DNA from: Algoriphagus resistens | GTDB taxonomy: Bacteria > Bacteroidota > Bacteroidia > Cytophagales > Cyclobacteriaceae | NCBI RefSeq assembly: GCF_001442615.1 | Contig: NZ_LMXN01000007.1 | Location: forward strand, 124,001-188,000 | Reading direction: 5' to 3' | Length of the DNA: 64,000 nucleotides | Shown: positions 1 through 64,000 of the stretch, piece after piece | Layout of the letters: each line of letters opens with the position of its first letter | Position numbering within the stretch: position 1 is the first letter of the stretch | Made by a program: the position numbers and the translations under genes | The notes under the pieces: generated by a model | The model's input: only the letters and a program-made list of their open reading frames with translations | Told to the model about the DNA's origin: nothing | The model's database searches: none

Positions 1-3000
1 TCTCTCTACGGCTTGCTCTAAGGTAAAAGGAGTCTCCTGAGCTTTCGCAGTAAAAGAAACCATCGCAATCAACGCCAGGGAAGCCAGCACTTTTTTGGGA
101 GATGAAGACGGTCCTGATTTGGTTTTAAACAGAACGTAGAGCACAGGAAGAACAATCAATGTCAGAAATGTCGCGGAAATCAACCCTCCTACCACCACAG
201 TGGCAAGTGGCCGCTGCACTTCAGCCCCTGCGGAATTGGATATTGCCATTGGCAAAAAACCCAGAGCAGCAGCGGATGCAGTAAGCAATACCGGCCTCAG
301 GCGTTCCTTTGCGCCTTTTATTACCAAGTCTTTGATATTGATATAATGCGATTCCATGGATTTGAAATGTTCTATTAATACAATCCCATTCAGCACGGCT
401 ATGCCAAAAAGTGCGATGAATCCCACGCCGGCAGAAATACTGAATGGCATACCCCTGATCCATAGCAAGACTATTCCTCCTATGGCCGAAAGCGGGATTG
501 CCGAATAGATCATCAATGCGTCTTTGGATGAGGAAAATGCGAAATAAAGGAGCACGAAAATCAAAAATAAAGCTATTGGAACTGCTATCATCAGCCTGCT
601 TCTGGCCTTTTGGAGATTTTCAAACTGCCCTCCATAATCCACTCTATAGCCCTCAGGAAGATCAATCTGGCTGGAAATAATCCCCTGAATATCATCTACC
701 ACAGACTGCAAGTCACGGTTTCTCACATTGACTCCTATTACAACTCTTCGATTGGTGTTATCCCTGGATATCTTAGCAGGCCCTTTGGTGTAGCTGATTG
801 TAGCCAATTCAGAAAGTGGAACCGAGCCTCCATTTGGAAGCTGGATAGAAGCCTGCTCCAGATGTCGGATATCCTTTCGGAAAGGCTCTGCAAATCTCAC
901 GACTAAGTCAAATTGCTTCTCGCCTTCGAAAACAGTTCCGGCGGTCATCCCGGCAAAGCCCATGGTCACGACCTCATTCAGATCAGAAATATTCAAACCG
1001 AACTTGGCAATTTTCCCCCGGTTATATTCAATTTTCATCTGTGGAAGACCATCTACCTTTTCCAAAATAATATCCGCAGCACCTTCTACTCCTTGGATAG
1101 CAACTTGGATTTCCTCAGCCGTCTTCAGCAGCACATCCAAATCCTCACCGAACACCTTAATTGCCAAATCGGCACGTACACCGGTAATGAGTTCATTGAA
1201 GCGCATTTCTATTGGCTGAGTAAATTCATACTCCATCCCGGGAATGACTTCCAGTGCTTCTTTGAATTTTTCCGCAAGCTCATCTTTGGTCTCTACCGTG
1301 GTCCATTCCGAACGGGGTTTTAGCGTCACGATCACATCGCTCTCCTCCATAGACATAGGATCTGTGGGGATCTCGGCAGCTCCGATACGAGTCACTACCT
1401 GATTCACTTCAGGAAATTCCTTGAGGATTTTCTCAATCTCAGTGATTGTTTCCACAGTATTGGTAAGTGTAGTACCGGTTTTCAAAAATGGTTGGATAAC
1501 AAAATCACCCTCATCCAGCGTGGGCACAAACTCAGACCCCATAGAAGTGAAAAGAAAAATTGTACCAACCAACAATCCAAAAGCTGAGATCAGCACTGCT
1601 TTACTATGATCCAAAACCCAGGTAATAGCCGGGTCGTAAATTTTGTTCAGCCCATTGATTATCCGTGTAGAAATATTTTTTGGGCCTGGAGGTGTTGTCT
1701 TTAGGAAAAGCGCTGAGACTACGGGCACGTAGGTCAGCCCAAGGATCATAGCACCGATCAAGGCAAATGAAAATACTTCAGCCATTGGACGAAACATCTT
1801 GCCTTCTACCCCTGTAAGCGATAAAATCGGGATAAATACAAGGATGATAATGATCTGTCCAAAAATCGCAGAATGCATCATTTTGGAGGCTCCTGTAAAG
1901 GAAATTTCATCTTTCTTCACTTGTCTTTGTGCTTTGGACAATCCCGCCAACTGATGATCGGCTCTCGTAAACTGGAAAGCAATAAATTCCACAATAATCA
2001 CGGCACCATCGATGATAATCCCAAAGTCAATCGCTCCCAGGCTCATCAAATTGGCATCTACCCCAAAAATATACATCATCGACAAGGCAAAAAGCAGACT
2101 CAGCGGAATCACCGAGGCCACCACCAATCCCGATCGAAAATTCCCCAGCAGTAAGACCACTACAAAAACCACAATCAAACAACCCAAAATCAGATTTTCT
2201 GCAATTGTGAAGGTCGTTTTTCCAATCAATTCGGAGCGGTCCAGAAAACCATTGATGATTATTCCTTCAGGAAGGGAGGATTTTATTTCTTCCAATCGCT
2301 TCTTTACCCGGTCAATCGTCCCTTTGGAATCTGCGCCCTTCAGCATCATCACCTGCCCCAGAACCTTTTCGCCTTCTCCATTTGCAGTGATTGCCCCGAA
2401 TCTATTCGCATGACCAAAACCTACTTCTGCGATATCGCGGATATATATAGGAGCCCCGTTCCTGACTTCCACGACTATGTTCTCGATATCCTCCAGACTG
2501 GCTACCAGCCCTTCCCCACGGATAAAAAAGCTTTCGTTGGTTTTTTCTATGTACCCTCCGCCCGCTATGGAGTTATTCTGCTTCATCGCATGAAAAACCT
2601 CTGCAATATCAATCTGCATTCCCTTCAGGCGCTCCGGATTAATGGCTACCTCATATTGCTTTAGAAAACCGCCCCAGGTATTTACTTCCACCACACCATC
2701 TATTCCCGAAAGCTGTCTTCTTACTACCCAATCTTGAATGGTACGCAGCTCTGTAATGTCATAGTCACTTTCATATCCCGGCTCTACATCAATCACATAC
2801 TGAAAAATCTCCCCTAACCCTGTCGAGATCGGGCCCATCACCGGAGAGCCAAATCCTTCAGGAATGCTTTCCTCCGCTATTTTGATTCGCTCCGCAATCA
2901 GCTGCCGGGGAAGATAAGTTCCCATTTTATCTTCGAAAACTATTGTAACTACAGAAAGGCCAAATTTAGAGACAGAGCGGATTTCGATCACCCCGGGGAG

Positions 3001-3225
3001 ATTTGCCATTTCCAATTCCACCGGATAAGTCAGGTATTTCTCCACATCCTCCGTCGCTAGATTTCTGGAAGTAGTAATGACCTGAATCTGGTTAGTCGTG
3101 ATATCAGGAACTGCGCCTATCGGCAAATTGCTCAAAGCAAAAACCCCAAAACCAATCCAGGCGGCTATAAAAATGAAAATGATGAGCTTATGCCCAATAC
3201 TCCAATGTATAATTCTATCTAGCAT
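1..3225 (-). CDS. czcA: CzcA-type heavy-metal RND efflux pump, fused to a TolC-like domain (3' end beyond window)
   Basis: Inner-membrane proton-driven RND transporter for divalent metal export; 1075 codons are visible and the frame is still open at the window edge. The start at 3225 gives MLDRIIHWSIGHKLIIF, the usual first transmembrane helix of CusA/CzcA proteins. The fourth-helix motif reads DFGIIIDGAVIIVE with acidic residues at about D400, D406 and E413, matching the Zn/Co/Cd (HME1) class better than the copper class. After the final RND helix the frame continues into a second signal-like hydrophobic stretch (about residues 1043-1065, ending in A-K-A-Q) and then TPFTLEQAVER, which looks like the start of a TolC-type outer-membrane factor. 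Such CzcA-TolC fusions are known in Bacteroidota. The gene lies 74 bp downstream of a two-component system on the same strand, which probably controls it by sensing metal. The substrate is inferred from the motif. Confidence 0.93.
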   Translation of the reverse strand, partial: MLDRIIHWSIGHKLIIFIFIAAWIGFGVFALSNLPIGAVPDITTNQIQVITTSRNLATEDVEKYLTYPVELEMANLPGVIEIRSVSKFGLSVVTIVFEDKMGTYLPRQLIAERIKIAEESIPEGFGSPVMGPISTGLGEIFQYVIDVEPGYESDYDITELRTIQDWVVRRQLSGIDGVVEVNTWGGFLKQYEVAINPERLKGMQIDIAEVFHAMKQNNSIAGGGYIEKTNESFFIRGEGLVASLEDIENIVVEVRNGAPIYIRDIAEVGFGHANRFGAITANGEGEKVLGQVMMLKGADSKGTIDRVKKRLEEIKSSLPEGIIINGFLDRSELIGKTTFTIAENLILGCLIVVFVVVLLLGNFRSGLVVASVIPLSLLFALSMMYIFGVDANLMSLGAIDFGIIIDGAVIIVEFIAFQFTRADHQLAGLSKAQRQVKKDEISFTGASKMMHSAIFGQIIIILVFIPILSLTGVEGKMFRPMAEVFSFALIGAMILGLTYVPVVSALFLKTTPPGPKNISTRIINGLNKIYDPAITWVLDHSKAVLISAFGLLVGTIFLFTSMGSEFVPTLDEGDFVIQPFLKTGTTLTNTVETITEIEKILKEFPEVNQVVTRIGAAEIPTDPMSMEESDVIVTLKPRSEWTTVETKDELAEKFKEALEVIPGMEYEFTQPIEMRFNELITGVRADLAIKVFGEDLDVLLKTAEEIQVAIQGVEGAADIILEKVDGLPQMKIEYNRGKIAKFGLNISDLNEVVTMGFAGMTAGTVFEGEKQFDLVVRFAEPFRKDIRHLEQASIQLPNGGSVPLSELATISYTKGPAKISRDNTNRRVVIGVNVRNRDLQSVVDDIQGIISSQIDLPEGYRVDYGGQFENLQKARSRLMIAVPIALFLIFVLLYFAFSSSKDALMIYSAIPLSAIGGIVLLWIRGMPFSISAGVGFIALFGIAVLNGIVLIEHFKSMESHYINIKDLVIKGAKERLRPVLLTASAAALGFLPMAISNSAGAEVQRPLATVVVGGLISATFLTLIVLPVLYVLFKTKSGPSSSPKKVLASLALIAMVSFTAKAQETPFTLEQAVER

Positions 3226-3299
3226 GAGAGCGGTCGAAATTGAATTACAAAAATGGCCTACTGGTTTCTCAACGCCCGAAAAACTTCCTTAAGATTGTC

Positions 3300-4679
3300 T
3301 TAAATCTCAGTGCTGAAAATCAATCGAAATAAACTGCCTTTGCCTTTTTCGCTCTCTACTTCCACCTGAATATTGGATTCCATTGCCAGTTTTTTCGCAA
3401 TAGCAAGGCCTAGCCCTGTGCCCTGGATAGCGCTTCCCGCTTCATTTGCACCTCTATAGAAAGGGTCAAAAATTTTATCCAATGATTCGCTGGATATCCC
3501 TTTTCCCTCATCTCTGACTGACAGGAAAGGTGATCCTTCGTGACTACCTACCTGAAGTTGGATCTTAGTAGCCGGAGAAGAGTATTTGATGGCGTTTTGG
3601 GTAAGATTAGTCAGGATCATATGGAGAGATTTTTTATTGACCATCGTAAAAAGGGGCGTGGAAAGATTGGTCTCCACTATAATCTCCCTTCCCGCATCCA
3701 ATCCTACCTGCTTTGCAAAATCTTTTGTAAACGAAACCAATTCTACCTCTTCCCGACTCATTTTCCCTTTTCCTACTCTTGCCAGAGAAAGCAACTGATC
3801 TATCATCTCGGACATGCGGTCGATACTTCCCAAAGCCATTTTGATCTTTCCCACGTATTCTTCTGTTGTTCTCGGCTTACGGACCAGCACCTCAAGAGTA
3901 CCCCTTAAAACAGCCAGAGGAGTCCTCAGCTCATGCGAGGCATCAGAAGTGAATTGCTTCTCACGTGTCAATGCCTGTTCTAACCGGGTCAACAACTCAT
4001 TAATTGACCGTGTAAGCTGGGCGATTTCATCATTAAGATCGGCGACTGGAATCCGTTCATTGAGGTTAGTCTGGGAAATCTGATTGGTTTTTTGAATGAT
4101 CTTCTGAATCGGCTGAATACTTTTCCCCGCCAAAAAACGCATGGACAAAAACAAGGAGACCAGGATACCCGGATAAAGTATCATCAGGATATTCCTCAGA
4201 TTAGTCAGCAGATCTCTGGCATCTTCAAAGGACTTCGCCACCAGCATATAGCCCTCCTGTTTTCCTGCATGATTCAGCGGAATCTGCATCTGCCGCACTT
4301 CCCTGCTTCCTGTTTTTAATGTCCAAGCCTCGTTATTTTCTGCCCTTTCGGGGTAAAAACCCAAATGATGTTCTCCGAGATTTGGAGATTTATCCATAGA
4401 ATTACCCTCCATATCTACGATTTCTATGAAGATAGGATTGAGTTGGATCTGGCTATGCTCCTGCTCCAGCCACTCGTCCTTATGCACAAATTTTATCTCC
4501 CTGTTTACCAAAAAAATCTGACCTACGTGCTTTTCAGTCTCCAATTTTAGTTCTCGGTCTATGCTCTGAACCACTGTATAGTCCACTACCAGATAAATAA
4601 TCGCAAACACGATAAGCACGATCAAAGCGGTGACCAGTGTAAGTCTGCGTGCTATCCTTTCCTTATAAGAAACATTCAT
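3300..4679 (-). CDS. Sensor histidine kinase of a metal-responsive two-component system
   Basis: Membrane histidine kinase of 459 residues. Transmembrane segments lie at about 13-36 and 163-183 and enclose a periplasmic sensing region of about 125 residues. A HAMP linker follows at about 184-236. The HisKA dimerisation domain has the SHELRTPL motif with phospho-acceptor H249. The ATPase domain has an N box (NLTQNAIKYS, about 358-367), a G1 box (DEGKGIS, about 391-397) and a G2 box (GTGLGLA, 420-426), so the catalytic parts look complete. The ATG overlaps the stop of the upstream response regulator by 4 bp, which points to translational coupling. The downstream neighbour is the metal pump, so a CusS/CzcS-like role is likely; the actual ligand cannot be read from the sequence. 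Confidence 0.93.
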   Translation of the reverse strand: MNVSYKERIARRLTLVTALIVLIVFAIIYLVVDYTVVQSIDRELKLETEKHVGQIFLVNREIKFVHKDEWLEQEHSQIQLNPIFIEIVDMEGNSMDKSPNLGEHHLGFYPERAENNEAWTLKTGSREVRQMQIPLNHAGKQEGYMLVAKSFEDARDLLTNLRNILMILYPGILVSLFLSMRFLAGKSIQPIQKIIQKTNQISQTNLNERIPVADLNDEIAQLTRSINELLTRLEQALTREKQFTSDASHELRTPLAVLRGTLEVLVRKPRTTEEYVGKIKMALGSIDRMSEMIDQLLSLARVGKGKMSREEVELVSFTKDFAKQVGLDAGREIIVETNLSTPLFTMVNKKSLHMILTNLTQNAIKYSSPATKIQLQVGSHEGSPFLSVRDEGKGISSESLDKIFDPFYRGANEAGSAIQGTGLGLAIAKKLAMESNIQVEVESEKGKGSLFRLIFSTEI

Positions 4680-5344
4680 AAATCCTTGGCGATATATCCC
4701 ACTCCCCTCACCGTCTGAATATAATCTTCATTTGTATTGAACTGTAGTTTTTTTCTAAGTGAATTCATAAAAACATCAATCACACCTGTATTGTAGTCAA
4801 AGTGGATATCCCATACTTCTTCGATAATCTGAGTCCTTCGGCAGACCTTGTTTTTATTCTTCATCAGGTATTCCAGCAACGCAAATTCCTTTTGGGTCAG
4901 CTGAACCTCTACTTCATTTTTCAGCACCATATGTCTGCCCGTGAAAAGGACAATGGGACCAAGCGTATATTTCTCTTCCGTTCCGCCCCTGGTGCGTAAC
5001 TGCACACGGATCCGCTCCAATAATTCTTCAAAATGAAAGGGCTTTTTGATGTAATCATTAGCTCCGCACTGCAATCCTGTGATTGTTTCATCCACTGTAT
5101 CTTTTGCAGTGAGAAAAATCACCGGGGTATCTGAAAATTGCCTTCTAAATTCCCTACAGACTTCCAATCCGTTCCTGATAGGCAACATCCAGTCCAGAAG
5201 TAATAGATCATACACCCCTGTAAGTGCCATTTGAAGACCTATTTGCCCATTTTCAGCAATATCCACCAGATAGGATTCCTCTTCCAATCCTTGTTTTAAA
5301 AATCCGGAAATTCCCGGCTCATCTTCTACGACTAAAATCCGCAT
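4676..5344 (-). CDS. OmpR-family response regulator
   Basis: DNA-binding response regulator of 222 residues. The receiver domain (about 1-118) has the acidic pair E7/D8, phospho-acceptor D51 in LLLLDWMLP, T79 and K101 in the KKP motif. The C-terminal winged-helix domain (about 128-220) carries the usual ending with RTVRGVGY. It is the first gene of a leftward run of regulator, kinase and CzcA-type pump, so it most likely activates the pump operon when the kinase senses metal. The start at 5344 gives MRILVVEDEP, typical of the family. No clear operator was identified upstream. Confidence 0.94.
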   Translation of the reverse strand: MRILVVEDEPGISGFLKQGLEEESYLVDIAENGQIGLQMALTGVYDLLLLDWMLPIRNGLEVCREFRRQFSDTPVIFLTAKDTVDETITGLQCGANDYIKKPFHFEELLERIRVQLRTRGGTEEKYTLGPIVLFTGRHMVLKNEVEVQLTQKEFALLEYLMKNKNKVCRRTQIIEEVWDIHFDYNTGVIDVFMNSLRKKLQFNTNEDYIQTVRGVGYIAKDL

Positions 5345-5761
5345 GATTCTCTTTCCATTTTATACACAAAGCACAAAGGTCGCTGTTAGGTTAGTAGCTT
5401 TACAGGAGAACTATGCGATTCCCACAATTGTCATTAAATCCTCTCTCTCTTTCCTGTTTGCACTTTGCAAAAGTTAACAATTCAATCCAAGCAGTATAAT
5501 TATAGCGCTTAATATTCTCTTGAGTTTTGGAGGAATCACTTGAGCGAGCCTTCAGAAAACAAAAAGAACACGATAAAGAGAGTCTGTGGAGAAAAAAAAC
5601 ATGGATCCGAATCCAGCTTCTGAAGAAATAGGACATCAGAAGAAATACTGTCGCCATGAATAATGAAGGCCTGACCATGGTAACCTGGCCAAGTCTGAAG
5701 AACCAAATTGTATACTGCATACCGCGAAAAACTCCGCTAACTTTACCGTTAACTAATTAAC
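5345..5761. other. Intergenic region without a convincing gene
   Basis: About 420 bp between the response regulator and the PepSY protein. A 106-codon minus-strand frame (5400-5720) is open here, but it has a biased composition, no recognisable domain and no good start context, so I do not call it. The part next to 5344 should hold the promoter of the regulator-kinase-pump run, but I could not fix a -7/-33 pair. Confidence 0.5.
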
Positions 5762-5792
5762 AAAAAAAAGACCTTCCAAAATCAAAAGGTCT
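5762..5792 (-). terminator. Rho-independent terminator of the PepSY gene
   Basis: Read on the minus strand, AGACCTT pairs with AAGGTCT around a ten-base loop, followed directly by a run of T. It starts 11 bp after the stop codon at 5804, in the right orientation for that gene. Confidence 0.85.
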
Positions 5793-5803
5793 CCTACTGT
5801 GAT

Positions 5804-7060
5804 TTATGCCATTTCTGCCACTTGACGAGTGACAGGTTTTTTCTTGCTTGGTTTTTTCTTTCGCTTATTCCACCAGATTAATGTTCCGGTAATGGGTAAT
5901 GAAGTAGCAATCAAACAGGCCACAAACCAAAGGAACTTAGAAAATTTCCCAAAAATATCTCCAACATGGAGCGATTTCACCGATCTGCCTATCTGCTGGC
6001 GGAAAGGTAGATCCGAAAACAGACTAGCCTCCACCACTGACAAATCCGCTGATGACAACTTCAGTTGATCAGCACCGGCCCTGGCAAAAAAACCCACCCT
6101 ATATTTACTTACGCTGACAGGATCAGTAGCTTTGGATGGAATCGAAACTCTTATGTTTCCAGCATATGGAAGCTCTGTATTGGTTTTTGCAAGAATATCC
6201 TCCAGGGAGATCATCGCAAGTTTGTCTTCTTCTTCAGGATTTCCTCTTACCGATTTCGCTTCTTTTTTTGCTTTTTCACCTCCATTTTCTCCTTTTGGAG
6301 CAGGCTCTTGATAGGTATCCCACGTTTTTTGCCATCCTTCCCTATACCAACCATAAGACCAGAACGGACCTGTAGCCCCCATGATAAATAGGAAAATCAA
6401 AGAATAAAACGCTAAGGAATTATGGAGATCATGGTTTATCCGCTTCCAATTGGCAGACCATTTGATCTTCAACCCTTGTTTCCAGCTCTTCACTTTATTC
6501 GGTACCCAGATCACTATACCTGTAATCACTCCCAAAAGAAACAACAGCGTAGCGACTCCATTGATAAATCTGCCCAAATCACGGTTCCCCATACTTTCAA
6601 GTATTGGCTCTTCGATCCTATCCAGCAGCAGCCATCTGTGCAAGCTGAACATATAGCCCATAAATTCAGATGTCTTCGTCTTATCTCCCGTATTCCCTAA
6701 TATCTCCGCAGAATATGGATTTACATAGTAAGTGGTTCCCCTCCCCTCTTCTCCTTCTTTCTTCAATGTGAACTGAACACTACGATCAGGATCCTCACTC
6801 CACATCAGACCGACCACTTCGGATTCAGTGCTTTCTTCCAAAGAATTTTTCAGTTCATCCGCAGACATACGAACCCCTGATTCCTCCACAAAGTAGAGTT
6901 CCGAATCCATAAACTCTCGGATCTCTGTGTTATACACATAAATCGTCCCACTAAGGCAAACCGCAATTACCACCAGGCCTGAGATCAAGCCTGCATATAA
7001 ATGTATTTCGTCAAAAATATTTCGGATACTTTTCCAGGCCGTAGATTTTTTAGGCTGCAT
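5804..7060 (-). CDS. PepSY-associated transmembrane protein
   Basis: Inner-membrane protein of 418 residues from the PepSY_TM family. Several members are found with iron-siderophore uptake genes and some are thought to be flavin/heme-linked reductases. Hydrophobic segments lie at about 24-46 (HLYAGLISGLVVIAVCLSG), 165-187 (LLFLLGVITGIVIWVP), 215-237 and 375-395, with periplasmic PepSY-like regions between the first and second and between the third and fourth. The C-terminus is strongly basic (WWNKRKKKPSKKK). A terminator follows and a copy of the window's short repeat lies about 170 bp upstream on the same strand. It faces away from the ECF sigma/SusCD locus, with which it may share a regulatory region. 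Substrate unknown. Confidence 0.85.
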   Translation of the reverse strand: MQPKKSTAWKSIRNIFDEIHLYAGLISGLVVIAVCLSGTIYVYNTEIREFMDSELYFVEESGVRMSADELKNSLEESTESEVVGLMWSEDPDRSVQFTLKKEGEEGRGTTYYVNPYSAEILGNTGDKTKTSEFMGYMFSLHRWLLLDRIEEPILESMGNRDLGRFINGVATLLFLLGVITGIVIWVPNKVKSWKQGLKIKWSANWKRINHDLHNSLAFYSLIFLFIMGATGPFWSYGWYREGWQKTWDTYQEPAPKGENGGEKAKKEAKSVRGNPEEEDKLAMISLEDILAKTNTELPYAGNIRVSIPSKATDPVSVSKYRVGFFARAGADQLKLSSADLSVVEASLFSDLPFRQQIGRSVKSLHVGDIFGKFSKFLWFVACLIATSLPITGTLIWWNKRKKKPSKKKPVTRQVAEMA

Positions 7061-7550
7061 AAAACGGTCAGTTTAAAGGGGATGAGAATGAATATAGATT
7101 GCAAAAATAAGGAAGAATTTCATTATTTAGATTTAATCTAATAAAGAATTGAAAAAAGTCCCTAGAGCTTCTGTGGAAAAATCTGAAGATTAAGAATAGA
7201 GAATATAGATTTCATCAGTTTATTTTTTATTTCTCTGCGGCCATATGGAATCTCGCACGATGAATAATCATCCCTCTGTGTGCCTTTTTCGACATGCTTG
7301 ATTTCATCTAATTAAAAAATAATTAAAACGTTAATTATCAAATAGTTAACTGCATGTGTTTCAAAACAGGTCTTTAAAACCATTTTTTTATCCTCATTTT
7401 CAAATAATCAATCAAATATTCAAGATTTGTATTTAATTTGAACCCAAGATTTAATAATTTAACAGTAAAACAATAATTAATAGTTAAATTTTTAACCATG
7501 TTTTTGGAATTCAACAAAAAAAATAGTCAAATTATTAAGTTAAAGACCCT
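7061..7550. other. AT-rich divergent control region between the PepSY gene and the ECF sigma gene
   Basis: 490 bp separate two divergent genes. It holds a minus-strand repeat copy (7227-7307), then a second short ATG frame (7162-7215, starting MKSI) which may be a decayed tandem unit like the pair at 14568-14753. The stretch 7311-7550 is very AT-rich and probably carries the promoter of the sigma factor gene. A near-match to the Bacteroidota TAnnTTTG box occurs around 7430-7440, but it is too weak to call. Confidence 0.5.
7227..7307 (-). repeat. MKSS/ARFH short repeat element, copy D
   Basis: A complete 26-codon frame from ATG at 7307 to TAA at 7227, encoding a peptide that begins MKSSMSKKAHRGMIIH and continues ARFHM. 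It shares most bases with the copies at 14667 and 61691 although it lies on the opposite strand. The first hairpin is kept with a wobble pair (TGTC/GGCA around GAAAAA), the second as GATGA-TTAT-TCATC. The fourth codon region reads TCA AGC instead of TCG AGC, a synonymous difference. It precedes the PepSY gene by about 170 bp on that gene's strand. The family is not one I recognise. Confidence 0.8.
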
Positions 7551-8105
7551 ATGCCTGAAAAAGTATTAAATGAGCAAGAACTTCTAGTAAGAATCAAAAA
7601 TGACGACGAGTCAGCATTTATTGAAGTCTACGACCTCTACTGGAAACGTCTGTTCAATTTCGGTTACAAAAAACTTGGCAAAAAAGAGATAGTAGAAGGC
7701 ATTGTACAAGAGGTTTTCATTGACTTTTGGACCAAAAGATCCAAACTGGAAATCCACAGCTCTCTCACCTCCTACTTATTCACTTCGGTGAATTACAGGA
7801 TCATCAATCACTACAAATCACAGAGTATACGCGACAAGTATGCGGCACATGAAAAATCCAAAGGAGAACAAAAGAATTCATCAACCGACGAAAAGATCCT
7901 CTTCAATGACCTAAAATCAAACATCAAAAAAGTAGTGCGGAAATTTCCTCCACAGCGCAAGAAAGTATATCAATTACGCTTTAGTAAAGGCTTGAGCTAT
8001 ATAGAAATTGCAGAAAACCTGGAAATCTCTGTAAGTACGGTAGAAAAGCATCTTATGCGTGCCTTGAGGGATATCCGGGTGAGCCTAAGAGAACTGACAC
8101 TTTGA
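7551..8105 (+). CDS. ECF-type RNA polymerase sigma factor
   Basis: Sigma-70 family protein of 184 residues from the Bacteroidota ECF expansion. Region 2 (about 15-85) contains DESAFIEVYDLYWKRLF and the polymerase-binding stretch around VQEVFIDFW. Region 4 (about 122-175) has the helix-turn-helix LSYIEIAENLEISVSTVEKH. A 251-bp gap separates it from the FecR-type anti-sigma factor, and the SusC/SusD pair follows. This is the usual layout of cell-surface signalling: substrate binding at the outer-membrane protein is passed through its STN domain to FecR, which releases this sigma factor to transcribe the locus. The target promoter cannot be identified here. Confidence 0.93.
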   Translation: MPEKVLNEQELLVRIKNDDESAFIEVYDLYWKRLFNFGYKKLGKKEIVEGIVQEVFIDFWTKRSKLEIHSSLTSYLFTSVNYRIINHYKSQSIRDKYAAHEKSKGEQKNSSTDEKILFNDLKSNIKKVVRKFPPQRKKVYQLRFSKGLSYIEIAENLEISVSTVEKHLMRALRDIRVSLRELTL

Positions 8106-8356
8106 CTATTTACTTATTTAGGGCCAGGCTCTCTTTTCTGAAAGCCTTTAAGGCTGCCGCCGACCTAAAGACCGTCAGACTAATTTTTTTTGCCCGGGGC
8201 AGGCAATATGATTTTAGAATTAAAAAAGAAAATCAGGTTAAAAAAGACCATTAAACATTCAAAAAACTCAGGAAAAATAAAAAAGTTGGTTTATTTTTTA
8301 TTTACAATGGAGGATATTTCTGTCTGAATTGACTTATACAGTATAACACAAAAGCA

Positions 8357-9280
8357 ATGACTCAGGGCAACTCCAATTCATTTCATGATGAAAATGTAGA
8401 ATCTCTTTTAGGATTTGAAGAAACCTTTGAAACTGGTTTTGTAGATCAAATGGATGCGCAAGACCAACACGTCTTGAAGAAAAAACTATTCGGAGAAATA
8501 AAGTCAGGGATCAGAAGACATGAGGAAAAGGCTGAAATGAAAAAGAAGCTTTGGCACACTATAAAAATAGCAGCCTCATTTCTCTTACTGATCGCTTTAA
8601 ACTTCGGGTTATGGCAAGCAATAATTCCAAGAGAACAGAGCTACCAAACAGGGGCAAATGAAACGTTACAAGTAAAATTACCTGATGGATCTACAGCTTT
8701 CCTGAACTCAAATTCCTCATTGACCTACACCTATTATTGGGCGTTGGGTTTTGACAGAAAAGTGGAATTGATAGGTGAAGCTTATTTTGACATAGCCAAG
8801 AAGGGAGACCAAAGATTCATGATCAATGAAGGCGAAGTGATGGAGGTTGAAGTATTCGGAACTGAATTCAATTTCAAAAACCAACATCCCATTCACAAAT
8901 TAACCTTAATAGAGGGTAGTGTAAAGCTCGGTTATCAAAGCGAAGAAGGCAATACAAATCGCATGGTTGTTCCTGGAGAGACCATTAAACTAAACGTAGA
9001 AAACCATCAGATAGAAACCAAAATGATGGCTGACCCAATCAAAATTTTAGCCTGGCAGGACCGAAAAATACGGATGAATAATGAAAGCCTGGAAGAAGTG
9101 CTTAGTATAGTGACAGAGCTTTATGATTTGAAATTAATAGATCAAAAAATACCACCAACCAACCAACTTATCTCCGGAAGCTTACCACTGACGGACAACC
9201 CAACTGAAGTGATCAATAACATCCAGGTGCTATTCAACACAAAAATCAACCTGGAACAGAACACAATTCGAATACGATAG
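8357..9280 (+). CDS. FecR-type anti-sigma factor
   Basis: Single-pass inner-membrane regulator of 307 residues. A cytoplasmic N-terminal part (about 1-70) should bind the sigma factor. A transmembrane helix lies at about 72-95 (IKIAASFLLLIALNFGLW). The periplasmic FecR domain (about 100-215) has the typical LPDGSTAFLNSNSSLTY and GEAYFDI motifs, and a DUF4974-like C-terminal domain covers about 235-307. It lies between its sigma factor and the STN-containing SusC-like receptor, the expected partner for signal transfer across the periplasm. Confidence 0.92.
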   Translation: MTQGNSNSFHDENVESLLGFEETFETGFVDQMDAQDQHVLKKKLFGEIKSGIRRHEEKAEMKKKLWHTIKIAASFLLLIALNFGLWQAIIPREQSYQTGANETLQVKLPDGSTAFLNSNSSLTYTYYWALGFDRKVELIGEAYFDIAKKGDQRFMINEGEVMEVEVFGTEFNFKNQHPIHKLTLIEGSVKLGYQSEEGNTNRMVVPGETIKLNVENHQIETKMMADPIKILAWQDRKIRMNNESLEEVLSIVTELYDLKLIDQKIPPTNQLISGSLPLTDNPTEVINNIQVLFNTKINLEQNTIRIR

Positions 9281-9479
9281 ATTACCGCTTGCCTTACGGC
9301 CGGATTGCAAGCAACAATAAATAATAGTAAAATTAATTCGAGCAAAAGCACTGGTGAAGACCAGCAGCTAAAATTACACTAGTGAGGTCAGTGTATCTAC
9401 CCTACACAGATCTATGAATGATTAGCAATTGACCCAAAGTAAACGCGAATTATCATTCTAACCACTAACCTGTTAATCT

Positions 9480-12400
9480 ATGCTCATCAAATTTACCCGT
9501 TATCTGTTGGTAGCCGGGGTGACTGGAGTGCTCGCACTCCCACTTTCCGCAAAAGGCCAAAATCTCACACAGCTTGCCAAAGGACCAACTACTGAGCAGA
9601 AGTTGGAAAAAAAGAACCTTGAATCCTCGCTCAAAGAGCTGGAAGATCTTTATGCCATTTCGATTGCATACCCTTCTACTTTGGTAGATTCTGAAAAAAG
9701 AATCCCTGCTGCAATCAACTCCAAACTCACTGCTGAAGAGAACCTACAGCGCATCCTAAAAGGGAGCCAAATTCAATTCAGAAAAGGCTCAGGAAGCTTC
9801 TATATGCTTGAGCAATCCGAGACTCAAGATCCTAAAACAGCTCCTGCACCCGCTAATTTCACTTATCAAACACTAACTCCAACTACCCGAAAAATAGAGA
9901 GAACTATCCAGGGGGTTGTCCTCGATGATACTCAGGTCCCCATTCCTGGTGCAAGTGTCCTAATAAAAGGGACGATGAACGGGGTGGTGACTGATATTGA
10001 TGGAAAATTCACACTTACCCTGGAAGATGACAGCGCCGATGCAACCCTGATGGTTTCCTTTATAGGATTCACAACACAGGAGATCATAGTCGGGACCACC
10101 TCCATGTTCACGATAGAATTAGCCTCATCTGATCTGGCATTGAATGAGGTGGTCGTTACTGCATTTGGGCTAGAGCGGGACAAAAAAGCACTTGGATATT
10201 CTACACAAAGCGTAGATGGAAAAGCACTTACCGAATCCCGGCCAAGTAATGTGGCAAACAGTCTCTCAGGTAGGGTGGCAGGTGTTCAGGTGACAGGAAA
10301 TTCCATGCCGGGAAGCGGTGCCCATGTAGTAATAAGAGGCTCTTCCTCAGTAGCGGGAAATAACCAGCCTCTTGTGGTAGTAGATGGAGTACCGTTAGAG
10401 CAAACTTCCAGCAGACAGTATGGAAATGGGCTATCCGAAATAAGCCCGGACAACATCAAGGAAATGACCATCCTGAAAGGTGCTACAGCTGCCGCATTGT
10501 ACGGTTCACGTGCAGCAAATGGAGTGATCATGGTTACCACCAAGAATGGCGCCGGCACCAAAGGTATAGGCATAGAATTCAACAGCAACATGACTATAGA
10601 CAACCCGCTGATAAAACCGGACTTTCAGAATACCTACGGGGGAGGCGCTGGCTATAGAACCTGGTATGTGGACGGAAGAAACGGATTTGACGCAGATGGA
10701 ATCCGCGGAACTGCCGGGGTGGATGAAAGCTGGGGAGCTCCTATGGACGGCAGCATGGTACCTCTCTGGTATTCTGCCCCGGAAAAAGTAGCCCTTTTGC
10801 CGCAACCAAACAACTGGGAGGATTTCTGGGAAACAGGACATAGTGTTTCGAATACCATTGCTCTTTCTGGAGGAAATGACCAAGGCAGCTTCAGGGTAGC
10901 TATAGGCAGATTGGATCAGACCAGTATAATGGCTGACAACGATTATTACCGGAACAACTTTAAACTAAACACCTCCTATAAGTTCGTCCCAAAGCTCCAA
11001 ATGAGTGTGAATGCGGAATATGTTAAGTCAGGCTCAGACAACAGAGGTTTCACTGGTAGCCAGGATTTCATCTGGGCTCACCGACACACAGACTACACCA
11101 AGCTTAAGAACTGGGAAGATTATTACGAAATCCAAAGACAAACTTTCAGACCGGGTGATGACTATCCCTACGCGAACTGGCAGCATGAATACTTTTCAAA
11201 TCCATTTTTCAACCAAGTGTATTTGCCCAATTCAAATGAGAAAGACCGTTTAGTAGGAAGTATTGCACTGAACTACGACATAAGTGAAAACTTCAGCATT
11301 ATGGCTCGATCAGGAACGGATTACTGGACTGACACCCGAATCAACATCACCAGTGCTGAAAGTTTCAAAAATAATGTCAAAAGATTTGGATCATACTCAG
11401 AATCAGTCCTAAACAGTCAGGAAACAAACAGCGATGTAATTCTGACTTTTGATAAGGATCTGACACAAAGACTTTCTCTGAAAGTTCAAGCCGGAGCAAA
11501 CAACAGAGTCAACAATTACAAAAGTAACGCTGTAACCGTAGGTCAGCTTACCATTGATGGATTATACAACCTAGGCAATTATGCAAGTCCTGTCACTCCT
11601 TCCAGTACGATCAGAAAACAAGTTGTAAACAGTGTTTTTGGTTCAGCGCAATTTGGCTTCAACAATTACCTTTTCCTTGATGTAACCGGGAGAAATGATT
11701 GGTCCAGTACACTTCCGACCAATCAAAACTCATTCTTTTATCCGTCTGTAGCTATGAGTGCAGTATTGACGGATATTTTCAATGTGCAATCTGGAATCCT
11801 ATCATTCGCCAAAATCAGAGGAAGTATAGCCCAAGTAGGCAACGATGCAGATCCATACCTGTTAAATCAAGTATATACTTCAGAAGGTCTTTGGGCGGGA
11901 ACTACTCCCACCTATGCAGAATCAAACGAGATAGCTAATAGAACACTAAAGCCAGAAATCACCACAGGAAAAGAAGTAGGATTGGATTTGAGGTTTTTTG
12001 AGGGACGGGCAGGAATCGACTTCACTTACTACCACCAGTCCACTGTAAACCAAATCCTGGCGGTATCTATCTCTACGGCATCAGGATATAGCAGTCAAAT
12101 TCTAAATGCAGGTGAAATCACCAACCAAGGCATTGAACTTACTGTAAATGCCACACCTATCAACACCGCATCTGGATTTAGCTGGTACACCGCATTCAAT
12201 TTTGCGAGAAACAGAAACAAGGTAGTAGAACTGGCTAAGGGTCTGGAAAACTACATTTTGGGTACCCAAAACTCGCTGACATCTGAAGCCCGGGTTGGCC
12301 AGCCTTATGGCTCGCTTTACGGAAGAAGATACCTTCGTAGTCCTGAGGGAGAGCTAGTGTATAACAACGGGCTTCCTATTCTGGAGGAAGGAACCTTTAT

Positions 12401-12956
12401 TTTAGGCAATATCCAGCCAGATTGGATAGGCGGATGGACCAACTCATTGGCATACAAAGGTCTTGAGCTAAACACCCTGATCGACATGAAAATGGGTGGA
12501 GATATTTTCGATGTAGGTACCGGCCTTGCCAGAAAAACAGGACAATATGCTGAGACGGCCATCGGACGTGAAGAAGGAGTAATAGGAAAGGGAGTAATGA
12601 ATGTAGGCACTAGTGAAGAACCTATATATGTTCCCAATGATGTAATCGCAGATGCCACTACTTTCTGGAATTCCCAAAACCCACGAACCTATCATGAAAC
12701 AGGAATTTTTGATGGGACCTATGTAAAGCTACGGGAACTATCACTGGGATACGTTTTCCCTAAAAGATTCTTAGGTAATAAGTTTATCCAGACGATGAAG
12801 CTCTCTTTGGTCGGACGAAACTTGGCTATACTTTATAAGAACCATCCTCATATGGATCCAGAAGTAGATGGAAAAGGTGGGAATGGTCAAGGGTTTTCTT
12901 ATGGAGAAATGCCCTCCACCCGGAATCTGGGATTCAATCTTAATGTGACATTCTGA
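9480..12956 (+). CDS. SusC/RagA TonB-linked outer-membrane receptor with signalling (STN) domain
   Basis: TonB-dependent outer-membrane transporter of 1158 residues. A signal peptide at 1-26 ends with LSAKGQ. An STN domain (about 50-115) can contact FecR. A carboxypeptidase-regulatory-like domain covers about 143-215 (IQGVVLDDTQVPIPGASV through VSFIGFTTQEI). The plug (about 228-360) contains SGRVAGVQV, VVIRGSSSV and PLVVVDGVPLE, and the beta-barrel ends in the aromatic C-terminus NLNVTF. It pairs with the SusD protein that follows after 115 bp containing a short repeat element. STN domains are kept only where the receptor also signals, which fits the adjacent sigma/FecR pair. The downstream aminotransferase and permease suggest an amino-acid-like or peptide cargo rather than a glycan, since no glycoside hydrolase is present; this is inference. 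Confidence 0.95.
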   Translation: MLIKFTRYLLVAGVTGVLALPLSAKGQNLTQLAKGPTTEQKLEKKNLESSLKELEDLYAISIAYPSTLVDSEKRIPAAINSKLTAEENLQRILKGSQIQFRKGSGSFYMLEQSETQDPKTAPAPANFTYQTLTPTTRKIERTIQGVVLDDTQVPIPGASVLIKGTMNGVVTDIDGKFTLTLEDDSADATLMVSFIGFTTQEIIVGTTSMFTIELASSDLALNEVVVTAFGLERDKKALGYSTQSVDGKALTESRPSNVANSLSGRVAGVQVTGNSMPGSGAHVVIRGSSSVAGNNQPLVVVDGVPLEQTSSRQYGNGLSEISPDNIKEMTILKGATAAALYGSRAANGVIMVTTKNGAGTKGIGIEFNSNMTIDNPLIKPDFQNTYGGGAGYRTWYVDGRNGFDADGIRGTAGVDESWGAPMDGSMVPLWYSAPEKVALLPQPNNWEDFWETGHSVSNTIALSGGNDQGSFRVAIGRLDQTSIMADNDYYRNNFKLNTSYKFVPKLQMSVNAEYVKSGSDNRGFTGSQDFIWAHRHTDYTKLKNWEDYYEIQRQTFRPGDDYPYANWQHEYFSNPFFNQVYLPNSNEKDRLVGSIALNYDISENFSIMARSGTDYWTDTRINITSAESFKNNVKRFGSYSESVLNSQETNSDVILTFDKDLTQRLSLKVQAGANNRVNNYKSNAVTVGQLTIDGLYNLGNYASPVTPSSTIRKQVVNSVFGSAQFGFNNYLFLDVTGRNDWSSTLPTNQNSFFYPSVAMSAVLTDIFNVQSGILSFAKIRGSIAQVGNDADPYLLNQVYTSEGLWAGTTPTYAESNEIANRTLKPEITTGKEVGLDLRFFEGRAGIDFTYYHQSTVNQILAVSISTASGYSSQILNAGEITNQGIELTVNATPINTASGFSWYTAFNFARNRNKVVELAKGLENYILGTQNSLTSEARVGQPYGSLYGRRYLRSPEGELVYNNGLPILEEGTFILGNIQPDWIGGWTNSLAYKGLELNTLIDMKMGGDIFDVGTGLARKTGQYAETAIGREEGVIGKGVMNVGTSEEPIYVPNDVIADATTFWNSQNPRTYHETGIFDGTYVKLRELSLGYVFPKRFLGNKFIQTMKLSLVGRNLAILYKNHPHMDPEVDGKGGNGQGFSYGEMPSTRNLGFNLNVTF

Positions 12957-12985
12957 TCAATCATTCTACCTACAAAGAACTCATC

Positions 12986-13075
12986 ATGAAATCGAGCATA
13001 ACGTCACTCAGACTGATAATTATCCTACGTGCGAGATTCCATGTGGCCTTTGAAAGACAAATTATTAACACATGA
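12986..13075 (+). repeat. MKSS/ARFH short repeat element, copy A, overlapping the susD start
   Basis: A 29-codon frame starting MKSSITSLRL and containing RARFHVAFERQ. Its TGA (13073-13075) overlaps the susD ATG (13072-13074) as ATGA, which would couple translation if the frame is read. The middle differs from the other copies and is two codons shorter, but a GTC-ACTCA-GAC hairpin and the palindrome GATAATTATC sit where the other copies have hairpins. The ends (ATGAAATCGAGCAT and GTGCGAGATTCCATGTGGCC) are strongly conserved. Confidence 0.78.
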
Positions 13076-14532
13076 AAAGACTATACATTTCTTCCATCGC
13101 ACTATTTCTTCTGACTTTCGGTACAATGACATCTTGTACCAAGGATTTTGAAGAAACCAACACAGATCCAAACAATCCGGTTTCCATTGCCCCATCCTTG
13201 CTTCTACCGAATGCAATTCAAGTGGTGGTAGACAGATACTGGGGACATAGCACCAGATATGAACGGCTCAACATCGATGCGGCAATGTGCTGGATCCAGC
13301 ACCTATCGCGGAATATCTACATTAATGCTGAAGGGGATAGTTATGAAATTCCTCTTACAATCTCTTCTGGCACCTGGAACAATCTTTACCGGGATGCATT
13401 GATCAATTTCGAAAAAGTAAAATCACTATCCGCTCCGGGAGAACCTTATGAAAATGCCAATTATGTAGGCATCGCTATGGTGATGCAGTCATTTGCTTAT
13501 GCATACCTAACAGATGTATTTGGCCCTATTCCCTACTCTGAGGCACTTAAGGGTACTGCAGAAGAAGCCATAAACTCGCCCAAGTACGATTCTATGGAGG
13601 AAGTGTATGCAGGGATACTAGCGGATCTGATGGAAGCAAACGACCATCTTTCCACTTCTGCCCCTGCGGTAGTCGGAGATATCATGTTTAACGGAGACAT
13701 CATGAAGTGGAAGCGTTTTGCAAATTCACTCGCACTGAGAATCGCAAATAGACAAGCGACTAAAAAACCCGCTGAGTCTAAAGCTATCATGAGCCAAATT
13801 CTCTCAGATCCTGCTAAATACCCAATTATCGAAAACAATTCCCAAACAGCTGAATTAATCCATTTCGATGTGATAGGCAGCAGAAACAAAATGTTTGATG
13901 TCTTCTCAACCCGGTCTGACTGGAACATCAGCTCTACACTAATAAACAAACTTCTTGAACTTGATGATGAACGAATCACAGTGTATGCCCAACCTCTTGA
14001 AGACGGATCCTATGCAGGACTTCCAAATGGACTGACGGATGCAGCAGCAGGCAATTACAACGCTTCCAGAATCGGGCTTAAATACTTAGACCCAACCGCC
14101 CCGAGCGTCCTGATGACTCACGCAGAGGTGGAATTCATCAAAGCCGAGGCGGCATTGGACGGTGATATAGAAGGAGATGCAGCCGAATTTCTGGAAAGCG
14201 CCATTAAGGCATCTTTCATACAGCAAGGCCTGATCATGCCAAGTGACTACATGAACCGCATAGGTGGGGTGACTAAAGAAAATATCATGACCCAAAAGTG
14301 GATAGCCCTTTTTGGACAAGGTGTAGAAGCCTGGAATGAATACCGAAGAACAGGCTATCCGGTCATGCCCGCACCTAATCCCAGCGCCGTGTTTTCCAAT
14401 GAAGGGATACTTCCTACCCGCATAGAATATCCTACTTCAGAATATTCACTAAACAAAACAAACCTGGACGAGGGAGTAAGCAAACTCGGTGGCTCAGACA
14501 ACATGAGGACTCCACTGTGGTGGGTAGAATAA
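13072..14532 (+). CDS. SusD/RagB-family outer-membrane lipoprotein
   Basis: Surface-exposed substrate-binding lipoprotein of 486 residues. The signal peptide ends in a lipobox with Cys22 (GTMTSC), followed by an acidic KDFEETNTDPNNP stretch common in SusD-like proteins and useful for surface export. TPR-like helices typical of the fold are seen around YLTDVFGPIPYSEA and KWKRFANSLALRIANR, and the end has the family pattern of a closing NMRTPLWW. It should cap the SusC-like barrel encoded just upstream. The sequence resembles the SusD-like group often paired with STN-bearing receptors. The ligand is unknown. Confidence 0.94.
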   Translation: MKRLYISSIALFLLTFGTMTSCTKDFEETNTDPNNPVSIAPSLLLPNAIQVVVDRYWGHSTRYERLNIDAAMCWIQHLSRNIYINAEGDSYEIPLTISSGTWNNLYRDALINFEKVKSLSAPGEPYENANYVGIAMVMQSFAYAYLTDVFGPIPYSEALKGTAEEAINSPKYDSMEEVYAGILADLMEANDHLSTSAPAVVGDIMFNGDIMKWKRFANSLALRIANRQATKKPAESKAIMSQILSDPAKYPIIENNSQTAELIHFDVIGSRNKMFDVFSTRSDWNISSTLINKLLELDDERITVYAQPLEDGSYAGLPNGLTDAAAGNYNASRIGLKYLDPTAPSVLMTHAEVEFIKAEAALDGDIEGDAAEFLESAIKASFIQQGLIMPSDYMNRIGGVTKENIMTQKWIALFGQGVEAWNEYRRTGYPVMPAPNPSAVFSNEGILPTRIEYPTSEYSLNKTNLDEGVSKLGGSDNMRTPLWWVE

Positions 14533-14567
14533 CTAGCCCCAATCTCTAAAATTAAACGGAAATCTAT

Positions 14568-14666
14568 ATGAAATCGACACGATTAAAATCATCATTAAAA
14601 CACAAGGCAACGGTTATTTTAATGGTCAAAGATTCCATCTGACCATCTTAAAACAATTATAAACAG
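14568..14666 (+). repeat. Decayed tandem copy of the MKSS/ARFH element (copy B')
   Basis: It begins ATGAAATCGACACGA and later has AGATTCCATCTGACC and TTAAAACAATTATAA, matching copy B base for base in long stretches. The reading frame is broken: the frame opened by the ATG ends early at TGA (14640-14642), while RFH followed by LKQL and TAA lies in another frame. It ends immediately before the ATG of copy B, so the two form a head-to-tail pair. Confidence 0.65.
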
Positions 14667-14753
14667 ATGAAATCGAGCATGTCGAAAACGACACACACTG
14701 GGATGATTATAATCCATGCGAGATTCCATATGACCCTAAAAGACAAAATATAA
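14667..14753 (+). repeat. MKSS/ARFH short repeat element, copy B
   Basis: A 28-codon frame starting MKSSMSKTTHTGMIII and continuing HARFHMTLKDKI, ending TAA at 14751-14753, four bases before the ATG of the following lipoprotein gene. It contains the perfect hairpin TGTCG-AAAA-CGACA and a second one, GGAT...ATCC around GATTATA. It is nearly identical to copy C 47 kb away (61691), so the sequence is under constraint or was recently copied. Confidence 0.8.
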
Positions 14754-14757
14754 TCAT

Positions 14758-15201
14758 ATGAAAAAGACATTCAATATATACCTAGTGCTTGCAGCCTTCT
14801 CCACAATTGCTTTCACTTCATCTTGTGTGGAAACTGAAGACTTGGCAACGCCAAACGTAGCATCTCCTGTGTTGGTCTTGCTTAACGGAACATCATTCGG
14901 TGCTGAATCCCCAGTGACTGTGGGATCCAAATTCTTGGAACTAGACAAAACAAACATCCTAGACCACACGCAAGGCATAGACTCTATCCCAGTCCCTAAC
15001 CTTAATATCGCTGTCTTTATCAATAACACTACAGAGGTAGCGAGTCTAGTGACCGACACCGAGGGAAGCGCAGACCTTGTTATTTCATGGGCTGACTTGG
15101 GTCTCTCTGAGGTGACAAGTGGCAGTCAGGTTCGATTAGAATTTACCGGCACCTACAAAGACGTATCCTTCAGGAAATATCATACAGTCCGGGTTAATTA
15201 A
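14758..15201 (+). CDS. Small putative lipoprotein of the SusCD locus, function unknown
   Basis: A 147-residue protein with a signal peptide and a lipobox around Cys23 (FTSSC). The mature part is rich in beta-branched residues and acidic, and probably forms one or two beta-sandwich repeats (TTEVASLVTDTEGSADLVIS, then VRLEFTGTYKDVSF). I do not recognise a family. Position between SusD and an exported aminotransferase suggests an accessory outer-membrane lipoprotein that helps bind or present the substrate. A tandem pair of the short repeat element fills the gap upstream. The start at 14758 is fixed by the signal peptide. Confidence 0.8.
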   Translation: MKKTFNIYLVLAAFSTIAFTSSCVETEDLATPNVASPVLVLLNGTSFGAESPVTVGSKFLELDKTNILDHTQGIDSIPVPNLNIAVFINNTTEVASLVTDTEGSADLVISWADLGLSEVTSGSQVRLEFTGTYKDVSFRKYHTVRVN

Positions 15202-15258
15202 CAAAACTCATCAATTAAACAATCCTACAAAATTTTCTATAATCTTAACACAACAGCT

Positions 15259-16428
15259 ATGAACCACTCAATTAACAGACGAAATTGGATCAAATCCAGC
15301 CTTATGGCAATGGGAACTATGGCAATGGCACCAGCATTTGCCCTTCCAAAAAACAAAGCACTAGCTGCGTACCAGCCAGACTCCATCCTGAATGAGCACA
15401 TCCCGGTTTTTCGATACGATGAAGCTCGATTGGTTGCAAAACTGAATGCCAATGAGAACCCTTACGGGCCTTCTCCGAAAGTGATCAAAGCCATTACAGA
15501 CTCCATTACTTTGGGTAACCGATACGGTCATGGTGAGGCGAAAATACTTATCGATATGATTGCCGAAAAAGAAGGGGTAAGTGCCGATCACATCATGTTA
15601 TCACCAGGTTCGTCGGACATTCTGGAAAAGACGGCATTTGTACAATTCATGAACGGAGGTAATGTAGTGTCAGCAGATCCTTCATACATGTCTCTGATGA
15701 ATACTGCCCAAAAACTTGGAGCAACCTGGAAGCCTGTATTATTGACTGGAGATTATCAGCATGATCTGGAGGGAATGGCTAAAGCTGTAGACTCTGAGAC
15801 CAACTTAGTCTATATCTGCAATCCTAACAACCCAACAGGGTCAATTACTGATGCCGCCAAATTAAAGGCATTCTGCTCTTCTATATCTGAGAAAACACCA
15901 GTGTTCGTGGATGAAGCCTATCTCGAATTCCTGGATAAACCTGAAGAAAGTTCAATGGTAAGCCTAGTGGCTGAGGGAAAGGATGTGATGATAGCCAGAA
16001 CATTCTCCAAAGTCCACGGAATGGCAGGGCTTAGAATCGGATATTTAGTAGCACTTCCAGAGCGAATCGAAAGCATCACCTCTAAGGTGAGAAGTACCAT
16101 GGGACTTTGTGTCACCTCTTTGAACGGCGCAATTGCAAGCATGAAAGATCCTGCCTTCATTACCAACTGTAGGAATATGAACACAGAATGCAGAGAATAC
16201 ACCAAAGGTGAAATTGCCTCCCTTGGATACGATATCATTCCTTCCCATACAAGCTTTATGATTTTCCCTCTTCGCATGGAAGGACAGCCATTTATGAAAG
16301 GTATGTATGACAGTGGAGTGGGCATCCGGGTGTTCAATATTGATAACAAACCGTGGTGCAGAGTGAGCATGGGAACCATGGACGAAATGGAAATTTTTGT
16401 CGATGCTTTCAAAAAAGTGACAGCCTAA
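15259..16428 (+). CDS. Tat-exported HisC-like PLP aminotransferase
   Basis: Class I/II pyridoxal-phosphate aminotransferase of 389 residues, closest by motif to histidinol-phosphate aminotransferases. Motifs are NANENPYGPSP (about 64-74), LSPGSSDILEKT (about 114-125), ICNPNNPTG (about 186-194), VDEAYLEF and the PLP lysine K251 in RTFSKVHGMAGLRIGY. The fold looks complete. Unusually, the protein starts with NRRNWIKSSLMAMG followed by an Ala/Met-rich stretch ending near ALAAY, a plausible twin-arginine signal; export would fit, because PLP enzymes fold with their cofactor in the cytoplasm. It is followed after 15 bp by an AEC permease gene and preceded by the SusCD genes, so it may process an imported amine or amino acid in the periplasm. 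No other histidine genes are nearby, so a biosynthetic HisC role is unlikely. Confidence 0.88.
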   Translation: MNHSINRRNWIKSSLMAMGTMAMAPAFALPKNKALAAYQPDSILNEHIPVFRYDEARLVAKLNANENPYGPSPKVIKAITDSITLGNRYGHGEAKILIDMIAEKEGVSADHIMLSPGSSDILEKTAFVQFMNGGNVVSADPSYMSLMNTAQKLGATWKPVLLTGDYQHDLEGMAKAVDSETNLVYICNPNNPTGSITDAAKLKAFCSSISEKTPVFVDEAYLEFLDKPEESSMVSLVAEGKDVMIARTFSKVHGMAGLRIGYLVALPERIESITSKVRSTMGLCVTSLNGAIASMKDPAFITNCRNMNTECREYTKGEIASLGYDIIPSHTSFMIFPLRMEGQPFMKGMYDSGVGIRVFNIDNKPWCRVSMGTMDEMEIFVDAFKKVTA

Positions 16429-16443
16429 GATTTACAACCAACT

Positions 16444-17580
16444 ATGAGTATTGCACTTCAGAAGACCCTATCGCTGCTTCTTTTGATAGTAATCGGGATA
16501 TTTCTCCAGAAAAAACTACAGAATGAGGACCAGAAAAAAGGGTTAAAAACTATAATTCTAACTATCGCTTTGCCGGCTATGATCTTTGTCGCATTGTTGA
16601 AAATCCAGATCAATCCGGATCTCCTGATTCTTCCGGTTTTGGCTCTGGTATTCAACATTGTAATGATCTTCCTTACCAGATACTCCCTACCATTCTTTGG
16701 AATCAGTGCTGATACTCCAGCTATGCGAACACTAATGTTGCTTCTTCCTTCATTAGCCCCAGGACTGACTTGCTTCCCATTTATAGTAGAATATTTGGGA
16801 GATGATGTGCTTGCCTGGGCTGCACTGGCGGATATTGGAAATAAACTATTCGTATTGGTGTTAGCTTATTTACTGGCTATGTCATGGTATTACAAAAACC
16901 AAAAACTCAAAGCTAGATCCAATGGCCAAAAAGTAAAAGAATTGCTGATAGCCATGATAAGTGAACCTATCAACCTAGTGATTCTGGTTGCTATAGTTCT
17001 GCTCAGTTTTGGCTTCAACATGGAAAGTATGCCCGGATATCTTAGCGAATCCATCTTGATGATGAAGGACATGATGACCCCGTTGGTTTTGATTTTCATA
17101 GGAATAGCTGTGATTTTCAAATGGGATCAACTGCGCATGATTGCTTCTATTCTCACTTTCAGAGCTGGATTCACCTTTGTGTTGAGTGGACTATTCATCT
17201 GGCTAGTACCTATGCCCTCTGAAGCGGCAATACTGCTAGCGGTAGTATTTCCTCAAAGCGCAGTGAGTTTCTGGCCATTTGCCCATATGTCGGCGATACG
17301 GAAGTTTGAATATGAAAATGAATCCCAGAAAGGCAATCCAACCTTTGATCTTGAATTGGGGATAAATGTCTTGGCAGTGTCTATGCCCTTCAGCACCTTA
17401 TTGATTTTGGGCGTTTTCACTTCGGGCAGCTACTTCACTTCCCCACTTCATGTCATCTCAATAGGGGCGTTGTTGGCAGGAGGAGCAATAGTACCTAAAG
17501 CTATCCAATGGATCAGAAGTGCTGATTTCAGCTTTGACAGCTTAAGCGATAAGGAATTAAAAGATAGTCCAGCGGAATAA
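16444..17580 (+). CDS. AEC-family (auxin efflux carrier-like) permease
   Basis: Inner-membrane protein of 378 residues with about ten hydrophobic helices in two halves. The first half covers about 5-165 and the second about 175-350, separated by a basic cytoplasmic loop (YYKNQKLKARSNGQKVKE). Length and the paired half-structure match the AEC/bile-acid-sodium-symporter-like carriers, which move organic acids or amino-acid-like compounds. It starts 15 bp after the exported aminotransferase and is followed by a strong terminator, so it is the last gene of the run that begins with SusC or with the sigma factor. Direction of transport cannot be read from the sequence. Confidence 0.82.
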   Translation: MSIALQKTLSLLLLIVIGIFLQKKLQNEDQKKGLKTIILTIALPAMIFVALLKIQINPDLLILPVLALVFNIVMIFLTRYSLPFFGISADTPAMRTLMLLLPSLAPGLTCFPFIVEYLGDDVLAWAALADIGNKLFVLVLAYLLAMSWYYKNQKLKARSNGQKVKELLIAMISEPINLVILVAIVLLSFGFNMESMPGYLSESILMMKDMMTPLVLIFIGIAVIFKWDQLRMIASILTFRAGFTFVLSGLFIWLVPMPSEAAILLAVVFPQSAVSFWPFAHMSAIRKFEYENESQKGNPTFDLELGINVLAVSMPFSTLLILGVFTSGSYFTSPLHVISIGALLAGGAIVPKAIQWIRSADFSFDSLSDKELKDSPAE

Positions 17581-17625
17581 CACCCAGTTAGTTTAGAGAA
17601 CAACAGATAGGTCTGATCAAATTAA

Positions 17626-17655
17626 AAAGCCCGAGCAATGCTTGGGCTTTTTTTT
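17626..17655 (+). terminator. Rho-independent terminator ending the SusCD/aminotransferase/permease run
   Basis: AAAGCCCGAGC pairs with GCTTGGGCTTT (one G-T pair) around a three-base loop, followed by eight or more T. It lies 45 bp after the permease stop codon. Confidence 0.93.
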
Positions 17656-17740
17656 AACCAAAATACCACTTAGCTTTTGATGATTGATTGAAAAACATCA
17701 AGTTTGATAATTCTAATTTCCTTATAAATTGATCTATAAA

Positions 17741-18523
17741 ATGTCATACAATAAGAATACATTAATCCAGGCTGCTGCCAACATAATCCTCTTCTTAGCC
17801 ATTGTTTCTTGCCAGAACAAAGTGGAAAGACAGCTTCCCGAGCTATCGCCTGAATTTATTGAGGTACTGGATGCTCATGGTGATTGGAAAAAATGGTATA
17901 ATGCCAAAGCTGAAAGCTATGCAATGATCCACGAAGGGGTTATGACCGAAGAAAATGCTTTCATCAATTTGGAGAGCAGAAAAATTCGACTCTCCAATAC
18001 CGAGTTTGAAATTGGTTTTGACGGGAATCAGACCTGGATCAGCCCAAACAGAGAGGCATACAAAGGGAAGTCGGTCAAATTTTACCACAACCTATATTTC
18101 TATTTTTTCAATATCCCTTATGTGTTTACAGACCAAGGGGTAACGGTAGAGAAAATAGCCGACAAATCTCTCAATGGTAAAAAGTACACGACTTTTCAGG
18201 CAAAGTTTGATTCAAATACAGGCTCCAGTCCACAGGATCAATATTTCATGCTGATTAACCCAGAGACAAAAAAAATAGAATATCTTCTTTATACTGTCAC
18301 TTATTTCGGCGATGAGCACCCATCATTAAATGCATTGAAATACGAGGACTATCGGGATTCAGACGGGGTGTTTTTCCCAAGGATCCTTACCGGATATACG
18401 TTGGAAAACGATTCTACGACGAATGTAAAATACCAAGTAACCTTTGCAGACGCACTACTCCTGGATGAGGAATTTGATTCAGAGATCTTTGAAAAACCTG
18501 AAGATGGCTTTTTTGCTGATTAA
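17741..18523 (+). CDS. DUF6503-like lipoprotein
   Basis: A 260-residue exported protein. I chose ATG 17741 over the in-frame TTG 12 bp earlier because it gives a clean lipoprotein signal with Cys24 (LAIVSC). The mature part begins with a helical segment (HGDWKKWYNAKAESYAM) and then alternates beta-strands, resembling the DUF6503 proteins of Bacteroidota, which are distantly LolA-like folds. It follows the terminator of the permease gene and is converged on by the alpha-E gene, so it is probably a single-gene unit. Function unknown. Confidence 0.78.
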   Translation: MSYNKNTLIQAAANIILFLAIVSCQNKVERQLPELSPEFIEVLDAHGDWKKWYNAKAESYAMIHEGVMTEENAFINLESRKIRLSNTEFEIGFDGNQTWISPNREAYKGKSVKFYHNLYFYFFNIPYVFTDQGVTVEKIADKSLNGKKYTTFQAKFDSNTGSSPQDQYFMLINPETKKIEYLLYTVTYFGDEHPSLNALKYEDYRDSDGVFFPRILTGYTLENDSTTNVKYQVTFADALLLDEEFDSEIFEKPEDGFFAD

Positions 18524-18543
18524 GATTTTGGCATGTAAGCCCA

Positions 18544-19530
18544 TCAGCTCTGGGATTGACTTTGGGTTTGAAGTGTATGATTATCTCTAATCGTAAAGAA
18601 GTTCGAGTCCACCAGGTTAGATACCCCGTTAATCTTCAGCTGTAGATTATCAAGGTATTCGTGAAGTCCAAAACCAATAATTTCCCCTACCTCAGCAAAC
18701 TCCATCCGCGACCGAAGTTCGCCCATTGCCTTTTCAGCTGAATTCATATACCCGCCACCCAAATTACCTGAGATATTGTGAAGGCATTTTTCGGCTTCTT
18801 TTATGCAGTGATATATTGAGCGGGGAAAATACTTATTCAACACCAAAAACTCCACCACGCAAGCTGAGTCAATATTCCCATACAATCTGCGGTAGGTATT
18901 AAATGCCGTGACTGATTTGAGCAGAGCCATCCAGTGTAGAAAATCAAGAGGAGTACCTACTTCCTGATCAGACGGTAAGAGGATATGGTACTTCACATCC
19001 AATATTCTCGAAGTTTTATCCGCACGCTCGAGGTATTGCCCCAGCTGCCGGAAATACCAGCCTTCAGTCCTTGCTACATTGCTATCAGCTATACCATAAA
19101 TCAATAAAATCTGATTTTTTACTTTTTCGAAAAATGGTCTGGGGTCTTCTTTTTTCCAGACTTTTCTTTCCAATCCCTCCTGCATCATATAGTAAAGTTC
19201 ATTGGTTTTCTCCCAAGTTTCCTTGTTTAGATTCTCACGGATGACCCGAGCGTTTTCCCGTGCATTTTTGATGGTTGAAAGCATTGAATTGGGATTTTCA
19301 GGGTCGAAACCCAAGAAAAACAAAACCTGATTTCTCTCGTACCCTTTGCATTTTGACTCATAAAGCTCCAAGTCGCCTGTGGCAGCGATTAAAGGATGCC
19401 ATTGCTCTTTTAGATCCACAGGGAGATCTTGCATCAGATTGAAATTCACATCTATAAATCGCGCGTAATTCTCTGAACGCTCCAGATACCTCCCCAACCA
19501 ATAAATACTATTCGCTACTCTACTTAGCAT
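18544..19530 (-). CDS. Alpha-E domain protein (DUF403)
   Basis: A 328-residue, almost all-helical protein of the alpha-E family. The start MLSRVANSIYWLGRYLERSE is the family's hallmark N-terminus, and conserved WYFRQLGQYLERADKTSRI appears near the middle. Alpha-E proteins are nearly always encoded next to a circularly permuted ATP-grasp enzyme, as here (15 bp downstream of it). The pair is proposed in the literature to take part in a peptide-ligation system, often with a transglutaminase-like peptidase that is absent from this locus. The biochemical role of alpha-E itself is not established. Confidence 0.92.
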   Translation of the reverse strand: MLSRVANSIYWLGRYLERSENYARFIDVNFNLMQDLPVDLKEQWHPLIAATGDLELYESKCKGYERNQVLFFLGFDPENPNSMLSTIKNARENARVIRENLNKETWEKTNELYYMMQEGLERKVWKKEDPRPFFEKVKNQILLIYGIADSNVARTEGWYFRQLGQYLERADKTSRILDVKYHILLPSDQEVGTPLDFLHWMALLKSVTAFNTYRRLYGNIDSACVVEFLVLNKYFPRSIYHCIKEAEKCLHNISGNLGGGYMNSAEKAMGELRSRMEFAEVGEIIGFGLHEYLDNLQLKINGVSNLVDSNFFTIRDNHTLQTQSQSQS

Positions 19531-19545
19531 ATCCTTTCTGTTATT

Positions 19546-20970
19546 TTAATATAAAACCCACGTGTCCTTACTTCCTCCACCTTGCGAGCTATTCACTACC
19601 AGTGAGCCTTTTTTCAAAGCCACGCGGGTCAATGCTCCGGGAATCACCTCTATCTCCTGACCGTACAAAATGTAAGGTCTTAAATCCACATGCCTTCCGC
19701 TTATTCCCTCATCAGTTAAAGTAGGTACTGTGGAAAGCGATAAGGTGGGCTGAGCGATATAATTTGTCGGATTATTCATTACCAAATCCCTGAATTTAGC
19801 ATGTTCTTCCGCTGTAGCTTTGGGACCTATAAGCATCCCATAACCTCCCGCCGCATTGGTTTCTTTCACCACCAATTCCTCAATATGATCCAACACGAAT
19901 TGTCTTTCTTCTTCCTCTCTACAGAGATAAGTGGGGACATTTTTCAAAATTGGCTCCTCGTCAAGATAATAGTTGATGATTTTTGGCACATAAGCATAGA
20001 CTGCCTTATCATCCGCCACGCCAGTCCCAGGAGCATTTGCAAGGGCAATGTTCCCCGCTTTATAAGCCTCAAAAAGGCCAGGTACTCCAAGCATAGACTC
20101 GGGATTAAAGGTTTTTGGATCCAAAAATGTATCATCAATCCTGCGATAAAGCACATCAATTTGCTGCAATCCTTTCGTGGTCTGCATATAAACCCTTTTA
20201 TTCTCCACAATCAAATCTATTCCATTCACCAGCTCAACTCCCATTTGCAAGGCCAAATATGAGTGCTCATAATAGGCAGAGTTATAAATTCCCGGAGTCA
20301 AAACCCCAACTATGGGCTTTGGCTTGTCCGAAAGATTCTGCAGCATCCGCAGCAGCTTTGTCGGGTAATTGGATACTGGCATCACCCCCTTCTTATTAAA
20401 GATATCAGGGTAAACACGTTTGATAATCTCCCGGCTTTCCAACATATATGACACACCGGAAGGGCATCTGAGATTATCTTCTAAAATGTAATATTCTCCG
20501 TCTTTACTTTTTACCAGATCAGTCCCGGTGATATGACACCAAATACCTTTTGGCGGAGACAATCCTATACAAGGCTCAAGGTAATCCTTGCTCTTAAGTA
20601 TCAAATCCGAAGGCACAATCCCGTCCTTTAGGATCTTCCGATCATTATAAATATCCTGAAGAAAAAGGTTCAGCGCCTGAGTTCTTTGCTTCAGCCCAGC
20701 TTCCAATTTTTGCCATTCAGAATTGGGAATAATTCTGGGAATGATATCCAAATGGAGGATTTTTTCCATCCCTTGATTATCATGATAGACATTAAAAGTC
20801 ATACCCATCGAGCGCTGTGTCTGATTGGCTGAATGCTGCAGTTGGTTCATCTTTCGAGAACTGGTCTTTTTTAGATGCTGGTAAAATTCGTAGTAGTGTT
20901 CTCTGATTTTTCCATCTCCAGAAAGCATCTCATCGTAATGTTCTCCTGCATTATATCCTTCTGTCTTCAT
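19546..20970 (-). CDS. Circularly permuted type 2 ATP-grasp protein
   Basis: A 474-residue enzyme of the DUF404/DUF407 family. ATG 20970 gives MKTEGYNAGEHYDEML, the usual N-terminus; an in-frame TTG 30 bp upstream is less likely. Seen motifs include LILKSKDYLEPCIGLSPP, YYILEDNLRCPSGVSYMLE (the permuted ATP-binding part), TGVADDKAVYAYVP and a closing RVALKKGSLVVNSSQGGGSKDTWVL. ATP-grasp enzymes of this group are predicted to join a carboxylate to an amine using ATP, probably making or tagging a small peptide. It is the first gene of a two-gene run with the alpha-E protein. Confidence 0.93.
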   Translation of the reverse strand: MKTEGYNAGEHYDEMLSGDGKIREHYYEFYQHLKKTSSRKMNQLQHSANQTQRSMGMTFNVYHDNQGMEKILHLDIIPRIIPNSEWQKLEAGLKQRTQALNLFLQDIYNDRKILKDGIVPSDLILKSKDYLEPCIGLSPPKGIWCHITGTDLVKSKDGEYYILEDNLRCPSGVSYMLESREIIKRVYPDIFNKKGVMPVSNYPTKLLRMLQNLSDKPKPIVGVLTPGIYNSAYYEHSYLALQMGVELVNGIDLIVENKRVYMQTTKGLQQIDVLYRRIDDTFLDPKTFNPESMLGVPGLFEAYKAGNIALANAPGTGVADDKAVYAYVPKIINYYLDEEPILKNVPTYLCREEEERQFVLDHIEELVVKETNAAGGYGMLIGPKATAEEHAKFRDLVMNNPTNYIAQPTLSLSTVPTLTDEGISGRHVDLRPYILYGQEIEVIPGALTRVALKKGSLVVNSSQGGGSKDTWVLY

Positions 20971-21050
20971 AAGTTTATCTAAAATAAAAACAAGCTTCAA
21001 AAAGATAGATGAAAAAGAATAATTCTCAAAAAAATAACGAAAATTGGTTC

Positions 21051-21109
21051 AATTTTTCATCAAAATATTAAATTATATAGTTAATCATCAATAATTAAGA
21101 TGAAAAATT
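21051..21109. repeat. Long inverted repeat in a divergent promoter region
   Basis: AATTTTTCATC (21051-21061) is exactly repeated in inverse as GATGAAAAATT (21099-21109), 37 bp apart, between the divergent ATP-grasp and YitT genes. It could be a pair of operator half-sites, but the region is very AT-rich and chance is possible. Confidence 0.4.
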
Positions 21110-21234
21110 ATCAATCCATCAATCCTCATTAACCCTTTACCATCCTTCTCATATATCATAAGTTACGTATTTATTTCCAAGGTAAGATTCTTTTGAAGGC
21201 GGGACTGTTGATTAAAAAACTCTATTTTCGCGCT

Positions 21235-22140
21235 ATGGTTAAGCGGCTTTTAAAAATTCAAGATAACGCGCTGGTAAAAAGAATTACAATCTGGCGGCAA
21301 ATCAAAGACGGGCTTTTCATTGCGATTGGGGTAGTGATGGCCAGTATAGGATTGAAAGGTTTTTTGCTGCCTAATGGATTTTTTGACGGTGGTGCTATGG
21401 GCATGTCCCTTCTCCTGGAAATGCTTACCCCTGTCAACCTTTCCGTGTTGATCATCCTAATCAATCTCCCCTTCATTTTGTTGGGAGCCAAGCAAGTATC
21501 GATACCGTTTGCAATTAAAAGCACACTTGCCATTTTCGGTCTTGCACTGCTTGTGCATTACATTGAAGTTCCTGCGATCACTGCGGACAAACTTCTTATT
21601 GCAGTCTTTGGCGGATTTTTCCTCGGAAGCGGGATAGGATTTGCAATTCGGGGCGGGGCCGTAATTGACGGCACTGAAGTACTCGCTATTTCGGTCAGTA
21701 GAAAGTCAAGCTTGACTGTTGGTGATTTTATCACGATTTTTAATGTCTGCCTATTTACCGTTGCTGCAATATTTGTGGGAATAGAGACGGCTATGTATTC
21801 CATGCTCACTTACTTTTCTGCTTCCAAAACGGTGGATTTTATCATCAATGGTGTAGAGGAATATCTTGGTGTAATGATCATGTCACCACACAATGAAGAG
21901 ATCAAACAAATGATTTCATACGATCTTGGCCGTGGGGTAACTGTGCTCAAATCCGACGGAGGCTATGGTGATAAGGCCAATGAAATGCCTGACAGAAAAG
22001 TATTATTCTGTGTAATCACAAGACTTGAAGTAACCAAAGTACTTGTAGAAATCAATAAAATCGATCCAAAAGCTTTTGTCATCCAATATCCTATTAAAGA
22101 TACCAAGGGAGGAATGATTAAGAGGCGACCATTACATTAG
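21235..22140 (+). CDS. YitT family membrane protein
   Basis: A 301-residue protein with five or six hydrophobic segments between about 25 and 195 (for example FIAIGVVMASIGLKGFLLP and VLIILINLPFILLGA), followed by a soluble C-terminal DUF2179 domain (about 215-295, EEYLGVMIMSPHNEEIKQM). ATG 21235 is preferred to the upstream TTG 21193. The family's transport function is not established. It stands alone, divergent from the ATP-grasp gene and converging on the DUF4268 gene. Confidence 0.88.
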   Translation: MVKRLLKIQDNALVKRITIWRQIKDGLFIAIGVVMASIGLKGFLLPNGFFDGGAMGMSLLLEMLTPVNLSVLIILINLPFILLGAKQVSIPFAIKSTLAIFGLALLVHYIEVPAITADKLLIAVFGGFFLGSGIGFAIRGGAVIDGTEVLAISVSRKSSLTVGDFITIFNVCLFTVAAIFVGIETAMYSMLTYFSASKTVDFIINGVEEYLGVMIMSPHNEEIKQMISYDLGRGVTVLKSDGGYGDKANEMPDRKVLFCVITRLEVTKVLVEINKIDPKAFVIQYPIKDTKGGMIKRRPLH

Positions 22141-22187
22141 GATTTGATAGCCGGAATTGCAACATTCACCTTCCCCAAAAAGAAATC

Positions 22188-22643
22188 TCAGCTCTCAAAA
22201 CCTGGTTTCACACTATTCCAAAACTCATCCAGCGCAATAATCCTGGGTTTGAGGAACGCTATTATATCTGGCCAATCTTCTGAATCCATCACAGTTACGG
22301 CAGGCAATATTTTCTCTATCCTAGAGATAGCCTGACCAAATTCATTCTTTTGATGCAACTTCCAATTCCACTCCTCACCTACTATTGACTCAAACATTTT
22401 TTTGAATTGTCTTAATTGCTCAAAATACAATTCCTGTAATTCTTCGTCAGGATGAGCTATCTCTATTCCAATGGACGCAAAATCACGCTCTGCCTTCATT
22501 CGGAAATAAATATGCCGGACACCCGTTTTGTAATTTGGCCAGTTGATCCTTCTCCCTTCAGCATTCGGGATTGGCTTCATGTATTGCCCAAAAGCAATCC
22601 AAAACTCCGAACGGATTCTTGATGTTTCAGCTTTGTTGTACAA
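22188..22643 (-). CDS. DUF4268 domain protein
   Basis: A 151-residue cytoplasmic protein. The pattern RSEFWIAFGQYMKPIPN, INWPNYKTGVRHIYFRM and EEWNWKLHQ matches DUF4268, whose function is unknown but whose fold is related to restriction-endonuclease-like proteins in some larger members. The only suitable start is a TTG at 22643, two bases after the chaN stop, since an in-frame stop precedes it without any ATG. It is the last gene of a five-gene leftward run. Confidence 0.8.
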   Translation of the reverse strand: MYNKAETSRIRSEFWIAFGQYMKPIPNAEGRRINWPNYKTGVRHIYFRMKAERDFASIGIEIAHPDEELQELYFEQLRQFKKMFESIVGEEWNWKLHQKNEFGQAISRIEKILPAVTVMDSEDWPDIIAFLKPRIIALDEFWNSVKPGFES

Positions 22644-22645
22644 GG

Positions 22646-23509
22646 CTAAAACGTAGTATGACTGTCAGCTGGCAAGACGAGAATAATACCCCCACCCTTG
22701 GCATGTTTAGTATCCAACTTGTCTAGGTTATCCTGAGTCACCATGTGGATATTCAAAATCTTTAGATCAGGAAGCTCTCTTTTCAAATACCAAAGAATCC
22801 CCTCCCCGTCTTTCGAATGATATGAACCATTGATATGATAGATTTTTTCACCGGCGGAAAGCGGACCAACTAGCGACTCAGCCATAGTTGCATCTTTTAG
22901 TGCCTGAGCCTGCATCATAAATTCCGGATTGCCTGGAGCTCCATGCATCATATCTTTCATGGCCTCATATCCAGGGAGCGTCCCATCAAATGCTATTGGC
23001 AGCTTCGCAAAATAGGTTTTCGCCTGATCGGTCAGACTGTCCAACACCCCAAACCCAGACTTGCTCACCATAGAAGCATATTTCCGGGGAACATTAGTCG
23101 CAATGAATCTTAGATCTTTCTGCTTCGCATACCGCAAAATCGGACGATAATCCGTGGCGTAATTCTTCCAAAGCTTTGCTTCAGTCTCGAAACTACTTTC
23201 GCTGATCTGATCAGAAAACCACTCGTCCAAGTTCAACTGATCTTCCCGCTCAAAAACCTCAGACCCTACTACCAAATTTGGGTTTTCGGCTTGCATTCCT
23301 TTCAATACCTGTAGTTGTAGCCAGTGACCCAGACTATTATTATGAAGCTCTCCGAAGAAAACTGCGTCCATCTCTTTTGCCTCTTTAAGAACTTGTTTGA
23401 GATCGATTTTTTTGCCTTTACCTGTAAAAAACTGGTAGGCCTCGCTCTGAGCTTTGAGTGTTCCCATGGAACCGAGCAACAGTAAAATCGCCAAGAAATA
23501 ATTACGCAT
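22646..23509 (-). CDS. ChaN-family lipoprotein-like protein (haem-binding uptake, Tiki superfamily)
   Basis: An exported protein of 287 residues with a cleavable signal peptide (LLLLGSMGTLKAQ, about 8-20) that lacks a lipobox Cys. Conserved segments are AVFFGELHNNSLGHWLQLQ (about 50-68), GSEVFEREDQ and HINGSYHSKDGEGILWYL near the end, carrying the family's Glu/His residues. ChaN binds haem in some bacteria, and the fold is related to TraB/Tiki metalloproteases; the role here is open. The start overlaps the folB stop by 8 bp, so the two are cotranscribed. Confidence 0.85.
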   Translation of the reverse strand: MRNYFLAILLLLGSMGTLKAQSEAYQFFTGKGKKIDLKQVLKEAKEMDAVFFGELHNNSLGHWLQLQVLKGMQAENPNLVVGSEVFEREDQLNLDEWFSDQISESSFETEAKLWKNYATDYRPILRYAKQKDLRFIATNVPRKYASMVSKSGFGVLDSLTDQAKTYFAKLPIAFDGTLPGYEAMKDMMHGAPGNPEFMMQAQALKDATMAESLVGPLSAGEKIYHINGSYHSKDGEGILWYLKRELPDLKILNIHMVTQDNLDKLDTKHAKGGGIILVLPADSHTTF

Positions 23510-23867
23510 AGTCTTCAGGATATTGAATTTGTACAGAAGAGTGGTTAACCAACCCTCCCAGTGCAGGGTGATGTTTTTTAAGAGTCAATCTGATTTTGGT
23601 GGTTTTCGGATATGCCTCCAGAATATCTGTGACGATCACATGCCCCAAATGCTCCAGCAATTTCACCTTCACGTCCATTCTGGCTTTGATCAGTCTGTAA
23701 AGTTTGGAGTAGTCCACTGTTGCGCTTAGATCATCGTGTAGCATTGCCTCACGAAAATCCGTCTCCAACTCAAGATCCAATGTGAAGCGGTTCCCAAGAA
23801 TTGTTTCTTCTGGGTAAGCTCCATGATATGCGTGAAATTCTATCCCTTCCAGGGCTACCTTTCCCAT
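23502..23867 (-). CDS. folB: Dihydroneopterin aldolase
   Basis: Folate-pathway enzyme that splits 7,8-dihydroneopterin into 6-hydroxymethyl-dihydropterin and glycolaldehyde. The 121 residues are the normal length. Seen are the N-terminal GIEFHAYHGAYPEETILGNRF (with the catalytic-region Glu), VDYSKLYRLIK and the lysine motif LKKHHPAL. The ATG overlaps the divIVA-like gene's stop (TGATG), and the stop overlaps the chaN start. No other folate genes are in the window. Confidence 0.93.
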   Translation of the reverse strand: MGKVALEGIEFHAYHGAYPEETILGNRFTLDLELETDFREAMLHDDLSATVDYSKLYRLIKARMDVKVKLLEHLGHVIVTDILEAYPKTTKIRLTLKKHHPALGGLVNHSSVQIQYPEDYA

Positions 23868-24829
23868 CAGTCAAATTGATCAAAAAATGATCCTGAACCG
23901 CTCTTTGAATCTTCCGGGTATTTGTGCTGAGCTGTCTGCGGCTTGAGGTTCTCGACGACCGGCTTATCCTTCGTTTCTTCAAGTTCATCTATATCCTCTT
24001 CAAGAACTTCATCTTCCAGCTCCATCTTGGTATCTTCCATTTCCAGCTCTTCTTTTTCTTCTTCACTGATTTCCAACTCTATATCAGGAGTGGAATCGTG
24101 ACCTTCCAGTTCTAGCTGCTCCTCGATTACTTCCTCTTCAGTGAGAGGGCTATCATCGATTTCCTCTCCCAATGCCCCCTCTTCTTTGTAGCCAAGTTTC
24201 TCTAGATTTGCAAAAGTAAATGTCTGTGACCTGCTTAATTCGTCTATTGCCCTAGCATGAGCTTTAGCATCAATTCTGGAGAAATTCGCCTCCGAAAGAT
24301 CCATTTGATTCAATGTATCCTGCGCAATTCTTTTCAGGCTTTTTACCATAGATTCCCGTTGCTCCGCGAGACCTTCGTAAGACCGGACTAATCCTTGCAT
24401 GCTTTCTCTTAGCTCTACAATCGTCTCTTTGGCCTTGGTCTCAGCGGCACCAATAATAACTGCGGCTTGCTGCTCAGCCTGCCTTCTTGAATCGGTTACC
24501 AGCTGATCTATATGTTTGGTGGCATTTTCCGCTGTCTCATTGGCTTCAGAGATAATCAGATCCGCCGCCTCATTGGCTTCTACTATAATCGAGGCACCAG
24601 TATCTTCGGCTGTTTTTAGCGTACGGAAAAGTGATTCCTCCACATCCTTTAAGCGTTTTGCCTCAGCTTCTGTATTCTGAAGCCTGGTTTTAAGCTCCAT
24701 ATTTTCCTTATGAAGCGCATCTACGATTTCACTGATTTCATCCAGAAATACAGCAACGTCTTTTTTCTCATATCCTCTGAATCCAACTTCAAAGGTTTTT
24801 TGCCGAATGGCTGCAGGTGTGATTTTCAT
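23867..24829 (-). CDS. DivIVA domain coiled-coil protein
   Basis: A 320-residue protein. The first 60 residues match the DivIVA membrane-curvature/polar-targeting domain (ITPAAIRQKTFEVGFRGYEKKDVAVFLDEI). A long coiled coil follows at about 35-190, rich in Ala, Glu and Thr, then a very acidic low-complexity tail (about 225-305, mostly E, D and L) and a short end FFDQFD. DivIVA proteins act as scaffolds in division or cell-pole organisation in Gram-positives; the role in Bacteroidota is not established. It is placed between the WD40 gene (3 bp away) and folB (1 bp overlap). Confidence 0.88.
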   Translation of the reverse strand: MKITPAAIRQKTFEVGFRGYEKKDVAVFLDEISEIVDALHKENMELKTRLQNTEAEAKRLKDVEESLFRTLKTAEDTGASIIVEANEAADLIISEANETAENATKHIDQLVTDSRRQAEQQAAVIIGAAETKAKETIVELRESMQGLVRSYEGLAEQRESMVKSLKRIAQDTLNQMDLSEANFSRIDAKAHARAIDELSRSQTFTFANLEKLGYKEEGALGEEIDDSPLTEEEVIEEQLELEGHDSTPDIELEISEEEKEELEMEDTKMELEDEVLEEDIDELEETKDKPVVENLKPQTAQHKYPEDSKSGSGSFFDQFD

Positions 24830-24832
24830 GGG

Positions 24833-25747
24833 TTAATTCGCTTCAATTTGCCAAATAGAAATAGTACGGTCGTCAGACACCGAAATTACATTGCCTTGGT
24901 AGCTACTCCAAATCACTTTGTTTATTGAAGTACCGTGGCCTGCATTTCTCGCCTTGTCGATGACCTTTAGGAGTTTTTTCTCAGCTGTATCCCAAATCTT
25001 GATTGATTTGTCCATGGAACAGGTTACCAGAAGATTGCCATCCTCTTTGAAATATAAATAATTAATGGCATACATATGTGCCACAATGTTCTCTAGCAGA
25101 GAATAGGTGTCAGTTTCCCAAAATTTCATCCGCGCATCCCGACCTGCACTGACCAGGATTGATTCATCGGGAGCATACGAAAGTGCGAATACCGAGTTGG
25201 TATGCCCAGTCAGATTAGCAAGAGGATGAAAATTGTCCGATAGGTCAAGAACCTTGACTGTGTTGTCGCTCAATCCAATGGCCAGCTGTCTTTTGTCTTT
25301 TGCCAATGACATGACACGGATGCTTTTAGCACTCAGCTTGATATGTTTCTTAATGCTTCTAGAATTGATATCCACTACGATCAATACTCCGTCTCCAGTG
25401 CCGATATAGGCTTCATCGCCAAAGACTTTAATATCAAAAATAGCCTGATCAGTCAATTTCAGAGACCAAACCTCTTTATTCTCTGTCAAATCAACCACAT
25501 GTATCCCCTCGAAATTATGACCGATGAAAAGCAAATTCCTGAGTGAATCAGTTGCCAATGCATAGACTGAATGAGGAAGTCTCGCGACCAATTTCCCGTC
25601 TTTTGGATGATCCAAATCCCATTCCACTACCATTCCGTCTCCGGCACCTGTATAAAAAAACCGGGGATCACAGCCTTCTGTCAACGCGTAGATACAGTCA
25701 TTGTGCCCTGTTAGTGTTTGTAATTTATTAACTTCTATTTTTGACAT
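24833..25747 (-). CDS. WD40 repeat protein
   Basis: A 304-residue beta-propeller. I chose ATG 25747 (MSKIEVNKLQTLTGHND) rather than an upstream frame start, because that would overlap the divergent phosphopantetheinyl transferase gene. About six to seven WD-like repeats are visible, the clearest being LTGHTNSVFALSYAPDES with DARMKFWETD, and ending LVTCSMDKSIKIWD and VISVSDDRTISIWQ. Such propellers serve as protein-protein platforms. It is the first gene of the leftward WD40-DivIVA-folB-chaN-DUF4268 run. Confidence 0.9.
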   Translation of the reverse strand: MSKIEVNKLQTLTGHNDCIYALTEGCDPRFFYTGAGDGMVVEWDLDHPKDGKLVARLPHSVYALATDSLRNLLFIGHNFEGIHVVDLTENKEVWSLKLTDQAIFDIKVFGDEAYIGTGDGVLIVVDINSRSIKKHIKLSAKSIRVMSLAKDKRQLAIGLSDNTVKVLDLSDNFHPLANLTGHTNSVFALSYAPDESILVSAGRDARMKFWETDTYSLLENIVAHMYAINYLYFKEDGNLLVTCSMDKSIKIWDTAEKKLLKVIDKARNAGHGTSINKVIWSSYQGNVISVSDDRTISIWQIEAN

Positions 25748-25781
25748 ATATTGGACGGAGACTTTGGTGCCCTTCTGGCCT

Positions 25782-26411
25782 ATGCAGACAAAAATAGAAA
25801 AAATTGATTCTTCCTCGGCTTTGGCCATCAAGATTATCGAAACTCAGGATGAGAATGCGTTGGAATTCCTCAGCTTCCGCGAAAAATTGGCTTACGCAAA
25901 TATTTCACATCTGGAAAAAAAAAGGGAATGGGCCACAGCCAGGATGGCAATCCGGGATGCACTGGATGTATTGCATGTCCCATATCCTGGATTTTTTAAG
26001 GATGAGCATGGTAAATCCCAAGCGATGAACGGACATGGGTACATGTCACTTTCGCATACCATGGGCTATGCAGGTGCGATTTATCACCGGGACAATCCAG
26101 TTGGGATTGATATGGATTTGATCCGCGAGAAAATATTGAAAATTGGATTTCGTTTTCTTGATCAATCGGAATTAGCCTTTTTGGAAAAAGATCCACTACA
26201 TTACACGATGGCATGGTCAGCAAAAGAGTCTATCTTTAAATGTCAGGGAAAGCGTGGTGTATCTTTCAGGGAAAATATCCTCCTGGAGCCGTTTGATTCG
26301 AAGACAGGAACCATTAAGGGCAGGATTCGGGGAACCGATTTCACAGACCATCATTATACGGTACAAGTCCGTATAATCTCCGACGTCGTACTTACCTATA
26401 CCATCTGGTAA
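25782..26411 (+). CDS. 4'-phosphopantetheinyl transferase superfamily protein
   Basis: Transfers phosphopantetheine from CoA to a serine on carrier proteins. The 209 residues carry the Sfp/AcpT motifs: SLSHTMGYAGAI, the magnesium-binding GIDMDLI and the WSAKESIFKCQGK helix. ATG 25782 gives a normal N-terminus. It is divergent from the WD40 gene and its stop TAA is followed directly by the ATG of the redoxin gene, so the two are probably cotranscribed. No polyketide or peptide synthetase is nearby, so a role in activating a fatty-acid-type carrier protein is likely. Confidence 0.88.
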   Translation: MQTKIEKIDSSSALAIKIIETQDENALEFLSFREKLAYANISHLEKKREWATARMAIRDALDVLHVPYPGFFKDEHGKSQAMNGHGYMSLSHTMGYAGAIYHRDNPVGIDMDLIREKILKIGFRFLDQSELAFLEKDPLHYTMAWSAKESIFKCQGKRGVSFRENILLEPFDSKTGTIKGRIRGTDFTDHHYTVQVRIISDVVLTYTIW

Positions 26412-26981
26412 ATGAAAAAGCTAAGCTTAGTTTGCATTATTCTACTATCTCTCACTTTCCCTCTTTCGGCTCAAAGTCTACAGGGAATTAGTCTCACAGA
26501 TGCAGTGACAGGAAAAATCATCCATATGCAATCTGAACTAAAAGGAAGGGGGCTGGTATTAATTTTTCATAGTTTGGCATGTCCTTTTGCGAAAATGTAT
26601 GAATCTCGCCTGATTGCTTTGCGAAGCAAATATCAAAGTCAGGGTTTTAATTTCATCTTAGTGAACCCAGAGGCCAGCAATAATGCCACGGATAAAACAG
26701 CTTTACAAAGCTATATCGATCAATCCGATATTAACATGCCCTACCTGATAGATGAGAATCAAGTACTAACCAAGTTATATAAAATCACAAAAATTCCCGA
26801 AGCCATATTGTTATCCTCAGAAGGGAAAGTCAGTTACAGAGGCGCCCTGGATAATAATCCTCAGTCGGAGAGTGCTGCGTCTGCCAAATACCTGGATAAA
26901 GCAATGGATTCTATTCTCAAGGGAGAAGAACCAAGCCCCGGACAAGTCAGGGCAGTAGGTTGTAATGTAAAAATCTATTGA
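26412..26981 (+). CDS. Exported thioredoxin-like (redoxin) protein
   Basis: A 189-residue periplasmic protein with a signal peptide at about 1-20 (LLSLTFPLSAQ). The thioredoxin-like fold resembles the AhpC/TSA-redoxin group: LVLIFHSLACPFAKMYESRL carries one conserved Cys, and the cis-Pro region is TKIPEAILL. The second cysteine of a CxxC pair is absent, so it is probably not a classical disulfide reductase. The stop overlaps the 3' end of the convergent SirB1-like gene by 7 bp. Confidence 0.85.
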   Translation: MKKLSLVCIILLSLTFPLSAQSLQGISLTDAVTGKIIHMQSELKGRGLVLIFHSLACPFAKMYESRLIALRSKYQSQGFNFILVNPEASNNATDKTALQSYIDQSDINMPYLIDENQVLTKLYKITKIPEAILLSSEGKVSYRGALDNNPQSESAASAKYLDKAMDSILKGEEPSPGQVRAVGCNVKIY

Positions 26982-27820
26982 ATATTCAGAAGTGCTATCA
27001 ACTCCTGGATTTCTTGTACTTTGTCTTGTTCACCCAATTTCTCAAAAGAATTTTCCAGATTTCTAAACATTCTTAGCATAATCTGCAGATGGGCGCAGGG
27101 CTCGAAGTAATCCTCTTTCGGCTCAATCTTCAATTGCTCCAAATAATTAAAAATATCTTTTCTGCTAAAGATCAATCCTTTATTGAAAGCATTGATATAG
27201 AAAGTAATATCAGCCGATTTATACGTAAGAACGAATAGATTCGGGAGATTCACGCCATAAATCGGCAAGCCAAGTTTTTTTGCAACAAGCAAATAAATAG
27301 AACAAAGTGTCAATGGATTTCCACGCTTGGAGTCAATCACCGAAGATAGCATACTATTCCCGGGGGAGTGAAAATTCTTGGTATTGGCAGAGAAACGAAG
27401 CGTATGAAACAACACATTATTGATCGCCCTAACCTGCTCATAAGGGGTCAAATCATTTTTGAAAGCAGTCCAGACTTCAAAATAAATCTGGTGCATTTCA
27501 GCATTTAGCTTCCCGTATTCCAAGTCAGGATATTGATAGGTATTGATGATCCATAGTCCGGTAAGCAAGTCCCGGTCATCGGTATCTCTCCAGTCAATTA
27601 GTCTCTCTTTGAGTAGAGAAAACTGTAGGTCATGAACCAATTCTTCTATCTCTTTCTGTATGTCAGGATTGAAGCTGTTCTCCCACTTTTTCTCCAAAAA
27701 AGGAATAATAGTATTTCCCATAGAAATAATCCGCTCCCGTACATGCATTCTCACTTCACGATCTGAATCATCCAATAAGGAAACTAAGGCATTTAATTCT
27801 GCAGGTGTCAATTCACTCAT
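26975..27820 (-). CDS. SirB1-like transglutaminase-fold protein
   Basis: A 281-residue cytoplasmic protein of the SirB1 family. HEAT-like N-terminal helices (about 5-75) precede the transglutaminase-like domain (about 95-215), with SVIDSKRGNPLTLCSIYLLVAKKLGLP and GVNLPNLFVL. In most relatives the second motif has a His before Phe; here it is Leu, so enzyme activity is doubtful. ATG 27820 is used instead of a TTG two codons upstream. It converges on the redoxin gene. The cellular role of the family is unclear. Confidence 0.83.
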   Translation of the reverse strand: MSELTPAELNALVSLLDDSDREVRMHVRERIISMGNTIIPFLEKKWENSFNPDIQKEIEELVHDLQFSLLKERLIDWRDTDDRDLLTGLWIINTYQYPDLEYGKLNAEMHQIYFEVWTAFKNDLTPYEQVRAINNVLFHTLRFSANTKNFHSPGNSMLSSVIDSKRGNPLTLCSIYLLVAKKLGLPIYGVNLPNLFVLTYKSADITFYINAFNKGLIFSRKDIFNYLEQLKIEPKEDYFEPCAHLQIMLRMFRNLENSFEKLGEQDKVQEIQELIALLNIQ

Positions 27821-27877
27821 AGTCAAATGGCTACAGATAAAAGGATAAAACTCTTATAAAATATACTAAAAACCACT

Positions 27878-29506
27878 TTAAGTCTGGATCACTCCTACGT
27901 TAAATCTTTCAGTAATCGGTGCATGATTTGCAGCTTCTATCCCCATACTGATCACCTTTCTAGTTTCCCGAGGATCAATTACTCCGTCCACCCAAAGTCT
28001 GGAAGCAGCATAATAAGGGCTCAGTTCCTCGTTGTATTTAGTAGTGATTTCGTCCAGCAATTCCTTTTCATCTTCTGGAGATATTATTTGTCCTTTCTTT
28101 TTTAATCCTGCTACTTTGATCTGCAGTAGGGTGTTTGCCGCTGCTGCACCAGACATCACCGCCATCTGAGCCGTAGGCCAAGAATAAATCAGTCGAGGAT
28201 CGTAGGCTTTCCCGCACATGGCGTAATTGCCTGCACCATAGCTGTTGCCCAGAATAAAGGTGAATTTAGGCACTATAGAATTAGCCATAGCATTGACCAT
28301 TTTGGCTCCGTCTTTAATGATGCCTCCATGCTCTGCCTTGCTTCCTACCATAAATCCGCTGACATCTTGAAGAAAAACCAACGGGATTTTTCGCTGATTG
28401 CAGTTCATGATAAAACGGGCAGCTTTATCTGCTGAGTCAGAATAAATCACCCCGCCCATCTGCATTTCTCCATGGGAGTTTTTGACGATTTTCCGCTGAT
28501 TGGCCACTATTCCTACAGCCCACCCATCGATTCTGGCAGTTCCACAGATGAGCGTTTTACCGTATTCTTCCTTGTACTCATCAAAGTCCCCGCCATCTAC
28601 TAGTCCCTTTATGATCTGAAGCATATCATAAGGCTTCACTCGCGCTGTAGGAAATGATGCAATAAGCTTCTCTCCTGTCATACCAGGTTCTAATGATTCC
28701 ACCCGGTCAAAACCAGCTTTGGGGTTATGCCCTACTTTATCAAAAATCTTTCGGATAGCATCCAGACAATCCTGATCTGTATCGTATTTATTATCCGTTA
28801 CTCCTGAGATTTCACAGTGCGTGGTCGCCCCACCGAGTGTTTCATTGTCTATTGTTTCACCGATTGCTGACTTCACCAAATAAGAACCAGCCAGGAAAAT
28901 GGAACCTGTCTTGTCCACAATCATCGCTTCGTCAGACATGATCGGAAGGTAAGCCCCGCCTGCCACGCAACTACCCATGATCGCAGCCACTTGCACAATT
29001 CCCATTGCCGACATCTTTGCGTTGTTACGAAATTGTCTTCCAAAGTGCTCCTTATCCGGAAAAATCTCATTTTGCATGGGAAGAAATACCCCAGCACTGT
29101 CCACCAGGTAAATCACTGGCAGACGATTTTCCATGGCAATCTCCTGGGCCCTGAGGTTCTTTTTTGCTGTCATAGGAAACCAAGCTCCAGCCTTTACAGT
29201 TGCATCATTGGCTACAATCATGCACATTCTCCCGCTCACATAACCGATTCCCGTCACCACTCCTGCTGAAGGACAACCCCCCTCCTCTTCATACATGCCA
29301 TCTGCCACAAACGCTCCTATCTCCAAAAATTGCGTCTCTTTATCCCGTAAGTAGTCAATTCTCTCGCGGGCTGTTAGCTTTCCTTTTTCGTGCTCTTTTT
29401 CTATTCTTTTAGTACCTCCACCTAATTTCACCTGCTCGTTTTTATCCTGAAGGACTTGAAGCAAGTCATACATATCTGTAGCTAGCTTGTGCTTAGTTGC
29501 TGTCAT
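27878..29506 (-). CDS. Acyl-CoA carboxylase carboxyltransferase (beta) subunit, methylcrotonyl-CoA type
   Basis: Biotin-dependent carboxyltransferase of 542 residues. It moves CO2 from biotin to an acyl-CoA; the closest pattern is 3-methylcrotonyl-CoA carboxylase beta of leucine breakdown. Seen are the N-terminal GKLTARERIDYL, VDSAGVFLPMQ, the Gly-rich oxyanion loops GSCVAGGAYLPIMSDE and NSYGAGNYAMCGKAYDPR, and a full-length C-terminus. The biotin carboxylase/carrier partner is not in the window. It appears to be a single-gene unit, divergent from the thiamine operon. Confidence 0.92.
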   Translation of the reverse strand: MTATKHKLATDMYDLLQVLQDKNEQVKLGGGTKRIEKEHEKGKLTARERIDYLRDKETQFLEIGAFVADGMYEEEGGCPSAGVVTGIGYVSGRMCMIVANDATVKAGAWFPMTAKKNLRAQEIAMENRLPVIYLVDSAGVFLPMQNEIFPDKEHFGRQFRNNAKMSAMGIVQVAAIMGSCVAGGAYLPIMSDEAMIVDKTGSIFLAGSYLVKSAIGETIDNETLGGATTHCEISGVTDNKYDTDQDCLDAIRKIFDKVGHNPKAGFDRVESLEPGMTGEKLIASFPTARVKPYDMLQIIKGLVDGGDFDEYKEEYGKTLICGTARIDGWAVGIVANQRKIVKNSHGEMQMGGVIYSDSADKAARFIMNCNQRKIPLVFLQDVSGFMVGSKAEHGGIIKDGAKMVNAMANSIVPKFTFILGNSYGAGNYAMCGKAYDPRLIYSWPTAQMAVMSGAAAANTLLQIKVAGLKKKGQIISPEDEKELLDEITTKYNEELSPYYAASRLWVDGVIDPRETRKVISMGIEAANHAPITERFNVGVIQT

Positions 29507-29743
29507 TAGTCAAATTTGGGTTTAGTTTTCAAAAACTCGTTCTGTGTAAGTTTAGTTTAATCTTCAAGTTAAAAAACATTCAGGAAATAGAACTTCGCAA
29601 CAAGAAATATGGTGGAGCAATTCCGCATCACCTGAAAATAACCAAACCCTAAAAGAATTATCAATAAAAAGCGAATTGCCGTTCTCCAATGAAAACTTAC
29701 ATTCTACTTTTCCCTCTCAATAATTATCTGTAGTTTTCCGCAA

Positions 29744-29860
29744 CTTTAGGGGTGTCCATACGGAAAATTGTACGGACTGAGATTATACCCTTTGAACCTG
29801 ATGCAGTTAGTACTGCCGAAGGAAAAAGCGAAGTGATACACTCGGTGTGTCTCCCCTGAA
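29744..29860 (+). promoter_or_regulatory. TPP (thiamine pyrophosphate) riboswitch upstream of the thi operon
   Basis: The THI-box core is clear: AGGGGTGTCC, GGACTGAGATTATACCC, TTGAACCTGATGCAGTTAG and ACTGCCGAAGGAAA in the conserved order. The closing stem pairs CTTT near 29744 with AAAG near 29826. After the aptamer, GATACAC...GTGTGTC forms a hairpin, and CCCCT close to 29853 can pair with AGGGG of the aptamer, which suggests alternative pairing. No U-run terminator is seen before thiS, so control is probably at translation or by the alternative helix. Confidence 0.95.
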
Positions 29861-29878
29861 GTATATAATTTTTACAGG

Positions 29879-30082
29879 ATGGAGATAACATACAACGATC
29901 AGATTCAGCAAGTAACGAAAGAAACATCCGTTTCAGAATTTGTCTTTTCCCAAATCGGAGAAAAGCAAAATGGTATTGCTGTAGCTATCAATGAAACTAT
30001 TGTACCTAAATCCGAATGGGCCAAGACCTACTTAAAAGCAAACGATAAGTTATTAATCATCAAAGCAACTCAAGGCGGATAA
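29879..30082 (+). CDS. thiS: Sulfur carrier protein ThiS
   Basis: Ubiquitin-like 67-residue carrier that donates sulfur for the thiazole ring. It ends in the required Gly-Gly (ATQGG). It is the first gene after the TPP riboswitch, with thiC starting 3 bp later. Adenylation by ThiF at the far end of the operon and sulfur transfer to ThiG are the expected steps. Confidence 0.95.
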   Translation: MEITYNDQIQQVTKETSVSEFVFSQIGEKQNGIAVAINETIVPKSEWAKTYLKANDKLLIIKATQGG

Positions 30083-31932
<1,850 letters not shown>

Positions 31933-31933
<1 letters not shown>

Positions 31934-32532
31934 TGCTGCTGGTAGTCTCCAGTCCCGAACAGCTCGAAAATGAACCGGCAATTATCAATCAGTTATGTGC
32001 CGCAGGATTACCGTTGTTTCATTTGCGAAAACCCAGAATGGGAGAAGAGAAATTCAGAAGCTTGCTGGAGGGCATTTCAGAAGAGCATAGGTCAAAACTT
32101 GTACTTCATCAGCATCATCAGATGGCAAAGGAATTTGGGATAAATAGAATCCACTTCAAGGAAGCAGATCGAAAAAAATTGACAGCTAGCGATTTGCAGC
32201 GCATGAAAAATACGGAGATGGTTTATACCACCTCCGTGCATTCTCCTAAAACCTTCCTAAGCTTGGATCAGGTATTCCGTTATGCCTTCTATGGGCCTGT
32301 TTTTGAGAGCATCTCCAAACCAGGTTACAAGCCTGAAAAAGAAGCACCGCATGATTTTGGTAAAAATAGATCAACACGATTGATTGGAATCGGAGGAATT
32401 ACACCTGACAACGCAACTTCAGTGATGGAGAGTGGATTTGATGGAGTAGCCCTTTGCGGCACAATCTGGCAGAGTAGGAATAAAGTAGACGCATTTAAAA
32501 AAACGCTCAGGAATTTGAGCATCTCAACCTGA
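31933..32532 (+). CDS. ThiE/TenI-like thiamine phosphate synthase paralogue
   Basis: A TIM-barrel protein of 199 residues related to ThiE and TenI. It starts MLLVVSSPEQ and ends with the phosphate-binding IGIGGITPDNATSVMESGFDGVALCG. Compared with the second ThiE-like gene at 33362, the substrate loops are less canonical (RIHFKEADRKKL instead of the GVHLG motif), so it may act as a TenI-like thiazole tautomerase rather than the synthase. It overlaps thiC by one codon-sharing base group. Confidence 0.85.
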
Positions 32533-32619
32533 AAGGAAAGAGTTGATTCAATTAGGGAGATCAGTGTCCTTTTGAACTGATACCTGAAGGAACTATTTCA
32601 AACTATCATCAAAGTCCCT

Positions 32620-33369
32620 ATGCAAAACAGACCTTATGTATTGACTATTGCAGGGCTCGACCCAAGTGCAGGTGCAGGCTTGACGGCTGACACCAAAACG
32701 TTTGAACAGCATAAAGTCTATGGCCTGGCCATCTGCTCGGGGATCACCCTGCAAACAGAAGACACCTTTATTGCCATGCGTTGGGAGAAAATAGAGGAAA
32801 TTCTACAAGCAGTCGAGATGTTATTGACAAAATATCCAGTCAACGTGATTAAGACCGGTATTTTGCCCAATGTAGACTATTTAGCTAGGATCATAAGCTA
32901 TGTAAAGCTGAATTTTGCATTGATTAAAATCATAGTAGACCCTGTTTTTAAAGCATCCGCTGGATTTGAGCTATTTGATTTTTCATCTAGAGATCGGTTT
33001 TATAAAAGCTTGGAAAAATGCTACTTGATCACCCCAAACCTGGAAGAAGTGAAATGGATCACAGGAGAGGAAACAGAAGAAAAGGCTGCAGAAGAATTGG
33101 CAAAATACTGTGCCGTTTTTCTCAAAGGAGGACATAGCACAACTAAAAAAGGAGTGGATTATCTGTATGATAAAAAACAAATCACTGAGTTTTTGCCGGC
33201 AATGGAGAGCACAAACAGCAAGCATGGGACAGGATGTGTCTTATCTGCTGCTATAGCGTCCAATTTGGCTCTGGGATTTTCTCTGGAAGAGGCATGCCGG
33301 AGAGGAAAAGCCTATTTGGAAAAAGTATTGGAGAGTAATCATATCTTATTAGGATACCACAATGTATAA
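32620..33369 (+). CDS. thiD: Hydroxymethylpyrimidine/phosphomethylpyrimidine kinase
   Basis: Ribokinase-like enzyme of 249 residues phosphorylating HMP and HMP-P. Motifs: TIAGLDPSAGAGLTADTKTF at the substrate site, LITPNLEEVKWI, and the anion-hole signature HGTGCVLSAAIASNLA near the end. An 87-bp gap separates it from the upstream ThiE-like gene, the largest gap inside the operon. The stop overlaps the following thiE by 8 bp. Confidence 0.94.
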   Translation: MQNRPYVLTIAGLDPSAGAGLTADTKTFEQHKVYGLAICSGITLQTEDTFIAMRWEKIEEILQAVEMLLTKYPVNVIKTGILPNVDYLARIISYVKLNFALIKIIVDPVFKASAGFELFDFSSRDRFYKSLEKCYLITPNLEEVKWITGEETEEKAAEELAKYCAVFLKGGHSTTKKGVDYLYDKKQITEFLPAMESTNSKHGTGCVLSAAIASNLALGFSLEEACRRGKAYLEKVLESNHILLGYHNV

Positions 33370-33994
33370 TAGATTTCAATATATATCTCAAGGTCGTACA
33401 CCTGAAGAACATCTAAGCAACTGCGAAGAAGTCTTGGCTGCAGGAGGAAAATGGATCCAACTGCGCATGAAGAATTTTTCTGATGAACAAGTCGAGAAAA
33501 CAGCAATAGGATTTCAATCCTTGTGCGCCAGTTTCGGAGCAACTCTTATCATCAATGACAACGTGGATCTGGCTAAAAAAATCAATGCCGACGGAGTTCA
33601 TCTCGGTTTGACAGACATGCCAGTCATAAAAGCACGATTACTCTTGGGACAGGACAAAATCATTGGCGGGACGGCAAACACCCTGGAGGATGTGATCCAA
33701 CGTATTGATGAAGGCTGCAACTACATCGGTCTAGGCCCATTCAGATTCACCAGTACCAAAGAAAAACTGAGCCCTATACTCGGGCTGGAAGGTTATCAAA
33801 GTCTGATAGGGAAGTTGGATGAAGAACAAAGAAAAACTCCCATTGTGGCAATCGGAGGGATTCAACTTGAGGATATATCATCCATTCTAGCTACAGGAAT
33901 CAGTGGAATAGCTTTATCGGGAATCTTGACCAACTCAAGCAATACAAAAGAAATTGTGGAACGCATACATACGATACTTTATGAACCCGCTTAG
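33362..33994 (+). CDS. thiE: Thiamine phosphate synthase ThiE
   Basis: Joins HMP-PP and thiazole phosphate to thiamine phosphate. The 210 residues contain [46 protein letters not shown] and [11 protein letters not shown], all canonical ThiE elements. This copy is the better candidate for the synthase of the two in the operon. It overlaps thiD upstream and thiG downstream (14 bp). Confidence 0.93.
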
Positions 33995-34748
33995 GATAGC
34001 AGACAAGCAATTCAATTCCAGGTTATTTCTGGGGACTGGCAAATTTGGCTCCGCATCAGCGATGAAAAATGCCATTATCAATTCGGATTCTGAATTGGTG
34101 ACGGTCGCATTGAGAAGAATTGATCTGGAAGCGGATACTGATTCGATTCTGGCTCATCTGCCCAAATCAGTCAATTTACTTCCGAACACCTCAGGGGCGA
34201 GAAATGCCAAGGAAGCTATTTTCGCAGCTCAGTTGGCACGGGAAGCTCTGGAGACAGATTGGCTGAAACTAGAAATCCACCCTGACCCCAAGTATCTGTT
34301 GCCCGACCCATTAGAAACCTTGAAAGCTACTGAAGAATTGGCGAAACTGGGCTTTACTGTTCTCCCCTACATTCATGCAGACCCGGTCTTGTGTAAATTA
34401 TTGGAGGATGCAGGCACAGCAGCAGTCATGCCCTTAGGCTCGCCGATTGGAACCAATAAAGGACTGAGAACAATAGATTTTTTGGAAATTATAATCGAGC
34501 AAAGCCGTGTCCCGGTGATTGTGGACGCAGGAATCGGCGCTCCTTCAGATGCAGCAAAAGCCATGGAAATAGGAGCTGATGCCGTTCTGGTTAATACCGC
34601 CATCGCAATAGCAGGAAATCCTGCAGAAATGGCCTCAGCTTTCAAGATGGCAGTTATGGCAGGCCGATTGGCCTATGAATCGAAATTGGGAAAAATCCAA
34701 TCTTCAGCGATTGCTTCCAGTCCGTTAACCTCCTTTTTGAATGGGTAG
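33981..34748 (+). CDS. thiG: Thiazole synthase
   Basis: Condenses deoxyxylulose phosphate, dehydroglycine and ThiS-thiocarboxylate to the thiazole. ATG 33981 gives [22 protein letters not shown], the normal N-terminus, in preference to a start 27 bp earlier. The 255 residues include [30 protein letters not shown] and [20 protein letters not shown]. It overlaps thiH by 8 bp. Confidence 0.95.
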
Positions 34749-35865
34749 CTTTATAGAAACTTTCAACACCCTCTCGTGGGACCAGATCAAAGAATCTATC
34801 TATTCCAAGACAGAAAAAGATGTGCTTTGCGCATTGTCTTCCTCGAAGTTGTCACTGGAGGATTTTAAGTCACTGGTTTCTCCTGCTGCCGAACCGTTCT
34901 TAGAGCAGATGGCTGCCAAGTCGAGTGAGCTTACGCAAAAGCGCTACGGAAAAACAATACAACTGTATGCGCCCATGTATCTGAGCAATGAGTGCAATAA
35001 TATCTGTACCTATTGCGGCTTCAGCCTGACCAACAAGGTGAGACGCAAGACTCTCTCTGATGATGAAATCATCAGAGAAATAAAATCACTTAAGAAAAGT
35101 GGGGTTAACCACATTTTATTGGTGACAGGAGAAGCCAACCACACGGTGAACATCAATTATTTCTTACGGGCCATAGAGCTTATCAAACCATATTTTGCCA
35201 ATATTTCAATAGAATTTCAGCCCCTAAGTATAGAGGAGTATAGGCAAGTTCATGATGCAGGGGTTCATTCAGTGTTGGTCTATCAGGAGACCTATCACAA
35301 GGATGTGTATAAGTCCTATCATACCAAAGGCAAGAAATCAAACTTTGATTACCGCCTGGAAACTCCTGACAGAATAGGTGATGCTGAAATCCACAAAACA
35401 GGTTTGGGTGTGTTGCTTGGACTGGAAGATTGGAGGGTTGACTCTTATTTTTGCGCTGCCCATTTGGATTATCTGGAGAAGAAATTCTGGAAAACAAAAT
35501 ACTCGATCTCATTTCCCCGAATGCGTCCTGCGGAGGGAATTATCGAACCCAATGTGATCGTAACTGACAGAAATCTGGTGCAATTACTGACAGCTTATCG
35601 ACTTTTCAACGAAGATGTTGAACTGTCCATTTCCACAAGAGAATCGGAGCACTTTAGAAATAATATTATTCCACTTGGGGTTACATCTATGAGTGCCGGC
35701 TCAAAAACAAATCCAGGTGGCTATGCAGTAGAACCTGAGTCGCTGGAGCAGTTTGAGGTTTCTGATGAACGTATGGTCCAGGAGATTGTGGAATTGATCA
35801 AAGGCAAAGGATACGAGGCAGTTTACAAAGATTGGGACAGGAAATTCAGCCAAACCTATGCTTAG
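34741..35865 (+). CDS. thiH: 2-iminoacetate (dehydroglycine) synthase ThiH
   Basis: Radical SAM enzyme of 374 residues that cleaves tyrosine to dehydroglycine and p-cresol for ThiG. The cluster motif is [10 protein letters not shown] (CX3CX2C). Other family segments are [23 protein letters not shown] and [12 protein letters not shown]. Use of ThiH instead of ThiO fits an organism that makes thiamine anaerobically as well. It overlaps both neighbours by 8 bp. Confidence 0.95.
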
Positions 35866-36568
35866 TAGAGAAGAAGTAAATCGCTACAGTAAGCAAGTCA
35901 TGTTGGAAGACGTGGGCTTACTAGGGCAGAGCAAATTGAAGGAAGCTAAAGTGCTGGTGATCGGAGCTGGTGGATTAGGAGCTCCTTTACTTCAATATTT
36001 GACATCCATAGGTATAGGCACTATCGGCATTGTGGATTTTGATGTAGTAGAACTAACAAACCTTCACCGTCAAATTTTATTTACTCCTGATGATGCAGGA
36101 ATGCCCAAAGTGGAGGTAGCCCGGTGGAAACTGGGAAAGCAGAACCCTTATGTTTCCATAAAAACCTATCCTGTAGTGTTGTCAGAAGAAAATGCGGAAC
36201 AATTTTTTACTGAATACGATCTTATAGTGGACGGCTGCGATAATTTCTTAACACGATATATTGTCAATGATACCTGTGTAAAAATGGGAAAAACCCTCGT
36301 GTATGGAAGCATTTTAGGGTACCAGGGTCAGGTAGCTGTCTTTAATTATAAAAAAAGCAAGCATCTTCGTGATCTATTTCCCGAGCCTCCAAACGCTGAA
36401 GATGTGCCGAGCTGCTCTGAAAACGGTGTCATGGGATATGTTCCCGGAATTGTGGGGTTATATATGTGCGATCTTGTGACCCAGCTGATTCTTGGACAAT
36501 TTGAACAACCTAACACACTTTTCTTGATGGGCCTGAAAACACTGGAGATCAGGAAGATTCGTTTTTAA
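35858..36568 (+). CDS. thiF: ThiF-type sulfur carrier adenylyltransferase
   Basis: E1-like enzyme of 236 residues that adenylates ThiS. The nucleotide-binding GAGGLGAPLLQYLTSIGIG (about 33-51), VELTNLHRQILF, DGCDNFLTRYIVND and PSCSENGVMGYVPG are all present. The paired CxxC zinc motifs of E. coli ThiF/MoeB are not obvious. It is the last gene of the operon, followed by a terminator. Confidence 0.93.
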   Translation: MLSREEVNRYSKQVMLEDVGLLGQSKLKEAKVLVIGAGGLGAPLLQYLTSIGIGTIGIVDFDVVELTNLHRQILFTPDDAGMPKVEVARWKLGKQNPYVSIKTYPVVLSEENAEQFFTEYDLIVDGCDNFLTRYIVNDTCVKMGKTLVYGSILGYQGQVAVFNYKKSKHLRDLFPEPPNAEDVPSCSENGVMGYVPGIVGLYMCDLVTQLILGQFEQPNTLFLMGLKTLEIRKIRF

Positions 36569-36621
36569 CCGAAAAATCAGTTTGAAAAGCAGGCTTCTGA
36601 TTGTCAAATAAACGGTAAAAA

Positions 36622-36649
36622 AAGCCCTTTTTCTTAAGAAAAGGGGCTT
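36622..36649. terminator. Bidirectional terminator between thiF and the amidase gene
   Basis: AAGCCC (36622-36627) pairs with GGGCTT (36644-36649), extended inward by TTTTCTTAAGAAAA. A and T runs flank it on both sides. It lies between two convergent genes. Confidence 0.88.
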
Positions 36650-36671
36650 AGTCATTGCTAGTAGCTAGGGA

Positions 36672-37472
36672 TTAATTTGCTTCAATAGCTTCCTTATAAT
36701 CCCGGATGGATCTATAGATGGCGGATGCCATGTATTCTTTACCTTCCTGACTCATTAGGAATTTCTCTTCAGTGGTATTGGATAAAAAACCCAACTCCAC
36801 CAACACAGAAGGCATGGATGGTGTCCAAAGCACGTAGAAAGGACCTTGCTTAACGCCGCGGCTTTTACGTCCCACCCGATCTTTGAACTGAGTCTCAATG
36901 TTATCGGCAAGTGACACAGAGTTTTCAAAATGAACCTTTGAAAGCAGGTTGAATGTAATGTAGGATTCTGGGGAAGATGGATCAAATCCTTCATAGTTTT
37001 CCTCGTAGTTATCCTCCAATAGAATCACCGAGTTTTCCCGCTTTACTATGTCAAAGTTGGATTCGAAATGCTTGGTTCCCATCACAAATGTCTCTGTGCC
37101 ATAGGCCGATTTATTTGCAGCAGAATTAGAATGGATGGATACAAAAAGATCTGCCTTGTTTTTATTTGCAATCATCGGCCGCTCTTTTAACGTAGGAAAG
37201 CTATCATCTTTTCTGGTATAGACTACTTCTACGTCAGGCAGATTCTCTTTAATATATTTCCCCACCAGCAGAGTCACAGCTAGATTAATATCCTTTTCTT
37301 TAGACCTTGAGCCCAGATTCCCAGGGTCTCTGCCGCCGTGCCCGGCATCAAGAACTATTTTTTTCATCCGAAACTTCGGCATCATTGTTTCGTTGGTGAT
37401 AAATCCGCCGAATACAAAGGGAATGCATAATATTAGACTAAGAAGAATTTTTTTGTTTTTGGACCGTTCCAT
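36672..37472 (-). CDS. N-acetylmuramoyl-L-alanine amidase
   Basis: Cell-wall amidase of 266 residues (Amidase_3). I use ATG 37472 (MERSKNKKILLSLILC), giving a signal anchor, because the longer frame would run into the divergent lptD. Zinc and catalytic positions are visible: VLDAGHGGRDPG (His), a Glu in SRSKEKDINLAV, FVSIHSNSA (His) and VLVELGFLSN (catalytic Glu). It hydrolyses the link between muramic acid and the stem peptide in the periplasm. Lies head-to-head with lptD, a common pairing in Bacteroidota. Confidence 0.92.
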   Translation of the reverse strand: MERSKNKKILLSLILCIPFVFGGFITNETMMPKFRMKKIVLDAGHGGRDPGNLGSRSKEKDINLAVTLLVGKYIKENLPDVEVVYTRKDDSFPTLKERPMIANKNKADLFVSIHSNSAANKSAYGTETFVMGTKHFESNFDIVKRENSVILLEDNYEENYEGFDPSSPESYITFNLLSKVHFENSVSLADNIETQFKDRVGRKSRGVKQGPFYVLWTPSMPSVLVELGFLSNTTEEKFLMSQEGKEYMASAIYRSIRDYKEAIEAN

Positions 37473-37533
37473 GAGGGCAATAGAATTAACTTTACACGAA
37501 ATTTCACTCAAATTAAATAAAGCGTAAGCAACA

Positions 37534-40269
37534 GTGCAGGGATTCAGGCTCTTTTTATTTTGCTTTTTTGGGCTATTGATTGTTCCGCTGGTGGCGTCTG
37601 CACAAAACCCAGTCCGCAAACTTGAGGAAAAGCCAATAACACTTCCAGATACATTGATGCCGCCTTTGCAGGACTTTATAGATCTGGATACTATTCCAAA
37701 TCCTACTGATACGCTTGCGCTCTCTGATTCGACAAAAATGATGCCCAGGAGTGATATCTCTACAGATATTACCTATTACGGAGAAGACAGCATCGTTTCG
37801 GATTTTACAGAAAACAAAGTTTACCTTTACAACCAAGCTTGGTTTGAGTATGGGGCGATGAGACTGGAAGCAGATCTTATCATTATAGATTGGAAAAACT
37901 CCGAACTATATGCTTCTGGTGTCACTGATAGTCTGGGGAATTTGACTGGAGCCCCTTTCTTTAAAGATGGAAACTCTTCCTATGAAATCCGCAAGGAAAT
38001 GCGGTACAACTTTAAAACCCAGAAAGCGATCATTAAAGATGTAGTAACAGAGCAGCAAGACGGTATCCTGAGAGGAGAAACCATTAAGAAAATGCAGGAT
38101 GGCAGTGTCTATTTGGCGAATGGATATTACTCTACCTGTACACTGACCACCCCCCACTACCATGTAGCCGCTAATAAAATCAAATCCGTAGATGGTGGAC
38201 AGATCGTGGCTGGCCCTTTCAATCTCTATTTCAATGGCATTCCTACGCCCCTCGGGCTGCCTTTTGGTATTATTCCGAATACCCCTGAAGAAAAGGCTTC
38301 CGGAGTTATTTTCCCTTCTTATGGGCAAGAACAAAAGCGTGGTCTATACCTTCGTGACTTAGGCTACTACTTTGCAATCAATGACTACATCCATGCCCGG
38401 GTGACAGGCGACATCTATTCCAACGGAGGCTGGGGACTCAAATCACAGGCTGTATATAAAAAGCGCTATCGATTTGGTGGGTCATTCAATATCGACTTCC
38501 AAAAATTCAGGTCTCCCGAAACAGAGCTGAATCCTGTGGATTATAATACATTCCGGATCCAATGGTCACATACACCTGTATCCCGTGGGAACAGTAATTT
38601 TGCTGCATCTGTGAACGCAGGTTCCACCAGTTATTTCAACAACATCGTCAACCCAAATAACTTCACGAACAACGTGACTGCGGATTTGTCTTCGAACATT
38701 AATTACACTAAAACCTTCACAGGTACTCCTTTCTCCTTCGGTGCAAGTATGAGGCATTCGCAAAGTGTACAGACCGGGGAAGTTCAACTCAGCTTGCCCA
38801 CCATGAATCTGAGTATGAATAGGCAGAGCCCATTCAAAAACATGAAATTTGAGCCTCTAAAAACCTTGAACATTGCCTATAATTTTGATCTACAAAACAG
38901 CATTACCAATAAAGTAACCCAGGAATTTGGTGTAGATCCGGAATTAGTGGACAATACGGAGGCTCCGGACTTGGTGGATTTTACTCCAGCAAACTTTGGC
39001 TATTTGCTCCAAAACGCAAATAACGGGGCGAGGAACAGAATCCCGATAAGTTCTAATTTCAACCTTTTCAAATATTTCACAGGTACAGCATCTGCAAGTC
39101 TGACAGAATTGTGGTATCTCAAAAGAATCAATTATTTCTATAATCCTGAGGAAGAGCGTGTAGATAAAATCCTGGAGGATGGCTTTAACCGGGTGACATT
39201 TTATTCAAGCTCATTTAGTCTGAACACCAATATCTACGGGTATTTCGATTTTAAAAAAGGAAAGATCAAAACGATCCGTCATCATATTCAACCCTCTCTG
39301 AGTTTTACTTTTTCACCTGATTTCTCGGCCCCGTCTTATGGGTATTATCAGGAGGTAAAGGTCAATGAAGAAGGTGACACCAGGCTAATGTCCAGACACC
39401 AAGGCTTCTCCTATAGTGGTGCGCCTATGGGGGAAAGCAGGGCTATGAGCTTTAGTATCCGAAGTGTGTTAGAAGCTAAAATCCTTAATAAGGAAGATTC
39501 TACAGGAGAAAACCCAACAAAGAAAATTCCACTTTTGGAAAATATCGATCTAAACTCCAGCTATAATTTTGCTGCTGACTCTTTTAACCTTGCCCCAATT
39601 CGGATTAGTGCCCGGACAAGTTTTTTCGACAGAAGGCTCTCGGTAAATATGAGTTCGACACTGGATCCCTATGCTACTCAAAGATACACAAAAACAAACG
39701 GAGAGGAGTCTTTCCGGTCTATCAATCAATTTGCCTGGAAAAATGGTCAAGGAATAGGAACCATTAGAAGTGCATCATTAAACATGAATGCTTCTATCAA
39801 TCCCAATAGTGCCCAAAATCCAGGAGAGGTCAGAGATGAACTCACCCAGGAATTTATGCAGCAAGGCGGTGTAATGGATGAATTTGTGGAAAGTGAAATC
39901 AATCGGATTGCTACAGATCCCAGTCAATACATCGATTGGAGTATCCCTTGGAACGTTTCATTTGGTTATGTGCTTTCCTATAGCAATCAAATCTCAGCAC
40001 CCAAAAGAATCACCCAAACGGTCAGTATGAATGGAGATTTTTCCTTATCTGATAAGTGGAAAATCAACTTCAACACGGGCTTTGATGCACAAACGAAAAA
40101 ATTAACACAAACCATGATCGGCATCGCAAGAGATCTTCACTGCTGGCAGATGAACGTCAATTGGGTTCCGTTTGGCGCATTCACCTCTTACAACATTGAC
40201 ATTCGAGTTAAATCTACCATCCTTCAAGATTTAAAAGTCTCTAGAAGAAGATCTTTCTTCGACAACTAG
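37534..40269 (+). CDS. lptD: LPS assembly outer-membrane protein, LptD-like
   Basis: A 911-residue outer-membrane protein. The GTG start at 37534 gives an ordinary signal peptide (FFGLLIVPLVASAQ, cleaved near 23). An OstA/LptA-like N-terminal domain at about 75-240 (ITYYGEDSIVSDFTENKVYLYNQA, then GTPTPLGLPFGI-like LptD segment) precedes a large C-terminal beta-barrel with many alternating aromatic strands. LptD and LptE insert lipopolysaccharide into the outer leaflet. The Bacteroidota version is diverged from the E. coli one; assignment rests on domain order and length. Confidence 0.85.
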   Translation: MQGFRLFLFCFFGLLIVPLVASAQNPVRKLEEKPITLPDTLMPPLQDFIDLDTIPNPTDTLALSDSTKMMPRSDISTDITYYGEDSIVSDFTENKVYLYNQAWFEYGAMRLEADLIIIDWKNSELYASGVTDSLGNLTGAPFFKDGNSSYEIRKEMRYNFKTQKAIIKDVVTEQQDGILRGETIKKMQDGSVYLANGYYSTCTLTTPHYHVAANKIKSVDGGQIVAGPFNLYFNGIPTPLGLPFGIIPNTPEEKASGVIFPSYGQEQKRGLYLRDLGYYFAINDYIHARVTGDIYSNGGWGLKSQAVYKKRYRFGGSFNIDFQKFRSPETELNPVDYNTFRIQWSHTPVSRGNSNFAASVNAGSTSYFNNIVNPNNFTNNVTADLSSNINYTKTFTGTPFSFGASMRHSQSVQTGEVQLSLPTMNLSMNRQSPFKNMKFEPLKTLNIAYNFDLQNSITNKVTQEFGVDPELVDNTEAPDLVDFTPANFGYLLQNANNGARNRIPISSNFNLFKYFTGTASASLTELWYLKRINYFYNPEEERVDKILEDGFNRVTFYSSSFSLNTNIYGYFDFKKGKIKTIRHHIQPSLSFTFSPDFSAPSYGYYQEVKVNEEGDTRLMSRHQGFSYSGAPMGESRAMSFSIRSVLEAKILNKEDSTGENPTKKIPLLENIDLNSSYNFAADSFNLAPIRISARTSFFDRRLSVNMSSTLDPYATQRYTKTNGEESFRSINQFAWKNGQGIGTIRSASLNMNASINPNSAQNPGEVRDELTQEFMQQGGVMDEFVESEINRIATDPSQYIDWSIPWNVSFGYVLSYSNQISAPKRITQTVSMNGDFSLSDKWKINFNTGFDAQTKKLTQTMIGIARDLHCWQMNVNWVPFGAFTSYNIDIRVKSTILQDLKVSRRRSFFDN

Positions 40270-40422
40270 TCGATGTAGGATTGTTGATTGAGGATTTGTG
40301 AATCGGTGTTCAGCACATGTGAGCGTGGTAATTGCTCGATTGAAAACCTGTATTATATACTTATTTTGGAATAGTTATTTATTCACTTTTATAGTCATTT
40401 TTATCATGGATGAGCTATTTAA

Positions 40423-40590
40423 GCAGTTTTTCATGGGCGATCCAAAGCAGAAACCATTGCCAAATTAGGCATAGTGGAAGAGGAAGCGTACCAGCCTTTG
40501 TATTGGTTAGAAATTTTGAAAAAAGCAGGGATTGTTTCCGCGGAAATCAGAAATCCCAAATCCGGCATCCCTACACTCTCGATCTGCTGA
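40423..40590 (+). pseudogene. Remnant of a four-helix-bundle protein gene
   Basis: A 55-codon open stretch without a usable start codon. Its middle reads RSKAETIAKLGIVEEEAY, then PLYWLEILKKAGIV, a strong match to the C-terminal helices of the small four-helix-bundle (S23/avd-like) proteins common in Bacteroidota. An in-frame stop lies immediately upstream and the N-terminal two thirds are missing. The end overlaps the 3' end of the arginine deiminase gene by 20 bp on the opposite strand. Confidence 0.6.
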
Positions 40591-41785
40591 TAGGCATGGT
40601 CATACACCTAGGGCCACCTAGCCCCCGTGAAAGCTCGGAAGAAGGAATTTCCAACACTTCTACTCCCATATTTCTCAAGGCCCTATTGGTATGGATATTC
40701 CTATTGTAAGAAATCACTCTCCGTGGACCAATTGCGAATACATTTGCTCCATCAAACCACTGCTCACGCATTGCATAGTCAGGATTACCGTCAGCTGTAT
40801 GCAGAATTTCCAAATGTGGAATTTCTCTTTCCAAAACTGTAAGCAAGGATTCTTTCAGTACTTCCCGCTTGATATGGACCTTATCATCCTTAATTTCCTT
40901 CAGCGTGTATAGAGAGGTCTGCAATACTGAATTCATCGCATCCGGATAGGTCAACACCAGATTTTCATCCAAGACGGTAAATACAGTATCCAGGTGCATG
41001 TACTGGCGCTTTTGCGGAAGGTGCACTTCATAAACCCGCTCTACAGTCCCCTCAGCCAGCAGTGCTTTTGCCGCATGGTAAATTGCCTTCTCATCCGTAC
41101 GCTCCGAATTACCGATTGCCACAGCCTTTTGGGAAAGGACAATAACATCTCCACCCTCAATGCTTGGAGGATTGTCATGTCCATTTACTGGATAAAGTTT
41201 GTTGATATTATCCTTAAAGTCGGGGTGATTTTCAAAAATAGTCCGCAATAAATCCGCTTCCCGCTGCCTGCCTTCCATCCGCATACTGGAGAAAATAATC
41301 CCACCAGGGGTGAGTGCCATAGGGTCACGTTGAAAATAAAGATTGGGACAAGGTGCAATCAGAAATGCGAATTCCATAAGCTCCCCGGCGTTGAGATTTG
41401 GAAGTTTCTTTCTAAGTTCATGTACTTTCAGGCCTGCAGTCAAAATCCCCGCACATTCCGCAGTAGAATACCTCACTAAAATTGACTCAGCCAAATGAAC
41501 CATACCTGATCGCTTAAGTGATTCTTGCATCAACTGAAGCAGGATATTCTGATCATAAAGTACGCGGATGAGCAAGTCCCGTAATTGATATACATGAGCA
41601 CCGGTTGACTCTTTGATCAAATTTGAAAATGCATCATGTTCCTTTTGGAGTGCCTCCAAGTAGGGCACATCATCAAACAGCAGGAATTCCTTATTATAAG
41701 GAGTTAACCGATCAATTTCCCTCCCCGGTCTATGCATTAAGACAGCTTTGAGCGCACCGAATTCCGAATTAAGCCTTAGATTCAT
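40571..41785 (-). CDS. arcA: Arginine deiminase
   Basis: Converts arginine to citrulline and ammonia. The 404 residues are the usual length. Guanidino-group motifs are seen: the N-terminal EFGALKAVLMHRPG, FQRDPMALTPGGII, IEGGDVIVLSQKAVAIGNSERT, and the C-terminal catalytic Cys in GGPRCMTMP. No carbamate kinase or ornithine transcarbamylase gene is adjacent, so a complete arginine deiminase pathway is not shown here. Divergent from the DUF4197 gene. Confidence 0.92.
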   Translation of the reverse strand: MNLRLNSEFGALKAVLMHRPGREIDRLTPYNKEFLLFDDVPYLEALQKEHDAFSNLIKESTGAHVYQLRDLLIRVLYDQNILLQLMQESLKRSGMVHLAESILVRYSTAECAGILTAGLKVHELRKKLPNLNAGELMEFAFLIAPCPNLYFQRDPMALTPGGIIFSSMRMEGRQREADLLRTIFENHPDFKDNINKLYPVNGHDNPPSIEGGDVIVLSQKAVAIGNSERTDEKAIYHAAKALLAEGTVERVYEVHLPQKRQYMHLDTVFTVLDENLVLTYPDAMNSVLQTSLYTLKEIKDDKVHIKREVLKESLLTVLEREIPHLEILHTADGNPDYAMREQWFDGANVFAIGPRRVISYNRNIHTNRALRNMGVEVLEIPSSELSRGLGGPRCMTMPISRSRV

Positions 41786-41918
41786 TTGATTAACACTTTA
41801 ACATCTATTTTAACAAAAAATTACCATATCTCCAAAAATATAAGTTATCCATTGATAAAATGAAAAACTGAAGCCATAATAAGATCTCCTCTATAAAAAT
41901 TAAACACTCCCTGATTAT

Positions 41919-41943
41919 TGCCCCAAAAATTAATTTTGGGGCA
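41919..41943 (+). other. Perfect 10-bp hairpin in the DUF4197 5' region
   Basis: TGCCCCAAAA and TTTTGGGGCA flank a five-base loop (ATTAA). It ends 40 bp before the chosen start at 41984. It is too far from any upstream gene end, and without a T run, to be an ordinary terminator. Confidence 0.6.
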
Positions 41944-41983
41944 TCATTGTTGAATGCCAGTAGAATCACCTAAACCGATTCCA

Positions 41984-42724
41984 ATGAAACTAGAAAATAC
42001 CGGGTTCAAAAAATTTTCAATTACGTTCACCCTAATCAGTGTTCTGTTTCTGGGTAGTTGTGACACGCTAAGCCAATTAAGCAAATCGTTGGACCTGGGT
42101 ACTCCGACAGATTCGGAGATTAATTCTGGACTGAAGCAGGCATTGGAATATGGCACAAGCTATGCTTCGGATCGTCTCTCGAAAGAAGATGGATATTTAG
42201 GAAATCTGGCTATCAAAATTGTATTTCCGGAAGAAGCCCAAAAAGTGGAGAAAACGCTCCGTTCAATTGGCCTTGGTAGCCTGTGTGATCAGGTAATCAC
42301 CAGTATAAACCGGGCAGCAGAAGATGCCGCCATCGAAGCCAAACCCATATTTGTAGCCGCTATCAAAGATATGAGCATTGCTGATGTAAAAAATATCTTG
42401 CTCGGCTCGGATAATGCCGCTACCAAATATTTTGAAAGTAAAACCACAACTTCTTTGGAAGGGAAATTCAACCCTATTATTGAAAGTAGTTTGACTAAAG
42501 TGGGCGCCACCAAATATTGGGGTGAGGTGATTGGGCGGTACAATAAGATTCCTCTGATGACCCCAATTGAGGCAGATTTATCGAAGTACGTTACCCAAAA
42601 AGCGATTGATGGCTTGTTTTATGAGATTGCAAAAGAAGAATTGAAAATACGCGAAAATGCAGCTGCAAGAAGCACCCTATTATTGCAGAAAGTATTTGGC
42701 TATGCTGATAAAGCAGGGGAATAA
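41984..42724 (+). CDS. DUF4197 lipoprotein-like protein
   Basis: A 246-residue exported protein. ATG 41984 gives a basic N-terminus, a hydrophobic core (FSITFTLISVLFLGSC) and a lipobox Cys. DUF4197 features follow: SGLKQALEYGTSYASDRLSKEDGYLGN, IKIVFPEEAQKVEKTLR, AAEDAAIEAKPIFVAAIK, and a C-terminal QKAIDGLFYEIAKEELKIRENP-like segment. The family is common in Gram-negatives but has no known function. A stable hairpin lies just upstream. Confidence 0.86.
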   Translation: MKLENTGFKKFSITFTLISVLFLGSCDTLSQLSKSLDLGTPTDSEINSGLKQALEYGTSYASDRLSKEDGYLGNLAIKIVFPEEAQKVEKTLRSIGLGSLCDQVITSINRAAEDAAIEAKPIFVAAIKDMSIADVKNILLGSDNAATKYFESKTTTSLEGKFNPIIESSLTKVGATKYWGEVIGRYNKIPLMTPIEADLSKYVTQKAIDGLFYEIAKEELKIRENAAARSTLLLQKVFGYADKAGE

Positions 42725-42746
42725 TCAATTATGCAGCCGGTCACTT

Positions 42747-43133
42747 CTAACTTTGCTGCGTACTGACAGACCAATAATTTCCGGCAAGGTCATAAAATGA
42801 TCCTCGGGTATCTGGATCGTCAGCCTTATTTACAGGCTTTTCGATAAGTTTACAGCCCTTTTTAATAGCCTTCTGGAAAGTACCAAGTACATCCGGTACG
42901 TACATATGAAGCATAGTTTTGTGAGCCGGATAATCGGCCGTGCTGCTGCTTATCATGATGACCGAATCATCGAGTCTGAGCTCAGTATGCATGATTGAGC
43001 CGTCTGGACGATCGTATCTGCGAAGCTCTTCAGCATCAAAGATTTCTTTTAGCTGATCTATTAGTTCCTGCGCTTTATCTACGATCAGGTACGGGGAAAG
43101 TGAATTGTACGACTCAGGTTTGTAGGAATTCAT
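42747..43133 (-). CDS. VOC-family (glyoxalase/PhnB-like) protein
   Basis: A 128-residue protein of the vicinal-oxygen-chelate fold. ATG 43133 (MNSYKPESYNSLSPYLIVD) is preferred over a start 48 bp upstream. It has the PhnB-like pattern: PYLIVDKAQELIDQLKEIF, HTELRLDDSVIMISSS, HMYVPDV and DPDTRGSFYDLAGNYWSV. The substrate is unknown; the metal site is not complete enough by eye to claim an enzyme activity. Confidence 0.83.
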   Translation of the reverse strand: MNSYKPESYNSLSPYLIVDKAQELIDQLKEIFDAEELRRYDRPDGSIMHTELRLDDSVIMISSSTADYPAHKTMLHMYVPDVLGTFQKAIKKGCKLIEKPVNKADDPDTRGSFYDLAGNYWSVSTQQS

Positions 43134-43333
43134 GTTTGGGAATTTGGCGATGTTTGAATTTATCAAAAAAAACATTGTCAAACTATAAGAAATCTTTTCA
43201 CTTGAAGATGGCTAGCTAGTATTATTAAAGGCCTTACGCTTCTTACCTCTGGAAGAAAGACCTTACATTAAACCATGAAAAAAAAAGTGTGAGTGCCCCA
43301 CACCATGACGAACAAGGGTTTTTAGATAGCAGG

Positions 43334-43404
43334 AAGGCTGTGGGTACGACATTGACAACAGAGAAAATCTCTTTGCACTCCCCTGCAAACCTCCGTACCT
43401 CCTT
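43334..43404 (+). ncRNA. Candidate structured RNA with nested stems, ahead of a terminator
   Basis: Non-coding sequence that folds into a compact branched structure. The outer stem GGTACG (43343-43348) pairs with CGTACC (43394-43399), extended by AAGG (43334-43337) with CCTT (43401-43404). Inside are AGAGA-AAA-TCTCT (43360-43372) and TTTGCA-CTCCCC-TGCAAA (43372-43389). On the plus strand it is followed by an A-rich linker and the terminator at 43417-43441, as expected for a small RNA 3' end. The 5' end is not defined; a GTGTG-AGTGCCC-CACAC hairpin lies further up near 43287. It does not match RNA families I know well. Confidence 0.45.
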
Positions 43405-43416
43405 AAAACAAAAAAA

Positions 43417-43441
43417 CGGGCCTCTCAGCCCGGATTTTTTT
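43417..43441. terminator. Terminator after lysS, usable on both strands
   Basis: CGGGC (43417-43421) pairs with GCCCG (43428-43432), flanked by A on the left and T on the right, so either strand has a U run. On the minus strand it follows the lysS stop by about 25 bp; on the plus strand it would end the candidate small RNA. Confidence 0.88.
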
Positions 43442-43457
43442 TTATAGTCTTTCTCTT

Positions 43458-45161
43458 TTACATCGGGTGTACCGTCAGCAGGTCACCATCTTTTTGGACT
43501 TTTGCCAGTTCCTTTTTGCTCAATCCTTTCATCGCCAAATCCCACTTCTTATTGCTTAATCCAGCTTGTTCTTTTAGCTTAGTCAGGTCTATAGGATGTT
43601 CTTTTTTAAGTAGATCCAGTACCAGTTTCTCCTCCTCGGTAAGTTCTACCGCTTTCTTCTCAGGTCTCATCTGAGGGAAGAAGAGCACTTCCTGAATCGT
43701 GGTATTGTTGGTCATCAGCATCGTCAGACGGTCGATACCGATACCCAAACCGGAAGTTGGAGGCATCCCGTATTCCAAGGCACGAAGGAAATCCTCATCC
43801 ATCGCCATGGCTTCATCGTCTCCACGCTCCGCCAGCTTTAATTGATCTTCGAAACGCTCTCTCTGATCGATCGGGTCATTTAGTTCGGTATAAGCATTTC
43901 CGATTTCCTTACCATTTACAAAAAGTTCAAATCGCTCTACTAATCCTGGTTCAGTCCTATGCTTTTTGGCCAGCGGCGTCATCTCTATCGGATAATCTGT
44001 GATATAGGTAGGCTGGATCAAATTAGCTTCCACCTTCTCTCCGAAGATCTCATCCACCAGTTTACCCTTACCCATAGAGTCATCCACTGCGATTCCCATC
44101 TCCCCACAGACTTTTCGCAAGCCTTCCTCATCCATCTTACTCACATCGATGCCCGCATATTCCTTGATGGAATCATACATAGTCAGTCTTCTGTAAGGTC
44201 CCGCAAACTCAATTTCATTAGTACCAACCTTGATTTTGGTTTTGCCATGAATAGCCTGAGTCACTTGCTCGATCATCTCCTCCACCATTTCCATCATCCA
44301 GATGTAGTCCTTATAGGCCACATAGATCTCCATGGAAGTAAATTCAGGATTATGCGTACGGTCCATGCCTTCGTTTCGAAACATTTTTCCAAACTCATAC
44401 ACTCCATCAAACCCTCCTACAATCAGCCTTTTCAGATAAAGCTCATTTGCTATCCGCAAATATAGCGGTATATCAAGGGTATTATGATGGGTGTTGAAAG
44501 GACGTGCAGCAGCTCCTCCATGTACAGCCTGAAGGATTGGTGTCTCCACTTCCAGCCAACCATGATCGTCAAAATATCGACGCATCTGGGTGATGATTCT
44601 TGAGCGGGTAATAAAAGCCTTCTTTACCTCAGGATTCACTGTCAGATCCACATAACGCTGACGGTATCTCATCTCAGGATCGGTAAATCCATCGTGTACA
44701 TTGCCTTCTTCATCTCTCTTCACAATGGGTAAAGGCTTCACGGCTTTTGAAAGCACGGTCAACTCCGTCACATGAAGAGAAATCTCGCCAGTCTGTGTAG
44801 TGAAAATATAGCCTTTCAAACCAAGGAAATCCCCGATACCCAAGAGCTTTTTAAATACCGTATTATACAATGTCTTGTCTTCCCCTTCACAAATATCATC
44901 GCGGCGCACGTAGAACTGCAGACGGCCGGTGGCATCCTGAATCTCTCCAAAAGATGCCGAGCCCATAATACGTCGACTCATCAAACGGCCTGCTATAGAA
45001 ATGCCCTTGTAGTCGTTTTTGCGATTTTCATAGTTACGATGAATATCCTCTGAAGTGACATTGATGGGAAAAGCCTCTGCCGGATAAGGATTAATTCCCA
45101 GCTTCATCAGTTCTTCCCTGTCTTTACGTCTTTCTATTTCCTGTTCGCTCAAAAGTTGCAT
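43458..45161 (-). CDS. lysS: Lysine--tRNA ligase, class II
   Basis: Charges tRNA-Lys. The 567 residues comprise an OB-fold anticodon-binding domain (about 60-155, ISIAGRLMSRRIMGSASFGEI) and the class II catalytic core with motif 1 (FDDHGWLEVETPILQ), motif 2 (FRNEGMDRTHNPEFTSMEIY) and motif 3 (GLGIGIDRLTML). An additional C-terminal helical region of about 60 residues (EEKLVLDLLKKEHPIDLTKL) is beyond the usual bacterial length and is seen in Bacteroidota LysS. It stands alone, ending at a terminator. Confidence 0.96.
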   Translation of the reverse strand: MQLLSEQEIERRKDREELMKLGINPYPAEAFPINVTSEDIHRNYENRKNDYKGISIAGRLMSRRIMGSASFGEIQDATGRLQFYVRRDDICEGEDKTLYNTVFKKLLGIGDFLGLKGYIFTTQTGEISLHVTELTVLSKAVKPLPIVKRDEEGNVHDGFTDPEMRYRQRYVDLTVNPEVKKAFITRSRIITQMRRYFDDHGWLEVETPILQAVHGGAAARPFNTHHNTLDIPLYLRIANELYLKRLIVGGFDGVYEFGKMFRNEGMDRTHNPEFTSMEIYVAYKDYIWMMEMVEEMIEQVTQAIHGKTKIKVGTNEIEFAGPYRRLTMYDSIKEYAGIDVSKMDEEGLRKVCGEMGIAVDDSMGKGKLVDEIFGEKVEANLIQPTYITDYPIEMTPLAKKHRTEPGLVERFELFVNGKEIGNAYTELNDPIDQRERFEDQLKLAERGDDEAMAMDEDFLRALEYGMPPTSGLGIGIDRLTMLMTNNTTIQEVLFFPQMRPEKKAVELTEEEKLVLDLLKKEHPIDLTKLKEQAGLSNKKWDLAMKGLSKKELAKVQKDGDLLTVHPM

Positions 45162-45277
45162 TCTAATTTATTAGATATTTATTGTTCCTTTTATTGTTGG
45201 GTGACAGATACCCTATGTATGCCGCAAAACTTACAACTTTACAACCTTCCTATCTCACACCTTTTACTACTTACAGT

Positions 45278-46480
45278 TCAAACTGAGACTGATAACTGCC
45301 TACTCTTCTTCCGTCTCTCCATCTCTCTTTTAATCAACTCAAACTCCCGGCTGCTCTGTCCCGCAATACTGGAGTTCTCAGCAGCTCTCCGAGTTAGATA
45401 AGGCATCACTTTTTCCACCGGGCCATAAGGCACGTATTTCAACACCCGATAACCGGCATTGGCCAAATTGAAAGAAATATTATCACTCATTCCATACAAC
45501 TGTCCAAAGAAAACCTGATCTGATCCGGGATCAATCCCAAATTTATCCATCAGTTCCACGACTAGCAAATTGCTGTTCTCATTATGTGAACCACTCATGA
45601 GGTAAATCTGCTTATGATTTATGAGACAATATTCCACACCTGCATTATAATCTCTGTCCGTAGCAGCTTTGTCCGGCTGAATCGGGCTTGTATAACCAAA
45701 CTCCTCTGCCCGCTCCCGCTCCTTTTCCATATATGCTCCACGAACTAACTTTGCGCCTAATTTAAACCCAAGTTGCTCTGCCAGCATCTTCGCTTCCTTC
45801 AATCTACCCAACATATCCGCCCGGTACATCTGATAGGTATTGTAAACCACACATTTCTCTTTGTTGTACTTTTCCATCGCCTCGTAGGCCAAGGTATCGA
45901 CTACATCCTGAAACCAGGACTCTTCTGCATCGATTAAAATTTTCAGATCAAGATCATGGGCAGTTTTACATAGCAAATCGACTCTGGCCTTGCACCGCTG
46001 GAAAGCTTCTTCATCAGCTTTGGTAAGGTTTTCCTTCTCTTGGATTTTGGTAAGAATATGATAATCTCCTAAGCCGGTGACTTTCACCACACCAAAAGGC
46101 AGGTAATCCGTTTTGGCAGATTCTATCAATGTCTGACGGATTTCCTGAGTTGTTTTTTCAAAACTCTCTTCGTCACCTTTGCCTTCCACCGAATAGTCCA
46201 GGCAGGATTCTACTCCATATTCAGCAAGTATTTTGCAATCCTCCACACTCTCCGCAATGGTCTCACCACCGCAGAAATGGCCAAACATAGTTTGCTTCAT
46301 GATCCACTTGATCGGAAGGTGAAGTTTCAGTGCAAAATGTGTCAAAGCAATACCTAGATCCGAAACCGTCTTGTTGTTCAGCAAAGCAAAGACCAGATAC
46401 ATTCTCTTCAGCTCTGCATCTGACTTAGATGCAAAAGCTACTCTTAGATTCTCAAAAGAAATATTGGGTTGGGCGGGCAT
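45278..46480 (-). CDS. Proline dehydrogenase
   Basis: FAD enzyme of 400 residues oxidising proline to pyrroline-5-carboxylate. ATG 46480 (MPAQPNISFENLRVAF) is preferred to an upstream start. The TIM-barrel core shows GETIAESVEDCKILAEYGVESCLDYSVEG, LKILIDAEESWFQ, QLGFKLGAKLVRGAYMEKER, and the substrate-binding GYRVLKYVPYGPVEKVMPYLTRRAAEN. The pyrroline-5-carboxylate dehydrogenase partner is not in the window. Confidence 0.92.
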   Translation of the reverse strand: MPAQPNISFENLRVAFASKSDAELKRMYLVFALLNNKTVSDLGIALTHFALKLHLPIKWIMKQTMFGHFCGGETIAESVEDCKILAEYGVESCLDYSVEGKGDEESFEKTTQEIRQTLIESAKTDYLPFGVVKVTGLGDYHILTKIQEKENLTKADEEAFQRCKARVDLLCKTAHDLDLKILIDAEESWFQDVVDTLAYEAMEKYNKEKCVVYNTYQMYRADMLGRLKEAKMLAEQLGFKLGAKLVRGAYMEKERERAEEFGYTSPIQPDKAATDRDYNAGVEYCLINHKQIYLMSGSHNENSNLLVVELMDKFGIDPGSDQVFFGQLYGMSDNISFNLANAGYRVLKYVPYGPVEKVMPYLTRRAAENSSIAGQSSREFELIKREMERRKKSRQLSVSV

Positions 46481-46510
46481 AATCCTCAAATAAGGCTGCA
46501 AAGATATCAA

Positions 46511-46875
46511 AAAAACTGCTTTTGGATAGGTATCCTTCGGATAATTGAAGTTGACTTACTTGTTATTATTCACCTCTTTACAGTCTAGAATAAGCAAAAA
46601 GGCTGCGTGGTATTGTATAGCTAGATAGTTTTTGAAAAATAAAAAGTACTACCGAGGGTGTGGAGAACATTCATAATCAGAAGGTTTGACGAATTTTTTT
46701 TTGTGAAATAATTATAAAAAATTCAAATCAAAATCGGAATATAATTTTGCAAAGCCTTAATTTTCATAAGGAAATTGTAGAAATTGTAAAGATTTAGGCT
46801 AGGTATTAGGAGAATGTTAATTTTGGAGAAGAAAATTTATTTTGTTTTTAAAAATCACCCTGTTACATTTGGCAC
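46511..46875. other. AT-rich intergenic region ahead of the aromatic operon leader
   Basis: About 365 bp between the proline dehydrogenase start and the leader peptide. It must contain the promoter of the aromatic operon. A second small frame (46814-46882, MLILEKKIYFVFK) also holds Phe/Tyr codons and overlaps the leader start, but it is less striking and I do not call it a gene. Confidence 0.45.
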
Positions 46876-46965
46876 ATGTTAAACACAGCAGCGACATATT
46901 TTAGCTTCTTTTACTTTTACTTTCGAAGACAAAATCGAATCGGAGTTGTGTATTGCCTAGCCTAA
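46876..46965 (+). CDS. Phe/Tyr-rich attenuator leader peptide of the aromatic operon
   Basis: A 29-residue peptide, MLNTAATYFSFFYFYFRRQN and nine more residues. Residues 8-16 contain eight Phe or Tyr in nine positions (YF-S-FFYFYF), a run hardly expected by chance and the hallmark of a ribosome-stalling leader. The end of the run, around 46921, sits just before the first pairing segment of the RNA switch, where a ribosome starved for Phe-tRNA or Tyr-tRNA would have to pause. It lies 72 bp before the DAHP synthase-chorismate mutase gene, which starts aromatic synthesis. No good Shine-Dalgarno is seen, as is normal for Bacteroidota. Confidence 0.82.
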   Translation: MLNTAATYFSFFYFYFRRQNRIGVVYCLA

Positions 46966-47002
46966 ACTAAAAAGAACATATAACACATAAAGCCCGATTC
47001 GA
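46922..47002 (+). promoter_or_regulatory. Alternative RNA pairings of the aromatic operon attenuator
   Basis: Segment 1 TTCGA (46922-46926) can pair with segment 2 TCGAA (46935-46939). Segment 2, extended to TCGAATCGG (46935-46943), can instead pair with CCGATTCGA (46994-47002), nine perfect base pairs. That second partner is the 5' arm of the terminator at 46989-47019, so the two structures exclude each other. A ribosome stalled on the Phe/Tyr codons covers segment 1, frees segment 2, and blocks the terminator. This is the classical attenuation scheme, read directly from base complementarity. Confidence 0.8.
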
Positions 47003-47019
47003 AAGAGTCGGGCTTTTTT
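46989..47019 (+). terminator. Attenuator terminator before the aromatic operon
   Basis: AAAGCCCGATTC pairs with GAGTCGGGCTTT (one G-T pair) around GAAA, followed by T's. It ends 18 bp before the DAHP synthase start, within the operon's own 5' region rather than after a gene, which is the position of an attenuator. Confidence 0.93.
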
Positions 47020-47037
47020 CATTTAAAGCTCAGTAGT

Positions 47038-48135
47038 ATGAAAGAACACAAACAAATCAAAGACTGGGGCCTAGGACTAACAGGCCCAACCATCATCGCA
47101 GGTCCCTGCTCAGCAGAGACTCCAGAGCAAATCGAGCAGATTTGTATTGAGATGAAAGAAAATAATGTAATTCCGTCTATGTTCCGGGCAGGTATCTGGA
47201 AGCCGAGAACAAGACCTGGAAGCTTCGAAGGGATCGGTGAAGAAGGATTAAAGTGGATGGAGATAGTCCGTCATCATCTAAACATCCCTATCACTGTAGA
47301 AGTGGGAAATGCTGCTCACGCGGAAATCGCCCTTAGAAATAAGGTAGACGTGGTTTGGGTAGGTGCAAGAACCACAGTAAATCCTTTCGCTGTACAAGAA
47401 ATAGCAGATGCATTGAAAGGATCAGATATTCCTGTAATGGTGAAAAACCCAATGAATCCGGATCTTGACCTTTGGATGGGAGCTCTGGAAAGATTCCACG
47501 CAGTAGGCCTTACTAAATTGGCAGCAATTCATAGAGGATTCTCTGATGCTTATGATAAGCGATACAGAAACAAACCGAACTGGTCAATGCCTATGCATTT
47601 AAAGCGTGTATGGACTGGAATGGAAGTGATCAATGACCCTTCTCACATCGTTGGGAAAAGAGATGGCATCCTGGAGATATCCCAAAAAGCGATGAACTTC
47701 GGTTTGGATGGCTTGATGATAGAGACCCACCACGACCCGGACAAAGCTTGGTCTGATGCGAAGCAGCAGGTAACTCCAGCCCGTCTCAAAGAGATTTTGG
47801 ATGCTATTGACTTCAAAAAACCTTTAGAGTCCGAGCAGCCAAGCGAGCGTCTCAATGACTTGAGAAGAGCTGTGGATCACTTGGATGATCAGTTGTTGGA
47901 CATCCTTCAGGAAAGATTCGCTGTGATCGACCAGATCGGCGCGCACAAAAGAGAGCATCACTTATCTGTATTTCAGTCTGATCGCTGGAAAGAAGTAATG
48001 GAAGGACGTACCGCAAAGGGAGTGCAGAAAAACCTTAGCGAGAAATTTATGAGAGAGTTGCTTTATTGCATTCACGAAGAATCTGTAAAACGTCAGGAAA
48101 AGCAACTTAGAGAAGCTGATCCTGTAAAAAAGTAA
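47038..48135 (+). CDS. Bifunctional DAHP synthase-chorismate mutase
   Basis: First committed enzyme of aromatic synthesis, joining phosphoenolpyruvate and erythrose 4-phosphate, fused to chorismate mutase. Residues 1-265 are the type I DAHP synthase barrel (IAGPCSAETPEQ, MFRAGIWKPRTRPGSFEGIG, VWVGARTTVNPFAVQEIADAL, GLMIETHHDPDKAWSDAKQQ). Residues about 275-365 are an AroQ-type chorismate mutase (LRRAVDHLDDQLLDILQERF, IGAHKREHHLSVFQSDR). The fusion is typical for Bacteroidota and lets the mutase domain mediate feedback control. First gene of the operon behind the attenuator. Confidence 0.95.
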   Translation: MKEHKQIKDWGLGLTGPTIIAGPCSAETPEQIEQICIEMKENNVIPSMFRAGIWKPRTRPGSFEGIGEEGLKWMEIVRHHLNIPITVEVGNAAHAEIALRNKVDVVWVGARTTVNPFAVQEIADALKGSDIPVMVKNPMNPDLDLWMGALERFHAVGLTKLAAIHRGFSDAYDKRYRNKPNWSMPMHLKRVWTGMEVINDPSHIVGKRDGILEISQKAMNFGLDGLMIETHHDPDKAWSDAKQQVTPARLKEILDAIDFKKPLESEQPSERLNDLRRAVDHLDDQLLDILQERFAVIDQIGAHKREHHLSVFQSDRWKEVMEGRTAKGVQKNLSEKFMRELLYCIHEESVKRQEKQLREADPVKK

Positions 48136-48219
48136 ATTCGTCATCACTGAGCTAATTCAAGTCTGAGGGGGTAAGGTTCTCCCCTCAGTCTAACTTTAAA
48201 TCAGCAAACTCTAGTCTTC

Positions 48220-49263
48220 GTGAACTCAATTATATTTTCTGAAAATGCATCTGTTGATTTGACCGCTGTCCTCAGCGAGATCAAATTTTCCAGTCTTTTT
48301 GTTTTGACAGATGAAAATACCAAAGCACATTGCCTGCCTTTGGTAGAGGAAATTTTCTCATCCAACAGTACTTTTTTCACCATAGAACCAGGGGAAAAGA
48401 GCAAAACCATAGCCACCTGCATGCAAATCTGGGCAGCGATGACCAAAGCCCAACTGGACCGAAAAGCACTTTTCCTGAATATTGGTGGAGGCGTCTTGGG
48501 AGATATGGGCGGTTTTTGTGCAAGTATTTATAAAAGGGGAATCCGGTTTATCAATATGCCCACCACGCTCCTTTCCCAAGTGGACGCAAGTGTAGGCGGA
48601 AAACTGGGAGTAGATTTTGAAGGGCTGAAAAATCACCTCGGTGTATTCAATGAACCCGAGACAGTAATTGTAGCTTCAGAATTCCTGAAAACTTTACCTG
48701 AAAATGAAATCCGATCTGGATATGCTGAGATTATAAAGCACGGACTGATCCGGGACAAAAACTATTTCGAAAGCCTGGATTTTGATCACTGGGAAAAATC
48801 CTACTGGGCTCCGCTGATTCACCACTCTGTGGAAATCAAAAAATCCGTAGTCAAAGAAGATCCAAAAGAAGCCGGTCTGCGCAAGATCCTGAACTTCGGG
48901 CATACCATCGGCCATGCCTTTGAAACTTACTTTCTGGACGGCCCAAGACATTTATTACATGGAGAGGCTATCGCTGTCGGCATGATTTGCGAAGCCTGGC
49001 TTTCCCACAAGAAATTAGACCTTTCTATGGCTGAACTGAAGAAGATTCAGGAAGCTTTTCTGAAAGTTTATGGTAAAATCGAAATCCAGGAAAGCGACTT
49101 GGCCCCCGTATTGGATTTTTGCCTACAAGACAAAAAGAATGAAGGCAAAGAGCTGATGTTTTCGCTACTGAGTTCCATTGGCAACTGTACCTATAATATT
49201 CCTGTCACACGGGAAGAAATCCGGGAGGCCATTCACTATTACCAAAACCTATCTTATTCCTAA
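48220..49263 (+). CDS. aroB: 3-dehydroquinate synthase
   Basis: Second shikimate step, DAHP to 3-dehydroquinate. The 347 residues begin with a GTG at 48220. Seen are the NAD-binding NIGGGVLGDMGGFCASIYKRGIRF, TTLLSQVDASVGGKLGVDF, and the metal ligands in SGYAEIIKHGLI, LNFGHTIGHAFE and HGEAIAVGM. It is 84 bp after the DAHP synthase gene and 27 bp before aroA. Confidence 0.95.
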   Translation: MNSIIFSENASVDLTAVLSEIKFSSLFVLTDENTKAHCLPLVEEIFSSNSTFFTIEPGEKSKTIATCMQIWAAMTKAQLDRKALFLNIGGGVLGDMGGFCASIYKRGIRFINMPTTLLSQVDASVGGKLGVDFEGLKNHLGVFNEPETVIVASEFLKTLPENEIRSGYAEIIKHGLIRDKNYFESLDFDHWEKSYWAPLIHHSVEIKKSVVKEDPKEAGLRKILNFGHTIGHAFETYFLDGPRHLLHGEAIAVGMICEAWLSHKKLDLSMAELKKIQEAFLKVYGKIEIQESDLAPVLDFCLQDKKNEGKELMFSLLSSIGNCTYNIPVTREEIREAIHYYQNLSYS

Positions 49264-49290
49264 TATCCAAGTCCCTTGAAAACCGAAACC

Positions 49291-50517
49291 ATGGAAGTTA
49301 TTCATCTGGCTCAAAAATCAGATTTTTTGGCTACACATATTCCTCTCCCCTCTTCCAAAAGCGAATCCAACCGTGTCCTCATTATTGATGCGCTGACTGA
49401 AGGGAAAAACAAACTCAGCAACTTGGCCGAGGCGCGTGATACGCAGACCATGATCAGTTTGCTTAAGAAAAACCCGCCGGTGTATGATGTTTTGGACGCA
49501 GGGACAACGATGCGGTTTTTGACTGCTTATGCAGCGATCACCAATCAAAATAAAGTAATGACAGGAACGCCCCGTATGTGCGAGCGTCCGATCGGGATTT
49601 TAGTAGATGCGCTAAGAACTGTGGGTGCTGAAATTCATTATTTGGGTGTGGAAGGCTATCCTCCGATGGCGATCCACGGACTTCCTGAACAAAAAAGCGA
49701 TAAGATAAAAATTAGGGGAGACGTTTCCAGTCAGTACATTTCCGCGATGCTGATGATTTCACCTTTGCTGCCTCAGGGATTGGAAATTGAGCTGGAAGGC
49801 AAAGTCGGTTCCAGATCTTACATAGAAATGACATTGGACTCCATGTCTCAATTTGGAATCAACTACACATGGAATGAAAATAAAATAACTGTTCCTCATC
49901 AAACCTATCAGTCAACTACTTTTGCGGTAGAAAGTGATTGGTCCGGAGCGGGATACTGGTTCAGCCTATTGGCCTGTGCTGATTCAGGTGAACTTTTTCT
50001 GTCAGGGCTGAAAGAAAACAGTCTCCAGGGAGATTCGGCGGTCGTAGAAATCATGGGGCATCTAGGTGTAAAAAGTACTTTTCAAGACGGCGGAGTTTTG
50101 TTGCAAAAGCAATCAGTAAAAGGTTTGAAAGATTGGGACTTCACGCATTGCCCTGACTTGGCTCAGACGATCGCTGTAACCTGCGCCATTCTTGGCCAAA
50201 ACGCAACTTTTACAGGATTGGAAAGCCTGAAAATAAAGGAAACTGATAGAATCCATGCATTACAGCAGGAGCTTGCAAAATTCAATGCGGACTTAAGGGA
50301 AATCGAACCTGAAGTATATCAGGTAATTCCATCCGTGACTATGCCAGCGGAAGTAAAGATCCATACCTATGAAGATCACAGAATGGCGATGGCTTTTATG
50401 CCTTTGATTACCAAAACACGGGTAAGTATAGAAGATCCATCCGTAGTGAATAAATCTTATCCAAGTTTTTGGAAGCATTGCCAGCTTGCGGGAATTTCTA
50501 TCGTAAGTCAATCCTAA
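49291..50517 (+). CDS. aroA: 3-phosphoshikimate 1-carboxyvinyltransferase (EPSP synthase)
   Basis: Sixth shikimate step; 408 residues from ATG 49291 (a TTG 15 bp upstream is possible). The active-site segments are PSSKSESNRVLII, the GTTMRFLTAYAA loop, RPIGILVDALR, SSQYISAMLM, KIKETDRIHAL and EDHRMAMAFMPL. The second position of the inhibitor-binding loop reads DAGTTMR rather than the NAGTAMR of common class I enzymes. It is followed by pheA with one base between. Confidence 0.95.
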   Translation: MEVIHLAQKSDFLATHIPLPSSKSESNRVLIIDALTEGKNKLSNLAEARDTQTMISLLKKNPPVYDVLDAGTTMRFLTAYAAITNQNKVMTGTPRMCERPIGILVDALRTVGAEIHYLGVEGYPPMAIHGLPEQKSDKIKIRGDVSSQYISAMLMISPLLPQGLEIELEGKVGSRSYIEMTLDSMSQFGINYTWNENKITVPHQTYQSTTFAVESDWSGAGYWFSLLACADSGELFLSGLKENSLQGDSAVVEIMGHLGVKSTFQDGGVLLQKQSVKGLKDWDFTHCPDLAQTIAVTCAILGQNATFTGLESLKIKETDRIHALQQELAKFNADLREIEPEVYQVIPSVTMPAEVKIHTYEDHRMAMAFMPLITKTRVSIEDPSVVNKSYPSFWKHCQLAGISIVSQS

Positions 50518-50518
50518 T

Positions 50519-51343
50519 ATGAGCAAGCATAAAATAGCCATTCAAGGCGTTCCCGGCTCTTTTCATCATCAAGTAGCCCTTCGCACCTTCGGTGAAGACA
50601 TAGAAATTCTTGATTTCACCACCTTTGAACCCGTTGCCCGATCAGTCGCTAATGGTGAAGCTGACTATGCCGTAATGGCAATCGAAAATTCCATTGCAGG
50701 TGCGATTTTGCCAAATTATGATTTGATAGATCGCTATGGATTGAGCATTCGGGATGAATATTACCTTCCTATCGGGCATCAACTCATGGCTCTTCCAGGA
50801 CAGACTATCGATGACATCAAGGAAGTCCGTTCCCACCCTATGGCATTGTTGCAATGCAAGGCTTTTTTTGGGCTGCATCCCCATATCCAACTCAAAGAAG
50901 ATACAGACACAGCCTCAGTGGCACGTGATATTGCAGACGGAAACTGGAAAGGTGTGGCAGCTATTGCATCGAGTATTGCAGCTGATATCTATGGAATGGA
51001 GATCATCGCGCCGGATATTCAGACGGTGAAAAGTAATTTTACCCGCTTTATAATCCTTCAAAAAGAAGTTGTCAAGCCAGCTAATCCAGCTAATAAGGCA
51101 TCTATTAAAGTAACTATCCAAAACCAAAAAGGTGGCTTGGCAAAATTGCTTACATTGATTTCCGAGAACGGAATAGATCTGAGCAAAATCCAGTCGATTC
51201 CTGTAATGGAGAAGCCATGGGAATATGCATTTTTTATTGACTTAGTTTTTGAAGATCATGACATTTTCTCACAGACAATTGAGGAAATTCGAACTAGTTT
51301 TGGTGAAGTGAAAATTTTTGGAGAATACATAAGTAGAAAATAA
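50519..51343 (+). CDS. pheA: Prephenate dehydratase
   Basis: Makes phenylpyruvate from prephenate. The 274 residues hold the dehydratase domain (about 1-185: IAIQGVPGSFHHQVALRTFG, ADYAVMAIENSIAGAI, TSR-like NFTRFIIL) and a C-terminal ACT domain (about 195-270: KASIKVTIQNQKGGLAKLL, ending with the DLS/IQS regulatory pattern) for phenylalanine feedback. The stop shares its last base region with the aminotransferase ATG (TAATG). Confidence 0.94.
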   Translation: MSKHKIAIQGVPGSFHHQVALRTFGEDIEILDFTTFEPVARSVANGEADYAVMAIENSIAGAILPNYDLIDRYGLSIRDEYYLPIGHQLMALPGQTIDDIKEVRSHPMALLQCKAFFGLHPHIQLKEDTDTASVARDIADGNWKGVAAIASSIAADIYGMEIIAPDIQTVKSNFTRFIILQKEVVKPANPANKASIKVTIQNQKGGLAKLLTLISENGIDLSKIQSIPVMEKPWEYAFFIDLVFEDHDIFSQTIEEIRTSFGEVKIFGEYISRK

Positions 51344-52488
51344 TGAAAGGCTTTGCAGATCGAGTAAGCAGTGTAGAAGAATACTATTTTTCCGCCAAGC
51401 TCCGTGAGGTAAATCAGATGATAGCGGAAGGAAAACCAGTCATAAATCTCGGTATTGGAAGTCCGGACATGGCGCCGGATAAGCTGGTGACTCAGGCGCT
51501 GAAAAACACGGCTGATAATCAACAGGCGCATGGCTATCAGAGCTATCAGGGAATTCCTGAATTGAGAGCATCCATTGCTAATTTCTACGCTAGAGAATAT
51601 GGTGTGAGCCTTGATCCAAATAGGGAGATCTTGCCAATGATGGGTTCCAAGGAAGGAATTATGCATCTGAGCATGACTTTCTTAAATCCTGGAGACGAAG
51701 TTTTGGTTCCAAATCCCGGTTATCCAACCTATACATCTGTCACCAATTTGCTCGGTGCCAAGCCCATTTATTACGGGATAGATTTGGCTAAATCCGGAAG
51801 ACCAAACTTGGAAGAATTGGAGAACCAGGATCTCACTAAGGTGAAACTCATGTGGCTCAACTACCCGCATATGCCCACAGGCGCACCGGGAAGCAGAGCT
51901 ATTTTGCAAGAACTGATAGCTTTCGCCAAAAAGCATGAGATCGTATTACTTCATGACAACCCGTACAGTCATATATTGACGAAGGAGCCAATTAGCATTT
52001 TGTCAATTCCCGGAGCTAAGGATGTAGCGATGGAGTTGAACTCTTTAAGTAAGGCGTTCAACATGCCGGGCTGGAGAGTGGGAATGTTGGTAGGACGTGA
52101 GGATTGGCTGGCGAAAGTGCTGAAAGTGAAAAGCAATATGGATTCTGGGATGTTTTTGGGAATTCAAAAAGGGGCAATTGCAGCACTGAATCTGGGAGAA
52201 GGTTGGTTTTCGGATATTGAAAGCACGTACCAAAGTCGCAGAAAACTGGTTTGGAAGCTGGCAGACAAACTCAACTTGACTTACGACACCAAAGCCGCCG
52301 GGCTATTTGTCTGGTGTAAAGTACCGGATGAAAAGACTGCCGATCAGGTGGTAGACGAGCTACTATACGAAAGAAATATATTTATCACTCCCGGTAAGAT
52401 CTTTGGTTCGGAAGGGGAAAGCTATGTACGTTTTTCCCTTTGTATGCCTGAGTTTAAGATTCTAGAAGCAATCAATCGCATTAAATAA
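51343..52488 (+). CDS. Class I/II aminotransferase, probably aromatic
   Basis: A 381-residue PLP enzyme. Motifs: NLGIGSPDMAPDKLV, YQSYQGIPELRASIANFY, NPGYPTYTSVTNLLGA, MWLNYPHMPTGAP, LLHDNPYSHIL, and the PLP lysine in SLSKAFNMPGWRVGML. Placed between pheA and tyrA, it most likely converts phenylpyruvate and 4-hydroxyphenylpyruvate to phenylalanine and tyrosine. The pattern also fits LL-diaminopimelate or aspartate aminotransferases; context decides for aromatic. Confidence 0.9.
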   Translation: MKGFADRVSSVEEYYFSAKLREVNQMIAEGKPVINLGIGSPDMAPDKLVTQALKNTADNQQAHGYQSYQGIPELRASIANFYAREYGVSLDPNREILPMMGSKEGIMHLSMTFLNPGDEVLVPNPGYPTYTSVTNLLGAKPIYYGIDLAKSGRPNLEELENQDLTKVKLMWLNYPHMPTGAPGSRAILQELIAFAKKHEIVLLHDNPYSHILTKEPISILSIPGAKDVAMELNSLSKAFNMPGWRVGMLVGREDWLAKVLKVKSNMDSGMFLGIQKGAIAALNLGEGWFSDIESTYQSRRKLVWKLADKLNLTYDTKAAGLFVWCKVPDEKTADQVVDELLYERNIFITPGKIFGSEGESYVRFSLCMPEFKILEAINRIK

Positions 52489-52494
52489 TTAGTA

Positions 52495-53343
52495 ATGAAG
52501 AAATTACACATTGTAGGACTTGGACTTCTTGGAGGTTCATTTGCTTTGGCAGCAAAGGATAAATTCCCTGAGATTATAATCACAGGTTCGGACGCAGACG
52601 AAAAGAATGTTCAGGACGCACTAAATCTAGGGATCATCCAGGAAACTAAAGACATTCCTGACACTGACACCGATATTGTCATTCTGGCTACTCCAGCTGA
52701 TTCTTTGGGTGACTTACTTTTGAAAACGCTTGATCAAATTGGGGAGCACACCTTGGTTTTTGATGTGGGATCTACCAAAGCCAGACTTTGTGCTATCGTA
52801 GCAGATCATCCCAAAAGAAAGCAATATCTGGCAGCTCACCCCATCGCGGGAACAGAGTATTCAGGGCCGAAAGCTGCATTGAGAAACTTGCTGGACCGTA
52901 AAGTTTTGATCATCTGCGAACTGGAAAAAACTGAATTACAACTCAAGGAAAAGGCTTACGAACTTTTTGATGCGCTAAACCTTAAGCTGAGATTTATGGA
53001 TCCTGAGGAGCATGACCGCCATTTGGCCTTTGTGTCACACCTTTCCCATATTTCCTCTTTCATGCTTGGCAAAACCGTGTTGCAGAAAATGGAGGATGAG
53101 AAAAATATTCTAGACATGGCCGGCTCAGGATTTGCTTCTACTGTACGCTTGGCCAAATCAAGTCCGGCAATGTGGGCTCCGATTTTAACTGAGAACAAAG
53201 ATAATATCCTTTCTGCTTTGGATGGTTATATATCCAATTTGATAGCTTTCAGGGAAAAAATTGCTGCAAATGATGGGGCTGGACTGTCCGATGAAATGGC
53301 AGAAATCAATAAGATCAAAGATATCCTGGATTTGGGAAAATAA
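52495..53343 (+). CDS. tyrA: Prephenate dehydrogenase
   Basis: NAD(P)-dependent enzyme making 4-hydroxyphenylpyruvate. The 282 residues start with the dinucleotide fold HIVGLGLLGGSFALAAKD, followed by ITGSDADEKN, VFDVGSTKARLCAIVADH, AAHPIAGTEYSGPKAA (the catalytic His region), and the helical C-terminal domain with HDRHLAFVSHLSHISSFML. Last gene of the operon, followed by a terminator. Confidence 0.94.
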   Translation: MKKLHIVGLGLLGGSFALAAKDKFPEIIITGSDADEKNVQDALNLGIIQETKDIPDTDTDIVILATPADSLGDLLLKTLDQIGEHTLVFDVGSTKARLCAIVADHPKRKQYLAAHPIAGTEYSGPKAALRNLLDRKVLIICELEKTELQLKEKAYELFDALNLKLRFMDPEEHDRHLAFVSHLSHISSFMLGKTVLQKMEDEKNILDMAGSGFASTVRLAKSSPAMWAPILTENKDNILSALDGYISNLIAFREKIAANDGAGLSDEMAEINKIKDILDLGK

Positions 53344-53370
53344 GTTGATTTTGGAAATCGGGATATAACT

Positions 53371-53405
53371 AAACGCAATTTGTAGGAATGCAAATAGCGT
53401 TTTTT
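53371..53405 (+). terminator. Terminator ending the aromatic operon
   Basis: AAACGC pairs with GCGTTT, extended inward by ATTTG with CAAAT, then a T run. It lies 27 bp after the tyrA stop. Confidence 0.78.
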
Positions 53406-53591
53406 AATGATAGTTTAGCCATAGAAAACAGAGAGGATTTTACAACCATCACTATGTTAAACGGCAAACTCCATATATTCTTGATTCTACCTAGTAACAT
53501 AAAAAACCTGAGTAACGTAATCAAGAATTCGCATTAACTTTTAAGATTAAAATTCCGTAATTTCATTCTCAATAAACCTAACTCCAAACCC

Positions 53592-54563
53592 ATGAAACAC
53601 CTTTTTATTGTTGTCTTTTCCTTCTTAACTTTTATAGGTTTCTCTCAATCCAAGGAGCACTGGACTACTGTTGAAACAGCCAATCACCCTCTTCCTCGGC
53701 ATGAAAATTCATTTGTTGAATGTGATGGGAAGTTTTACCTGCTTGGAGGAAGAGGTATAAAGCCTATCGAAGAATATGATCCAAAGACCAAAACATGGAA
53801 TACTTTAGCGATGCCGCCGATGGAATTCCATCATTTTCAAGCCATCTCATTCAAAAATGAAATCTATGTGATCGGAGCCTTGACTGGGGGATATCCACAT
53901 GAAACACCGTTGACACATTTTTTGATTTTCAACCCAAAGACAAATACCTGGCGCGAAGGTGCAGAAATCCCAGAAGATAGACGCAGAGGTTCAGCAGGAG
54001 TCTTGACCAGAGGCGACAAGATCTATATGGTGTGCGGAATCGTCGATGGGCACTACGCAGACTTTGTGCCTTGGTTTGATGAATATGATACTAAAACGGG
54101 TGAGTGGAAAATCCTGCCCGACGCACCTAGACCACGGGATCACTTCGGAGCTGTATTGGTTGATGACAAAGTTTACGCTGCGGGAGGGAGAACTTCCCAT
54201 GCTGAAATTGGGAAAGTATTGGATCTGGTGATCTCGGAAGTGGACTTCTTTGACTTTAAAACAAACACTTGGAATACAGTGGAAGCAGGTTTGCCGACTC
54301 CAAGAGGTGGAACTTCTTCCATCGGAAAAGGACCTTATTTGCTTGTCATGAACGGAGAAAGCACAGTGCAGGAGGCTTCGCATGCTGAAGTGGAGATTCT
54401 CGACACAAGAAATGGCAAATGGTCGAAACTGCCAGATCTAAATCAAGGTAGACACGGCACAGGAGTCATTTACTACAAAGGCAAACTTTACGTAGCAGCA
54501 GGCAGTGCAAAAAGAGGTGGCGGGCCGGAGCTGAATGACATGGAAGTGCTGGATTGGAAGTAA
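53592..54563 (+). CDS. Exported Kelch-repeat protein
   Basis: A 323-residue secreted beta-propeller. The signal peptide covers about 1-18 (VFSFLTFIGFSQ). Five or six Kelch blades with the paired-Gly and Tyr/Trp pattern follow, for example DGKFYLLGGRGIKPIEEYDPKT, KIYMVCGIVDGHYADFV, KVYAAGGRTSHAEIG and KLYVAAGSAKRGG. Galactose oxidase-like Cys-Tyr residues are not evident, so it is more likely a binding scaffold. Its surroundings give no pathway hint. Confidence 0.88.
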   Translation: MKHLFIVVFSFLTFIGFSQSKEHWTTVETANHPLPRHENSFVECDGKFYLLGGRGIKPIEEYDPKTKTWNTLAMPPMEFHHFQAISFKNEIYVIGALTGGYPHETPLTHFLIFNPKTNTWREGAEIPEDRRRGSAGVLTRGDKIYMVCGIVDGHYADFVPWFDEYDTKTGEWKILPDAPRPRDHFGAVLVDDKVYAAGGRTSHAEIGKVLDLVISEVDFFDFKTNTWNTVEAGLPTPRGGTSSIGKGPYLLVMNGESTVQEASHAEVEILDTRNGKWSKLPDLNQGRHGTGVIYYKGKLYVAAGSAKRGGGPELNDMEVLDWK

Positions 54564-54751
54564 CGATTTCAGGTTTCTGATAGTTGATTTCGGATTTTCT
54601 TGCCCAATGAAGTAATTGATGGGATATATTGGGACCGTATTGGAAATACCAAGCAATCTTCATTTCCTTAATTTCTCTTAACTGAATCGTTCTTCTCCAA
54701 AACTGGCTTCGATTTTGAATATTTATCTGCAGAACTAAACCAAACACGCAC

Positions 54752-55453
54752 ATGAAAAATTATTTAACTATTGTATTTACCTTATTATTAGCCGTTCCCG
54801 TTTTTTCTCAGGACAATATGACCGTTCCATTGATTGAAGTGGAGGGATTTAGCGAGCGGAAGATAGCTCCCGATGAAGCCAATTTTCAGATTAACTTGGA
54901 AGAAAAAGCAATGAAAGTCTCCGATGCCGTCGCAGTTTTAAACAAAAAAACGCAGAAGCTTGCAGATGCCTTGAAGAAAGCCAAAATCAAGGATTATAAA
55001 TTAATTGCTGACAATTACTCTGTAGATGTCAATCGGGTTTATAGAAGTGGAGAGTCCCGTGACTCAGGATATGTTGCACGACAAACATTACAGGTGATCA
55101 CAAATAGTAAAAATGAGGATTTGCAAAAAATCGTAGAGTCCATTCAGGGGGCAGGAGACATGAGTTTCAATTTGCATTTCCAGATTTCAGAAGCCACGCA
55201 AAAATCACTTGAGGACGAACTGCTTGCCGAAGCTTTGAAAAATGCAGAGAGCCGAGCCTTGTTGATTGCAAAGACTTTAAATATTAAATCAATCCACGTT
55301 CATAGAGTTTCTTTAGAAACACAGCCTATAGTTCGTCCCTATGCAAAAATGGAAATGATGCGTTCCAGTGCTGATGCAGCGGCAGCACCTCCAATGATAA
55401 ATCCAGACGATCAAAGTTTGGAAAAAAGAGTTTTTGTAAAGTACACCTACTAA
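54752..55453 (+). CDS. SIMPL domain (DUF541) periplasmic protein
   Basis: A 233-residue exported protein with a signal peptide (LLLAVPVFSQ, cleaved near 20). The SIMPL domain covers about 25-230: PLIEVEGFSERKIAPDEANFQI, LADALKKAKIKDYKLIADNYSV, and a closing KRVFVKYTY. DUF541 proteins form large periplasmic or outer-membrane-associated oligomers in some bacteria, with no settled function. A terminator follows directly. Confidence 0.88.
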   Translation: MKNYLTIVFTLLLAVPVFSQDNMTVPLIEVEGFSERKIAPDEANFQINLEEKAMKVSDAVAVLNKKTQKLADALKKAKIKDYKLIADNYSVDVNRVYRSGESRDSGYVARQTLQVITNSKNEDLQKIVESIQGAGDMSFNLHFQISEATQKSLEDELLAEALKNAESRALLIAKTLNIKSIHVHRVSLETQPIVRPYAKMEMMRSSADAAAAPPMINPDDQSLEKRVFVKYTY

Positions 55454-55456
55454 CTT

Positions 55457-55479
55457 AAGGCCGTGAAAACGGCCTTTTT
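55457..55479 (+). terminator. Terminator after the SIMPL gene
   Basis: AAGGCCGT pairs with ACGGCCTT around GAAA and is followed by a short T run; it starts 3 bp after the stop codon. Confidence 0.93.
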
Positions 55480-55499
55480 CCTATTTACTGAAAATCTAA

Positions 55500-56075
55500 A
55501 TGAATCCAGCTGAGAGTGTTCCTGGTAACTACAAAAAACTGTTGGAGAAATGTCTGGAAATCGGATTTACAATGCCCGCCGACTTAGGTGTAGGCTCTCT
55601 TTTGAAAACGTTGGTTGCCGGTAAACCTAATGGAAATTTCCTTGAATTAGGAACGGGAATTGGCCTTTCCCTTTCTTGGATGGTAGATGGAATGGATGAT
55701 GGCGGGACAATTACTTCCATTGACAATGATCCCAAGCTTACCGAAATAGTAAATTCTTTTTTTACACTTGATCCCCGTGTGAATATCCTTTGCCAGGATG
55801 GTGCAACCTGGCTCAAAAATAATTCGAAAAACAAATTTGATCTGATTTTTGCAGATACCTGGCCTGGCAAATACAGTGAATTAGGGGAAGTTCTAGCTTT
55901 GCTTAAAGTTGGCGGGATGTATATCATCGATGACATGGATCCTCAGCCAAATTGGCCAGAGGGTCACGCAGAAAAAGCTCTTGCATTAGTAGAAAAGCTG
56001 GAGAACCTGAAGGACTTCACCTTTACGAGGATGAACTGGTCTACGGGGATTATACTCATGACAAAAACCCGGTAA
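55500..56075 (+). CDS. Class I SAM-dependent methyltransferase (O-methyltransferase-like)
   Basis: A 191-residue cytoplasmic enzyme. The SAM-binding motif I reads FLELGTGIGLSLSWMVDGM, with the acidic residue of motif II in ITSIDNDPKL and the catalytic-region DLIFADTWPGKYSEL and MYIIDDMDPQPNWPEGH, the latter typical of the O-methyltransferase group with a metal-binding Asp pair. The substrate is unknown. The 310 bp after it contain no recognised gene. Confidence 0.86.
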   Translation: MNPAESVPGNYKKLLEKCLEIGFTMPADLGVGSLLKTLVAGKPNGNFLELGTGIGLSLSWMVDGMDDGGTITSIDNDPKLTEIVNSFFTLDPRVNILCQDGATWLKNNSKNKFDLIFADTWPGKYSELGEVLALLKVGGMYIIDDMDPQPNWPEGHAEKALALVEKLENLKDFTFTRMNWSTGIILMTKTR

Positions 56076-56385
56076 TCAATGAAGATTTTTACTTGTTTCT
56101 TCCTTATCCTCTTATAAAAATTCTGAAGGAATGTATTCCGTACTGATATGATTATTCCTAAAAGGCGTCTGGAAAATAGGATGTGTGCATTTGGTATTTT
56201 GTCAAAACCACTGTCTTCTATTGCATTTTGAGAAAACACAATTATCTCCTCATGCCACAAGAAATCTCAACGCTCTGAAAGCGTTTCACTTGGGTATTTG
56301 ATGCAAAACCATAACAAAAAGGAAATCCCAGAAAAGCTTCCAATATCCCAAAAAGTCCCTATACTTAATCCATAAAACTGAGTAT
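56076..56385. other. Intergenic region without recognised genes
   Basis: 310 bp between the methyltransferase and the phospholipase C. Only short frames are open and none has a family or good start context. Near 56267-56290 CAACGCTCTGAAAGCGTTTC forms a small hairpin. The region should carry the promoter of the phospholipase gene. Confidence 0.45.
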
Positions 56386-58914
56386 ATGAGCGATTCAAGG
56401 AGAGAATTTTTAAAGAAAGCAGCTTTGGTTACCGGCGGAGCAAGTATCTGGAGTTCCATGCCAATGGCAGTACAGCGCGCCATGGCTATCCCAGCTGCTC
56501 AGGGAACGACTTTTTATCATGCAGAGCACGTGATCATGCTGATGCAGGAAAACAGATCTTTCGATCATTGCTTCGGCACCATGAGAGGTGTACGTGGATT
56601 CAACGATCCGCGGGCAATCTCTCTTCCTGATAATAACCCGGTTTGGCTTCAGCCAGACAAAAACGGAAATCGCTTTGCCCCTTTTCGCTTTGACATCAAA
56701 GACACCAAGGCCACCTGGATGAGTGGAACGCCACATTCTTGGGAAAATCAAGTGGATGCCAGAAGCGATGGCAAGTACAATAATTGGATAGAGGCTAAAC
56801 GACCGGGAAAAGAATATTACAATCTTCCGCTGACCATGGGCTTTTATAACCGCGAGGATTTACCTTTTTACTATGCGTTGGCAGATGCTTTCACGGTGTG
56901 TGACCAGCACTTTTGTGCAGCACTCACAGGTACCACTACAAACAGAAGCTATTTCTGGACAGGCAAAACCCATGGAGCAGACGGAGAAAAACCCAAAGTC
57001 AGAAATGGAGAATTGACGTATACAAAAGAAGGGAATTGGAGAACTTTCCCAGAGCTGCTGGAGGAAAACGATATCTCCTGGAAAGTCTATCAGAATGAAA
57101 TCAGTATCACGACAGAATTGGAAGGTGAGGCTGAAGCGCTTTTGGCAAACTTCACCGACAACAACCTGGAGTGGTTTTCTCAGTTTGGGGTGCGTTTTCA
57201 TCCCGAGCATTATCTTTTTCTCCAAAAAAGACAAAAAGAACTGCCTTCCGAAATCGCGGCATTAAAAGTGACTATCGCCAGCAATCCTACCAATCTAGAG
57301 GAATTGCAAAAGGAACTGAAGGAAAAGGAAGATAGCCTGGCTTACATGGAAGTTTACTTGGAAAAATGGAATGCCGAAGAGTTCGAAAAACTCTCTGATA
57401 ATTCTAAAAACCTTCATAAAAAGGCTTTCCAAACTAATACCGGTGATCCGGATTATCACCAAACTGAAAAGCTCAGCTATCAGGAAAATGGCGAGGATCG
57501 GGAGACCCTGATTCCCAAGGGAGATATTCTTTACCAATTCCGAAAGGATGTAAAGGAAGGGACTTTGCCTACTGTCACCTGGCTGGTCGCTCCCCAGAAA
57601 TTCTCTGACCATCCCAGTGCTCCTTGGTATGGTGCATGGTATGCTTCGGAAGTGATGAATATACTGACTGAAGATCCTGAAATATGGAAGAAAACGATAT
57701 TTATCATCAATTACGATGAGAATGATGGCTATTTCGATCACATCCCCCCTTTCGTGCCACCACATCCCCAAGAACTAAATGGTAAACTATCAGATGGACT
57801 TTCCAGTGTAGGAGAATTTGTAACCGCCGAAGAGGAATTGAAAGCAGGCTTCAAACCTGAAGAGACAAGAACAAGTCCGGTAGGATTAGGATATAGAGTT
57901 CCTTTAATCATCGCCTCTCCATGGTCAAGGGGTGGATGGGTGAATTCAGAAGTCTGTGACATCACTTCTACGATACAGTTTTTGGAAAAATTTCTTTCAA
58001 AAAAGACGGGGAAAAGCATCAAAGAAACAAATATCAGCTCATGGAGAAGAACTGTAAGCGGTGATCTGACCTCAGCATTCAGACCATACAATGGTGAGAA
58101 AATCAAACATGCGAAACCTGTAAACCAGGAAAAACTTATAAAGCAGATCTACAACGCAAAATTCAAAAATATACCCACCAATTTCATAAAACTATCCGAA
58201 GCAGAAGCCAAAAGAGAAGCACAAAATCCAGGTAGCTCTTCGGTCTTTCCTAAGCAAGAAACCGGAACCAAGCCTTCTAATGGACTGAAATATGACCTGC
58301 ATGCAGATGGAAAACTCAGTCCCGATGGCAAGAAGTTTATCATCACCTTCACTTCCTCACAAGAAATTTTCGGAAAGGATGCATTGGGCTCAGGGTTCAA
58401 TGTGTATGCTCCCGGAAACTACCTTAATCCAAAAACAAAAGCTTTTGAACCGGTGAAAACCTGGGCGTTTGCAGTGAAGTCAGGTGATAGTATTTCCTAT
58501 GAATGGCCTATTGAAGAATTCGAAAATGGAATACCTCATCTACGGGTATATGGGCCAAACGGGTTCTACAGGGAATTTAAAGGCTATTCTCCTAATACTG
58601 CAATTCAAATACATGTGAAACCAATTTTTAAAAACAACAATGTAAAGGACGAGTTAGTGCTGGTAATCAAAAACACCTCCACAACTGAGCAAATCTTTTT
58701 AGTCAATGACGAGGTATATCTAAAATTAAAAGAGAGCTTTAAACTTCCTACCGGAGCAGAAAAAACCCTGCAAATGAACACTAAGAAATCCCGGGGCTGG
58801 TATGAAATCAACCTCTCTGCCAAGGAAAGTCCAGATCTAAAAATCACTTACGCCGGAAGACTGGAAACTGGTAAAGACAGCATATCAGATCCACAGATGG
58901 GAGGTGTAGTGTAG
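56386..58914 (+). CDS. Tat-exported phosphocholine-type phospholipase C
   Basis: An 842-residue secreted enzyme of the acid-phosphatase/phospholipase C superfamily. It begins with a twin-arginine signal (SDSRREFLKKAALVTGG, then an Ala-rich h-region). The catalytic domain shows HVIMLMQENRSFDHCFGTMRGVRGFND, CDQHFCAALTGTTTNRSYFWTG, IINYDENDGYFDHIPPF and LGYRVPLIIASPWSRGGWV, all typical of non-haemolytic PLC. Two C-terminal beta-domains (about 660-830, DUF756-like) complete the usual length. An internal helical insert at about 280-340 (rich in Glu/Lys) is larger than in Pseudomonas PLC. It may supply phosphate or choline from phospholipids. Confidence 0.94.
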   Translation: MSDSRREFLKKAALVTGGASIWSSMPMAVQRAMAIPAAQGTTFYHAEHVIMLMQENRSFDHCFGTMRGVRGFNDPRAISLPDNNPVWLQPDKNGNRFAPFRFDIKDTKATWMSGTPHSWENQVDARSDGKYNNWIEAKRPGKEYYNLPLTMGFYNREDLPFYYALADAFTVCDQHFCAALTGTTTNRSYFWTGKTHGADGEKPKVRNGELTYTKEGNWRTFPELLEENDISWKVYQNEISITTELEGEAEALLANFTDNNLEWFSQFGVRFHPEHYLFLQKRQKELPSEIAALKVTIASNPTNLEELQKELKEKEDSLAYMEVYLEKWNAEEFEKLSDNSKNLHKKAFQTNTGDPDYHQTEKLSYQENGEDRETLIPKGDILYQFRKDVKEGTLPTVTWLVAPQKFSDHPSAPWYGAWYASEVMNILTEDPEIWKKTIFIINYDENDGYFDHIPPFVPPHPQELNGKLSDGLSSVGEFVTAEEELKAGFKPEETRTSPVGLGYRVPLIIASPWSRGGWVNSEVCDITSTIQFLEKFLSKKTGKSIKETNISSWRRTVSGDLTSAFRPYNGEKIKHAKPVNQEKLIKQIYNAKFKNIPTNFIKLSEAEAKREAQNPGSSSVFPKQETGTKPSNGLKYDLHADGKLSPDGKKFIITFTSSQEIFGKDALGSGFNVYAPGNYLNPKTKAFEPVKTWAFAVKSGDSISYEWPIEEFENGIPHLRVYGPNGFYREFKGYSPNTAIQIHVKPIFKNNNVKDELVLVIKNTSTTEQIFLVNDEVYLKLKESFKLPTGAEKTLQMNTKKSRGWYEINLSAKESPDLKITYAGRLETGKDSISDPQMGGVV

Positions 58915-58933
58915 CTAAGTAAATTAGCTACAC
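58909..58933. terminator. Hairpin shared by two convergent genes, containing both stop codons
   Basis: GTGTAGCTAA (58909-58918) and TTAGCTACAC (58924-58933) form a perfect 10-bp stem with a five-base loop. The phospholipase stop TAG (58912-58914) and the minus-strand stop of the 39-residue protein (58924-58926) both lie inside it. There is no long T run on either side, so termination efficiency is uncertain. Confidence 0.6.
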
Positions 58934-59043
58934 TGTCCCAAAAGGAAAAAAATCAGAACGAAAACGAGGATAGTTCCTAGACATCCTCCGCCTAGTTTGT
59001 AGGCTCCGTAGCCAGCGATTAATCCTTTGAAAAGGTTGTTCAT
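58924..59043 (-). CDS. 39-residue membrane protein, unknown function
   Basis: A short gene from ATG 59043 to TAA 58924. The product starts MNNLFKGLIAGYGAYKLGGG and continues as CLGTILVFVLIFFLLGQCS: a short amphipathic N-terminal part, a Gly-rich turn and one transmembrane helix with two Cys. The composition is clearly protein-like and the frame is clean. It is convergent with the phospholipase C gene and has a strong hairpin in its 5' untranslated region. I do not know a family for it; similar tiny Gly-rich membrane proteins occur in Bacteroidota. Confidence 0.72.
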   Translation of the reverse strand: MNNLFKGLIAGYGAYKLGGGCLGTILVFVLIFFLLGQCS

Positions 59044-59393
59044 GTTTGGAAAATTTAAGTTTTAACTTATTGCTATGGCTTCAATTCACAAGTTGTGCCA
59101 TAGCAATTATCATTTTGGAAACACATTGGCAAACCCAAAAAACCGAGCTTTTAGAAAGATTATTGGATTTTTCTAAGCAACCTTTGAGTAAGAAAATCCC
59201 GATTTGAGACAAGAACGATTTCCCAATCTGGGGAAAAGTTAACGTTTATTTGATCTTGTTATGTTTATCAAATGCATTCAAAAGATAAATACTTAGGGAT
59301 TTGCTCAACGCTTATATGCCACTTCCATCACCCTATTAGGTCTTCTAGTAAGGAAATAGGGCTAATTGCATTTTTGCGGATAATCAAATCTTT
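59044..59393. other. Gap between the small membrane protein and the radical SAM gene, with one strong hairpin
   Basis: 350 bp. An 11-bp perfect stem (ATTGCTATGGC at 59069-59079 with GCCATAGCAAT at 59097-59107) lies 25 bp upstream of the small gene's ATG, in its 5' untranslated region. It lacks a U run on the minus strand close enough to be a terminator of the radical SAM gene. The remainder is AT-rich without a gene. Confidence 0.6.
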
Positions 59394-61634
59394 TTAAAAC
59401 ACCAATAACCCATGCTCTCTCAGGATTTCCCACACCTCCGATTCCAGTAATTCATCAAAATCTCCAATTGCCAATTCATAACTTTCACAGATCGGTTTGA
59501 GAGTTTGAAGGTTTTGCCCATAGCCTACCCTATGAAGCATTTCAACTACCCACTGACCTAATTCAATTGGAAGCTCCATAGCAAAGTCTTCTTTTTTGCC
59601 TGAGAAAATTAACTCACAAATCCCATCTTCCTCGAAGACCTTCAACTCAGGCTGAGCACCAATCCACAAAACTCTGTTTCTATCCTTATACTCTGGAATA
59701 GGCTCATTTCTGATTTCATTTGCGATGAAATTCTTCGCTACCGTAGTCTTTGGGACTTTGGTATCAAACCAATCCTGCAGAGGCACATCAAAGCAGACTC
59801 CATGCATGTAGTTGAAAAGTGATTTGCGCAGCCCTTCACCGAATAGCTCATGATCAGCTCCTGTAGGATCATCATGAGGCAGATCATTGTTGGCAAAAGA
59901 ACCTGCAGTAGGCATGAGATTGACTGCTCCGAAAGCTTTTGGATCTAATCCCACGGGGCTGTGCGCAGTCATTGCAAATCGATGCCAGAAACCCGATTGG
60001 ATCACTCCTGCCTGGATCAACTGCCTGACCATTTCCAGGGAATCTATTGTCTCTTGGGCCGTTTGAGTAGGAAAACCATACATCAGATAGGCATGAACCA
60101 TGATTCCTGCCTGGGTGAAATGATTCGTCACCTGGGCCACCTGGGAGACAGTCACTCCTTTTTTGATCAATTCTAAAAGCCGATCAGAAGCCACTTCCAA
60201 GCCTCCAGAAACGGCAATACACCCCGATGCACGGAAAAGTCGGCAAAGGTCTGCTGTGAAACTGCTTTCAAAGCGGATATTCGTCCACCAGACTACAGAA
60301 AGTCCACGGCGGAGAATCTCTATAGCCAAGTCCCGCATCAAAGCCGGTGGTGCCGCCTCATCCACAAAGTGAAAACCATTTTCACCCGTCTGCGAAATAA
60401 TCTCTTCGATGCGGTCACAAAGAATAGACGCGGTAATCGGCTCATATCTCCCGATGTAATCCAGAGAAATGTCACAGAAAGTGCATTTCCCCCAGTAGCA
60501 GCCATGTGCCAGTGTCATTTTATTCCAGCGGCCATCCGACCAAAGTCTGTGCATGGGGTTCGCTACTTCTATCACAGAAAGGTAATCCCGGATCAGCAGA
60601 TCACTGTAATCTGGAGTGCCCACTTCTCGCTGAGGGACATCTTTGGCAGGATTGCTATTGCAAAAAACAACCTTACCATCCACTCGAGTAAATGCTCTTT
60701 TCAATTCTGAAACAGGTATTTTTCCATCCAGATGATCTAGCAAAATCCTGATTGGGGCTTCTCCATCATCTAGGACTATAAAGTCAATGTAATCAAAAAC
60801 ACGAGGCTCCTTAAGTGAGCGCAATTCGGTATTGGGGTAGCCTCCCCCCATCCAAAGCACCAGTTCAGGATGATGCTTTTTCAGGTAATAACCGCACTTG
60901 AAAGCGCCATATAGGTTTCCGGGAAAAGGCACGGAAAAAGCCACCGAAGTAGGCTGAAACTTCTGGATTTTTTGCTCCAGCAAGGCATAGAGTAACTCAT
61001 CGATTAAACCCGATTCCTGATTAAGTGCCTCATGCATTTCATCAAAAGAATTGGCAGACATGCCCAAGCGCTCGGCGTATCGGCTAAAACCAAAGTGAGG
61101 ATCGATCTGCTCAGTGATCAAGTCCCCGATATCTTCCAGATAAAGCGTGGCGAAATACCGGGCTTTGTCCCGGATTCCCAGTGTCCCAAATGCCCACTCC
61201 AGATCATCCAATTGCTCAAAGCGGCTTGCTTCTGGCAAATAATCCCCTTCTGCAATACGGTATGCAAGTGTGGGATTTCTGTCCTGAAGAAAAGCAATCA
61301 CCGGATCAATTGTCTGCAGGTAATTTGCTTTCAATCGCACAATCCTGGCAGCATTCTCCGACAGATCAGATTCATTTATCTGGATTTCCTGGAAGATTTT
61401 GTTCAACCCCTCTTTAGAAAAAAGCTTCAAAATCACCTCAATTCCCAAATCCACCTGATTGGAAGCCACCCTGATCTGATTGAGGTATCCTTTCAGGTAA
61501 GCCGTGGCAGGATATGGCGTATTCAGCTGGGTAAACGGCGGGGTGATAAAGAGAACTTTCGAAGCCAAGATGTAGGGGAAGTGATTTGCAGGTGCAAGTT
61601 CGGAAGAATAGTTAAGTTTTAAGTGATTATCCAC
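59394..61634 (-). CDS. B12-binding domain radical SAM protein
   Basis: A 746-residue enzyme starting at a GTG. An N-terminal region (about 25-330) ends in a cobalamin-binding-like fold (VLWMGGGYPNTELRSL, FIVLDDGEAPI). The radical SAM core follows from about 370 with HGCYWGKCTFCDISLDYIG: C379, C384 and C387 are spaced CX4CX2C rather than the textbook CX3CX2C. Later segments (GFHFVDEAAPP, SGGLEVASDRLLELIKKGVT, AYLMYGFPTQTAQETIDSLEMV) match the B12-rSAM family. Substrate unknown. It stands alone, divergent from the repeat/dienelactone hydrolase region. Confidence 0.9.
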   Translation of the reverse strand: MDNHLKLNYSSELAPANHFPYILASKVLFITPPFTQLNTPYPATAYLKGYLNQIRVASNQVDLGIEVILKLFSKEGLNKIFQEIQINESDLSENAARIVRLKANYLQTIDPVIAFLQDRNPTLAYRIAEGDYLPEASRFEQLDDLEWAFGTLGIRDKARYFATLYLEDIGDLITEQIDPHFGFSRYAERLGMSANSFDEMHEALNQESGLIDELLYALLEQKIQKFQPTSVAFSVPFPGNLYGAFKCGYYLKKHHPELVLWMGGGYPNTELRSLKEPRVFDYIDFIVLDDGEAPIRILLDHLDGKIPVSELKRAFTRVDGKVVFCNSNPAKDVPQREVGTPDYSDLLIRDYLSVIEVANPMHRLWSDGRWNKMTLAHGCYWGKCTFCDISLDYIGRYEPITASILCDRIEEIISQTGENGFHFVDEAAPPALMRDLAIEILRRGLSVVWWTNIRFESSFTADLCRLFRASGCIAVSGGLEVASDRLLELIKKGVTVSQVAQVTNHFTQAGIMVHAYLMYGFPTQTAQETIDSLEMVRQLIQAGVIQSGFWHRFAMTAHSPVGLDPKAFGAVNLMPTAGSFANNDLPHDDPTGADHELFGEGLRKSLFNYMHGVCFDVPLQDWFDTKVPKTTVAKNFIANEIRNEPIPEYKDRNRVLWIGAQPELKVFEEDGICELIFSGKKEDFAMELPIELGQWVVEMLHRVGYGQNLQTLKPICESYELAIGDFDELLESEVWEILREHGLLVF

Positions 61635-61690
61635 TTATCTACGGTTAAACTAATCCAATCAAAAGATAATTTATCGTTCAATATGGTGAC

Positions 61691-61786
61691 ATGAAATCGA
61701 GCATGTCGAAAACGACACACACCGGGATGATTAATCATCATGCGAGATTCCATGTGGCCCTTAAAAGACAAATTGTAATCATATGA
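61691..61786 (+). repeat. MKSS/ARFH short repeat element, copy C
   Basis: A 31-codon frame beginning MKSSMSKTTHTGMINHH and continuing ARFHVALKRQI. Its TGA (61784-61786) overlaps the next ATG (61783-61785) as ATGA. It has the perfect hairpin TGTCG-AAAA-CGACA and the palindrome GATGATTAATCATC. It is the best-preserved copy and very close to copy B at 14667. Confidence 0.8.
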
Positions 61787-61974
61787 ATTCAATAAATTTC
61801 GGACGGGATCCGAAGGAGCCTAACTATTCATCCCCCTATACCTCGGCTTTATTGACGGCTACGAATAGTTTCAATCCTTCGGATTTTCCTTACGAACCTC
61901 TCAGCGTAAATATAAATTACACGAGCGAATTCATTTACTTCTTGCAAATCAGTAAATTACAGCAAACCCTATAA
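61783..61974 (+). CDS. Hypothetical 63-residue protein
   Basis: A short frame beginning in the last bases of repeat copy C (ATGA overlap) and ending 10 bp before the dienelactone hydrolase gene. The product ([19 protein letters not shown] onward) is rich in Ser, Asn, Pro and Tyr, with no signal peptide or domain I recognise. Its placement would make a short translation-coupled chain, but coding is uncertain and it may simply be leader sequence. Confidence 0.4.
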
Positions 61975-61984
61975 AACCATAACC

Positions 61985-62875
61985 ATGAAGGAATTAAAAA
62001 AAGAAGACATCAATCAGGAGGTTTTTGACCTCTATGATGCATACGCACACAACAAACTCGAGCGCCGGGATTTTATAGAAAAGCTATCAGCCTACGCCGT
62101 GGGCGGGATTACCGTAGCAGCGCTTATGAGTGCCATGATGCCAAACTACCGGGACACACGCACAATAGCGACGGGAGATTCCCGCTTGGCATCCGAATAC
62201 ATCACCTATGATTCACCTAAGGGCGGCGGCAAGATCAAAGGACTGCTCTCCATCCCTCAGGGAACTACCGGCAAAGTACCGGGAGTAGTGGTTGTCCACG
62301 AAAATCGTGGTCTTAATCCCTACATCGAGGACGTAGGAAGAAGAACTGCCGTAGATGGATTTATCTCTTTGGCACCTGATGCCCTGACTCCTCTTGGCGG
62401 CTATCCCGGAAATGACGATGAAGGACGAGCAATGCAAAGCAAAAGAGACCGAAACGAAATGCTGGAGGACTTTATCGCAGCTTATGAATACCTGAAAAAC
62501 CATCCTAACTGCACGGGAGAAGTGGGTGTGGTTGGCTTCTGCTTCGGTGGATGGATAGCCAATATGATGGCAGTACGGATTCCAGACCTCGGCGCGGCAG
62601 TTCCTTATTATGGAGGTCAGCCTACAACCGAGGAAGCAGCCCAGATCAAAGCACCACTGATGCTGCAATACGCAGGTTTGGATGAGCGGGTAAATGCCGG
62701 CTGGCCAGCCTACGAGGAAGTACTGAAGGAAAACGGAGTAGAATATCAGGCATTTATCTATCCAGATACCAATCATGGTTTCCACAACAATACCACGCCC
62801 CGCTACGATGAGGCTGCTGCTGCTTTATCCTGGGAAAGGACAATAGGTTTTTTCAAAGCACATCTGCAAGGATAG
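61985..62875 (+). CDS. Dienelactone hydrolase family protein
   Basis: An alpha/beta-hydrolase of 296 residues. The triad is visible as C186 in [11 protein letters not shown]233 in [11 protein letters not shown] and H264 in [11 protein letters not shown] conserved [20 protein letters not shown] segment covers the oxyanion area. The first 60 residues carry a helical region and [19 protein letters not shown] followed by a hydrophobic stretch, which looks like a Tat-type signal or membrane anchor placed unusually far from the N-terminus. The substrate is unknown; many family members are general esterases. Confidence 0.9.
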
Positions 62876-62910
62876 ATAACTGAAAAACAGAATATTTAAC
62901 CAATAATTTT

Positions 62911-62993
62911 GTCAAGTTGAGCGGAGTAAAAATATGGCTGTATTGAGCTTAAATAGCTTTCGCCTTCGTTCAGCCTAAGGCCAAATAGCTTTC
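62911..62993. repeat. Small intergenic repeat-like sequence
   Basis: It begins GTCAAGTTGAGCGGAGT, a string I recall from dispersed intergenic repeats in other Bacteroidota, and continues with two copies of AAATAGCTTTC (62951-62961 and 62983-62993) around a GCCTT...AAGGC hairpin. No second copy was seen in this window, so repeat status is an inference. Confidence 0.35.
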
Positions 62994-63043
62994 TAAGACG
63001 GACTCTTTTTATGCTCTAACCAATTCTAAATTTTCTTAACTAA

Positions 63044-64000
63044 ATGAAATCGATCCCCATTTCTACTGCATTTCTGATCTTACTATTTTTCTCATTTTCT
63101 TGTGCTGATCGAAAAAAGGACTGGTCGCAGAAAACTGAAATCACCAAGTGGCCCAATGATAAAAATGGCGCGGTTTCCATCACTTATGACGATGGTATCA
63201 TAAACCAATTCACTATCGCAAAACCAATAATGGACAGCCTTGGGCTTCCTGGAACTTTTTTCATCATCACTGGAAAAGTAGAAGGATCAGCAAAAGGAAA
63301 ATTCATAGGTAGGGATCAAAATACCATTATTGCTGAAACGGCTACTCTCAAAACTGATTCTACCAACTTCTTTGAGAGAGCATCCTTGATTGCTTTCACA
63401 GGAAATACAGAAGCCGAGGAGTACCACGCGAATGTCGGGTCACTTTACGAAGCTGGCAAAGTGCAAGAAGCCTATCAACTCCTAGATGAAGGCTATGAGA
63501 AAATAAGAAATGGCCGCATGAGAGACACTGATGACGTTGTTTTTCACAATAATCCGGTAGACTCCACTACCTGGGAGCAATATAAGTCATATGCTAAGCA
63601 AGGGCATGAAATTTCCTCCCACACTGTCACCCACCCAAGACTTGCTGTACTTGATGATGCGAACATGCTGTTTGAGTTGGAACAAAGCAAAGCCGACTTA
63701 GCGAGGTTTATGGGAGAGGCAGCCACATTTTCTGCCGAAGGCCCGTATGGAACAGAGAATGAAAGAGTTATGGAATATGCGCACAAAATTTATCCGGCAC
63801 TAAGAAACAGGATGCCCGAAGACTGGCTAGACGAAATAAACCGAGGCAGTAAATCTCTTCCCGGTAACTCTACCAATGAATATGTTCAATGGCAAAGAGG
63901 TGCACTAAGCACAACGGGAATTGATCAGATGAAAGCCTGGACGGATACGGTGATAGCACATGATAACATCTGGCTGGTGTTGGTCATCCATGGCGTTGAA
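63044..64000 (+). CDS. Lipoprotein polysaccharide deacetylase (3' end beyond window)
   Basis: 319 codons are visible and the frame is open at the right edge. The N-terminus is a lipoprotein signal (STAFLILLFFSFSC, lipobox Cys about 20). The NodB domain starts with AVSITYDDGIINQF (the metal-binding Asp pair) and later has HEISSHTVTHPRL (metal-binding His). An insert of about 110 residues between the two motifs is longer than usual. A later EGPYGTENERVMEYA matches motif 3 position, although its basic residue is not evident. It would remove acetyl groups from a carbohydrate at the cell envelope; substrate unknown. Confidence 0.88.
   Translation, partial: MKSIPISTAFLILLFFSFSCADRKKDWSQKTEITKWPNDKNGAVSITYDDGIINQFTIAKPIMDSLGLPGTFFIITGKVEGSAKGKFIGRDQNTIIAETATLKTDSTNFFERASLIAFTGNTEAEEYHANVGSLYEAGKVQEAYQLLDEGYEKIRNGRMRDTDDVVFHNNPVDSTTWEQYKSYAKQGHEISSHTVTHPRLAVLDDANMLFELEQSKADLARFMGEAATFSAEGPYGTENERVMEYAHKIYPALRNRMPEDWLDEINRGSKSLPGNSTNEYVQWQRGALSTTGIDQMKAWTDTVIAHDNIWLVLVIHGVE

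Follow-up and report, generated by a model that had tools for sequence, protein, structure and literature searches.

The repeated unit and its copies in the window

What is the short sequence that recurs ahead of several genes in this part of the Algoriphagus resistens genome: a peptide gene, a regulatory leader or a mobile repeat? A first-pass annotation of the window (the whole 64,000-nucleotide stretch analysed) described four intact copies and one decayed copy of an element defined by an MKSS...ARFH peptide. The element is a structured, non-autonomous mobile repeat and not a peptide gene, because its reading frame is not kept while its stems covary.

All four intact copies were found where they had been placed, and the 12-mer GCGAGATTCCAT occurs without mismatch in the window only at these four. 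Since the unit spans the left ATG to the right ATG, some right ends reach a few bases further than first reported. Only two of the intact copies, both of type I, end exactly on the start ATG of a long ORF. The one at 12986..13074 (+) has a shortened hairpin, and its right ATG (13072-13074) starts an ORF for a SusD-like outer-membrane protein (13072..14532, +). The right ATG (14758-14760) of the one at 14667..14760 (+) starts a 147-aa ORF (14758..15201, +), lipoprotein-like by its N-terminus as read by eye and with no Pfam match. Of the other two type-I copies, the one at 61691..61785 (+) ends with an ATG (61783-61785) that opens a 63-aa ORF preceding a dienelactone-hydrolase-family gene (61985-62875), and the one at 7213..7307 (-; left ATG 7307-7305, right ATG 7215-7213) opens 17 codons only and ends ~150 nt ahead of a PepSY ORF whose start is at 7060. 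The supposedly decayed copy (14568..14669, +), in tandem with the 14667 copy, instead belongs to a second subfamily (II) with a different hairpin and the same kind of right end, and is one of five close copies in 1.25 Mb of the A. resistens genome.

Copy number and distribution

Across the genome, 215 near-exact matches to the 12-mer core (93+122, ≤1 mismatch) were obtained vs 8 (1+7) for a reversed-pattern control, a difference that excludes chance; of the 215, at least one (locus L014) is a false match. The element is dispersed, as proposed, with well over a hundred copies among the matches listed in this genome. It also extends beyond the strain, with relatives widespread in the family Cyclobacteriaceae and present in some genomes of other families in the phylum. 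Census samples comprised 58, 295, 391 and 392 genomes, and per-genome copy numbers are to be read as 'at least', being drawn from the matches listed (up to 71, 150, 14 or 10 a genome); loci fetched for comparison were picked by model score. A single query each of plasmids and phages, and a single pattern run against viral contigs, gave no match to the element.

The unit measures ~91 bp from left ATG through right ATG and begins with the consensus foot ATGAAATC, or ATGAAAC/T in wider alignments. Tandem copies are spaced at 90-92 bp, the junction ATG being common to both neighbours.

Empty sites and insertion junctions

Comparison of empty and filled sites demonstrates, at the level of sequence, that the element enters ATG(AA) sites cleanly. 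Most of these sites are gene start codons, where it lies on the coding strand; insertions are single or form head-to-tail arrays, and sites occupied in one species are empty in its relatives. An empty site reading ...ctgcc|ATGAAA corresponds to a filled site reading ...ctgccATGAAATCGAG...CGT|ATGAAA. Such pairs were found at coaD across Algoriphagus, in Cyclobacterium jeungdonense vs roseum and salsum, and in A. antarcticus vs aquimarinus and chordae. The suggestion that the element is mobile is thus borne out by empty sites in relatives and by identical tandem copies. An old, vertically inherited leader that does not move is very improbable: it would accord with the divergence of many copies (median pairwise identity 0.74, 57 copies), but not with empty sites that have matching flanks, with three identical 92-bp copies in tandem at locus L240, or with copies inside RAYT genes.

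One of these RAYT copies shows an insertion outside ATG. Locus L341 reads AGG|AAATCGAG...CCCATG|AAATGCCC, while its paralogue in L340 reads AGGAAATGCCC. From this one insertion we infer that the target contributes the left triplet and the element the right ATG, as its last triplet; a gene carrying the element at its start would accordingly be read from an element-supplied start codon. Triplet counts by position (right ATG in 51 of 54, left ATG in 46 of 54) weakly favour the same polarity. Insertion is beside a short fixed target, without further duplication, in the empty and filled pairs and in L341 vs L340; to the base, the cut could lie anywhere in AA(A).

Position at gene starts

Of the 51 non-tandem right ends in 1.25 Mb of the A. 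resistens genome, 37 coincide with an ORF start or lie close to one; the background of available ATGAA sites comprises 383 at or close to a start and 663 in intergenic DNA (odds ratio 4.6, p=4.6e-7; for strict ORF starts 5.6, p=5.7e-8). Gene starts were called with a longest-ORF script rather than from annotation, and the background was computed with whole elements masked. Right ends open a long ORF in 15 of 20 cases from six other genomes and in 29 of 39 cases at loci from 15 further genomes. The reported preference for gene-leading positions on the coding strand is supported, and orientation and position are not random, though 14 of the 51 right ends open no long ORF.

A bias towards exported or surface genes had been named as what would support the first-pass reading. 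A hydrophobic N-terminal stretch, scored with a crude script, was found in 24 of 37 genes carrying the element at their start, in 134 of the 283 genes with an ATGAA start and in 217 of the other 711; element-carrying genes compared with ATGAA-start genes gave p=0.054, and the bias mostly reflects ATGAA starts.

The leader frame

An open frame is present in the intact copies of the window, as described, and is not kept in the family. Unit length modulo 3 is 2, 1 and 0 in 23, 15 and 11 of 49 copies. A stop codon interrupts 8 of 46 leader frames ahead of nucleotide 60, and in several of the more distant relatives the frame, read by eye, is M-K-x-x-stop. A conserved leader peptide was rejected on frame and stop codons, and with it the definition of the element by its peptide.

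Predicted single-strand structure

Two predicted stems are supported by covariation. An outer stem would surround a variable hairpin; its arms read AATC/GATT in Algoriphagus, with AACGCCC/GGGCGTT or other sequences elsewhere. A second stem on the right, CATNTG / CANATG, would hold the right-end ATG. Counts over pairs chosen by hand gave covariation of 0.174 in 44 copies vs 0.085 in shuffles (0/500), and 0.221 vs 0.075 in 30 wider copies (0/500); relatedness among the copies is not removed by such shuffles. A subset of 24 of the 30 gave 0.280 vs 0.088 (0/500), and this subset favours the stem, since the two G734 rows dropped from it had been seen to have a broken outer stem beforehand (four genus rows, one base off, were also dropped); the 30-copy count includes all. 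The wider alignment consists of four copies of the window's genus and 26 of 39 rows from 15 further genomes, leaving out L286, L292-L297, L301, L312 and L315-L318.

The search model contained the right stem and lacked the outer one, so that selection accounts in part for the pairing of the right stem in the wider copies. ATG and CAT hardly vary, and the covariation thus bears on the pairs beside them and not on their own, predicted pairing. The variable pair of the right stem fails in 13 of 43 copies, failures being no commoner in diverged copies (p=0.70). Pairs changed on both sides showed no excess among the 44 copies (4 vs 4.3 in shuffles), RNAalifold returned no consensus structure for the same 44, and single-copy folds of the five window copies were not unusually stable in four.

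These features also bear on a cis-regulatory leader, with the start codon held in an RNA stem or a coupled leader ORF, spread and kept for host benefit. The start codon does sit in the right stem, the start-codon bias exceeds the ATGAA supply, and many leader frames close with a TGA that shares bases with the gene ATG, or with a TAA 7 nt upstream of that ATG. Nevertheless we consider such a leader unlikely, given the unconserved frame, the right ends without a long ORF, variable-pair mismatches that also occur outside diverged copies, and the absence of the element before orthologues in many relatives. Moreover, ten proteins encoded downstream were inspected and belong to unrelated types (SusD-like, CoaD-like, dehydrogenases, glycosyltransferase, DsbA-like, AraC-type and others).

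Proposed mode of insertion

Our preferred reading, to which we assign a probability of roughly 0.7, is that of a non-autonomous mobile element of ~91 nt that inserts at ATG(AA) by means of a CAT guide, moves as a single strand and supplies its own start codon. The single internal CAT would pair with either ATG and so choose both junctions, by analogy with IS200/IS605 transposition, in which guide tetranucleotides pair with junction sequences (PMC6006769), and a trans-acting enzyme would move the element as single-stranded DNA. Insertion at a start codon would be tolerated since both an ATG and an A-rich Bacteroidetes-type translation start region come with the element; the gene would still be translated, and its old start codon would open a short leader frame whose sequence is not conserved. 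In Flavobacterium, A at -6, -12 and -13 favours initiation (PMC6847099); the element has C, not A, at -3.

A broader reading, possible although tentative, is of a Bacteroidota-wide superfamily that captures start codons. Its CAT guide would recognise ATG itself, making start codons the preferred target, start codon and initiation region would be swapped, and movement would involve either an enzyme new to such repeats or an RNA-level step. If these readings are true, on the order of a hundred genes here would owe their start codon and initiation region to a mobile repeat, and ordinary annotation would overlook this way of altering expression. A genomic parasite would thereby limit its harm by aiming where a 90-base insert need not break a protein. 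The many natural insertions with empty orthologues would be a resource on Bacteroidetes start choice without Shine-Dalgarno sequences.

Candidate enzymes and known systems

REP sequences with their TnpA-REP/RAYT are likewise high-copy, non-coding, structured and genome-dispersed, whereas the present element is longer (~91 bp vs 21-65), lies mostly at start codons, lacks a GT[AG]G foot and was not found flanking RAYT genes here (PMC6006769, PMC3733652); by eye, GTAG/GTGG stands 5' to the hairpin foot in no aligned row. The element resembles IS200/IS605 in directional insertion by a short fixed target and, if the CAT is a guide, would also share internal pairing with the junctions (PMC6006769, PMC2775950), but has no transposase gene and would use one shared CAT in place of separate left and right guides (PMC6006769). 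Borrelia IS200/IS605 stem-loops occur at 3' ends of lipoprotein genes rather than at gene starts (PMC2775950). Rickettsia palindromic elements are small as well and do not destroy the genes they enter, where they are often in-frame fusions inside ORFs; the present element stands mostly before the ORF, and frame is irrelevant to it (PMC10969869). MITEs are likewise short, non-autonomous and mobile, unlike this element in their terminal inverted repeats and in that its parent transposon was not found in ~2.7 Mb (PMC10969869). The ends, ATGAAATC... and ...CANATG, are not inverted repeats by eye; the inverted repeat is internal.

Within that ~2.7 Mb, left and right ends lying up to 6 kb apart gave no convincing sign of an autonomous parent. 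Two orphan left ends with a right end ≤6 kb away were read by eye as coincidence. Among family profiles for a mobiliser, PF01797, PF00078, PF07282 and PF02371 are each absent from at least one copy-rich genome.

Mobilisation of a REP-like element by a resident Y1 transposase (TnpA-REP/RAYT, or the type of orphan TnpA with a Y---Q--HH motif) would suit the guide-like single-strand anatomy, and Bacteroidetes RAYT subclass 2.6 is reported with atypical structures without GTAG (PMC6006769). In the survey of 59 genomes of the genus, 52 had Y1 matches, and these correlated weakly and positively with copy number, taken as at-least counts from the matches listed (rho 0.27, p=0.11, 36 genomes; rho 0.38, p=0.07, for the 24 of ≥3.8 Mb). 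We nonetheless judge this explanation improbable. PF01797 had no match at E≤0.001 in G014 and G060, both copy-rich and near-complete, although divergent RAYTs below the cut-off could be missed and copy-rich hosts without Y1 could reflect past activity followed by loss. Furthermore, the element lay within the fetched 1.5-3 kb flanks of only 5 of 55 Y1 loci (two genes counted twice) and of 0 of 15 RAYT-motif loci, and several Y1 genes adjoin hairpins of other sequence by eye.

A literature search confined mostly to open-access journal articles turned up no Bacteroidota repeat described as targeting start codons. Rfam 15 returned nothing above gathering score over the element in the window or at 8 other loci, and when 501 bases were searched permissively, four microRNA-family matches came up, all far below their gathering scores. 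The only Rfam match in the window, elsewhere in it, is a TPP riboswitch.

Copies and Subfamilies

The repeat found in the window, a unit of ∼91 nt that runs from a left ATG to a right ATG, belongs to a family of small mobile repeats that is real, widespread and, as far as our searches show, undescribed in the literature; its target, the start codon, is unusual. The four intact copies marked in the first-pass annotation were all recovered as members of one subfamily (type-I), with ends shifted by a few bases. The type-I core 12-mer, allowing at most one mismatch, gave 93 forward and 122 reverse matches across the genome of the window's strain, compared with 1 and 7 for the same pattern read backwards. 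A covariance model built from 44 copies found at least 150 matches in that genome, in line with the dozens anticipated earlier. Most measured units (39 of 49) were 92, 91 or 90 bp long (18, 14 and 7 copies, respectively), and adjacent copies stood head-to-tail with the junction ATG common to both.

The copy at 14568–14669, previously regarded as decayed, instead belongs to a second subfamily, whose hairpin is longer; 1.25 Mb of the window's genome held five close copies of it, this one included. A third subfamily was present, and different subfamilies occurred side by side within arrays. Some copies (L128, L133, L168, L185, L231 and L237) carried an additional hairpin of the CCCGA...TCGGG type, placed between GATTC and the right stem CATNTG, as if this were a removable arm of the element or a second repeat inserted into it. 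Further subtypes with other hairpins lay at the same start codon just before coaD (L126, L127, L132 and L133); these had little in common beyond the TTCCATGTGGCC box, altered in L133, and the ATG end.

The proposal that the element encodes an MKSS...ARFH peptide was ruled out by its unconserved length modulo 3 (2, 1 and 0 in 23, 15 and 11 of 49 copies) and by early stops, which preceded nucleotide 60 in 8 of 46 leader frames. Two loci of one genome (L243 and L244, G164) each had a copy with TAG within the hairpin loop, and M-K-x-x-stop was seen by eye in several relatives from G770 and G919 (e.g. L284, L287, L289 and L298). In other copies the leader frame was open and ended at or near the ATG of the gene, some with TAA 7 nt before it.

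Insertion at Start Codons

Right ends were censused in 1.247 Mb of DNA (contig C1, 400 kb of C12 and the window). Sixteen of the 67 copies with right ends were followed by another copy; among the remaining 51, 30 right ends coincided with the start of an ORF at least 90 codons long, 7 fell no more than 120 nt past such a start, and 14 did neither. Background ATGAA outside elements in the same DNA fell 252 times at starts, 131 near them, 663 times in intergenic DNA and 3830 times inside genes. Enrichment at or near starts relative to intergenic ATGAA was thus 4.6-fold as an odds ratio (p = 4.6e-7), or 5.6 counting strict starts alone (p = 5.7e-8), bearing out the earlier view that copies (37 of 51) occupy gene-leading positions rather than random gaps. 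The scarcity of copies inside genes is expected from selection alone; selection does not account for the excess relative to intergenic sites, unless many of those sites are also under selection. Elsewhere, right ends opened an ORF of at least 88 codons in 15 of 20 loci (six genomes, loci picked by score) and of at least 93 codons in 29 of 39 (15 further genomes, including ORFs that leave the fetched stretch).

Mobility, as first suggested from the window, was confirmed by orthologous start sites that are filled in some species and empty in relatives. A CoaD query yielded 80 named loci, the closest of which were from Algoriphagus (Cyclobacteriaceae, Bacteroidota). A copy lay directly before coaD in the window's genome, in Algoriphagus sp. 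MSM8 (covariance model E 3e-17) and in A. aestuariicola (E 1e-8), with weak matches in A. chordae (E 0.001) and A. faecimaris (E 0.009); elements in A. antarcticus and A. aquimarinus DSM 23399 were recognisable solely by the TTCCATGTGGCC box. In many other species just a few bases separate the upstream gene's stop codon from the ATG of coaD. The A. antarcticus site at L127 was filled while those of A. aquimarinus and A. chordae, with near-identical flanks, were empty. Similarly, in Cyclobacterium jeungdonense (L197) the sequence ...taaattctgcc was followed by a copy and then by the ATG of a gene; the orthologous genes of C. roseum and C. salsum had a nearly identical flank and no insert.

Two RAYT-type (TnpA-REP) genes of G112 were interrupted by copies, at L340 1217–1309 and at L341 1827–1920 and 2258–2350. 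At one L341 copy the filled site reads ...AATCAGG AAATCGAG ... CCCATG AAATGCCC..., while the L340 paralogue, copy-free at that point, reads ...GATCAGGAAATGCCC... This one insertion thus suggests that the left triplet (here AGG) comes from the target and the right ATG from the element, with a cut site that is ambiguous to the base because AA(A) is common to both sides. Positional counts, in which ATG formed the right triplet in 51 of 54 copies and the left in 46, weakly favour the same polarity. If so, a hit gene would take its start codon from the element.

Structure and Covariation

Covariation of the hairpin and right stem over 44 copies was 0.174, against 0.085 in shuffles that leave kinship among copies in place (0 of 500 as high); pairs altered on both sides showed no excess (4 versus 4.3), and the variable right-stem pair was mismatched in 13 of 43 copies. 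The search model included the right stem and not the outer stem, which surrounds the variable hairpin. Outer and right stems together scored 0.221 in 30 wider copies (0.075 shuffled, 0 of 500); pairing held in 70% of outer-stem cells despite four rows from the window's genus being one base off register. Removing these and two G734 rows (24 copies) gave 0.280 versus 0.088, with both-side changes at 5 of 7 outer-stem pairs. Slid controls reached at most 0.064 in the 24- and 30-copy sets and 0.074 in the 44-copy set. By eye, two middle positions were unpaired in 13 rows, 12 of them tandem GA/GA as in Algoriphagus. At the foot of the outer stem lies a CAT able to pair with either ATG, left or right, but never with both together.

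Distribution

Far from being confined to this strain, the element matched (E≤0.001) in 31 of 58 sampled relatives: 30 of 36 genomes of the genus, including the window's, and 1 of 22 others. Matches at E≤1e-4 occurred in 134 of 295 genomes and 42 of 76 genera of the family sample. The order sample gave 66 of 391 genomes (five outside the family) and the phylum sample 20 of 392 (13 outside), counts to be read knowing that a model trained on one genus is poor at distant relatives and that lone weak matches may be chance; multiple copies and tandem pairs were found in G770, G919 or G1006 of the phylum sample. Plasmid and phage records (one query each) and viral contigs (one pattern) yielded no element match.

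Candidate Mobilising Enzymes

Within the genus, 52 of 59 genomes matched the Y1 transposase family PF01797; G014 and G060, both copy-rich and listed as 100% complete, gave no match. The element lay near Y1 genes at 5 of 55 loci (fetched flanks, two genes counted twice) and near RAYT-motif genes at 0 of 15. Copy number, taken as lower bounds, correlated weakly with Y1 count at rho 0.27 (p = 0.11), or 0.38 (p = 0.07) in larger genomes. Nearly all Y1 proteins recovered by motif scan (31 of 33) carried Y---Q--HH, the motif of TnpA subclass 1.2, for which typical terminal structures are described as generally absent (excerpt of PMC6006769). By eye, several such genes (L206–L225, L246–L274) adjoin hairpins differing in sequence from the element (e.g. 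CGTTCCGTAGGAACG, AGCCCTGAAGGGGC and GGCTAAAGCC). In G164, a Y1 gene is accompanied by three CCCGAGT...ACTCGGG palindromes (L256, about 954–1360), perhaps that gene's own repeat family.

Three other families were searched in 15 copy-rich and four copy-poor genomes and rejected as mobilisers: PF00078 was absent from copy-rich G000 (the window's genome) and G236, PF07282 was present among copy-rich genomes in G000 alone, and PF02371 was absent from G000, G060, G080, G164, G189 and G236. None of the four families was present in all copy-rich genomes searched. G000 itself held 15 TnpB-type PF07282 matches (contigs C6, C42 and others), versus none in the 14 other copy-rich genomes. The anatomy of the element resembles that of an IS200/IS605-type or REP element; REP elements have a GTAG foot, whereas testing found no such foot here. 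We do not claim membership in either group, because neither this foot nor a matching enzyme was found.

Downstream Genes

In Flavobacterium johnsoniae, A at −3, −6, −12 and −13 promotes initiation (excerpt of PMC6847099). The frequent element end ACAAATTATAATCAT|ATG has, by eye, A at −6, −12 and −13, but C at −3. From sequence, we infer that expression of hit genes would mostly be kept. Ten proteins encoded downstream of or near copies belonged to mixed families, one having no family at all. The window also holds a TPP riboswitch aptamer at 29738–29841 on the plus strand, scoring over the Rfam gathering threshold.
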